Below, piece after piece: positions 1-35,132 of a stretch of 35,132 nucleotides of DNA. A model generated the notes under the pieces. The model was not told the origin of the DNA, did no database searches, and saw only the letters and a program-made list of their open reading frames with translations. The DNA is taken from the NCBI GenBank assembly GCA_949289625.1, contig CASEPH010000322.1, positions 1 through 35,132 on the forward strand, written 5' to 3'. A program made the position numbers and the translations under genes. The stretch's first letter is position 1. The number at the start of each line of letters is the position of its first letter. This stretch comes from an uncultured Clostridia bacterium. GTDB lineage: Bacteria > Bacillota_A > Clostridia > Oscillospirales > Oscillospiraceae.

Positions 1-263
1 AAGGAGAAAAGATCGCCTGCGCCATTCATCGAAACGGCGGCGAAGTGACGGTCACCATCCGGGACTTTGGTCCCGGTATTCCGGAGGAGGAACTGCCTCT
101 GGTGAAGAAAAAGTTCTACAAGGGGTCCTCCAAGGCCAGGGGCAGCGGCATCGGATTGGCGGTCTGTGAGGAGATCGTCACCATGCACGGCGGCAGATTG
201 GATATTGCCAATGCTGCCGATGGTGCCAGCGGCTGTGAGGTAACCATTCATCTTCCAATATAA
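1..263 (+). CDS. Sensor histidine kinase, C-terminal ATPase end (partial)
   Basis: Only the end of the gene is in the window; the frame is already open at the left edge (first full codon at position 3). The visible part is the tail of a GHKL/HATPase_c domain. DFGPGIP matches the G1 box, a KKFYKGSS segment matches the F-box region, and GSGIGLAV matches the G2 box, which together bind ATP and its lid. The order and spacing match PhoR/ResE-type sensor kinases, which autophosphorylate on histidine and pass the phosphate to a response regulator. The sensor and histidine domains lie outside, so the signal cannot be told. It ends 63 bases before the next gene. SpoIIAB-type anti-sigma kinases share this fold but normally lack this F-box spacing. 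Confidence 0.85.
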   Translation, partial: GEKIACAIHRNGGEVTVTIRDFGPGIPEEELPLVKKKFYKGSSKARGSGIGLAVCEEIVTMHGGRLDIANAADGASGCEVTIHLPI

Positions 264-326
264 TCCCATTTATGGTACACCTTCTGCGGTACACTGAAGC
301 GGGAGGTGAAAGAAAGGAATAATTCT

Positions 327-1262
327 GTGGCAAATCAGGAAAAAAGAACGACCATTGGGGGACAGGCCCTGATCGAAGGCATTATGATGCGTGGTCCCTT
401 TCGGCAGGCCATTGCCATTCGGGATCAGAACGGGGAGATCGTCCTCAAGACCGAAGAACTGAAGTTCATTAAGGACAAATATCCCGTTTTGGGTTGGCCC
501 CTGATCCGCGGCGTGGTGAATTTTGGCGGATCCATGGTGGCGGGCGTAAAGGCGCTGATGTACTCCGCGTCCTTTTATCCCGAAGAGGAGAGTGAGCCGG
601 GGCGGCTGGAGCAGTGGCTGGACCGGCACATTGGCTCGGAGAAACTGGAATCCCTTGTGATCTATTTCGCAGTGGCGCTGGGGATCCTGTTCTCAGTGGG
701 ACTGTTTATGCTGCTGCCCACCTTTTTGGTGGGACTAATTCGGCCCATTTATGATAATTACCTAGTGCGGAATCTCTGCGAGGGCCTGGTGAAAATCGTG
801 ATCTTTACGGCCTATATGATCGGGATCAGCAAGCTGCCCGATATGCGCAGGATCTTCTCCTACCACGGGGCCGAGCATAAGACCATAAAATGCTATGAAT
901 TGGGCCATCCGCTGACGGTGGAGAACATCCGGCCCTGTACCAGAAAGCATCCCCGCTGCGGAACCAGCTTTTTGTTTGTGGTCATCATTATCAGCATTTT
1001 AGCAGGCAGCGTGATCCAGGTGGGCAATACCCTGGTGCGGATGCTGTGCCATCTGCTGCTGCTGTTCCCTGTGGTGGCCATCAGCTATGAATTCAACAGA
1101 CTGGTGGGACGGCACGACAATGCCTTGACCCGACTGCTGACGGCACCGGGCATGTGGTTTCAGAACTTTACCACCAACGAGCCCGACGACAGCATGATCG
1201 AGTGTGCCATTGCCGCTATGGAAGCGGTGATTCCTGAGCAGGAAGGAGCAGACGACTGGTAA
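327..1262 (+). CDS. yqhQ: DUF1385 family membrane protein YqhQ
   Basis: This is a conserved integral membrane protein of the DUF1385 family, widespread in Firmicutes; the biochemical function is not established. Diagnostic segments are GGQALIEGIMMRGP near the N-terminus, FSYHGAEHKTIKCYE in the middle with conserved His and Glu that could bind metal, and HPRCGTSFLF. There are about four hydrophobic segments, including residues around 110-145 and 215-255. I prefer the GTG at 327 because a GAAAGGA ribosome site lies about 9 bases upstream; an in-frame GTG at 306 sits inside another purine-rich site and would add 7 residues. It is followed after 3 bases by prmC, so the two are probably co-transcribed. 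Confidence 0.9.
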   Translation: MANQEKRTTIGGQALIEGIMMRGPFRQAIAIRDQNGEIVLKTEELKFIKDKYPVLGWPLIRGVVNFGGSMVAGVKALMYSASFYPEEESEPGRLEQWLDRHIGSEKLESLVIYFAVALGILFSVGLFMLLPTFLVGLIRPIYDNYLVRNLCEGLVKIVIFTAYMIGISKLPDMRRIFSYHGAEHKTIKCYELGHPLTVENIRPCTRKHPRCGTSFLFVVIIISILAGSVIQVGNTLVRMLCHLLLLFPVVAISYEFNRLVGRHDNALTRLLTAPGMWFQNFTTNEPDDSMIECAIAAMEAVIPEQEGADDW

Positions 1263-1265
1263 GTC

Positions 1266-2144
1266 ATGAGTATAAGATACACCTATCATGATCTATACAA
1301 GGCAGCCAGGCAGATGCTTCGCCAGGTGGACGGGGAAAACGCGGAGTTTACGGCCCAGCAGCTGGTGGCTGCTGCCACGGATCGGACCGTGAGCCAATTG
1401 GTGGCGGACTTCCCGCTGATGGTGTTTCAGCGGGATGTGGAAAAGGTCAACGAGATGGTTCAGCGTCATATCAAGGGGGAGCCATTGGCCTATATTCTGG
1501 GACAGTGGGAGTTCCACGGCCTGACGCTGAATGTGACGCCGGATGTGCTCATTCCCCGGGACGATACGGAGGCAGTTTGTGAGCTTGCCATCGGCAAGAC
1601 TATGCAGCTGCCGCAAAATCCGCGGATTTTGGACCTGTGCGCCGGTTCCGGCTGCATTGGTCTGGCCATTGCCTCCAAGGTCAAGGACGCTCGGGTCACG
1701 CTGGCGGAGATCTCGCCGGAGGCCATTCGGGTGGCCAAAAAGAACATTCAGGACAACCATCTGGCCGGAAGGGTCAGCTGCATTCAGATGGATGTGCGGC
1801 AGACGCCGCCCAAGTTTCTGGGGAAATATGATCTGATCGTATCCAACCCGCCCTATGTGACGGCAGCACAGATGGAACGGCTGGATCCGTCCGTGAAGGA
1901 CTACGAGCCGAGGCTTGCCCTCTATGGCGGCCTGGACGGCCTGGATTACTACCGGGCCATTACAAAGAATTTTACACCGATCCTGAAGCCCGGCGGATTC
2001 ATCTGCTTTGAATTCGGCATGGGTCAGGAGGCGGAGGTGTGCCATATCCTGATGGAACATGGCTATGAGCTGGGCAGACTGGTACGGGACAGCGGAGAAC
2101 GGGCCCGGGCGGTATTGGCCCAGAAACCAAACAAGGAGGAATAG
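1266..2144 (+). CDS. prmC: Peptide chain release factor N5-glutamine methyltransferase PrmC
   Basis: PrmC (HemK) methylates the glutamine of the GGQ motif in release factors RF1 and RF2 using S-adenosylmethionine, which is needed for efficient termination. The 292-residue length is typical. An N-terminal helical release-factor-binding domain (about residues 1-95) is followed by a Rossmann methyltransferase domain. That domain has SAM motif [14 protein letters not shown] and the catalytic NPPYV motif that holds the target glutamine amide. It starts 3 bases after the yqhQ stop and ends 2 bases before recA, whose ribosome site GGAGG lies in the end of prmC. In many Firmicutes prmC is paired with prfA; here the neighbour is recA instead. 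Confidence 0.95.
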
Positions 2145-2146
2145 AG

Positions 2147-3283
2147 ATGGCGTCCAAAAAACCTGCGTATGAGGCGGCAGCTCCTGCGGCAGATAAGAAA
2201 AAAGCCTTGGAGACTGCTCTGCAGCAAATTGAGAAAAATTTTGGCAAGGGCACGGTTATGCGCCTGGGCGATAAAGCGGATATGAACGTGGATGTGATTC
2301 CCACTGGGTCCCTGACGTTGGATCTGGCGCTGGGTGTGGGCGGACTGCCAAAGGGACGAATCGTGGAGATCTACGGGCCGGAATCCTCCGGTAAGACCAC
2401 TCTGGCGCTGCATGTGCTGGCGGAAACCCAAAAGCAGGGCGGCGAAGTGGCCTTTGTGGATGCCGAGCATGCTCTGGATCCGGAATACGCAGCAGCTCTG
2501 GGGGTGGATATTGACAACCTGTTGGTCTCTCAGCCGGATTATGGAGAGCAGGCCCTGGAGATTACCGATGCGCTGGTACGGTCCGGCGCGGTAGCTGCCG
2601 TAGTGGTGGACTCTGTGGCAGCACTGACCCCCCGGGCGGAGATTGAAGGAGAGATGGGAGATGCCGCAGTAGGCCTTCAGGCCCGGCTGATGTCTCAGGC
2701 TTTGCGGAAGCTGGCAGGTTCTATTGCAAAGACCAACTGCCTGGTGATCTTCATCAACCAGATTCGAGACAAGATCGGTGTGATCTATGGCTCTTCCGAG
2801 ACCACCACCGGTGGTCGGGCCCTGAAGTTCTTTGCTTCGGTCCGGTTGGACATTCGCCGGACCGAGGGACTGAAAGTCAATGGAGAACTGATCGGCAATC
2901 ATACCCGGGTTAAGGTGGTCAAAAATAAGGTTGCACCGCCCTTCCGGGAGGCGGAATTTGATATTATGTATGGAGAGGGCATCTCCCATACCGGGGAAAT
3001 TCTTGATTTGGGCGTGAAATATGACCTGGTTCAGAAGAGCGGTAGCTGGTTCTCCATTGGAGATGAGCGGATCGGTCAGGGCCGGGATAACGCCAAGGCC
3101 TATCTTCGGGACAATCCGGAGACCGCCGCTACGTTGGAAACTGCCATTCGGGCGGAGGTGGCCAAGCAGCAGGAGGAGAAGCGGGCCAAGCACAGAGAGC
3201 CTGCTGCGGGACCTGCAACAGTGGCTACCAAAGCGGTGAATATCACTGCCGACGACTTTTTTGACGACGACGACATTGTATGA
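2147..3283 (+). CDS. recA: Recombinase RecA
   Basis: RecA forms ATP-dependent filaments on single-stranded DNA, catalyses strand exchange and stimulates LexA self-cleavage. Seen here are Walker [10 protein letters not shown] at residues 77-85, a Walker B region ending VVVDSVAAL, the DNA-binding loop region MSQALRKL, the NQIRDKIGV core motif, and a strongly acidic tail ending [10 protein letters not shown], as in many bacterial RecA proteins. The length of 378 residues is normal for the family. The start follows an AGGAGG ribosome site. The last 4 bases overlap recX (ATGA). No LexA-type GAAC/GTTC operator is visible directly upstream, because recA follows prmC within 2 bases; expression may come from a distal promoter. 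Confidence 0.98.
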
Positions 3284-3909
3284 CGCTGTTGCGAATTACC
3301 GCTGAGGGAACAGATCAGGCCCGGGTGACCCTCTGGTTTTCCGATGGGCATAAGCAGGTGACATCCACCAGTGTGGTGGCACAGCTGGGCTTGTATCAGG
3401 GCATGACCATGGATGACCAGGACATGGAAGCGCTGCTGGCAGCGGTCCAAAAGGCGGCGGCCAGGGACCGGGCGGTGCGGATTGTTTCCACCACCAGCAT
3501 TTCGGAGCGGCAGTTGAAGCAGCGGCTGCTCCAACGGGGCGAGGAACCGAATGCTGTGGACGAGGCGGTGGACTGGCTCAAGGAGCTGGGGGCTGTGGAC
3601 GATGGGGATATGGCCCGTCGGATCGTCAGCCAGTGCCAGAGCAAGGGATACGGAAAGAACCGGATTCGGCAGGAACTCTATCGCAAAGGGATTCCCAGGG
3701 AATACTGGGATGAAGCTCTGGAAAATCTGCCGGATATGTCCGATGCCATTGACCGGTTCCTGGCCCAGCGGCTCCGGGGCCGAGAGCCGGATCGAAAGGA
3801 ACTTCAGCGGGCAGTTGCTGCCTTGCAACGCCGGGGGCATGGCTGGGAAGAGATTCAGTCTGCACTGAGAAGATACCGGGACAGCCTGGAGGAATCCGGC
3901 TGGGAGTAA
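3280..3909 (+). CDS. recX: Regulatory protein RecX
   Basis: RecX binds the RecA filament and limits or tunes its activity in the cytoplasm. The 209-residue product has the family's repeated three-helix units. The stretch [15 protein letters not shown] begins the first, and the repeats near [26 protein letters not shown] and the C-terminal [16 protein letters not shown] match RecX repeats. An N-terminal segment of about 65 residues resembles the extra beta-rich region common in Firmicute RecX. The ATGA overlap with recA gives translational coupling, and the recA-recX order is the classic arrangement. Confidence 0.9.
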
Positions 3910-3933
3910 CATAGAATAATTGGAGGTCTCCAA

Positions 3934-5268
3934 ATGGGGAAGAAAGTAGCAATGGTGTCCTTGGGCTGTGCCAAAAACCAGGTGGACGCCGAGCAGATGC
4001 TCTGCCTGCTGCATGAGGCGGGCTATGAGGTCACCACAGAGGTGGAGTACAGCGATGTGACCATCGTCAATACCTGTGGATTTATCGAGAGTGCAAAGAG
4101 CGAGGCAATTCAGGAAATTCTGGAACTGGGACTGCTGAAAAATGAGGGGAAGATCGGGAAGATCTTGGTCACCGGATGCCTCAGCCAGCGGTATCGGGAT
4201 CAGTTGATGGAAGAGCTGCCGGAGGTGGATGGAATCTTGGGCTGCGGCAGCTATGGGGAGATCGTCTCCGCCGTGGATGATGTGCTGGAAGGTGACCGGC
4301 CCTACCGCTTTGGAGACATCAATGGTCCCCTGGAAGAACTGGGCCGGGTGCTGACCACACCGGAATATTACGCATACCTGAAAATTGCCGAGGGCTGCGA
4401 CAACCACTGTGCCTTCTGCGTGATTCCGTCTCTCCGGGGAAAATACCGGAGCCGCCGGTTTGAGGATCTGGTGGAGGAAGCCAAGCTGCTGGCGTCCGGT
4501 GGAGTCAAGGAGCTGATCGTCATTGCCCAGGATACCTCCCGGTATGGTCTGGACCTCTATGGTCGCCGGCGGCTCAGCGAACTGCTGCGGGAGCTGTGCA
4601 AAATCGAGGAGCTCCATTGGATTCGGGTCCACTATCTCTACCCGGATGAGATGGACGAGGAACTCATCGATACCATCGCCCAGGAGGAGAAGATCTGCTC
4701 CTATCTGGATATTCCCATTCAGCACTGCAACGACGAAATCCTCCGCCATATGAACCGGCGAGGCAATAAGGAGTATCTGGAATGGCTGCTGCCCCATCTG
4801 CGGGAAAAGATCCCCGGCCTGGTGCTGCGGACCAGCCTGATCTCCGGTTTGCCCGGTGAGGGAGAGGCGGAGTTTGAAGAACTGTGCCAATTCCTGAAAA
4901 AACACCGGATGGAACGGGTGGGCTGCTTTGCGTTTTCTCCCGAGGAGGGAACGCCGGCGGCCAAGATGGACTATCCCGACCGGGATGTGGCGGAGAAACG
5001 GGCGGAGATTATCTCCGAATTGCAAAGCCGTATTATGGACGATTACAACGAATCCCTGGTGGGCAAGACTGTAGAGGTGCTGGTGGAGGGCTACGACCGG
5101 CTGGCGGAGTGCCAGTTTGGCAGAACCTATGCCGATTCCCCGGAGATCGACGGCATGGTGTTCTTCTCGGCGGAGAAGCGGTATCGTCCCGGCACCTTCC
5201 TGCAGGTGACCATTGAGGAGACTATGGATGGCAATTTGATTGGAACAGCATTGGAGGAATCGGTATGA
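3934..5268 (+). CDS. rimO: Ribosomal protein S12 methylthiotransferase RimO
   Basis: RimO is a radical-SAM enzyme that adds a methylthio group to a conserved aspartate of ribosomal protein S12. The N-terminal domain has the three cysteines of the auxiliary 4Fe-4S cluster at C12, C48 and C82. The radical-SAM motif CxxxCxxC lies at C155, C159 and C162 (CDNHCAFC). A C-terminal TRAM domain begins near GKTVEVLVEGYDR. The N-terminal signature SLGCAKNQVDAE favours RimO over the tRNA enzymes MiaB and MtaB. The 444-residue length is normal. A GGAGG site lies just upstream of the ATG, and the stop overlaps pgsA by 4 bases (ATGA). Confidence 0.95.
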   Translation: MGKKVAMVSLGCAKNQVDAEQMLCLLHEAGYEVTTEVEYSDVTIVNTCGFIESAKSEAIQEILELGLLKNEGKIGKILVTGCLSQRYRDQLMEELPEVDGILGCGSYGEIVSAVDDVLEGDRPYRFGDINGPLEELGRVLTTPEYYAYLKIAEGCDNHCAFCVIPSLRGKYRSRRFEDLVEEAKLLASGGVKELIVIAQDTSRYGLDLYGRRRLSELLRELCKIEELHWIRVHYLYPDEMDEELIDTIAQEEKICSYLDIPIQHCNDEILRHMNRRGNKEYLEWLLPHLREKIPGLVLRTSLISGLPGEGEAEFEELCQFLKKHRMERVGCFAFSPEEGTPAAKMDYPDRDVAEKRAEIISELQSRIMDDYNESLVGKTVEVLVEGYDRLAECQFGRTYADSPEIDGMVFFSAEKRYRPGTFLQVTIEETMDGNLIGTALEESV

Positions 5269-5783
5269 CTACAGCCAGTAAAATCACCCTGGTTCGGGTG
5301 TTGATGATTCCGGTGTTTATGGTGCTCCTGCTGCTGGGGTACAACATTGCAGCCCTGGTGGTGTTTATCGTGGCGTCCTGCACGGACTTTGTGGACGGCT
5401 ATATTGCCCGGCACTATCATCAGGTCAGTAATTTTGGAAAGTTTTTGGACCCGCTGGCGGACAAGCTGCTGGTGATCTCCTGTATGGTGATCTTTATCCA
5501 GTGGGGGCGGATGCCGGCCTGGGCAGTGATGATCGTCTTGGCCCGGGAGTTTGCGGTGACGGGCCTGCGCCTGGTGGCAGTGGAAAACGGCCGGGTGATC
5601 GCGGCAGCCTGGATGGGAAAGATCAAGACGGCTTCCACCATGGTGGGCCTGTGTGTGATGATCTTTTTTACCCAGTGGGCTGTTCTGGACTGGGTGGTGA
5701 CTGTTGTCATCGTGGTGACCACAGTGGTGTCCGGCGTGGAATATTTCGTGAAAAACTGGGACGTGCTGGACATGAAGAAATAA
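5265..5783 (+). CDS. pgsA: CDP-diacylglycerol--glycerol-3-phosphate 3-phosphatidyltransferase
   Basis: PgsA makes phosphatidylglycerol phosphate from CDP-diacylglycerol and glycerol-3-phosphate, the committed step of phosphatidylglycerol synthesis in the membrane. The full CDP-alcohol phosphotransferase signature is present: D41, D44-G45, A48-R49, G58, D62 and D66. These bind the metals and CDP. At 172 residues with several hydrophobic helices it has the usual size. Its start is coupled to rimO by ATGA, and it ends the operon: a new consensus promoter starts 3 bases after its stop. The rimO-pgsA pairing is common in Firmicutes. Confidence 0.95.
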   Translation: MTTASKITLVRVLMIPVFMVLLLLGYNIAALVVFIVASCTDFVDGYIARHYHQVSNFGKFLDPLADKLLVISCMVIFIQWGRMPAWAVMIVLAREFAVTGLRLVAVENGRVIAAAWMGKIKTASTMVGLCVMIFFTQWAVLDWVVTVVIVVTTVVSGVEYFVKNWDVLDMKK

Positions 5784-5785
5784 TA

Positions 5786-5814
5786 TTGACACACTTTTGA
5801 AGTCGTGTTAATAT
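5786..5814 (+). promoter_or_regulatory. Sigma-A type promoter of the cysteine T-box operon
   Basis: A perfect -35 TTGACA (5786-5791) and a near-consensus -10 TAATAT (5809-5814) are separated by exactly 17 bases. It sits right after the pgsA stop and directly ahead of the T-box leader, so it should drive the leader and the cysE-cysS genes. Confidence 0.85.
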
Positions 5815-5821
5815 GATGATG

Positions 5822-6036
5822 GTAAGTGAATATCGCGTGGATTGGGAAGAGTAACGGCAAACAGGCTTCCAAGAGAGCTGCGGTCACCGGCTGAAAGCCG
5901 CGGCGGAGACTGTGCTGTGAAAGTGCGCCCGGGAGCGAGGGGAGACCCCGTGAGGCCGCGTCAGTGCCAAAGCGATAAATCAGAGTGGAACCGCGGTTCA
6001 TACCGCCTCTTGATGAAAATCAAGAGGCGGTTTTTT
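5822..6036 (+). promoter_or_regulatory. T-box leader (probably cysteine-specific)
   Basis: A tRNA-sensing T-box riboswitch. The conserved T-box core AGAGTGGAACCGCGG is at 5982-5996, a distal stem I motif AGAGAGCTG at 5872-5880, and the competing terminator at 6003-6036. The T-box core can pair with the 5' side of the terminator (antiterminator) when uncharged tRNA binds. A TGC codon at 5924-5926, after GTGAAAG on the 3' side of stem I, is the best specifier candidate. It fits cysteine, as does the operon that follows (cysE, cysS). The specifier call is an inference because I did not fold the RNA; another TGC lies at 5913-5915. Confidence 0.9.
6003..6036 (+). terminator. T-box regulated intrinsic terminator
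   Basis: An 11-bp perfect stem (6003-6013 with 6020-6030), a six-base loop and a run of six T at 6031-6036. It is the regulated terminator of the T-box leader; read-through gives cysE and cysS. Confidence 0.93.
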
Positions 6037-6152
6037 GCAGCCAATGAAGCGGCTGCTGGAGCAGAGAACATCAAAGACAGATTGCCCCGGCAGGAAAGAA
6101 GGTATTGTTCCGCGATAAAGCGGGTTTGGAATGGACGGGAATGGAGGTCACT

Positions 6153-6839
6153 ATGTTATTGCAGCGTTTGAATGAGACTCTTGGCGCCTACCAGGCCAGA
6201 GATCCGGCAGCCCGGTCGAAACTGGAGATTTTTCTCCTGTATCCGGGCGTGCACGCCATCATCAACCATCGCATTGCCCATTGGCTATATACCCACAAGC
6301 TGCGGTTTTTGGCCCGGCTGGTGAGCCAACTCAGTCGCCATTTTACCGGTATCGAAATCCACCCAGGAGCTACCATCGGTCGGCGTTTTGTTATCGACCA
6401 CGGCATGGGGATCGTCATTGGTGAGACTGCCGAGGTTGGAGACGATGTGTTGCTCTATCATGGCGTGACCCTGGGCGGTACCGGCAAGGATCAGGGCAAG
6501 CGTCACCCCACCATTGGCAACAATGTGCTCATCGGGTGCGGAGCCAAGGTATTGGGACCCTTCAAGGTTGGGGATAATAGCCGTATCGCATCCAATTCTG
6601 TGGTGCTCTCTGAGGTGCCGGCGGATGCCACGGCTGTGGGTGTACCGGCGAGAATCGTTCGGATCGCGGGACAGAAGGTGGACTACGCCAAGGAAGTGGA
6701 CCAGATCCATGTGACCGACCCGGTACAAAAGACGCTGGATAGCCTGCTCTCCCGGATCGAGGCCCTGGAACAGCACCAGGACGCCCAATATGCAAAGAAA
6801 GCCGAAGGCCAAGCGGATGCAGACGTCTCGTCGCTATGA
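6153..6839 (+). CDS. cysE: Serine O-acetyltransferase
   Basis: CysE acetylates L-serine with acetyl-CoA to give O-acetylserine, the precursor that cysteine synthase turns into cysteine. The 228-residue product has an N-terminal helical domain (to about residue 70) and then a left-handed beta-helix of hexapeptide repeats: [34 protein letters not shown] and [18 protein letters not shown]. The catalytic His of DHGMG and the GGTGK segment are present. I chose the ATG at 6153 because GGAGG ends 5 bases upstream and the family's N-terminus fits; the frame is open further upstream to 6105. The T-box lies about 115 bases upstream, so cysteine starvation should raise expression. No cysK is in the window. 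Confidence 0.93.
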
Positions 6840-6856
6840 AAAAGGAGTTGTGAAAC

Positions 6857-8269
6857 ATGTATTTGTATAATTCTCTTTCCAGAACCAAGGAACTGTTTAC
6901 GCCCCACGAGCCGGGCAAGGTGCGGATGTATACCTGCGGACCCACCGTGTATCACTTTGCCCATATCGGGAACCTGCGGAGCTACATTATGGAAGATGTG
7001 CTGGAGAAGTATCTCCGGTATGTGGGCTATGATGTGACCCGGGTCATGAACATCACCGATGTGGGCCATCTTTCCTCGGATGCTGACACCGGGGAGGATA
7101 AAATGCTCAAGGGAGCTAAGCGAGAGCATAAGACGGTGATGGAGATTGCCAAATTCTATACGGACGCCTTTTTTCAGGACTGCAAGGCCCTGAATATTAA
7201 GACGCCGGATGTGGTGGAGCCCGCCACCAACTGCATTCCCGAGTTCATTGCTATGGTCCAGGGCCTTCTGGAGAAGGGCTACGCCTATGAGGCTGGAGGA
7301 AACGTCTATTTTGATACCTCCAAGCTGAAACAGTACTATGTCTTTGGGGAACATGAAGAGGAAAACCTTGCGGTGGGCGTCCGGGAAGGCGTAGAAGCGG
7401 ACGAGAACAAGAGGAACAAGACGGATTTTGTTCTGTGGTTTACCAAGTCTAAGTTTGAGGATCAGGAGCTCAAGTGGGAAAGCCCCTGGGGACTGGGATA
7501 CCCTGGCTGGCACATTGAGTGCTCCGCCATCAGCCTCAAGCATCTGGGGGAATATCTGGACATTCATTGCGGCGGCATTGACAATGCATTTCCCCATCAT
7601 ACCAATGAGATTGCCCAGTCGGAGAGTTTTCTGGGCCATCCCTGGTGCAAATACTGGTTCCACATCTACCATCTGAACACGGATTCTGGAAAGATGAGCA
7701 AATCCAAGGGAGAATTTCTGACGGTTTCACTGCTCAAAGAAAAGGGCTATGATCCGCTGGCCTATCGTCTGTTCTGTCTGCAATCCCACTATCGCCGGGG
7801 ACTGGTGTTCAGCTGGGAGAATCTGGGCAATGCCCAGACGGCCTATGAAAAGCTGGTGGCACGGATCGCGGCGCTGCCGGAGGACGGAGAAACCTCTGAG
7901 GATGGAGAGACTGCGGAAACCCTGCGGCAATCCTTCCGGGCTGCACTGGACAATGACCTCAACACATCTTTGGCCGTTACGGCGCTGTACGACGTGCTAA
8001 AGGCAAAGCTCTCTGGCACTGCCAAACGGAAACTGCTGGCAGAATTTGATCAGGTTCTGTCACTGGGGCTGATGGAAGCAGCCGCAGAGAAGCAGCAGGA
8101 GGCGGCGTTACCCCAGGAGGGGGATGAAGAGATCGACGCTTTGGTGGCAGCCAGAACTGCGGCCAAAAAGGCAAAGAACTTTGCGGAGGCAGACCGGATT
8201 CGAGATCAGCTGAAGGAAATGGGTATTGTTCTGGTGGATACCAAGGAGGGAACCACATGGCATCGGTAA
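6857..8269 (+). CDS. cysS: Cysteinyl-tRNA synthetase
   Basis: CysS attaches cysteine to tRNA-Cys using ATP in the cytoplasm. It is a class I synthetase: the HIGH motif appears as HIGN at residues 36-39 and the KMSKS loop as GKMSKSKG. The zinc site includes C27 (in CGPTVY) and the WHIECS motif. The helical anticodon domain follows, with the usual C-terminal [22 protein letters not shown] segment. Length 470 is standard. An AAGGAG site precedes the ATG, 17 bases after cysE. The 3' end overlaps the next gene by 13 bases. In many Firmicutes cysS is followed by mrnC and a 23S rRNA methyltransferase; both are replaced here by other genes. Confidence 0.97.
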
Positions 8270-9330
8270 AGGGGCTGTTTGACCCGGTGAACATCGGAAC
8301 GGTGACGACCCAGAACCGAATTTGCATTCCGCCTATGGTAATCTACGGATATTCCGACGACAGTGGCATGGTCACCGAGGACAATGTCTCCCATTATGCC
8401 CGTTTGGCCCAGGGCGGTGCGGGCCTGATTATTCAGGAGGCCACCTGCATCACAAAAGACGGACGGCTATCCGCAGACCAACTGGGAATCTGGTCCGATG
8501 ACCACATTCCCGGCCTGAAACAGATTGTCCAGAGGGTCCATGCCTATGGGTGCCCCATCTTTGTGCAGCTGCACCACGCCGGTGTGGCGGGCATTGGGCC
8601 GGACTACCTCTGTCCCAGCGCGTACCGCTTTTCTGGAAGAAGAGGCGTCCATACAGGACGGGCCATGACGGAAGCGGAGATTCAGACGGTCCGGGAGGAT
8701 TTCATTCAGGCTGGACGGCGGGCGTTTCTGGCGGGTTACGACGGGGTAGAGATCCATGGTTGCCACAGCTATCTGCTCTGTCAGTTTTTGAACGCCCGGG
8801 TGAATCGCCGGACGGATGTGTACGGGAAAGAACCGCTAAAGCTGATTCAGGAGATTATGGAGGGCATTCGGGCATGTACCGCGCCGGACTTCGTGATCGG
8901 AATACGGCTGGGAGGGTTTGAACCCACGCTGGCTGACGGCATTGCCCACGCCAAAGCGCTAGTGGACTATGGCATTGGATTTTTGGATATTTCCTATGGA
9001 TTTTCCGGGGAAATGGATCTGACTGCACCGGGAGATCCTGACCTAATGGATATCGTTCGGGCAGCCGGAGCCATTCGAAAGGCGGTGGATGTGCCGGTAT
9101 TTGCGGTGGGCGGTATCCGGCTGCCGGAGGACGCCCAGCGGGTGCTGCGAGAAACCAATGTAGATATGGTGGATGTGGGTCGCAGCGCGCTGGTGGATCC
9201 AGAGTGGCCCAATCGGGCCCGGCGTGGTGAGAAACCGGGAAAATGCCTGGACTGCAAGGTGTGCCAGTGGCGGCTGGACCGGGAGAAATGTCCCGGCCGG
9301 AAGATGCTGGAGAAGGAGGTACGCGCGTGA
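8257..9330 (+). CDS. NADH:flavin oxidoreductase, Old Yellow Enzyme family
   Basis: A predicted FMN-dependent ene-reductase or related oxidoreductase. The 357-residue TIM-barrel shows LFDPVNIGTVTTQNRICIPPM at its start, a QLHHAG active-site segment, GYDGVEIHGCHSYLLCQFL, NRRTDVYG and the phosphate-binding VGGIR near the C-terminus. It is a single-domain OYE without the NAD(P)H/FAD half of 2,4-dienoyl-CoA reductase or BaiCD. The tail nevertheless carries four cysteines, C330, C333, C336 and C345 (C-x2-C-x2-C-x8-C), close to but not the same as the 4Fe-4S motif of those larger enzymes. Its ATG has an AAGGAGG site inside cysS and overlaps it by 13 bases, so it probably belongs to the T-box operon. 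Substrate unknown. Confidence 0.88.
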   Translation: MASVKGLFDPVNIGTVTTQNRICIPPMVIYGYSDDSGMVTEDNVSHYARLAQGGAGLIIQEATCITKDGRLSADQLGIWSDDHIPGLKQIVQRVHAYGCPIFVQLHHAGVAGIGPDYLCPSAYRFSGRRGVHTGRAMTEAEIQTVREDFIQAGRRAFLAGYDGVEIHGCHSYLLCQFLNARVNRRTDVYGKEPLKLIQEIMEGIRACTAPDFVIGIRLGGFEPTLADGIAHAKALVDYGIGFLDISYGFSGEMDLTAPGDPDLMDIVRAAGAIRKAVDVPVFAVGGIRLPEDAQRVLRETNVDMVDVGRSALVDPEWPNRARRGEKPGKCLDCKVCQWRLDREKCPGRKMLEKEVRA

Positions 9331-9716
9331 GATTTCAGGGCGACATTATCATCACCGACCCTGCCTATGTGGCAAAGGATGCCGAGGACTGGCGGGCCAG
9401 TGCATATGGAGACAACATGGAGGCCCTGGGTATCCAAACCTATCTGATTGCTGAGGTGATCGAAGGCGAAGAGGACCTGGCAGCCTATGACAGCCAAAAC
9501 GGGGCGTCCCTTGGCACATTTGTGACGGATTCCGGCGTGGTGGGTGTCTTTCTGCTAAAGGAGATCCTGGAGTATGATCCGGATTTTGACGAGCATACGG
9601 TCTGTCCGGAAAATGCGCTGTGGATTCCAAACTTTGACGGAGAGATCAAGGTCACCGGAGCCGATGGGGATCAGCATTTTGTTGGGGCTGGAAGCCACTG
9701 CTTTGAAACCCGATGA
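9327..9716 (+). CDS. Hypothetical protein, ITDPAYV type
   Basis: A 129-residue soluble, acidic protein that I do not recognise by function. It begins with a RFQGDIIITDPAYV segment and has a central GTFVTDSGVVGVFLLKEIL stretch that suggests a compact beta-rich fold. There is no signal peptide, no membrane segment and no obvious catalytic motif. The start is a GTG at 9327 with AAGGAGG 7 bases upstream. The GTGA overlaps the stop of the oxidoreductase gene, which implies translational coupling and a shared transcript with cysE-cysS. An intrinsic terminator follows within 30 bases, so it is the last gene of the operon. Confidence 0.75.
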   Translation: MRFQGDIIITDPAYVAKDAEDWRASAYGDNMEALGIQTYLIAEVIEGEEDLAAYDSQNGASLGTFVTDSGVVGVFLLKEILEYDPDFDEHTVCPENALWIPNFDGEIKVTGADGDQHFVGAGSHCFETR

Positions 9717-9744
9717 AGGGTGAAGCCTTGCAAAATAGAAAGTA

Positions 9745-9784
9745 CGGACAGGAAACCGGCGATGGCCGGAGTCCTGTCCGTTTT
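9745..9784 (+). terminator. Intrinsic terminator of the cysE operon
   Basis: A 9-bp outer stem (9745-9753 with 9772-9780), an inner 5-bp stem (9756-9760 with 9765-9769) and TTTT after it. It also lies at the 3' end of the convergent gene on the minus strand and may serve both. Confidence 0.8.
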
Positions 9785-9800
9785 GCACTGAGAAAAGATC

Positions 9801-10487
9801 TTAGGGGTTCTTGGGTGCAGGGGTGGTTTTTACAAACATCAGACAAAAACTGACGAACAGCAGGATACAGGAAATCCAAATGGTTTTCCGCCCCAAAAGG
9901 GGAACAAAAAGACCACCAATTCCAGCGCCCAGGGCAAACAGAAAAATGATTCCAAAATATCTGGCCGCTTTTCCCAGCAGATGCCGGTCACCGGTATGTC
10001 GTTCCGCCAGCAGGGATTCCACACCGCTGCGCAGATTGCCGATACACATGGTACTGGCAAAGGCATAGCCATTGACCTTGCGAAATGCCTGGACCTGCAT
10101 GGCGCAGGAGAAGGAGACCATGGCGTTGGCCAACAGGTCCATGGAAGAGGGCAGAAATCCCACGCCGAACAGCAGGGCCATTTCAAACAAGAGAACCAGC
10201 TGCCGCCAGTGCATGGCGTCCGCGGATTGAAACCGCCAGCGGATCTGTTCCGCGGCCACCACGCCCATACCAAAGGCCAGCAGAGGAATCATATAGTGCA
10301 GAGCCCGGGGCCAGTTTCCGGAAAAAACGTTTTGGCTCAGCAGGACAATATTGCCGGTCTGGGCATTTGCAAAGACTTCCCCGCGGGTAATGTAGGTGTA
10401 GGCGTCCTGCAAACCGCCGGAGGCTGATAAAAAGATTGCAGTCAAAAATGCTTCGGACATTTGAATCCGTCGTGCTGCGCCGGACAT
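9801..10487 (-). CDS. YoaK/DUF1275 family membrane protein
   Basis: A 228-residue polytopic membrane protein of the DUF1275 (YoaK) family; the transported or bound substrate is not known. The family signature is clear: the N-terminal FLSASGGLQDAYTYITRGEVFANAQTGNIV, where the conserved G-x2-D and NAQTGNIV motifs lie between the first helices, and the central NGYAFASTMCIGNLRSG. About six hydrophobic helices are present. I placed the start at 10487 because a GGGAGGG ribosome site lies a few bases upstream on the minus strand; the open frame continues to 10697 but that part overlaps the divergent promoter region. It is a single-gene unit with its own promoter, convergent with the cysE operon. Confidence 0.9.
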   Translation of the reverse strand: MSGAARRIQMSEAFLTAIFLSASGGLQDAYTYITRGEVFANAQTGNIVLLSQNVFSGNWPRALHYMIPLLAFGMGVVAAEQIRWRFQSADAMHWRQLVLLFEMALLFGVGFLPSSMDLLANAMVSFSCAMQVQAFRKVNGYAFASTMCIGNLRSGVESLLAERHTGDRHLLGKAARYFGIIFLFALGAGIGGLFVPLLGRKTIWISCILLFVSFCLMFVKTTPAPKNP

Positions 10488-10539
10488 CAAGGTCCCTCCC
10501 TTTTCTTTGTGAGTTGCTTCACAGCTGGAATGCAGAGCT

Positions 10540-10568
10540 ATTATAGCGTGGCATGTGGCTGGTGTAAA
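10540..10568 (-). promoter_or_regulatory. Promoter of the DUF1275 gene
   Basis: On the minus strand, -35 TTTACA (10568-10563) and a perfect -10 TATAAT (10545-10540) with a 17-base spacer, about 50 bases before the chosen start codon. Confidence 0.8.
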
Positions 10569-10622
10569 GGGCCTATGCGGAGGAAAAACCGCCATAGGTA
10601 AGAAAATGCGAATAGAATGGTG

Positions 10623-10651
10623 TTTACACAAAACCTTAGTGGATGTACAAT
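10623..10651 (+). promoter_or_regulatory. Promoter of the alpha/beta hydrolase gene
   Basis: -35 TTTACA (10623-10628) and -10 TACAAT (10646-10651) with a 17-base spacer, 35 bases before the ATG. It is back-to-back with the DUF1275 promoter and shares the same -35 hexamer, with 54 bases between the two -35 boxes. Confidence 0.75.
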
Positions 10652-10686
10652 AAACCCAGACGAAATTTACTGAAAGGGGATTAGAG

Positions 10687-11559
10687 ATGCCGAGCAAAGA
10701 ATTTTGTGCCCGACGGGGCAGCGTGTGGGAACGGACGAATTTTGCAGGAAAGAGCTTGCCGGAACTGAGAGAGGAGATGGAAGCACTGGCGGTCTCTGAG
10801 GTAAGGCACTATGAGGATGTGACCTGGGAGCCCGGGATGTTGGGGCCTCTTTCGGGCAAGTGGGTTCGCCCTAGGGATGCGGCCAAAGGGCTTGTTTACT
10901 ATATCCATGGAGGAGGCTTTACCCTGGGTTCCTCGGGGATTCCGTTGCCGTTTTTGATGGAACTGAGCCATCGCTTGGGTGTTGTCTGTTTTTCTGCCGA
11001 TTATCGGCTTGCACCGGAATACACTTTTCCCGCAGCGCCAGAGGATGCATTTGCGGGATATCGGGAACTACTGGAGCAGGGGTGGCGACCGGAACAAATT
11101 GCAGTTTGTGGAGAATCCGCAGGCGCTACCTTGGCATTGGGAATTCCGTTGATGGCAAAAAAAGAGGGAATTGCAGCGCCAAAGACCGTTGTGGCTATGT
11201 CCCCGGTGACCGATGCCACCTGTTCGGCCAAGGGAACAGTATTGGAAGGGCTGGATGGTACAGACCAAGTGATGAACACATATGCACCTGGCCACGATCG
11301 GGCCGATCCATTGCTTTCCCCTGCCTTGGGAGATTTGGAAGACTATCCACCTGTATTTCTGTCTGCCGGAGGTGCAGAGGTACTGATGGGGGATGCTCTG
11401 CTATTTGCGGATCGGGCGGCAAAAGCTGGTGCGGATGTACGCTTGCATATCGGAAAAGACATGATTCATACATATCCTCTGGACCTTTGGGATTACCCTG
11501 AGGCTATGGAAGCGTTTGAAGAAATTGCAGATTTTTTGAACCGACAGATTTGCCGGTAA
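10687..11559 (+). CDS. Alpha/beta hydrolase, hormone-sensitive-lipase type esterase
   Basis: A 290-residue cytoplasmic esterase or deacylase of the HSL family (family IV). Seen directly: the oxyanion motif HGGGF at residues 74-78, SADYRLAPEYTFPAAPED, the nucleophile elbow GESAG with S144, a likely catalytic Asp in the MGDALLF segment, and the catalytic His in MIHTYP near the C-terminus. Members hydrolyse short acyl esters or acetylated small molecules; the natural substrate is unknown here. The start has an AAGGGGA site 6 bases upstream. It is monocistronic, with its own promoter and a strong hairpin after it. There is no secretion signal. Confidence 0.92.
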   Translation: MPSKEFCARRGSVWERTNFAGKSLPELREEMEALAVSEVRHYEDVTWEPGMLGPLSGKWVRPRDAAKGLVYYIHGGGFTLGSSGIPLPFLMELSHRLGVVCFSADYRLAPEYTFPAAPEDAFAGYRELLEQGWRPEQIAVCGESAGATLALGIPLMAKKEGIAAPKTVVAMSPVTDATCSAKGTVLEGLDGTDQVMNTYAPGHDRADPLLSPALGDLEDYPPVFLSAGGAEVLMGDALLFADRAAKAGADVRLHIGKDMIHTYPLDLWDYPEAMEAFEEIADFLNRQICR

Positions 11560-11572
11560 TATTGCAATATAA

Positions 11573-11604
11573 AGCCCCGCTGGATCAAATAATCCAGCGG
11601 GGCT
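11573..11604. terminator. Hairpin terminator between convergent genes
   Basis: A perfect 13-bp GC-rich stem (11573-11585 with 11592-11604) and a 6-base loop. It lies 13 bases after the hydrolase stop and 7 bases after the end of the minus-strand PepSY gene, so it probably ends both transcripts. T-runs on either side are short. Confidence 0.7.
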
Positions 11605-11611
11605 ACTGTGT

Positions 11612-12562
11612 TTAGCGGTAATCGGTATCCTGCTCGTATTCCAAAATGGTACCGGAAGCTGCATCAATCTTGTAGTCGTACTCTGTGGTACCCTGCCGAA
11701 ATTCGATCTCGTAGAAAGTCTGGCCATCATCATTTTCCAGCTTAGCTTTGGTAAAGTTCACATCGGCCTCTGCCAGCCCGGCATGCTCCAGGGCCAGGGC
11801 CTTGGCCTGCTCTACGGTGATATTCTGTCCGGTGGCGGAGGTTGCACCGCCAGTCGTGTCAAAGCTCTTTTTGCGGATGTCACCGGTAGCGGCGTCGATC
11901 TCATAGTCGTATTCCGTCTGATTAGCGAAAAACTCCAGTTCATAGACCAATGTGCCGTTGTCATAGTCTTGCTTGGTATCGAAGAAGGTGACCGCATCCT
12001 CGGTGATACCGGCGTCAGTCAGTGCAATGTTTTTCGCGGCATCCAGTCCAATATCCCCGGTTTGCGCAGTGGCGGTTGTCTGAGGATCCTGGGATACCGT
12101 TTCAGCAGCCGGTGCGGTGGAGGTTGCAGGGGCTGGGGTGGGGGTGGTGGCATCGGAAACAGCAGGGGACGTGGTGGCCTCAGCAGGAGCGCTGGAGGTC
12201 GCCTCAGCTAGGGTGTCGTTTGCGGGAAGGATCTGGTCATCGTCGATCTCCGCGCTTCTATAGAGGATGGAGTTATCGGAGGCTGCGACCAGGTAGTTAT
12301 ATTCCTTGCCATTGGCGGAGAATTCCACCTCGTATACCATTCTTCCGCCTTCCCATTCCAAATCGGTGGGGGACATCATGGCGGAGGAAGCGTCCACGCC
12401 TGCGTCAGCCAGAGCCGCAGCTTCTGCGGCAGCTTTGTTGGAGGCGCTGTTGCCGATGGCGAAGAAGGTTCCGAACCCAGCTGCCGCCAGAACGATGAGG
12501 ATACAGATGACTGTGAGGACCACCCGAAGGGGGCTAGAGAAGAAAGCTTTTATCTTTTTCAT
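11612..12562 (-). CDS. Membrane-anchored protein with three PepSY domains
   Basis: A 316-residue protein with one N-terminal membrane helix (about residues 14-36) and an outside part. Three PepSY-like units are visible: residues about 40-105 (AAALADAGVDAS...YEVEF...YNYLV), about 175-235 (DAAKNIALTDAGIT...YELEFFANQTEYDYEIDAATG) and about 250-312 (EQAKALALEHAGLA...YEIEFRQGTTEYDYKIDAASG). The first and second are joined by a Thr/Ala/Pro-rich linker of about 60 residues typical of wall-spanning tethers. PepSY domains are linked to inhibition or sensing of proteases and envelope events. It is downstream of a kinase/regulator pair on the same strand with a good AAGGAG site, which suggests it is a target or accessory of that signalling pair. 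Confidence 0.88.
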   Translation of the reverse strand: MKKIKAFFSSPLRVVLTVICILIVLAAAGFGTFFAIGNSASNKAAAEAAALADAGVDASSAMMSPTDLEWEGGRMVYEVEFSANGKEYNYLVAASDNSILYRSAEIDDDQILPANDTLAEATSSAPAEATTSPAVSDATTPTPAPATSTAPAAETVSQDPQTTATAQTGDIGLDAAKNIALTDAGITEDAVTFFDTKQDYDNGTLVYELEFFANQTEYDYEIDAATGDIRKKSFDTTGGATSATGQNITVEQAKALALEHAGLAEADVNFTKAKLENDDGQTFYEIEFRQGTTEYDYKIDAASGTILEYEQDTDYR

Positions 12563-12622
12563 TTGAAATGCTCCTTTCCTTGTGTTGTGTCTTCAGTATA
12601 TCGGGCAAACATGAGAAGAACA

Positions 12623-14029
12623 TTAGAGTGTTTCATTTTTTTCAAAAAAAGTTACGGTGAAGGTGCTGCCTTGATCCAGCTGACTTTCTACGGTGATGGT
12701 TCCGCCGTGAAGCCGGACGATCTCTTGGACCATAGAAAGCCCTAGCCCGGTACCGTTGCCGGTGCGGGAGGCGTCTGCCTGATAAAAACGGCGGAAAATC
12801 TTTTCCTGCTGATCTGGCGCAATGCCAATGCCGTTGTCGGCTACAGACAGGGTGATTCCGGTCTCTGTCTGCTGGAGTGTAACGGAAATCCAACCGCCGG
12901 GTTTTCCGTAGCGGTAAGCGTTGCTGATGAGATTGACCAAGAGACGGGTCAATAGTTCGGTGCTGCCTGTTACTGTGAGGTCAGGCTGAACTTGGCTGGT
13001 CAATGTGATGCCGTTTTCTTGAAGCAGGGCCATATCGTCACAGACAGAGGAAACCAGGGAGGAAAGATCCAGAGGGAGAAACGGTTCCCGAGCGGATTGG
13101 TTTTCCAGTCGGGTGAAATTCAGCATATCCCGAATCAGAGTGGACATCTTTTTCCCTTGCCGGGCAATTACCTCCAGGGCGTCCCGGTATTCCTCCGGCG
13201 TCCGGGGTTCTTCCAGGGTGTATTCGCACTGGGCCATGATTACGCTCATAGGGGTACGCAGCTCGTGGGAGGCGTCAGAGGTGAACTGCTGCTCTGCGGC
13301 AAAACTGGCTTCCAGCCGATCCAGCATGGCGTCAAAGGCGTCGGCCAGCTGATGCAGTTCATCTCCGCCGGGGTCTAAATGAATGCGGCGGTTCAGGTCG
13401 TGTCCCTGACTGATCTGGGCGGCAGCCTGGGAAATCTGCTGGATGGGCCGCAGGGTCCTTCCGGCGATGAGCCAGCCGCCGCCAATGGCCAAAAGCAGCA
13501 GCAGCGGCAATAAAATCAAAGACAGCCGTACTACGGTGGAAAGCTGACCGTCTCCCTGGGTTTGTGCCACAACGCCCCGCAGCCAGAGCCCGTCCAGACT
13601 GTTGCCGGTGAGCATACGGTCGTAGACATAATAGGAGGTTCCATGGGAAGTATAGGTCTGTACCACACTGTCGGAAAATTCCGGGCCGCTGGAGGCAATG
13701 GGGTCCTCGCCGTAGAGCAGGGTGCCGTCTTCCTGAAACAGGGCGGTGGCAATGCCATTAACCCGGTCCAGGTAGTCATCGTCGATCTCCAAATAGCCGT
13801 TTCGGAATTGAAGATAGAGATCCTTGTCGTTGTCCCGACTGGACAGATCCTCCAGGTACTCCACCTCGTCCACATTGTCCTCTACGGTTTCCACCAGCGA
13901 GGCTCGCAGGTTCTTCTGTACCACAGAGCGGCTCACATAAAAGACCACCAAAAAGGTCAGGAGAACGATCACAGCCAGCAGAATGGAGAACCACAGGGTG
14001 ATTTTCAGACGTACAGAACGATTTTTCAT
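12623..14029 (-). CDS. Sensor histidine kinase, HAMP-HisKA-HATPase type
   Basis: A 468-residue membrane kinase. There are two membrane helices (about residues 9-32 and 167-190) around an extracellular sensor of about 135 residues, then HAMP (about 190-245), HisKA with the phospho-acceptor H255 in SHELRTP, and HATPase_c with NLISNAYRYG (N box), DNGIGI (G1), FRRFYQAD (F) and GTGLGLSM (G2). It overlaps the response regulator gene by 4 bases (ATGA on the minus strand), so they form a two-component pair of the OmpR/PhoB class. The signal is unknown; the following PepSY protein hints at envelope or protein-quality sensing. Confidence 0.94.
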   Translation of the reverse strand: MKNRSVRLKITLWFSILLAVIVLLTFLVVFYVSRSVVQKNLRASLVETVEDNVDEVEYLEDLSSRDNDKDLYLQFRNGYLEIDDDYLDRVNGIATALFQEDGTLLYGEDPIASSGPEFSDSVVQTYTSHGTSYYVYDRMLTGNSLDGLWLRGVVAQTQGDGQLSTVVRLSLILLPLLLLLAIGGGWLIAGRTLRPIQQISQAAAQISQGHDLNRRIHLDPGGDELHQLADAFDAMLDRLEASFAAEQQFTSDASHELRTPMSVIMAQCEYTLEEPRTPEEYRDALEVIARQGKKMSTLIRDMLNFTRLENQSAREPFLPLDLSSLVSSVCDDMALLQENGITLTSQVQPDLTVTGSTELLTRLLVNLISNAYRYGKPGGWISVTLQQTETGITLSVADNGIGIAPDQQEKIFRRFYQADASRTGNGTGLGLSMVQEIVRLHGGTITVESQLDQGSTFTVTFFEKNETL

Positions 14030-14700
14030 GGTTCCTCCCGCAGCACATAGCCGGTTCCCCGTATGGTGTGGATCAGTTTTTTGTCGTAACCCTCGTCGAT
14101 TTTTTTCCGCAGATAGCGGATGTAGACGTCCACCACATTGGTGCCCCCGGTGTAGTCAAAGTTCCAGATGTGATTTTCGATTTTTTCTCGAGACAGCACA
14201 ATGCCCCGATTCCGCATCAAATATTCCAGTAGGGCGTATTCCTTGGCGGAGAGGGTGATCTCCTGGCCACCGCGGCTGACCGTATGGGCGGCAAGATCCA
14301 TGGTGAGATCTCCAACGGTCAGGGTGTTGCTGGTCATACCGAAGGGACTGCGGGTCATGGCCCGAAGCCGGGCCATCAGCTCTGCAAAGGAAAAGGGCTT
14401 TACCAGATAGTCGTTGGCGCCGCTGTCCAGGCCGGCAACCCGATCCGCCACGGAATCCCGGGCAGTCAAAAAAAGCACCGGGGTGGCCTTCCCCTGCTGC
14501 CGCAAGAACTGGAGTACGGCAAAGCCGTCGGCCTTGGGCATCATAATGTCCAGAATCACCGCGTCATAATCGGCGGCGGCCAAATGATCCATGGCGGCCT
14601 GGCCGTCAAAGCAGCTATCCACGCTGTAGCCGTCAGATGTGAGCTTTTGCACCAAAATACGATTGAGGTCCTGTTCATCTTCCGCAATCAATACACGCAT
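14026..14700 (-). CDS. OmpR-family response regulator
   Basis: A 224-residue DNA-binding regulator. The receiver domain (residues 1-115) has acidic-pocket residues E8-D9 and phospho-acceptor D51 in VILDIMMPKADG, a Thr in FLTARDS and the conserved Lys in LVKPF. The C-terminal winged helix (about 125-222) has the ALLEYLMRNRG, VVDVYIRYLRKKID and IHTIRGTGYVL segments of PhoB/OmpR proteins. I placed the start at 14700 after a GGAGGTG site; the frame stays open to 14886 but that part covers the promoter. It is the first gene of a regulator-kinase-PepSY operon. Confidence 0.95.
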   Translation of the reverse strand: MRVLIAEDEQDLNRILVQKLTSDGYSVDSCFDGQAAMDHLAAADYDAVILDIMMPKADGFAVLQFLRQQGKATPVLFLTARDSVADRVAGLDSGANDYLVKPFSFAELMARLRAMTRSPFGMTSNTLTVGDLTMDLAAHTVSRGGQEITLSAKEYALLEYLMRNRGIVLSREKIENHIWNFDYTGGTNVVDVYIRYLRKKIDEGYDKKLIHTIRGTGYVLREEP

Positions 14701-14781
14701 AAAAACACCTCCGGAAAAAAGATAAGGGAGAAAGATGAAAACCGGATTAGAAGCAAAGTGCTGGGAATTTTCCGCAGCTTT

Positions 14782-14810
14782 ATTATAATGCCTGTGAAAC
14801 AAAGCCGCAA
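14782..14810 (-). promoter_or_regulatory. Candidate promoter of the two-component operon
   Basis: On the minus strand, a perfect -10 TATAAT (14787-14782) with TTGCGG at -35 (14810-14805), spacing 17. It is about 80 bases before the regulator's start codon. The -35 is a weak match, which would suit an activated promoter. Confidence 0.55.
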
Positions 14811-14846
14811 GTCGTGAAAAACAAAGCATTGTTTCAATTATTTTTA

Positions 14847-14891
14847 AAAGCTTGTGCGGATCTCCAATCAACGGAGATCCGCACAAGCTTT
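14847..14891 (-). terminator. Intrinsic terminator, 19-bp stem
   Basis: A perfect 19-bp stem (14847-14865 with 14873-14891) and 7-base loop. On the minus strand it is followed by TTTTAAAAATAATT. It lies about 50 bases after the minus-strand gene at 14945-15649 and insulates the downstream two-component promoter. Confidence 0.8.
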
Positions 14892-14944
14892 AGGAGGATA
14901 TGCCCGGACCAATGGTCAGCGCATGGGCCTTTCATCGGGGACGA

Positions 14945-15649
14945 TCAATCGTTTTCGCATTTGCTGCCGATCAGATCCGGCGTTTCGTCGGTGACGTGGA
15001 GGGTCATGACAATGGCGTCCTTCTGAATGCTGCCGGTAAAGCGGAACAGCGATCCATTCCCGGTACGGGTCATGATTTCAAAATTCTCGGGGCTGCCGGT
15101 GACCGACAAAAATGGATTTACGTCGCATTTGTCCCCCACTTGGGGCAGCTTTGGCGGCACATCTGGATGGGAGGAAGCTGCCGGAGGACCGCCGCCAGCG
15201 TTCATATGCTGAAGAAATGCCAAGGTTTTTTCGTCCATGAGGCAAAACATTTCGCCGCTGTAGACGCCGTTTTCCTCTGTAATGACAAAATGATTCTCTT
15301 TGACGCCTCCGGGGGAATAGACTCCCACCAGATATTCTCCCGCCAGAGCGTTTGGCGTCCCAGACAGACGCTTTCCCGGCTCTAGGGGAATGGTTTCCTG
15401 CGTGGTCAGGGAGAGTTTCAAAGTACGATCTGCGGCCGTACCGGAGAAGAGAAAACGAACGCGGCCAACCATAGTCTCAAAGGAGATGTGTTCACCGGCG
15501 ATGGTACCGGAGGTAATGGGACAAAGGGTTTCCGGTTGATAGGGATTGGTGATGGAGCCTGTCAAAAGACTGCCGGAGGCAGCGAGAGAGATGCGGCATT
15601 GCCGAATGCCTCCCGGCAGCGGCAATGGTACAATATAGGTTCCGTTCAT
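14945..15649 (-). CDS. Unknown protein with two related beta-rich halves
   Basis: A 234-residue protein without signal peptide or membrane helix; I do not recognise its family. It looks like an internal duplication. GTYIVPLPLPGGIRQCRISL (from residue 3) corresponds to GEYLVGVYSPGGVKENHFVI (from residue 104). The end of each half also matches loosely: a charged or Gly-rich FLFSGTAADRTLKLSL against FRFTGSIQKDAIVMTL. The predicted strands suggest small beta-barrels or sandwiches, possibly ligand-binding. A Pro/Gly-rich loop lies at about residues 150-170. It has a GGAGC-type ribosome site, its own terminator, and is divergent from the flavodoxin-like gene at 15853, so it may belong to that module. 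Confidence 0.7.
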   Translation of the reverse strand: MNGTYIVPLPLPGGIRQCRISLAASGSLLTGSITNPYQPETLCPITSGTIAGEHISFETMVGRVRFLFSGTAADRTLKLSLTTQETIPLEPGKRLSGTPNALAGEYLVGVYSPGGVKENHFVITEENGVYSGEMFCLMDEKTLAFLQHMNAGGGPPAASSHPDVPPKLPQVGDKCDVNPFLSVTGSPENFEIMTRTGNGSLFRFTGSIQKDAIVMTLHVTDETPDLIGSKCEND

Positions 15650-15852
15650 AGCTGTGCTCCTTTCGGTGTTCTGTCATTATTATAAAAAAATATCCCGCCC
15701 ATGGCTTTCAGAAATTCACGATTTGTACTCCAGAAATTGTGCAAGTTTTCCGATGCACAGTTTTTAGAGTGAAAATGCGTGAATCCTTACTACGATCCCA
15801 AGGAAAAAAACGCTATACTTGCAGTAAACCGATCTGTGAAAGGATGATTTTT

Positions 15853-16695
15853 ATGGGAAGAAAAGCGTTGATTCTCTACGTGTCCGTGACAGGAAACACG
15901 GAAAAAATTGCGAAGTGCTTCCAGGAGGCGCTGGAAGAAATGCAATGGAGCGTGGATCTGATCAAGATCACCAACAAGACGAATTTTGTGGAAGAACCAG
16001 TTTTCTTTGACGCATATGACCTGCTATTTATAGGCAGCCCCATTATGGCCGGGCTGCCCTCTACGCTGGTGGGAAAGAATCTGGGCCTTACGGCGTCTAT
16101 GCCGCCGCGGATGTATTCGGATCGACTGATTATGCCTGGACTCAAGCGGCCAGAGAATCCGGACTATGCACCCTATGCGGTGGAATTCTGTACCTATGGG
16201 GGGACCTCCACCGGTCCCAGTGAATGCCTGGCAACCTTGGCCATCGAAAAGCTGTATCTGGAGAACCTCTACATTCAGACCATTGGACAGTTTGCGTGTT
16301 TGGGAACGGAGCTCCATCATGCATCGGTGGACACCATTGCCGACGATCTGAACATCTCGGTGGATCTGGCGTCAGAGCTTCTGGCACGATTCAAGGCGGA
16401 TCCCAAGGCAGAGGAGTTTAAAAAGTATCCGCCGCACATTTTGGGAAAGATCCGGCAGGCTGCCAATATGGGCGAGCAGGGGCCCATCCATGAACCGCCG
16501 GAGATGGCGAAAATGAGTCCGGAGGAAAAGGCGCTGGTGAAGCGGGCAGGCGTTATGCCCCATCAGCGGGAACAGCGGCCCAACGGTGATGATAAGGAAG
16601 CTGCCAAAATCTTTGTCCGGAATCTGGTCAAGGGATATTTCCCCGGTACAGAGGGCCGGCGGGAGTATGGCGGAGAATATATCAGTATCAGCTAA
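15853..16695 (+). CDS. Flavodoxin-like protein with long C-terminal extension
   Basis: A 280-residue cytoplasmic protein whose first 150-180 residues are flavodoxin-like. The FMN phosphate loop SVTGNT is at residues 11-16, followed by YDLLFIGSPIMAG (the 50s/60s loop region) and a VEFCTYGGTSTG segment where the second FMN loop falls. The remaining 100 residues are helical and charged and are not part of a normal flavodoxin. Flavodoxins carry electrons to partner enzymes. The ATG at 15853 has GAAAGGA 9 bases upstream; an ATG at 15844 is possible. The solute-binding protein gene follows 11 bases later, so the two are an operon. A close relative lies at 19670. Confidence 0.85.
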   Translation: MGRKALILYVSVTGNTEKIAKCFQEALEEMQWSVDLIKITNKTNFVEEPVFFDAYDLLFIGSPIMAGLPSTLVGKNLGLTASMPPRMYSDRLIMPGLKRPENPDYAPYAVEFCTYGGTSTGPSECLATLAIEKLYLENLYIQTIGQFACLGTELHHASVDTIADDLNISVDLASELLARFKADPKAEEFKKYPPHILGKIRQAANMGEQGPIHEPPEMAKMSPEEKALVKRAGVMPHQREQRPNGDDKEAAKIFVRNLVKGYFPGTEGRREYGGEYISIS

Positions 16696-16706
16696 AGGAG
16701 GAAGCA

Positions 16707-18434
16707 ATGAAAAAGAAAGTACTTGCAATACTGTTGACGCTGGCTATGGTGCTTGCGCTGCTGGCAGGTTGTGGGACGGAAACTGGCATGGAAACAGGGA
16801 CGGAACCCTCCGAAACGGAGCAGGCTGCTGTGTCCCAAGAGGCTGAGACGTCCATACAGACACAGCCGGAAATGGAACAGGAAGCTTCGGCTCCAGAAGA
16901 GAGCGTTTCTATGACGGAACCGGAAATTCCTCAGGTGGAATATCCCTTGTCCGAGGAACCCGTAACGCTGACTATGTGGTATTCCTTCCCTGGGGATCTG
17001 GCGGACATTATGCAGGAGTATCTGGGAAACGGCAAGAGCAGTGTTCTGCAGGCCGTAGCGGAGAAGACCGGCGTAAATTTGAGCTTTATGCTCCAGTCCG
17101 TTACAACGGCCAACGACAGCTTTAATCTGCTGGTAGCCTCCGGTGACTATCCGGATCTGTTCCAGAATGCCGGCAGCTACTACACCGGCGGCATGGATAA
17201 GGCCGTGGACGACGAAGTGCTGGTGGACCTGACGGGACTGCTGGAGGAGAACGCGCCCAACTACAACGCCTTGATCCATCAGGATGAGACCACTCTGGCG
17301 GACGCTTCCACCAGCAGTGGCCGGATTGTGGAGATCAACCGGATCATGGCCGATTACACCCGGCCCAGCACCGGATTGGTGATCCGCCAGGACTGGCTGG
17401 ACGATCTGGGCATGGAACAGCCCACCACTTTGGATGACCTCCACGATGTGCTGGTGGCCTTCAAAAATGAGAAGGGGGCCGTGGAACCCCTGGGCCTGGG
17501 CTATACCGGTGTATTGGACGAAAATGAGATCTGTTCCGCCTTCGACGTATATGGGGTCTACGCGGCATTTATGGGTACCTATCCCTTCTATGTGGTGGAC
17601 GGCCAGGTGAAATTTGGATGGGTGGAGGACAATTTCAAGGAGTACCTGTCCTTAATGAGCCAGTGGTATGCAGAGGGCCTAATCGGTTCGGACTACTACA
17701 TCGAGAACACCGGTCACGGCATCGATTCCAGCAAGACCACCACGGGGCAATGCGGTGTTTGGCTGCACGATTATTTCCAGATCGAGCTGATCCAGACCCA
17801 GATGAACGATGAAAACGCCGATGTTCAGGCCATTGCCGCCCCGGTCAAAGAGAAGGGCCAAACCCTGCATTTTGGTAGCAGAAAGACCCTGATTGGAGGC
17901 CAGACGCTGGCCATCACCACCGGCTGCGGGGATCCTGAGCTGGCCCTGAAGTATATTGACTTCTTCTTCACCGACGAGGGAAGCATCCTCTGTAACTACG
18001 GCGTGGAAGGAGAAGGCATGGAGTACAACGAGGACGGGGAACCGGAATACACGGAGTTGATCTACGCCAACCCCGACCACAGTATGCGGGAAACACAGGT
18101 CATGTACACGTTGACCATCGGTCCCTTTGTGGAGGATGAGAGCCGCAACGACATTGCCTACTCCGAGAAGGAAAACGCAGCCCGGGGTGTCTGGGCATCC
18201 AATGTGGACGATGCCTACATCATGCCCACTACAGACCTCAGTGCTGACCAAGCTTCTGAGGTGTCCGGGATCATGGGCGACCTGATGACCTATGCCACCG
18301 GCAAGATCACCGAGTTCATCATTGGTTCTGATTCCCTGGACAACTGGGACGCCTATGTGACAGAGATGGAATCCTTCAACGTGAGCCGTGCCATCGAGAT
18401 CTACCAGGAGGTATACGACGCCTATATGGCATAA
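16707..18434 (+). CDS. Lipoprotein solute-binding protein 1 (no cognate permease)
   Basis: A 575-residue extracellular lipoprotein of the family 1 / LplA-like ABC solute-binding group. The signal peptide ends in the lipobox LAGC with the lipidated C22, then a Glu/Thr-rich linker to about residue 75. The binding domain has SFNLLVASGDYPDLF, TGLVIRQDWLDDLGM, a VDGQVKFGWVEDNFKEYLSLMSQWY segment and a C-terminal DFFFTDEGSILCNYGVEGEG, all usual in this group. Such proteins normally deliver a ligand to an ABC importer, but no permease or ATPase gene is in the window. It is cotranscribed with a flavodoxin-like gene upstream and an AraC regulator follows. Related proteins are at 24458 and 29102. Confidence 0.92.
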   Translation: MKKKVLAILLTLAMVLALLAGCGTETGMETGTEPSETEQAAVSQEAETSIQTQPEMEQEASAPEESVSMTEPEIPQVEYPLSEEPVTLTMWYSFPGDLADIMQEYLGNGKSSVLQAVAEKTGVNLSFMLQSVTTANDSFNLLVASGDYPDLFQNAGSYYTGGMDKAVDDEVLVDLTGLLEENAPNYNALIHQDETTLADASTSSGRIVEINRIMADYTRPSTGLVIRQDWLDDLGMEQPTTLDDLHDVLVAFKNEKGAVEPLGLGYTGVLDENEICSAFDVYGVYAAFMGTYPFYVVDGQVKFGWVEDNFKEYLSLMSQWYAEGLIGSDYYIENTGHGIDSSKTTTGQCGVWLHDYFQIELIQTQMNDENADVQAIAAPVKEKGQTLHFGSRKTLIGGQTLAITTGCGDPELALKYIDFFFTDEGSILCNYGVEGEGMEYNEDGEPEYTELIYANPDHSMRETQVMYTLTIGPFVEDESRNDIAYSEKENAARGVWASNVDDAYIMPTTDLSADQASEVSGIMGDLMTYATGKITEFIIGSDSLDNWDAYVTEMESFNVSRAIEIYQEVYDAYMA

Positions 18435-18450
18435 AGATGGTTTTCCCATA

Positions 18451-18482
18451 GGAGCACCGCGGAAACCATTCCGCGGTGCTCC
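18451..18482. terminator. Hairpin after solute-binding protein 1
   Basis: A perfect 14-bp GC-rich stem (18451-18464 with 18469-18482) with a 4-base loop, just after the gene's stop. There is no T-run, so it may stabilise the mRNA end or act as a weak or Rho-type terminator. The next promoter starts 3 bases later. Confidence 0.5.
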
Positions 18483-18484
18483 GC

Positions 18485-18513
18485 TTGCGCCGGAAGAAAC
18501 AATTGCGTATAAT
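18485..18513 (+). promoter_or_regulatory. Promoter of AraC regulator 1
   Basis: -35 TTGCGC (18485-18490) and a perfect -10 TATAAT (18508-18513) with 17 bases between, 30 bases before the ATG at 18544. Confidence 0.7.
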
Positions 18514-18543
18514 AGAACCATTGCGGCAGGGGGAGGTGCGTTT

Positions 18544-19677
18544 ATGAGTCCGGGACAGGAAGAACGGGAAAGACAATGGGAAAGCCTCCTGCTCAACGGA
18601 ACGACACAGGACCTGCCGGAAGGGCTTGTGCTGCCGGTCATGGTAAATATCCGGCAATGGAATGGCAGTACAGGCTGGCGGGAAAAACGGGCAGTCATTC
18701 GGACCGTGGAAGGTCATGTCAGGAAGTGTCTGCTGCAAGCAGACCAGGAAGGCGCTTGCCTGCAGCTGGATGAAACGCATTTACTGGCAATTCTGACTAT
18801 GCCACTGGGACAAGGAGAAGTATGGGCACGATGTCAAGACGTGCTGGGGGCCTGCGGAGAAGCCCTGATGTGCGAGGTGTCCTGTTGCATTGGAGAGCAG
18901 ATATCTGGGGACGAATTGGGGAAACAGGTAGACCGAATCTATGCGTTGGAGGAAGCTACCGTATCCAACTGCCCGATCCTTCAGCTGGAGCAAACGGAAC
19001 AAGGGGAAAGCGTTCCGCCGGAACTGCTGGAACAGTGGCGGTATTTGCTCCAGGACGGAAACTTTGATCCGCTGCTGATGAAAGTGGAGCGCTATTTTCA
19101 GGAGATGGAAAAACGATTGGACGCCGCTTCGCTCCACCGATTTAACCAGGACTTCCTTCAAATGCTCTATGGGTTTATGGCCGAAAAACAGGTGCCGGCC
19201 CATGTGCTCTTTGACCGGCGGGAAAATGCGACTGTATTTCGGGATGCCACAGTATCGATTGGCAATACTGTGACCTGGATTTTTGCGGCAATCACCGCGC
19301 TGTCTGTCCATCTGGAGCGGCGACGCAGCAGCCAGAACTATACCCAGCAGGCAAAGAATTACATTCTGGAACACCTGGGTGACAGCTTTACCCGGCAGGA
19401 TATTGCCGAGGATGTACATTTGAGCCAGAATCACTTGGCCAGACTGTTTCGTCAGGAGACGGGAATGAGCATCTCGGAGTATATTTTGCAGGAACGAATG
19501 AAACTGGCCTTTAATCTGCTAAAGAACACGGGGCTGTCGGTGGGCGAAGTGGCGCTGCGGGCCGGTTATGAAAACTACAGCTATTTCTTGACGCTGTTCC
19601 GACGGGTGGCGGGTATGACGCCCAGCCAGTATCGGGAGAAATACAACGTGTCCCTGGGAGGAGATCGACATGAATAA
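18544..19677 (+). CDS. AraC-family transcriptional regulator 1
   Basis: A 377-residue DNA-binding regulator. The C-terminal 100 residues carry the two helix-turn-helix units of AraC: FTRQDIAEDVHLSQNHLARLFRQETGMSISEYIL and LSVGEVALRAGYENYSYFLTLFRRVAGMTPSQYREKY. The N-terminal 275 residues have no recognised sensor; the middle region (about 175-255) is helical, like the segment between receiver and HTH in YesN-type regulators, but no receiver domain is present. The ATG at 18544 follows a GGGGGAGG site; upstream in-frame codons back to 18388 cross a hairpin and promoter and are unlikely. The gene end overlaps the flavodoxin-like gene by 8 bases, so they are co-expressed. Confidence 0.92.
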   Translation: MSPGQEERERQWESLLLNGTTQDLPEGLVLPVMVNIRQWNGSTGWREKRAVIRTVEGHVRKCLLQADQEGACLQLDETHLLAILTMPLGQGEVWARCQDVLGACGEALMCEVSCCIGEQISGDELGKQVDRIYALEEATVSNCPILQLEQTEQGESVPPELLEQWRYLLQDGNFDPLLMKVERYFQEMEKRLDAASLHRFNQDFLQMLYGFMAEKQVPAHVLFDRRENATVFRDATVSIGNTVTWIFAAITALSVHLERRRSSQNYTQQAKNYILEHLGDSFTRQDIAEDVHLSQNHLARLFRQETGMSISEYILQERMKLAFNLLKNTGLSVGEVALRAGYENYSYFLTLFRRVAGMTPSQYREKYNVSLGGDRHE

Positions 19678-20470
19678 CGCATTGATTCTCTATGCTTCCA
19701 GCACAGGAAATACAGAAAAGGTGGCAAAAAGGTTCTTTTCTGTGCTAAAAAAACAGAACTGGGATTGTAGAATGCTTCGGCTGGAAGACACAACGAATTT
19801 GCAACGAGAAAAGATATTCCTGGACGACTACGACCTGGTGTTGTTGGGTTCTCCGGTGATTTCGGGAAGTCCCTCGCCGCAGGTTTCAAAGCATCTAGCC
19901 CTGGTAGGGGCGGAGCCACCCCGGCTGTACAGCAACCAGATGATTTTCCCTGGATCCTTCTTCCGGCCGGAACGTGCTCCGCTGGGAATTGTGTTCGCGA
20001 CATATTCCGGCGAGACCTTTGGACCGGTGGAGGTATTGCCCACGTTGGAATTGGAGCGTATGTATCTTCAGTATCTGTTCCTTGATGTGATTGGCAAGTT
20101 TGCCTGCCCTGGCAGAAAAGAGCCCAAAAGCACTATTGAGTGGCTGGCCTCGGACTTGCATCTGGAGCTGAGCCAGGTGGCACCCCTGATTGGACGCTAT
20201 GAGCGAAATCCCCAAGACCCGTCGCTGAAAGCAATGGGGGAAGATGCGCTGGCCATGCTGCAGCAGGCTGTTACGGACAAGCAACAAGGTGGACCTCAGG
20301 TGCTGCCGCCGGAGTTTTCCGATGCGGTTTGGCATCGGGATCTGGAGCAGCGTCCCCATGCGCGGGATCTGCGCAAAGCGGAGATTTTTCTGGAGGAGAT
20401 TCTGGAGGATTATTTTACAGAGGAGGGGCTGCCAAAAGCTCCGGGTTCGGTATATACCTGTATCGGGTAA
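19670..20470 (+). CDS. Flavodoxin-like protein 2 with C-terminal extension
   Basis: A 266-residue paralogue of the protein at 15853. The FMN loop SSTGNT is at residues 10-15, followed by YDLVLLGSPVISGSPSPQVSKHL, which lines up with the same region of the first protein, then PPRLYSNQMIFPG, which matches PPRMYSDRLIMPG. The C-terminal 90 residues are again an extra helical region; both proteins end in a related Glu-rich helix and DYF or GYF followed by a short tail. It probably binds FMN and serves as an electron carrier or reductase subunit. The start overlaps the AraC gene by 8 bases with GGGAGGAG upstream. No terminator is evident before the next promoter. Confidence 0.85.
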   Translation: MNNALILYASSTGNTEKVAKRFFSVLKKQNWDCRMLRLEDTTNLQREKIFLDDYDLVLLGSPVISGSPSPQVSKHLALVGAEPPRLYSNQMIFPGSFFRPERAPLGIVFATYSGETFGPVEVLPTLELERMYLQYLFLDVIGKFACPGRKEPKSTIEWLASDLHLELSQVAPLIGRYERNPQDPSLKAMGEDALAMLQQAVTDKQQGGPQVLPPEFSDAVWHRDLEQRPHARDLRKAEIFLEEILEDYFTEEGLPKAPGSVYTCIG

Positions 20471-20503
20471 AGACGGTGGATGGTCCACATAAAAAATGTA
20501 TAC

Positions 20504-20532
20504 TTGATTGCACAGAAAGAATCTGGTAAAAT
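20504..20532 (+). promoter_or_regulatory. Candidate promoter of the kinase-like gene
   Basis: -35 TTGATT (20504-20509) and -10 TAAAAT (20527-20532), spacing 17. A second reading, TTGCAC (20508-20513) with TTATAG (20532-20537), overlaps it. It is about 40 bases before the ATG at 20571. Confidence 0.5.
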
Positions 20533-20570
20533 TATAGTGAAAAGAATTGCAATACGGGATAGGAGGGCCT

Positions 20571-21176
20571 ATGGGATATCAGATCATTACCATTAACCGG
20601 GAGTTTGAATCACGGGGCAGTGAAATTGCGCAGGAGGTGGCCAAACGGCTGCAGATCCCCTATGTGGATAAATTTTTGATTACGGAATCCGCTATCAAGA
20701 GTGGGATGAGCGTGGAAGCCATTCGAGCCACTGATGAGATGCTGGCCTCCCGGTTTGAATATTCGCAGGCGGAGGCGGCCCACTATTATACCTCTGCGGA
20801 ATCGCCTTTGCCCACCAGTGAGAAGGTGGCAGAGGTGCAGTTCCAATTGATTCGGGAGGTTGCGGAAAAAGGTCCCTGTGTGATTGTGGGACGCTGTGCC
20901 AATCACCTGCTACGGGAGCGGGAGGATGTGCTGGATATATTTATCCATGCGGGACGGGACTACCGGGTTAAACGCACCATGGATGTATTCCAGCTTTCCG
21001 AGCGCAGCGCAGTGCGACTCCTGAAACGGACAGACAAGGCCCGGAAAGCCTACTATAAAAACTACACGGGGATGGATTGGAACGATCCCAATTCCTATCA
21101 TCTGGTGCTCAACAGCGACAGACTGAAATTTGAGACCTGTGTTTCGCTGATTTGCAGCGTATATCAGGGGATCTAA
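20571..21176 (+). CDS. Cytidylate kinase-like family protein
   Basis: A 201-residue cytoplasmic protein of the cytidylate kinase-like (Cytidylate_kin2) family. The N-terminus IITINREFESRGSEIAQEVAKRLQIPYVDKFLI has the family pattern I-x-REF-x-S-x-G, in which the nucleotide-binding loop is modified. A central CVIVGRCANHLL and the Arg-rich lid region RVKRTMDVFQLSERSAVRLLKRTDKARKAYYKNYTG follow. Most members have no proven substrate. Note TINREFESRG where ISREFGSGG is typical, so the glycine-rich loop is degraded. The start follows AGGAGGG; 100 bases separate it from the flavodoxin-like gene. Its role next to electron carriers is unknown. Confidence 0.85.
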   Translation: MGYQIITINREFESRGSEIAQEVAKRLQIPYVDKFLITESAIKSGMSVEAIRATDEMLASRFEYSQAEAAHYYTSAESPLPTSEKVAEVQFQLIREVAEKGPCVIVGRCANHLLREREDVLDIFIHAGRDYRVKRTMDVFQLSERSAVRLLKRTDKARKAYYKNYTGMDWNDPNSYHLVLNSDRLKFETCVSLICSVYQGI

Positions 21177-21453
21177 GCTCTTCCATAAAAAACAAAGGTT
21201 TGGACGATGGATTTGTTTTTCCTGGGAGCATAGAAAGCCACACAAGGGTCTGAATGTTACATTCAAGAAGACCCGGGTGGTGATTGAATTGCAGGAGTTG
21301 ATCTACTGCGAGTGGTCGGGCCTGCTATGACGCATTTCGGACGGCGTTTGTCGCCTATTTGGCGGAATAGGCATGCTAGGGCCATTGTACCATAGCATAT
21401 ATGGCAGGGGCCTTAATTTGCAAAAATAGAGTGTTTTTACGCAGAAATAGCAT
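21177..21453. other. Structured gene-free stretch
   Basis: No supported gene lies here. A short + frame encodes VTFKKTRVVIELQELIYCEW and then stops near 21330; it has no start or ribosome site and may be a gene remnant. From about 21320 several inverted segments occur: a 7-bp stem at 21353-21359 with 21366-21372, and CCTGCTATG near 21321 facing CATAGC and GCAGG near 21391-21410. This could be a structured RNA or simply debris. Confidence 0.3.
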
Positions 21454-21497
21454 AGAGAACGACGCGGACAGAAACAGTACTGTCCGCGTCGTTCTCT
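21454..21497. terminator. Long hairpin between convergent genes
   Basis: A perfect 18-bp stem (21454-21471 with 21480-21497) and 8-base loop between the kinase-like gene (+) and AraC regulator 2 (-). It is probably bidirectional; it is followed by GTTTAAG on + and by an A/T-mixed stretch on -. Confidence 0.7.
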
Positions 21498-21544
21498 GTT
21501 TAAGCAGCTGCTAAAAAGCTAAAAATGTGCCATGGAAATATAGA

Positions 21545-22834
21545 CTATCTGCGCTCCCGGAGAAATTCACTGGGCGTCTTTCCCTCCAATCGCTTAAATG
21601 CCCGAATCATATTGATCTGAGCACCATACCCCACCTGTTCTGCAATTTCTCGAATGGTGAGATTACCGCCAAGGAGGGCCTTTGCAGCTCGAATACGCAC
21701 CTGCTGGATATAGTCCAGCATCCGCGTTTGATAGCAGCTGTGAAATACCCGGGTCAGATGGGAAGGGGATACGCCCAGATGAAGGGCCACCTGATTGACA
21801 TTGAGGTTTTGATCCCCGTAATTCTCATCCACATAAGCCCGGGCCTGCCGGGCAAGTTGCTGATTTGGCGTGCCGTCACCGGCCCACTGCGCGGCTAGGG
21901 CGTCGAGAATGACGTCCATTTGCGCTGAGATCTCATCCAGTGTCTGGGCAGAAAGCAGAAGTGTTTCGGCGTGAAGCTGCTCCAGCACCTGCCCAATCCC
22001 CAGCTCACGGCTGGCCCGGGCCAGGGTCTGGGTTGTATAGTCGATCAGGGCGGCCACACGGAATCGGAGCATGGTGGCAGAGGGCAGCGTATGGAGAAGA
22101 TCAGCCATAATCTGTTCCCGGAAATAGTGCTTGGCCTGATCAAAATCTCCCCGATTGATATAATCGCTGAACTGCTCGTTGGCCTCCCGGGAGGCCACGA
22201 TCCGCTGCTCCGCTTCGCTGATGTGGGCTACATCATGATAAAACAGAATTTCCGGTAGGGAGGCACCCACAATACTCCAGTAATCCCGGAGCATTTCGAT
22301 GTTTTTTCGTAGCTGGGGAAGCTGGCTGAGCCCGTAACCAATGGGGCTGACGAATATTTGAAAACGAAAGCCCTCGGCCTGCTCCAGGACTTTGTTGACA
22401 TTGCTGCACATGTCGGTAAACGCTTTACGGTAGTCTGTGGAAGGGAGCTGGTCCGACAAATTTACCAGACAGTAGATGCAACCGTTGAAGTTGGCTGTGA
22501 CGCAGGCGTGCTGACGCTTGAACTGAGGACGGATCAAGTCCGCCAGCCGGCAATAAAAGGTGCTGTTGAGGGACTCCCAAACAGGCAGGGCATCCATAGT
22601 TCCCGGTTCGGAGAAGGTGTCGGTAAAGCCGCAGAGAACGAATCGGTTCCCATGAAAGTCTACGCCGGTAATACTGGCGAAGCGTTCACGAGTAAATTTT
22701 TTGTTGTCTCCATCTGACAAGATGGCTACCACAGCCCGGTCTGCCAGATAGCGCCGGCGTTCCTGCTGCAGCTCCGACAATTGGCCCTCCAACGCCTGGA
22801 TACGGGTTTTCAATTCTTCTATGGTTTCGGGCAT
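21545..22834 (-). CDS. AraC-family transcriptional regulator 2
   Basis: A regulator of 429 residues from ATG 22834, or 444 from ATG 22879. I prefer 22834 because GGAGG lies 13 bases upstream, while the other start has no ribosome site. The protein begins with a coiled coil (IEELKTRIQALEGQLSELQQERRRYLADRA), has a 200-residue unrecognised sensor, a helical middle (EANEQFSDYINRGDFDQAKHYFREQI) like YesN-type proteins, and a C-terminal AraC domain: LNVNQVALHLGVSPSHLTRVFHSCYQTRMLDYI and LTIREIAEQVGYGAQINMIRAFKRLEGKTPSEFL. It is divergent from the FAD reductase and binding-protein genes, with promoters that interleave, so it is the likely regulator of that operon. Confidence 0.9.
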   Translation of the reverse strand: MPETIEELKTRIQALEGQLSELQQERRRYLADRAVVAILSDGDNKKFTRERFASITGVDFHGNRFVLCGFTDTFSEPGTMDALPVWESLNSTFYCRLADLIRPQFKRQHACVTANFNGCIYCLVNLSDQLPSTDYRKAFTDMCSNVNKVLEQAEGFRFQIFVSPIGYGLSQLPQLRKNIEMLRDYWSIVGASLPEILFYHDVAHISEAEQRIVASREANEQFSDYINRGDFDQAKHYFREQIMADLLHTLPSATMLRFRVAALIDYTTQTLARASRELGIGQVLEQLHAETLLLSAQTLDEISAQMDVILDALAAQWAGDGTPNQQLARQARAYVDENYGDQNLNVNQVALHLGVSPSHLTRVFHSCYQTRMLDYIQQVRIRAAKALLGGNLTIREIAEQVGYGAQINMIRAFKRLEGKTPSEFLRERR

Positions 22835-22893
22835 CTGGGCTGCACTTCCTCCATGAAATCGGAATTTGTCATCCTGCAATCAAAATTAGTTCA

Positions 22894-22922
22894 TTTACAA
22901 GAAAATCATAACCCGATAAAAT
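22894..22922 (+). promoter_or_regulatory. Promoter of the FAD reductase 1 operon
   Basis: -35 TTTACA (22894-22899) and -10 TAAAAT (22917-22922), spacing 17, giving a leader of about 60 bases before the ATG at 22989. Confidence 0.65.
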
Positions 22923-22933
22923 TAGAATGACAA
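22905..22933 (-). promoter_or_regulatory. Promoter of AraC regulator 2, overlapping the divergent one
   Basis: On the minus strand, -35 TTGTCA (22933-22928) and -10 TATGAT (22910-22905), spacing 17. Each promoter's -10 hexamer falls inside the other's spacer, so polymerase cannot occupy both at once. Confidence 0.65.
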
Positions 22934-22943
22934 GCATCATTTT

Positions 22944-22968
22944 CCGCAAAATCCTCACAATTTTGCGG
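22944..22968. promoter_or_regulatory. Inverted repeat in the leader of FAD reductase 1
   Basis: CCGCAAAAT (22944-22952), a 7-base centre and ATTTTGCGG (22960-22968), perfect over 9 bp. It lies just downstream of the likely start of the reductase transcript and upstream of the AraC promoter, 3 bases before the ribosome site. It could be an operator or an RNA hairpin that hides the ribosome site. Confidence 0.5.
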
Positions 22969-22988
22969 AGTGAAAGGAGCGGAACATC

Positions 22989-24446
22989 ATGTCAAATTGG
23001 GATTTGATTGTTGTTGGCAGCGGCGTTGCCGGAATGACTGCCGCACTCCGTGCCGGCGAGCAGGGTGTGGAAAAGATTTTAATTCTGGAAAAAGCACCCT
23101 ATGTAGGTGGCAACTCCCGGGCGGCAGGAGGTGTGTTTGCCACCGGTGGAGAGACGCTGGCCAAGGCTGGGTATTCCATGGACCCCCAGAGCTACTATGA
23201 ACAGGCCATGGAGCAGCTGCAGTTTTCAGTGAATCCAGAGCTGGTGCGAAAGTATATTTTCAACAGCGGTGCGGCACTGGATTGGCTCAGCGGAACGGGC
23301 CTGCAGTTTGAGATCAAGCAGATGCCCTTCGGCTGTTTCATGGCAACCATCGAAAGTGATGAATTGGCGGAGCCATACCGAAAAGCGGCGCCCACCAGCC
23401 ATTCCTATATGGGAACAGCCATGGTTATGAAGCTGAAAGACATGTGCCAGAAACGGGGCATCGAGATCCTGACGGAGACCAGAGCCATGGAACTGTGTAC
23501 CGATGAAAGGGGCAGGGTCTGCGGTGTTGTGGCGTTACAACAGGGGCAGGAGACGAGCTTCCAGGCAAAGACGGTAATTTTGGCCACAGGCGGTGTGGCC
23601 GGTACTGTGGCCTCTCTTCATGAGTTTTTCCCGCAGCTGTTTGACGCGGAGGATACCAACTTTACCTTTGGCAGCGCCCACTGCGTTGGGGATGGCATTC
23701 ATATGGCGGAAAAGCTTGGTGCAGACTGCCGGAAAGCCATGGGGATCCTGCTCAAAGGGCCCAGCCATCTGGGGCCAGGCGGGACCCAGGCGCTGACCTA
23801 CAGCGCCGATTCCATGATCGTGACCCAGCATGGCGCACGGTTTATCGACGAGGCCAAAATCTGGAGCTTTCACGCCGCCCTGAACAACATACCCAAAAAG
23901 ACCACCTATACCATTGTGGATGATAAGATTGTTCAGGAGCTGAACGCCAAATTGCCGCCCCAGGCCCAACCAGGAACCAGCAAAGCGCCGGTTACCCTGC
24001 TGGAAGGATTGCGGCAGGAGGCAGAGGCCGGGAAAAACACCTTCATTGGAGATGATCTCCGAGAAGCGGCAAAATACTTTGATATTCCGGAGGCAGCGCT
24101 GCTGCAAAGTGTCAGCCAATACAACGCAATGTGTCGGGCCGGGAAGGATACGGATCTGGGCAAAGATCCCAGGCACCTCAAGCCCATCGACACACCGCCC
24201 TACTATGTGCTCAAGGGTGGACGCTCCACTGACAGTACCTATGGCGGCGTGCGGATCAACGGAGATTTTCAAGCCTTGAAGCCTGACGGATCTGTGATTC
24301 CCGGACTGTACGCCATTGGCGATGTGGCCACCGGATTTGTGGCCGAAATCTACGCGCCTCCTGGCGCAGGGTTCACCTGGAGCTTGGGGTCCGGACATAT
24401 GTGCGGCAAAGTTGTGGCGGATGCCATATGTAATACCAAGGAATAG
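22989..24446 (+). CDS. FAD-dependent oxidoreductase 1, fumarate reductase/flavocytochrome c-like
   Basis: A 485-residue flavoprotein of the FAD_binding_2 family, whose members reduce fumarate, urocanate, enoates or 3-ketosteroids. Seen: the FAD dinucleotide fold GSGVAGMTAALRAGEQG near residues 11-27, LEKAPYVGGNSRAAGG, the second FAD region ATGGVAG, and the C-terminal IPGLYAIGDVATGF. There is no Tat or Sec signal, no heme-binding CxxCH domain and no FMN-attachment domain, so it should act in the cytosol with an outside electron donor; flavodoxin-like proteins encoded nearby are candidates. GAAAGGA precedes the ATG. The binding protein gene starts 11 bases after the stop. Substrate unknown. Confidence 0.9.
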   Translation: MSNWDLIVVGSGVAGMTAALRAGEQGVEKILILEKAPYVGGNSRAAGGVFATGGETLAKAGYSMDPQSYYEQAMEQLQFSVNPELVRKYIFNSGAALDWLSGTGLQFEIKQMPFGCFMATIESDELAEPYRKAAPTSHSYMGTAMVMKLKDMCQKRGIEILTETRAMELCTDERGRVCGVVALQQGQETSFQAKTVILATGGVAGTVASLHEFFPQLFDAEDTNFTFGSAHCVGDGIHMAEKLGADCRKAMGILLKGPSHLGPGGTQALTYSADSMIVTQHGARFIDEAKIWSFHAALNNIPKKTTYTIVDDKIVQELNAKLPPQAQPGTSKAPVTLLEGLRQEAEAGKNTFIGDDLREAAKYFDIPEAALLQSVSQYNAMCRAGKDTDLGKDPRHLKPIDTPPYYVLKGGRSTDSTYGGVRINGDFQALKPDGSVIPGLYAIGDVATGFVAEIYAPPGAGFTWSLGSGHMCGKVVADAICNTKE

Positions 24447-24457
24447 GAGGATATGTC

Positions 24458-26182
24458 ATGAAAAATAAATGGAGCATTCTGGTGACGGCATGTCTGCTGC
24501 TGGGATTGTTGGCTGGATGCAGCGATGAGACGGGATCTACAATCCCGGAGGAAGCGTCTTCCGCCACCACGGAAGCTGCGGTTCAGGAGACAGCCCAGCC
24601 GAATCCGGAGCAGGCGGATTCGACCGGAGAGGAAGCCGTCCAGTCGGCTTCTGCCGCAGAGGAGACGGCACAGCCGGATCTGACCATTTCCATGCCCCTG
24701 ACGGAGGACGAAGTCAGCTTCACCCTGTGGCATGATTTTGTGCCGCTGCTGTCGGACTATATGGAAGGCATGCAGGACAATCTGTCCTATGCCACCATGG
24801 AGGAGATTTCCGGCGTCCATATGGAGTTTACCAATGTATCCAAGGATTCCGCCGCCACTGCGGTTTCCCTGCTGGTGGCCTCCGGAGACTATCCGAATAT
24901 TTGGAACGGTTTTGCGGGCTACTACGGCCAAGGCATCGACACCGCCATCGACGCCGAGATCATCTATGATCTGGCCCAGTATAAGGACCTGATGCCCAAC
25001 TATTTCAGCATTGTGGACGGAAATGAGCAATACGCCAAGGAAACCTACACCGACGATGGCGCGATGGGACTTGCCTACTGCCTCAACAGTAAGCAGGTCA
25101 TTGAATCCGGACTGGTCATGCGGCAGGACTGGCTGGAGGAGCTGGGCATGGAGGCTCCGGTGACCTATGAGGATTTTGAGGAAGTGCTCAAGGCTATGTA
25201 TGATGCCTATGGCGGTACCTTGTGGCTGTCCTATCTGGGGGATGACATCACCAAGTCCTTTTCCGCCGGCTTTGGCATCACCGCCTTTAATCTGGGCAGT
25301 GAGACCTATTTCCAGCAGGTGGACGGGCAGGTGCAGTTCTGCCCGCTGGAAGAGGGGTATCTGGAATATGTGACGCTGATGAATCAGTGGTATCAGGATG
25401 GGCTGCTGTATCCCGACTTTGTATCTGGCACCAGCACCACCACCTGCGACCCCAGCCTCATGGCCAACGGGACCATCTCCATGGTGTCCTGTCCTGCCGG
25501 GTTTATCGAGCAGTTCTACGCAGTGGCCGGGGATGAAAACTTTGAACTGGTGGCCTCTGCCCGGCCGGTGAAGCAGGAGGGTGACGTGATCCATCAGGGC
25601 TCTACTGTAGCTATGACCTCCACCAACGGATTCTCCATTGCCACCTCCATTTCCGATGACGATCCCAATTTTGAGATTCTGCTGAAGTGGCTGGACTACT
25701 GGTATACTCAGGAGGGCTCCGATCTGGCCAACTACGGTGTGGAAGGAGTCAGCTACAATCGAAACGAGGATGGGACCGTGGAGTTCACCGAACTCATGAC
25801 CAACAATCCCGATGGACTGGCGTTTAACCTCTGCATGAACCGATATGTACTGTTTGTGGGCTCTTTTGTCAACGACAATACCAGAACAGCCGTCAACTAC
25901 AACGATAAGCAGGCGGAAAGCGTGGAGATCTGGACCGAGAGCGCGGGAGATGGAGCCTATGTCTACCCCATGGCCATCTCCATGACCGCAGAGGAATCCG
26001 AGGAATTCTCCTCCGCCTATAGTGATATTGCCACCTATGTGGAGTCCCAGACTCTGGGCTTTATCACCGGCAGCGTGCCGCTGAGCGAATATGACAGCTT
26101 CTGCGACACCATTGAATCCATGGGTATCGACGACCTTACGGAGATCTATCAGAACTGCCTGGACCGCTATAACGCAAGGTAA
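24458..26182 (+). CDS. Lipoprotein solute-binding protein 2 (no cognate permease)
   Basis: A 574-residue lipoprotein paralogous to the one at 16707. The signal peptide ends LAGC with C21; an Ala/Glu/Thr-rich linker runs to about residue 80. Shared landmarks are VSLLVASGDYPNIWNGFAGYYG, SGLVMRQDWLEELGM, YLEYVTLMNQWYQDGLLYPDF, WYTQEGSDLANYGVEGVSY and the helical C-terminus. It probably binds a small organic ligand outside the membrane; no permease genes are present. It is cotranscribed with FAD reductase 1 (11-base gap, AGGAGG site). That suggests the ligand, or a product of it, is the substrate of the enzyme; this is inference. A strong hairpin ends the operon. Confidence 0.92.
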   Translation: MKNKWSILVTACLLLGLLAGCSDETGSTIPEEASSATTEAAVQETAQPNPEQADSTGEEAVQSASAAEETAQPDLTISMPLTEDEVSFTLWHDFVPLLSDYMEGMQDNLSYATMEEISGVHMEFTNVSKDSAATAVSLLVASGDYPNIWNGFAGYYGQGIDTAIDAEIIYDLAQYKDLMPNYFSIVDGNEQYAKETYTDDGAMGLAYCLNSKQVIESGLVMRQDWLEELGMEAPVTYEDFEEVLKAMYDAYGGTLWLSYLGDDITKSFSAGFGITAFNLGSETYFQQVDGQVQFCPLEEGYLEYVTLMNQWYQDGLLYPDFVSGTSTTTCDPSLMANGTISMVSCPAGFIEQFYAVAGDENFELVASARPVKQEGDVIHQGSTVAMTSTNGFSIATSISDDDPNFEILLKWLDYWYTQEGSDLANYGVEGVSYNRNEDGTVEFTELMTNNPDGLAFNLCMNRYVLFVGSFVNDNTRTAVNYNDKQAESVEIWTESAGDGAYVYPMAISMTAEESEEFSSAYSDIATYVESQTLGFITGSVPLSEYDSFCDTIESMGIDDLTEIYQNCLDRYNAR

Positions 26183-26198
26183 CAATTAGATAACACAC

Positions 26199-26230
26199 AA
26201 ATGGCCTGGTCCCGGGGGACCAGGCCATTT
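26199..26230. terminator. Bidirectional hairpin terminator
   Basis: A stem of 13-15 bp (26199-26213 with 26216-26230) between the convergent binding-protein gene (+) and FAD reductase 2 (-). It begins with AAA and ends with TTT, so both strands give a T-tail. Confidence 0.8.
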
Positions 26231-26285
26231 GCTATGGAAAAGGGGAGTGTTGTTTGACGACGTCGGGCTTTACTGGTATAATATG

Positions 26286-27773
26286 CTACAATAACTCCTT
26301 GCAGATGGCCTTCCCGGCCAATCTGCCGGTATTGAGTGCAAAGGAGGATGTGTTGCCGCAAAGATAGAAGGGATAGCTGTTGCCGTATATGGTGTTGGCG
26401 TCGTTGCCCGCACAATAAAGTCCTGGGATCGGGTCCTCCTGGGCGTTCAGCACCTGGGCCTTGTGGTTGATTTTTACGCCGCCTAAGCCGCCATAAGTGT
26501 CACAGAAGAATCTGGCACCGTAGTATTTGGGACCCTGGATCGGCTTAAGGTACTTTGGCGCCTTATGGAAGATGGGATCCTCACGATTTTCACACATCGC
26601 GTTGTATTCTTCCAGCGTTTCCTTGAGTGCCTCCAGGGGAACATTGGCTTGTGCGGCGAATTCCTCCAGGCTGTCTGCCAGAAAGAAATCTACACAGCCT
26701 TCCGCTCTGGCTTGTGTGATGATGGTATCCATGGGAATGCCATTGAACCGTTCGAATGGCTCTGGTGCTCGAGGTGGTTGATTAGGATCGGCCTCTTCCA
26801 TGGGAGGCCCTGACGGGTGGAGACGCTGTTCCTCCAGATAATCCTGGTACATCTTCTCGTCCAATAGGGAAATCGCACAGCCCTGATACTGGGCATGGAC
26901 GGCGTTGCCAGTATAGCCGGGATTGGAGCAAAGATCCTCCCGCATAAAGCGCTGACCCTTTTGATTGATCATCAGGTTGACGGGCTGCCGCAGGCAGGCC
27001 AGTGCCGGTGCGGTGCCCAGTGGGCCGCCGTAACCCTTGGTAAGGCCCACATAGGTGTCCATCATCATGGGAGCCTTTTTTCCGCCCACAGCCCAGATCA
27101 TGTTTAGCCCATCACCGCAGGTTTCGGACATATCAAAGGTATACATGATGTCCTTGTCAATGGTATAACCCACGTCGTGGACCATTTCCGGATTTCCGGA
27201 GAATCCGCCTGTGGCAACCACCACGGCCCGGGCCTCTACGGCAAATGCGTTGCCGCTTTGGTCTATGCCTTGTAGGCCTACCACAGCACCGTTCTGAACT
27301 GTAAGGGCCTGAACGGTGGTGGCCAGATGGAACACAGTGCCACAGGCTGTGGCGTGTGCAGTCAGCACTTCCGCGATGTTTTTTCCTCGGTGATTGAAGT
27401 TGTGCTGGGTCTGCTTCCCGCCCTTATAATAGGCGCTGACGGATTCAAATCGGATCCCCATATGCTCCAGCCAATCAATGGTATCGGCGGAAAGGTTAAT
27501 ATATTCCGAAACCAATCTGGCGTTGGTGGTCCAGTGGGTAAATTCCATCATATAGTTGAAGGCCTGCTCCTTGGTGAGATCCACAAAGGAGCGCTCCTGG
27601 AGACTACTTTCTACAGCGAAGGGACCGATGCCGCCGTTGCGGAGACCGCCGGTCTTGTTTCGCTTGTCAAAGACAGCCACAGACAGCCCCTGTTCTGAGG
27701 CTTCCACTGCGGCGGCTAAGCCAGCGGGACCCGCACCGATGATGGCAACGTCATATTTCATCTTGTTCATCAT
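26286..27773 (-). CDS. FAD-dependent oxidoreductase 2, fumarate reductase-like
   Basis: A 495-residue member of the same FAD_binding_2 family as the protein at 22989 but clearly diverged. Seen: GAGPAGLAAAVEASEQG near residues 13-29, VFDKRNKTGGLRNGG, ATGGFSGNPEM, CGDGLNMIWAVGG and the C-terminal IPGLYCAGNDANTIYGNSYP followed by NTGRLAGKAI. No signal peptide and no heme domain. The start at ATG 27773 has AGGAG 6 bases upstream on the minus strand; a TTG two codons earlier is less likely. It is divergent from AraC regulator 3 with only 41 bases between them. The electron donor and substrate are unknown; steroid, enoate or aromatic acrylate reduction are family possibilities. Confidence 0.9.
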   Translation of the reverse strand: MMNKMKYDVAIIGAGPAGLAAAVEASEQGLSVAVFDKRNKTGGLRNGGIGPFAVESSLQERSFVDLTKEQAFNYMMEFTHWTTNARLVSEYINLSADTIDWLEHMGIRFESVSAYYKGGKQTQHNFNHRGKNIAEVLTAHATACGTVFHLATTVQALTVQNGAVVGLQGIDQSGNAFAVEARAVVVATGGFSGNPEMVHDVGYTIDKDIMYTFDMSETCGDGLNMIWAVGGKKAPMMMDTYVGLTKGYGGPLGTAPALACLRQPVNLMINQKGQRFMREDLCSNPGYTGNAVHAQYQGCAISLLDEKMYQDYLEEQRLHPSGPPMEEADPNQPPRAPEPFERFNGIPMDTIITQARAEGCVDFFLADSLEEFAAQANVPLEALKETLEEYNAMCENREDPIFHKAPKYLKPIQGPKYYGARFFCDTYGGLGGVKINHKAQVLNAQEDPIPGLYCAGNDANTIYGNSYPFYLCGNTSSFALNTGRLAGKAICKELL

Positions 27774-27814
27774 AATCAACTCCTAACGATATACGAGAAT
27801 GGAGGGAGACGCCA

Positions 27815-29068
27815 ATGCGTATGCAAGAGCATCCGGCAGGTCGAAAGGCTCACGACCTGTTTATGGCAGAGCAGCTATTTGGCAGCTGTATGTCCAGAGA
27901 GGAGGTCTGGGCCGCGTTCCAACAGATGAATATCCCGGCGGAGGATCGCTGCTTCTATGTGTCGATCCTGACGCCTGAAAATCTGGCGGATTGTGCCAGA
28001 AGGGCAAATAGCAGCCGGTACGAGTTGATGCATCTGGCGGCATCCGAGATTGGGCGCTGCTGCGGAATCCTGTCCTCCGAGGATCTTTGGATGCTCAGCG
28101 GTATGCTGCCGTCGGAAATTGCCGTACTGTTTTCCATTCGCGGAGAGTTCTATCGGCGGGACCGACAGGCCCTGGAACAAAAGGTATCCGGGGTGCTACA
28201 GGAAATTATGGATACCTGCGGTACTTCCGGGATTACCTGGCGAGCGTATACCAGCCACCCTACCCTGGAGGCCGAACTGATTTCCCAGATCTTTGACCAA
28301 GCCAGAGAACTTATGGCAGCGGCGGTGATGCTGGGGCTGACGGCACAAAATATTCGCTATGAGGATCTGTGTGTTGCCGGGGCAGAACTCTATACCCCGG
28401 ACTATATGCGGACCGTACAGCAGCAGGAGGGGCGGTTTTGGACGGCGCTGTCCAGAAACGATTTTCAAAAAGTGCAGGCTGTGCTCCATGAGATGATTGC
28501 GGTCCAGTTCCGACTGGAACATTTGAATGTACAATGCGCCACGGCCGTATTCTATGCGCTCCTGAACAAGGTCCGGTGCGCTATCGACTGCATGCGGCTG
28601 GTGGCTGGACCGGAGGCCTTTGTGGCGTTTGAAACTGCCCCTCGGATCCTGTACCGAAAATCCATTCGGGAAGTGGAGGAACAGATCGATGTGATCTTCG
28701 ATACCTTCTACCATGACAAAAGCAATTCGGCATCACCGCCCCCGTGGCTATCCAGGTTGCAGGAATACATCCAGGGGCATTACTGCGATCCCAATCTAAA
28801 TATTGCCACGGCGGCGGATCGATTTGGCTTAAACCCTGCCTATGCCTCCCGGCTTTACAAACGATACTTTGGTCATGGTATACTGGAACGAATCAATCTT
28901 TTGCGGATTGAAGAGGCAAAAAAGCAAATGCAGGACAACCGGCGGCTGAAAGATATTGCTGCGGCGGTGGGCTATGACAACCCACAGCGCATGAACCGAG
29001 CGTTTCAGAAGTATATCGGCGTTACGCCCAGAGAGTTTATGGAACAGCATCAGACATTGGATTTCTGA
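27815..29068 (+). CDS. AraC-family transcriptional regulator 3
   Basis: A 417-residue regulator. The C-terminal AraC domain has LNIATAADRFGLNPAYASRLYKRYFGHGILERIN and LKDIAAAVGYDNPQRMNRAFQKYIGVTPREFMEQH. The N-terminal 300 residues show a helical middle around NDFQKVQAVLHEMIAVQF that matches YesN-type proteins, but no receiver domain. There is no membrane segment, so a cytosolic signal is likely. A GGAGGG site precedes the ATG. The 41-base gap to FAD reductase 2 means the divergent promoters must extend into coding sequence; I could not find convincing hexamers. It converges with binding protein 3 over a 33-base gap holding a hairpin. Confidence 0.9.
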   Translation: MRMQEHPAGRKAHDLFMAEQLFGSCMSREEVWAAFQQMNIPAEDRCFYVSILTPENLADCARRANSSRYELMHLAASEIGRCCGILSSEDLWMLSGMLPSEIAVLFSIRGEFYRRDRQALEQKVSGVLQEIMDTCGTSGITWRAYTSHPTLEAELISQIFDQARELMAAAVMLGLTAQNIRYEDLCVAGAELYTPDYMRTVQQQEGRFWTALSRNDFQKVQAVLHEMIAVQFRLEHLNVQCATAVFYALLNKVRCAIDCMRLVAGPEAFVAFETAPRILYRKSIREVEEQIDVIFDTFYHDKSNSASPPPWLSRLQEYIQGHYCDPNLNIATAADRFGLNPAYASRLYKRYFGHGILERINLLRIEEAKKQMQDNRRLKDIAAAVGYDNPQRMNRAFQKYIGVTPREFMEQHQTLDF

Positions 29069-29094
29069 GGGCTCCCGGAATACCGGGGGCCCTC
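29067..29094. terminator. GC-rich hairpin between convergent genes
   Basis: A 12-bp stem with one T-G pair (29067-29078 with 29083-29094) that begins inside the AraC 3 stop codon and ends 7 bases before the last codon of the minus-strand binding-protein gene. There is no T-run. Confidence 0.45.
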
Positions 29095-29101
29095 CGGCCT
29101 G

Positions 29102-30862
29102 TTATCGAGCTTCCAGATAGGTGTCCACGGCGTTTTGCCAGCAGGATACACAGGTGTCGATGCCCATGGCCTCGATATCGGCAACATAGTCGTCAAATTC
29201 GTCCAGAGAACGGGCTCCGGTGATAAATTTGGCGATATTTTCGCCCACATAGGTGAGGATATTGGAATACTGCTGGGCATAAATCTCCGCATCCTCGGCG
29301 GTGAGTTGAGCTGCTGCGGGGATGGACATGAGATTGTCTGTATCAATGGTGGACAGCCAGATATCCCCGGCCTCCAGGGCCTCGACGGGATAGGTGGAGT
29401 TAAATCTGTCCTCATAGAGATATCCTACGCCGGTCTGAATGGCATACAGGTTGCAGGCTACAATGGCGCCGAGTCCGTCGGGGTTGTTGCTGATGAGGTC
29501 AGTAAATTCAGGCTGGCCGTCCTCGTTGTAAGTAAAGGTCTCGCCCTCGACGCCGTAGCTGTAGATCAGGGAGCCCTCCTCGCTGAAGGCAAAGTCCACC
29601 CATTTTGCAACGACCTCAATGTTTTCACAGGTAGCGGATATGGAGAGAGAATTGGCTTCCACCGTGCTGCCGGTGTAATTTCCAAGCCGATTCAGCTGGC
29701 CTTCTTCCATAACGGCGTCCTGGATGGCGACGCTTTCAAAGCCTTCGTCAATTGCAGAAGCGGTGTGTTCGCTCATGATCTGACTCATGTGATACCAGAG
29801 GCCTGTGCTGCCGTCGGTGACGTCGCCGGCAGAAACCTGAACATCACTGTTGCTGAGATAGTCAGGGGAAATCAGCCCTTCGTCGTACCAGGTGTGGATC
29901 ATGGTCAAATAATCCTTAAAAGCAGGCTGAATAGGGCCATAGGACACAACACCATTGTCCTGGTAGTAGGCACCGGTTGCACTGGTTACATCGGTATAGG
30001 CTGCAATCCCGTAGCCAGCGGTGAGATAGTTGCCGCTGGGAACGCCATTAGGCCCCAGATACAGAGCACTGGTGGCACCCTTCTCGTTTTTAAACAGGGT
30101 CAGCATTTCGTGATAGTCGTCGTAGGTGACAATGCTGGTGGGATCGATGCCCAAATCATCCAGCCAGTCCTTCCGAGCGATGGGTCCCAGGCCGGGTTTC
30201 ACAGGATTACGATTTAGGGTAAAGATTTCCCCGATGTTGCCATCGCTCATGACGATTTGACCATAGACGTCCGGGTCGGAAATCCGATAGGCGTAATTGG
30301 GCATATATTCGTCAATGACATCCGTAAGCTCCATGAAGACGCCGTCTTCCACTGCCTTAATGGCCCCGCCAGCGTAGTAGCGGCTGCCCCAGACCATGAT
30401 GTCGGCATAATCGCCAGAGGCTACCATCAAATTAAATTTCTGATCTGTTTCGTCAGTCACTGCCCAGAAATCCAGATGGACGTTTGTCAGTTCTTCTAAA
30501 AGCTGGTAGGTAATATTATCGTTCATGGTGTTGAGATAACTGGCCACCATGGGGCTCATCTCAAACCAGTAGCTGATGGTCTCCGTTTCCTCGCAGATGG
30601 GAAGGGAGAATGCGCCTGGGGCAGTCGCGGTCTCGGTAGCAGAGTCTGCCTCTACTGCTGAGACTGCTGTGCTTTCCTGGGGAGTATCAGAAACCACGGG
30701 GGGTTCTTCGGAGACGCTGCTTTCCACGTCGATGGTGGTTGCTTCTGCGGGTGCCTCAGAAGAGGATTCCGCTGTTGGAGTTCCGCAGGCGGAGAGCGTG
30801 GAAAGAAGCAGCATCAGACAAAGCACCAAGGCAAGAGGACGAAAAAATGGGTTTGCACGCAT
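29102..30862 (-). CDS. Lipoprotein solute-binding protein 3 (no cognate permease)
   Basis: A 586-residue lipoprotein, third member of the set. The signal peptide ends LSAC with C26; a Ser/Glu/Val-rich linker runs to about residue 85. Shared landmarks are KFNLMVASGDYADIMVWGSRYYAGG, PIARKDWLDDLGI, TMIHTWYDEGLISPDY, FSEEGSLIYSYGVEGETFTYNEDGQPEF and a helical C-terminus. It differs most in its ligand region. It stands alone on its strand with its own promoter and a large palindrome at the start of transcription, which implies tight repression. The neighbours AraC 3 and FAD reductase 2 are the likely functional partners. An AAAGGAG site precedes the ATG. No permease is nearby. Confidence 0.92.
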   Translation of the reverse strand: MRANPFFRPLALVLCLMLLLSTLSACGTPTAESSSEAPAEATTIDVESSVSEEPPVVSDTPQESTAVSAVEADSATETATAPGAFSLPICEETETISYWFEMSPMVASYLNTMNDNITYQLLEELTNVHLDFWAVTDETDQKFNLMVASGDYADIMVWGSRYYAGGAIKAVEDGVFMELTDVIDEYMPNYAYRISDPDVYGQIVMSDGNIGEIFTLNRNPVKPGLGPIARKDWLDDLGIDPTSIVTYDDYHEMLTLFKNEKGATSALYLGPNGVPSGNYLTAGYGIAAYTDVTSATGAYYQDNGVVSYGPIQPAFKDYLTMIHTWYDEGLISPDYLSNSDVQVSAGDVTDGSTGLWYHMSQIMSEHTASAIDEGFESVAIQDAVMEEGQLNRLGNYTGSTVEANSLSISATCENIEVVAKWVDFAFSEEGSLIYSYGVEGETFTYNEDGQPEFTDLISNNPDGLGAIVACNLYAIQTGVGYLYEDRFNSTYPVEALEAGDIWLSTIDTDNLMSIPAAAQLTAEDAEIYAQQYSNILTYVGENIAKFITGARSLDEFDDYVADIEAMGIDTCVSCWQNAVDTYLEAR

Positions 30863-30885
30863 ACAGATCGCTCCTTTTTCCGATG

Positions 30886-30913
30886 ATGAATTTATGAACG
30901 TTCATAGTTTCAT
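30886..30913. promoter_or_regulatory. 28-bp near-perfect palindrome (putative operator)
   Basis: The core TATGAACGTTCATA (30893-30906) is a perfect 14-bp palindrome, flanked after 2 mismatched bases on each side by ATGAA (30886-30890) and TTCAT (30909-30913). It overlaps the -10 and likely start site of the binding protein 3 promoter, a classic repressor position. It is not a LexA box, which would need four bases between GAAC and GTTC. Confidence 0.7.
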
Positions 30914-30940
30914 GATAGAAAAAAGCAACGAAATGCACAA
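30912..30940 (-). promoter_or_regulatory. Promoter of solute-binding protein 3
   Basis: On the minus strand, -35 TTGTGC (30940-30935) and -10 TATCAT (30917-30912), spacing 17, about 50 bases before the ATG. The palindrome begins inside the -10. Confidence 0.6.
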
Positions 30941-31020
30941 CAGATATTATTGTAGTTTTGGCATCGTTTTTGTACATGAAGCGTGCGCGCTCCCTTTGCC
31001 CTGTGGGCAGAAAGGTTAAT

Positions 31021-31049
31021 TTGAGACACAATGTGAAAATGTCTAAATT
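31021..31049 (+). promoter_or_regulatory. Candidate promoter of the DUF2179 gene
   Basis: -35 TTGAGA (31021-31026) and -10 TAAATT (31044-31049), spacing 17, about 80 bases before the ATG at 31131. The -10 is weak. Confidence 0.4.
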
Positions 31050-31130
31050 GATTATGGCATCGGCAAATTGCCGCTCTGTTTCAGAACGGGAGTAAGGGCT
31101 GGCCGTCAAGGCGGAAGCGGAGGTGCAGGT

Positions 31131-31379
31131 ATGTGCAAAAAACACGCATTCACCGAAGGGGTTACAGAAAAACGACACGGCCAATGGCGGGACATTCTCA
31201 AACGGCTGCTGCGCAATAAGCTGGCGGTATTTGGTCAGGTGTTTAGCGCCGTCTCCAAACGGGGACTGCCCCGGCTGGAACGGATGATTCGGGAAATCGA
31301 TCCGGAAAGCTTTGTCGTGGTCGGTCGCGTCAGCAAAGTCCGAGGCCGGGGCTTCTCTATGGATAAAGGATATCGTTAG
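31131..31379 (+). CDS. Stand-alone DUF2179 (YitT C-terminal) protein
   Basis: An 82-residue protein whose second half, LPRLERMIREIDPESFVVVGRVSKVRGRGF, matches the DUF2179 domain found at the cytoplasmic C-terminus of YitT-family membrane proteins. The six membrane helices of YitT are absent; instead the N-terminus is a short basic segment (KHAFTEGVTEKRHGQWRDILKRLLRNK). A GGAGG site 7 bases before the ATG and a strong terminator after the stop suggest it is expressed rather than a chance remnant. Family role is poorly known; DUF2179 folds like a small alpha/beta ligand-binding domain. An alternative is a decayed yitT copy. Confidence 0.65.
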   Translation: MCKKHAFTEGVTEKRHGQWRDILKRLLRNKLAVFGQVFSAVSKRGLPRLERMIREIDPESFVVVGRVSKVRGRGFSMDKGYR

Positions 31380-31401
31380 CAGGCGCGTTTTCTTTACAGA
31401 T

Positions 31402-31440
31402 AAAGGGACCATCGCAGGAAAATCTGCGATGGTCCCTTTT
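31402..31440. terminator. Intrinsic terminator
   Basis: A perfect 16-bp stem (31402-31417 with 31424-31439), 6-base loop and TTTT at 31437-31440. It ends the DUF2179 gene; the symmetrical AAA start makes it usable on the minus strand as well. Confidence 0.85.
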
Positions 31441-31443
31441 GCA

Positions 31444-31758
31444 CTATCTTGAAGCCGTGTTTGAATTTTTCCTTTTATGACTTCCTTTGTTATAAACAAT
31501 ATTGTTTGCCTCGTTTACAATGGTTTGCACTGCTGGATTCATAATATGCTTGTTCCACATCAATGTCAAATTTACATCCGGAAGATCCGTTGGGAAGATG
31601 CGCAGCCCCGATTTTGGCATGTTTTCTAAATAGGAGTATGGAAGAAAAGATACACCTTGCCCATACTGCAACCCAAAGAAGAGCGATGCCACGTCTGAGA
31701 CCAGTTTGGTCTCATAGGGGACGGAAATATGCTTGCATAAATACTGGAATAGGAATCG
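31444..31758 (-). pseudogene. LysR-type regulator, C-terminal remnant
   Basis: About 104 codons with the end of a LysR effector-binding domain: SVPYETKLVSDVASLFFGLQ, then GQGVSFLPYSYLENMPKSGL and LPDVNLTLMWNKHIMNPAVQ are in the order and spacing of that domain's last third. On the minus strand the frame is closed by a TAA at 31761-31759, and no winged-helix DNA-binding domain is found upstream, so the first two thirds of the gene are gone. It lies divergent to the PhzA/B-like gene, the usual place for a LysR regulator, so it was probably that gene's regulator. Confidence 0.75.
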
Positions 31759-31800
31759 TTATATTGTAATTTTTAATAATTATGCATTGGTTATTTGTAT

Positions 31801-31829
31801 TTCACAACACCAAGAAATTTTGCTATAGT
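31801..31829 (+). promoter_or_regulatory. Candidate promoter of the PhzA/B-like gene
   Basis: -35 TTCACA (31801-31806) and -10 TATAGT (31824-31829), spacing 17, 36 bases before the ATG at 31866. The site where a divergent LysR protein would bind is just upstream, but the LysR gene is broken. Confidence 0.55.
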
Positions 31830-31865
31830 GAAGTTGCAGAAAATTTTGAGAAGGGAGAAATACTT

Positions 31866-32822
31866 ATGGTACCGTTTGTAAAGGTTCAAAATGTGGAAAA
31901 AACCGCACAATATGAGGTAGTCCGCCGCTTTGCAAACGCAGAGTTTTGGAAACCGGAGTTTGACGACCTCTTTGCATCGGATGTAAAAATTGAATTTCCC
32001 CATGCGGTTCCGGGTATGCCCATGTACATGATTCCTTACGAGTTCCGTGTGGTTTTTCGGTTTTGGCTCTGCAAAACCGTAAGGTCACGCAAGCAGGTGC
32101 ATGAGCCGTGCATTATCCCCACGACGGATCCGGATCTTTTCTGGGTTATTCGGCAAGAGGAAGCTGAAGTGTACTGGGCCAAAAAGAACGGCATATTCCG
32201 CTGCGAATTTGTTGATCGAATCATTATAAAAAACGGTCAAATCTCAGAACTCTGGGAATACGCAAACCCGGTGGCATTTTACAACGCCATTGATATTGTT
32301 TTGCCAAACTTCAACTTCCTGGATGATATCGTAAAGTCTGCGCCCTGTACCCGTATGGAAGAAGGTCAGATCTCACACTTTACCCGGGAGGAAAATGTTG
32401 CTCGAGCAATTGCAAACTTTGCCAATCCCATTAACGGACACGATGATGACCCAGAGCCGATCTATGCGCACGATCTGATTGAGGTGTGCCCCTTTGTTCC
32501 CAGGGATATGCCGGAAACCTATGTCAACGAACAATTTGACATTCAATCAGAATGGATGTTCCGCTGCTGTGTGGAATGGGAAACCATTGACGAAGTTCCG
32601 TTCTACCAATCTGTAGACCCGAACATTATCATTGTAGAAAGCTATGGGCACGGCAGAATGCTTTGGAGCAACCACGAAGGACATTATACCCAACGGGAAC
32701 TGCAAATTGTTCATCTGGATGATGCGGGGAAAATTGACCATTTCCGCGTCTACTTTAATAGCATAAACAAGTTCTTTTCTATGAATCAAATTATCCCCAG
32801 CTTCCCCTACTATAACTATTGA
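31866..32822 (+). CDS. Protein with two PhzA/PhzB-like (NTF2-fold) domains
   Basis: A 318-residue cytosolic protein that looks like two SnoaL/NTF2-fold domains in tandem. The first is about residues 5-145, with DLFASDVKIEFPHAVPGMP, DPDLFWVIRQEEAEVYW and IIIKNGQISELWEYANPVAFYNA. The second is about 180-310, with YAHDLIEVCPFVPRDMP, VDPNIIIVESYGHGRMLW and LQIVHLDDAGKIDHFRVYFN. Both keep the final 'nGkI...r.y.Np..f' strand pair typical of PhzA/B. NTF2-fold enzymes of this kind catalyse condensation, isomerisation or dehydration on small hydrophobic substrates; PhzA/B help phenazine synthesis and BaiE dehydrates bile acids. No phenazine genes are here, so the substrate is unknown. The ATG has GAAGGGAG upstream; a transporter remnant follows 20 bases later. 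Confidence 0.8.
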   Translation: MVPFVKVQNVEKTAQYEVVRRFANAEFWKPEFDDLFASDVKIEFPHAVPGMPMYMIPYEFRVVFRFWLCKTVRSRKQVHEPCIIPTTDPDLFWVIRQEEAEVYWAKKNGIFRCEFVDRIIIKNGQISELWEYANPVAFYNAIDIVLPNFNFLDDIVKSAPCTRMEEGQISHFTREENVARAIANFANPINGHDDDPEPIYAHDLIEVCPFVPRDMPETYVNEQFDIQSEWMFRCCVEWETIDEVPFYQSVDPNIIIVESYGHGRMLWSNHEGHYTQRELQIVHLDDAGKIDHFRVYFNSINKFFSMNQIIPSFPYYNY

Positions 32823-32842
32823 GTCGGAAAAGAGGGTGCAAC

Positions 32843-33468
32843 ATGAAAAAGTATCATATTTCTTTAGGGGAGAAAATCAGATTCGGATTTAGTGATGTCG
32901 GTATCAATCTGGCGTTCTATATGATAACCAGCTAATGTATGCAATGCCGCTGATTGGTCTGCTGTTTGTACCGAAGCTGATCAAGATGTTTGGCAGCAAA
33001 AAGCTATTCATTGCCAGCGGTATATTTGCAATATTGAGCGGCGTATTTGGGTTGATTGGTGGGCGCAGCATCCCTATGGTCATTATTTCGTATGTATTTG
33101 CCGGCCTGACCTTAGCCGGTGTATACGCAAACATTTGGGGTTCTATGCCTGGATGTGCAGACTACGGTGAATGGAAAACTGGTATTGCTGCAGCTGGACT
33201 GATTTGCTCTTTGGCCACCTTCTCCATGAAGGTAGGCGGTGCGCTTGCCAGCTACGGAAGCGGTTGGTTGCTGGATCTTGCAAAGTATGAAGGTGCGCTG
33301 GAGGTGCAATCTGCCTATACCCAGAATTTTATTTACATGGTGAACAGCATTCTTCCCATTATCTGTGGAATCGCTGCAATTATTCTAATTTTACCCTATA
33401 ATTTGGACCGGAAAACCAGCAAAAAGGTTCGTGTGGAGCTGGAAGAACGGCGCAAAAACATGGAGTAA
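32843..33468 (+). pseudogene. GPH/MFS transporter with internal deletion
   Basis: The remains of a glycoside-pentoside-hexuronide-type cation symporter. A proper start (ATG 32843, GAGGG upstream) gives 30 residues, KKYHISLGEKIRFGFSDVGI and on, which match the family's N-terminus and first helix, and then hits TAA at 32933-32935. The frame that starts at ATG 32935 (TAATG overlap) encodes the C-terminal 177 residues, with CADYGEWKTGIAAAGLICS, the family's DYGEWKTG motif, and four or so helices. The middle, about 220-250 residues, is missing, so transport is not possible. It sits 20 bases after the PhzA/B-like gene, which it likely served. Confidence 0.82.
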
Positions 33469-34122
33469 TTGCTTATATTCCGAAAAGAATTAGCCCTATG
33501 AAATGTTCCTGTACAAAAGTGCATAAACAAAGCCCGTTACAGAACAGGGCGATTAGCGGAAGCGTTGCAGAATAATTATCTGCAACGCTTCCGCTGTAGT
33601 CTGTCAAAGGCGTTCGTATTTGTGTACTGAAAAGGTAAAACATTGATGACGAAGTGTTTGGATTTTGGTTTGCTGGTCCTTTTGCTGTTATGGCAGACCT
33701 TAAATCGAAATTCCAGTGAGGGCAGAGGACGGGAATGATACGCTGAAATACCGGGGTTCTACAATACGACGGGTTTTGATCAAAAAGCTTGACGTGAGTA
33801 CTGACAAGACGGTAGACTATGCATATGGTAGCATGGGACACAGCGAGGTCCACAGCAGTGGCTCTATGGCTATGGTGAACCCAATCCGGAACCACGGGTG
33901 TACTACGATGCGGAACAGGCAATATAAAATTACGGCACCTGCTGACCCAATTTTCATTTGTTTGATTCTGTGGTTCCCACAAAAGAAGTGCCACACCTCG
34001 TTTTGAAGACATCTATACTTGTCCCGAAGCAGATATCTAGTGGTGCATCGTAATTTCATGTGCATCCAATCGTGTCAGCACGGTTTCCAAAACGGCATAT
34101 GCACATTAGGGGTTGAAAAAGC
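33469..34122. other. Gene-poor stretch with remnants
   Basis: No supported gene in about 650 bases. It contains a 17-bp hairpin (33555-33595) and short coding-like pieces. The clearest is QWLYGYGEPNPEPRVYYDAE on + near 33855-33915, closed on both sides by stops, which looks like a gene fragment. A frame from ATG 33646 would give a 30-residue hydrophobic peptide with a poor ribosome site. Base composition is AT-rich compared with the first 30 kb. Confidence 0.4.
33555..33595. terminator. 17-bp hairpin downstream of the transporter remnant
   Basis: Perfect stem 33555-33571 with 33579-33595 and a 7-base AT loop, 86 bases after the transporter stop. There is no T-run. It is probably the old terminator of the PhzA/B-transporter operon, but an inverted repeat of a lost mobile element is an alternative. 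Confidence 0.45.
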
Positions 34123-34331
34123 ATGATAATAGTATCCTCGCTGATCCGCCTCATGTTTTGGACACTTGTCATCTTAGGCTCGCTTTGGCTGATAAAGAAA
34201 TCACGGCTGAAGGACAAAATACGGGCACGCATTATTTCCGTTACACTGGGGATTGCACTTTGGTCATTTTCAGGTTTTTTCTTGTGACCGAAAATGTGTT
34301 CGTGGCATTTTCCTCCCCGGAAGCGGCCTAA
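34123..34331 (+). pseudogene. Small two-helix membrane protein, frameshifted and truncated
   Basis: ATG 34123 opens a 54-residue frame with two hydrophobic helices (VSSLIRLMFWTLVILGSLWL and IISVTLGIALWSFSGFFL) that stops at TGA 34285-34287. The next frame continues with VTENVFVAFSSPEAA and stops at 34331. This resembles a clostridial family in which the second helix is followed by an 'EN-x-F-x-x-F-x-SPE' segment, so the two pieces were once one protein. The shift is at six T (34275-34280), consistent with loss of one base. The rest of the extracellular part is missing. The heptamer T-TTT-TTC also has the form of a -1 slippery site, so the shift could be functional. Confidence 0.55.
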
Positions 34332-34363
34332 GCAATATACTTTGTGATCAGGAGGGACGGTTG

Positions 34364-35005
34364 ATGCCTAAAAAGGTGTTCAGGTTGTTGGCTGTTTTTG
34401 TTATAATTGGATTAACGTATGCGGTGCTCTGGTTTACATATCCCAAGCCATGTGGGAAATCGTTATATGTTACAGTTGATAATGAAACCCCGTATGCGTT
34501 ACTTGCTGACAGGAAATATCCAAGCACAGTCCTTCAGTTAAAAAAGTATCTCTTTGAACGCTTGAACGGGTACAGTGACGAGCAACTTGTTGTTTGGAAT
34601 TTCTTTCAAGGCTTTCAATTGTGCTGTAAACGCCAAAATCCTTTTGGCTATAGCTATTTTATACTGGTGGATCAACAGTCCAGACCGTATTATATCTTTG
34701 TAGATCACGAAAATGTAATATATGATATTTTATATCCGAAAGAGGGATTTCCAACCGCTCAAGAAGTGGAGGAACTGCTTGACCAGAAGTATATCAATGA
34801 GCAAGTTTTTTCAGTAATGCGATGGGAGCGGAACTTTATGGGGCTATACAGTATACAAACATTGGATGGTGTATACATTGCGTCTGTTTGGACAGATACT
34901 CCGGGGTGCCGAGCTTATTTCGAGAATGACGATATCGAAGGGCTAAAACAATATACGAGAAATGTTGCTCCATGTTATGTTTTACCTATGGATAAATGGG
35001 CATAG
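34364..35005 (+). CDS. Hypothetical anchored or secreted protein
   Basis: A 213-residue protein I do not recognise. It has a basic start (MPKKVFR) and one hydrophobic helix (about residues 6-26), so it is either membrane-anchored with the rest outside or has a Sec signal peptide. The outer part is rich in aromatic residues and beta-prone (SLYVTVDN, GYSYFILVDQQSRPYYIFVDHEN), with helical LQLKKYLFERLNGYSDEQLVVW and TAQEVEELLDQKYI. AGGAGGGA lies 6 bases before the ATG at 34364. It follows the broken small membrane gene by 32 bases and may have been its partner. Codon use is AT-richer than in the first 30 kb. Confidence 0.7.
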   Translation: MPKKVFRLLAVFVIIGLTYAVLWFTYPKPCGKSLYVTVDNETPYALLADRKYPSTVLQLKKYLFERLNGYSDEQLVVWNFFQGFQLCCKRQNPFGYSYFILVDQQSRPYYIFVDHENVIYDILYPKEGFPTAQEVEELLDQKYINEQVFSVMRWERNFMGLYSIQTLDGVYIASVWTDTPGCRAYFENDDIEGLKQYTRNVAPCYVLPMDKWA

Positions 35006-35132
35006 GATAGTACTTATTAGTGCAGAGAACGAGGACATGGCCGTGAGAGATACTAGGCCAAATAAAGGCGGATTTAAATGTGTAATTCGGCAAATAAACG
35101 CAGGGATGCAATAAATTGCGAACCAGATTATC
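35006..35132. other. Unassigned end of window
   Basis: No frame, hairpin or promoter that I can support. A gene could begin past the edge. Confidence 0.3.

Follow-up and report, generated by a model that had tools for sequence, protein, structure and literature searches.

Here we describe three gene modules from an uncultured Clostridia bacterium of the Oscillospiraceae that are probably spokes of a hub-and-spoke ABC importer, with a shared permease pair, a shared ATPase and dozens of receptors. Each solute-binding protein (SBP) would be a lipoprotein of the cell surface that binds its own ligand and passes it to a single, distantly encoded permease pair of the AlgM1/AlgM2 (LplB/LplC) type, common to all the SBPs and powered by one orphan MsmX-like multitask ATPase. 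At the level of sequence, the parts, their numbers, the orphan permease pair and the ATPase signature are in evidence, as are a near-absence of linked permeases in two related genomes (G001 and G002) and an enrichment of redox genes in one of these two.

Organization of the modules

The modules occupy positions 15853-30862 of a stretch of 35,132 nucleotides (the window). In this interval, Pfam scans and alignments of the open reading frames (ORFs) identify three SBPs, three AraC regulators, two FAD_binding_2 flavoproteins and two flavodoxin-like proteins. A first-pass annotation had listed the same genes, and the ORF and Pfam scans and alignments bear out each of them, coordinates included. 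It had also described the window as devoid of ABC permeases and ATPases; indeed, neither a PF00528 permease nor an importer ATPase is found among the 34 distinct ORFs that were scanned for domains (the full list holds 80, many of them mutually overlapping). Rfam and tRNA scans of the window gave no match. A degraded remnant of an MFS_2 transporter lies at ~32843-33469.

The first module is encoded on the forward strand. Flavodoxin-like 1 (15853-16695; ORF open from 15739, upstream of the start used) has a long C-terminal extension and weak Flavodoxin matches below the cut-off. It is followed after 11 bp by SBP1 (16707-18434), an AlgQ2/LplA-type lipoprotein (PF01547, 53.1 bits), and then by AraC1 (18544-19677; HTH_18, 87.7 bits), whose ORF is open from 18388, upstream of the start used, the extended form overlapping SBP1. 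Flavodoxin-like 2 (19670-20470) overlaps AraC1 by 8 bp and matches Flavodoxin_3 and Flavodoxin_5 barely above the cut-off. In the second module, AraC2 (21545-22879, reverse strand; HTH_18, 72.1 bits) is divergent from the forward-strand pair of FAD1 (22989-24446; PF00890, 174.3 bits) and SBP2 (24458-26182), which starts 11 bp after FAD1; SBP2 has no Pfam match of its own and is recognized by alignment with SBP1 and SBP3. The third module comprises FAD2 (26286-27779, reverse strand; PF00890, 166.6 bits), the divergent AraC3 (27815-29068, forward strand; HTH_18, 64.1 bits) and, convergent with AraC3, SBP3 (29102-30862, reverse strand; PF01547, 38.9 bits).

The regulators AraC2 and AraC3 can be aligned over their C-terminal ~135 residues, and AraC1 only in a multiple alignment. 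AraC1 is 33% and 30% identical to AraC proteins of G001 (L147) and G002 (L239), both encoded next to flavodoxin-like and SBP genes. In a third relative, G124, AraC2 has a 66% identical ortholog in a row with SnoaL-like, SBP and FAD genes (L164).

The binding proteins form a large AlgQ2-like family

By both sequence and fold, the three SBPs are AlgQ2/LplA-type solute-binding lipoproteins. They are paralogous (32-35% pairwise identity; SBP2 is 34% identical to SBP1 and 32% to SBP3), and a profile built from them matches AlgQ1, AlgQ2 and related structures in the PDB (E values of 6e-39 to 3e-44, with 5gub, 4tqu and 1j1n at 5e-40 to 8e-44). The AlphaFold model of SBP2 has AlgQ2 (1kwh) as its best structural match (E = 2.5e-26), and the structure entries closest to it carry sugar-binder titles. 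A TctC-family identity was ruled out, the matches being of SBP_bac_1/AlgQ2 type instead. All three SBPs have a lipobox and a hydrophobic N-terminal stretch. A simple lipobox pattern also occurs in 44 of 46 SBPs of G001, 59 of 63 of G002 and 25 of 27 of G124, these being the SBPs of at least 480 aa and above 200 bits that were used for tree building. In the tree, a branch with support of 1.0 (chosen as the best separating one) sets apart all 141 SBPs of the window, G001, G002, G124, G022 and G099, with 1 of the 72 SBPs from outside this group on their side. The nearest neighbours of SBP1 are SBPs of G002 (L239) and G001 (L119), each adjoining flavodoxin-like genes.

Judged by RecA, the closest relative is G002 (91% identity to the RecA of the window; 84% for a second genome of its genus). 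It encodes 71 SBPs of the window's family in 3.1 Mb (E ≤ 1e-50), and G001 has 52 matches in 2.4 Mb. By contrast, PF00528 permease matches of every kind number 27 in G002 and 22 in G001, fewer than the SBPs. The four genomes surveyed from the genus of G002 encode 71, 27, 43 and 26 SBPs. Full counts cover G001, G002, ten more genomes and the genus of G002; the counts of our family-wide survey are minima, because at most nine candidates were scored per genome.

Enzymes encoded next to the receptors

Many receptors are accompanied by a local AraC or LysR regulator and by a few cytosolic enzymes, apparently replaceable, of FAD_binding_2, OYE/BaiCD-like, flavodoxin-like, SnoaL-like, MaoC-like or CoA-transferase type. 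These enzymes would act on the imported compound, reduction or isomerization of unsaturated plant or host molecules being the likeliest reaction. For the reductases, this reaction would take place in the cytosol. Extracellular flavinylated respiratory reductases are defined by an export signal and an FMN_bind domain together with FAD_binding_2. FAD1 and FAD2 (26% identical) are ruled out as members of this class by the absence of both features: both proteins begin with the Rossmann motif (from about residue 5 in FAD1), neither has an export signal, and Pfam and hydropathy scans found no FMN_bind match and no strongly hydrophobic window in either.

The closest characterized enzymes are VprA, which gives the best model match for FAD1 and FAD2, and UrdA, which is among their best structures (E = 1.2e-39 for FAD1 against the urocanate reductase structure 6t85). 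However, scores of 200.8 bits for FAD1 and 277.5 bits for FAD2 against the VprA NCBIfam model are far under its 600-bit cut-off, which rejects an assignment as VprA vinyl phenol reductases. When aligned with urocanate and fumarate reductases, both proteins have other residues in the His and Arg columns, which we take to be the active-site residues that hold the substrate carboxylate. On this ground, we rejected FAD1 and FAD2 as urocanate or fumarate reductases of the flavocytochrome c type, and urocanate and itaconate, suggested at first pass among the possible acceptors, are disfavoured, given the assumed role of these two residues.

The two flavodoxin-like proteins are 36% identical to each other, and relatives of flavodoxin-like 1 adjoin SBPs in G001, G002 and G124. 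The AlphaFold model of flavodoxin-like 2 (pLDDT 84) has weak matches to flavodoxin, WrbA and FprA folds (E = 5e-7, TM ~0.4). As outlined in PMC10769871, the gene for a flavin reductase (OYE) in the BilR-BilS system shares its operon with a flavodoxin-like gene, and in places relatives of the flavodoxin-like proteins likewise lie near OYE or FAD genes. By sequence the two window proteins differ from BilS: flavodoxin-like 2 reaches 20.2 bits against the BilS NCBIfam model (cut-off 155), and flavodoxin-like 1 has no listed match.

The first-pass annotation had described the pairing of SBPs with reductases as steady. The link is real but looser than that. In G002, at least 28 of 71 SBPs have a FAD_binding_2 or Oxidored_FMN gene within 3 kb, against 10.6 expected on the assumption of a uniform genome (P = 5e-7); in G001, the figure is at least 16 of 50 against 9.3 expected on the same assumption (P = 0.017). 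FAD neighbours were counted among the matches listed, excluding Rossmann-only and other short matches (mostly within OYE-like frames). Left out of this coordinate test were 20 weak G002 rows and, among the 52 G001 matches, a fragment of 186 positions and an N-terminal match of 53 residues; two split matches were merged. We preferred it to a count that gave redox neighbours for ~40% of SBPs, because that count includes weak SBP labels of ~300 aa and used selected regions as a control. Clustering thus stands in G002, and the third module is kept as a trio in G124 at L157, in the order SBP-AraC-FAD (SBP 81%, AraC 75% and FAD protein 88% identical to SBP3, AraC3 and FAD2). The enrichment in G001, however, hangs on one dense contig, without which at least 9 of 42 SBPs have a redox neighbour (P = 0.27), and Oxidored_FMN alone gives 7 of 50 (P = 0.38). 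On a tree of 139 SBPs, FAD and OYE neighbours are no less scattered than after shuffling, with 230 and 362 of 500 shuffles, respectively, giving a value as low; the steadiness of the pairing was not upheld, nor was the idea that each SBP clade has its own enzyme for these genes. Weak tracking of the tree is seen for MaoC-like (8 of 500 shuffles as low), flavodoxin-like (19), LysR (35) and AraC (44) neighbours, little for MATE (89) and none for SnoaL-like (295), CoA-transferase (500) and C8 (500). Glycoside hydrolases could have connected sugar-type SBPs to aglycone reductases, but the 25 commonest families of the 99 unlabelled immediate SBP neighbours of 150-900 aa include none.

These neighbourhoods bear on a more specific reading, in line with the first-pass annotation, in which the modules are repeated respiratory units; each would import an organic electron acceptor of its own and have a cytosolic reductase reduce it, to the benefit of energy supply or redox balance. 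We regard this as plausible, at somewhat less than an even chance. It would account for the proximity of the FAD_binding_2 proteins to the vinyl phenol and urocanate reductase models, for the abundance of Oxidored_FMN matches (37 in G001, 45 in G002 and 19 in G124), for the enrichment of redox genes near SBPs in G002 and for the conserved trio in G124. It fits less well with the many SBP neighbours in relatives that are not reductases (SnoaL-like, MaoC/FAS1_DH-like, CoA-transferase and esterase), with the scatter of FAD and OYE genes on the tree, and with the replaced carboxylate-binding residues of FAD1 and FAD2.

An unlinked permease pair and a multitask-type ATPase in relatives

SBPs without a permease of their own are a feature of the window's lineage, as our survey of relatives supports. 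In G001, 1 of 50 SBPs has any PF00528 gene within 3 kb (2.4 expected), and in G002 1 of 71 (3.4 expected), that is, 2 of 121. Outside these two genomes, the family is mostly linked: taking the best 80 of 428 relatives, an ABC permease (LplB/LplC, UgpA/UgpE or Pot type models) lies within 6 kb in 65 of 72 loci, compared with none of the eight loci from G001 and G002 (where L001 and L058 lie close to the end of a contig). Two of the seven outside loci without a permease, L020 and L069, are likewise close to a contig end.

A candidate partner is encoded elsewhere in these genomes. LplB of G001 matches AlgM1 of the alginate importer structure 4tqu (E = 4e-75) and LplC matches AlgM2 (E = 2e-45), and within the genus of G002 this AlgM1-type gene has one full-length ortholog in every one of the four surveyed genomes. 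Across 150 genomes of the family, with kinship ignored, an LplB ortholog, defined by E < 1e-95 but including the partial match of G099, is present in 16 of the 18 genomes that have an SBP match at E < 1e-50 (the exceptions being G090 and G144) and in 1 of the 132 others. In 15 of these 17 genomes, no scored SBP lies on the same contig nearer than 29.9 kb. Gene calls in relatives came from a codon-usage caller with no start-site model, which missed LplB of G113 and G139; their positions were taken from a separate homology search. At E ≤ 1e-15, a single LplB-type gene is found in only 11 of the 17 genomes. Of the other six, G124 has an additional fragment, G004, G009, G108 and G110 each have one or two additional, more distant genes (23-34%), and G022 has five. 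One distant gene each is also present in G151 (28%) and G152 (25%). 'Single' is therefore true of the ortholog, not of all permeases of this type.

An orphan MsmX-like ATPase is encoded in all six genomes tested; that of G124 matches MsmX (6yir) with E = 1.4e-134, ranked second after 7x0q. As outlined in PMC7658222, the MsmX ATPase of Bacillus subtilis is common to several importers, and D77, R104, E110 and K154 form the signature of multitask ATPases. Numbered from the Walker lysine without gaps, these residues are present in all six orphan ATPases, and all four occur together in none of the eight other ABC ATPases examined. The SBPs would dock on the orphan LplB/LplC permease, and the window's own genome presumably has the same permease and ATPase as its relatives. 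The earlier proposal of a shared permease encoded elsewhere emerges as the best explanation, given the near-absence of linked permeases and the unlinked LplB ortholog.

The SBPs might instead serve a non-ABC carrier in the manner of TAXI-GltS, or act as surface stores or sensors, the orphan LplB/LplC being unrelated. We consider this improbable. SBP-dependent secondary carriers without their usual partner do exist, as outlined in PMC12344293, and three AraC regulators adjoin the SBPs. However, the SBPs, the permease and the ATPase each correspond to a component of one and the same solved importer type, and the permease ortholog tracks the presence of SBPs. Contact between the AraC proteins and an extracellular SBP is not expected, because HTH domains are the only ones above Pfam cut-offs (AraC2 also has a sub-threshold GGDEF_2) and no 19-residue window exceeds 1.6 on the Kyte-Doolittle scale (maximum 1.56, in AraC1). 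A reading as standard LplABC sugar importers, with permease genes just beyond the window or lost in assembly, is very unlikely: it would agree with the 65 permease-linked outside loci, but none of the three window SBPs has a permease despite genes flanking both sides, linkage in G001 and G002 is below expectation and these genomes have fewer PF00528 matches than SBPs. Equally slight is the chance that the SBP numbers merely reflect the mixing of metagenome bins: the genomes counted include metagenome-assembled genomes of which completeness and contamination are not stated, but individual contigs carry SBPs repeatedly (for example, C12 of G001 in eight places and C60 of G002 in nine), the three window SBPs lie within 14.2 kb of one contig, and 26-71 SBPs accompany one full-length permease ortholog in each of the four genus genomes.

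Discussion

The proposed hub-and-spoke importer resembles several known systems in part. The components of the AlgQ2-AlgM1-AlgM2-AlgS alginate importer (4tqu) form one dedicated system, and the SBPs, both permease subunits and the ATPase of the relatives all match it; here, by contrast, one unlinked permease pair and one unlinked ATPase seem to serve 26-71 SBPs. The orphan ATPase, with its multitask signature residues, recalls LplABC with MsmX in B. subtilis. There the ATPase is common to several importers (PMC7658222), whereas here the permease seems to be shared too. The DppBCDF permease of Pseudomonas aeruginosa is described in PMC4206461, in outline, as serving several SBPs (DppA1-A5), five peptide SBPs compared with 26-71 SBPs here. 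Large, scattered and lineage-specific SBP expansions have a parallel in the massive tripartite tricarboxylate (TTT) Bug/TctC expansions spread over the genomes of Bordetella and Rhodoplanes, as outlined in PMC5994714, although these concern another SBP family and carrier class, and not ABC-type, AlgQ2-like SBPs of gut and rumen Oscillospiraceae.

Among the matches listed in a search of open-access titles and abstracts, there was no account of tens of SBPs sharing one ABC permease. A few SBPs are known to use one ABC permease in common (five in P. aeruginosa; PMC4206461). Tens per permease, if true, would alter how importer specificity is read from genomes, in which an SBP without an adjoining permease is easily left unassigned. 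We give about even odds to a broader view of the ABC importer as an open socket: one permease pair and ATPase would serve dedicated receptors by the tens (the four genus genomes have 26-71), and receptor-enzyme-regulator cassettes would be freely added, lost and recombined, so that gaining one small cassette would mean a new compound imported and modified. As many receptors adjoin candidate enzymes, screening receptors for ligands could reveal the substrates of uncharacterized flavoenzymes that act on compounds from diet, host or drugs. The receptors would thereby open a direct route to the compounds that these gut and rumen bacteria import and modify.

Organization of the three gene clusters

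The three gene clusters of the window span positions 15853–30862. Cluster 1 comprises flavodoxin-like 1, the solute-binding protein SBP1, the regulator AraC1 and flavodoxin-like 2, all on the + strand, with 11 bp between the first two genes and an overlap between the last two. Cluster 2 consists of AraC2 (−) followed by the flavoprotein gene FAD1 (+) and SBP2 (+), the latter two 11 bp apart, and cluster 3 of FAD2 (−), AraC3 (+) and SBP3 (−). A cytidylate-kinase-like gene (20547–21176) lies between clusters 1 and 2, and housekeeping genes, including those for recA, recX, radical-SAM/TRAM, CDP-alcohol phosphatidyltransferase and cysteinyl-tRNA synthetase, lie upstream. Three successive genes upstream of cluster 1 (11612–14886, −) encode a response regulator, a histidine kinase and a PepSY-domain protein. 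A scan of 34 distinct window ORFs revealed no ABC permease or importer ATPase.

SBP1 and SBP3 match SBP_bac_1 in Pfam and SBP2 had no match in that scan; mutual identity is 32–35%. A profile of all three matches the alginate-binding proteins AlgQ1/AlgQ2, a glycosaminoglycan-disaccharide binder and FusA-type proteins in the PDB, and the AlphaFold model of SBP2 (pLDDT 82.5) has AlgQ2 as its top structural match (E 2.5e-26).

At the right end (31001–35132), GC drops from ~0.52–0.54 to 0.44–0.46, coinciding with gene remnants; this segment may be recently acquired or decaying. One remnant (31440–31760, −) resembles the C terminus of a LysR-type regulator, as judged by eye from its translation. In another, of an MFS_2 transporter (32843–33469, +), a short start piece is followed by the C-terminal part alone in a different frame; this remnant suggests that the PHZA/PHZB-like gene (31782–32822) formerly had a carrier gene as its neighbour.

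A probable expansion of the solute-binding proteins

Among 150 family genomes compared, the best matches to the window RecA come from G002 (MAG RGIG4454, roe deer omasum; 91% identity) and G124 (84%); the next ones reach 77%, or 78% in a single partial match (G089). SBP2 is 98–100% identical to 24 other metagenome proteins, and the organism is therefore common in some sampled environments.

The relatives encode many SBPs. There are 52 SBP-profile matches in G001 (MAG SIG469, 2.4 Mb) and 91 in G002 (71 at E≤1e-50); PF00528 permease matches of all kinds number 22 and 27, respectively. Four genomes of the genus of G002 contain 71, 27, 43 and 26 SBPs. Across the wider family, SBP matches at E<1e-30 turn up in 21 of 150 genomes, and the ten of these searched in full hold from 29 down to 1. 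Within G001, G002 and G124, median SBP–SBP identity is 30% and that to the closest paralog 37–41% (single pairs reach 85%); most SBPs are thus not recent duplicates. In an unrooted tree, one branch with support 1.0 has all 141 SBPs used from the window, G001, G002, G124, G022 and G099 on one side and 71 of 72 outside SBPs on the other, the sole exception (L027) coming from another Oscillospiraceae genome and likewise being without a nearby permease. This topology, unrooted as it is, fits expansion from a single LplA-type ancestor.

An unlinked permease pair and an orphan ATPase

Linkage was surveyed in the best 80 of at least 428 relatives. An ABC permease (LplB/LplC, UgpA/UgpE or Pot type) lies within 6 kb in 65 of 72 loci outside G001 and G002 and in none of the 8 loci from these two genomes; a contig end is nearby in two of the seven permease-less outside loci (L020, L069) and two of the eight (L001, L058). 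By coordinates, a PF00528 gene occurs within 3 kb of 1/50 SBPs in G001 (2.4 expected) and 1/71 in G002 (3.4 expected), expected counts in all coordinate tests presuming a uniform genome.

G001 has a single AlgM1-type (LplB) gene at E≤1e-15, adjoining an AlgM2-type gene. Counting G001 itself, 16 of 150 genomes carry an ortholog (E<1e-95); G099 adds a partial copy at the end of a contig. An LplB ortholog is present in 16 of 18 SBP-positive genomes (E<1e-50) versus 1 of 132 others, counts that ignore kinship. In 15 of 17 genomes with the ortholog, all SBPs seen are on a different contig or no closer than 29.9 kb; the other two, G022 and G099, still have an SBP from the 141-member side of the tree directly after the permease pair. 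Where scanned, the genes neighbouring the permease are a ClpC-type gene and a guanido-phosphotransferase gene in G001, mraZ and/or the gene for the MraW methylase in G124 and G002, and DNA polymerase I in G072, G009, G108, G013 and G113. The visible flanks vary: G124 shows 0.6 kb on one side, and in G139 the whole contig is 6.7 kb. In 11 of 17 genomes the LplB-type gene is single at E≤1e-15; at this threshold there is an extra fragment in G124, further distant genes (23–34%) are present in G004, G009, G108 and G110, and G022 has five in all. The genus of G002 has one full-length ortholog per genome (71–72% identity), with one additional distant LplB-type gene each in G151 and G152.

A conserved MsmX-like ATPase is found in G002, G124, G072, G009 and G065 (372–389 residues) and in G001 (414 residues, the ORF being extended at the N terminus); in all six, none of the genes labelled in the region examined around it is a permease or SBP gene. 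The G124 protein matches 7x0q, MsmX (6yir, E 1.4e-134) and AlgS. D77, R104, E110 and K154, described for multitask ATPases (PMC7658222), are present in all six; none of eight other ABC ATPases (from loci of the same genomes and G148) has the full set, and two have one or two.

Enzymes and regulators beside the receptors

Families beside SBPs in G001, G002 and G124, labelled partly by eye where there was no family scan, include OYE/BaiCD-like (median 683 residues), FAD_binding_2, flavodoxin-like, SnoaL-like, MaoC/FAS1_DH-like, CoA-transferase, MATE, AraC and LysR. An OYE, FAD or flavodoxin-like gene lies within three genes of 22/50, 30/69 and 12/31 SBPs, respectively, labels that take in a few weak SBPs. 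The first-pass annotation had proposed a steady SBP–reductase pairing. Association is partly upheld, by coordinates in G002, where 28/71 SBPs have a FAD or OYE gene no more than 3 kb away (10.6 expected, p 5e-7), and by cluster 3, which is complete in G124 with order kept (SBP 81%, AraC 75%, FAD protein 88% identity). Fixed pairing is not: FAD and OYE neighbours scatter on the SBP tree as in shuffles. Flavodoxin-like and MaoC-like neighbours are less scattered. The G001 value (16/50, 9.3 expected, p 0.017) falls to 9/42 (p 0.27) without one dense contig, and OYE genes alone show no enrichment there (7/50, 5.9 expected). An AraC2 ortholog (66%) in G124 is lined up with SnoaL-like, SBP and FAD genes, the SBP and FAD proteins not being those closest to the window's; AraC1 relatives in G001 and G002 each adjoin flavodoxin-like and SBP genes.

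The number of OYE-type reductases per genome is striking: Oxidored_FMN matches (E≤1e-15) number 37 in G001, 45 in G002 and 19 in G124, most in frames of 640–760 residues, and the one frame scanned fits BaiCD-type models. A further family (C8; L135 420–2366 and relatives) recurs in these genomes, often close to SBP genes, and Pfam gave no match for the single member scanned (648 residues).

FAD1 and FAD2 are closest to vinyl phenol reductase, urocanate reductase and flavocytochrome c, and neither reaches the VprA cut-off. No export signal or FMN_bind domain was found in either. Both lack residues aligned to the His and Arg of these reductases that we take to hold the substrate carboxylate. On this alignment, fumarate-, urocanate- and itaconate-like acids would be less likely substrates, and the earlier list of candidate acceptors gains nothing from our analysis. 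Each flavodoxin-like protein of the window combines a flavodoxin core with a long extra part, and neither sequence nor fold search gave a close PDB relative of flavodoxin-like 2. Two relatives (L147 6626–7930, 434 residues; L176 2006–3232, 408 residues) have an additional N-terminal part and a Gly/Pro-rich insert.

A proposed shared importer with many receptors

Few-to-one SBP sharing in ABC importers (DppA1–A5; PMC4206461), shared importer ATPases (PMC7658222) and very large SBP expansions in a different class of transporter (PMC5994714) are known. DppA1–A5 are a few SBPs on one ABC permease, whereas the relatives here suggest tens; among the matches listed in a targeted search of the open-access literature, no title or abstract described tens. 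What is present, in what numbers and where, is consistent with a hub-and-spoke importer, with many receptors, one permease pair and one ATPase, which strengthens the earlier proposal of a shared permease encoded elsewhere. The SBPs would dock on the one permease, the imported compounds would be reduced inside the cell, and the local enzymes and regulators would form exchangeable cassettes around the receptors.
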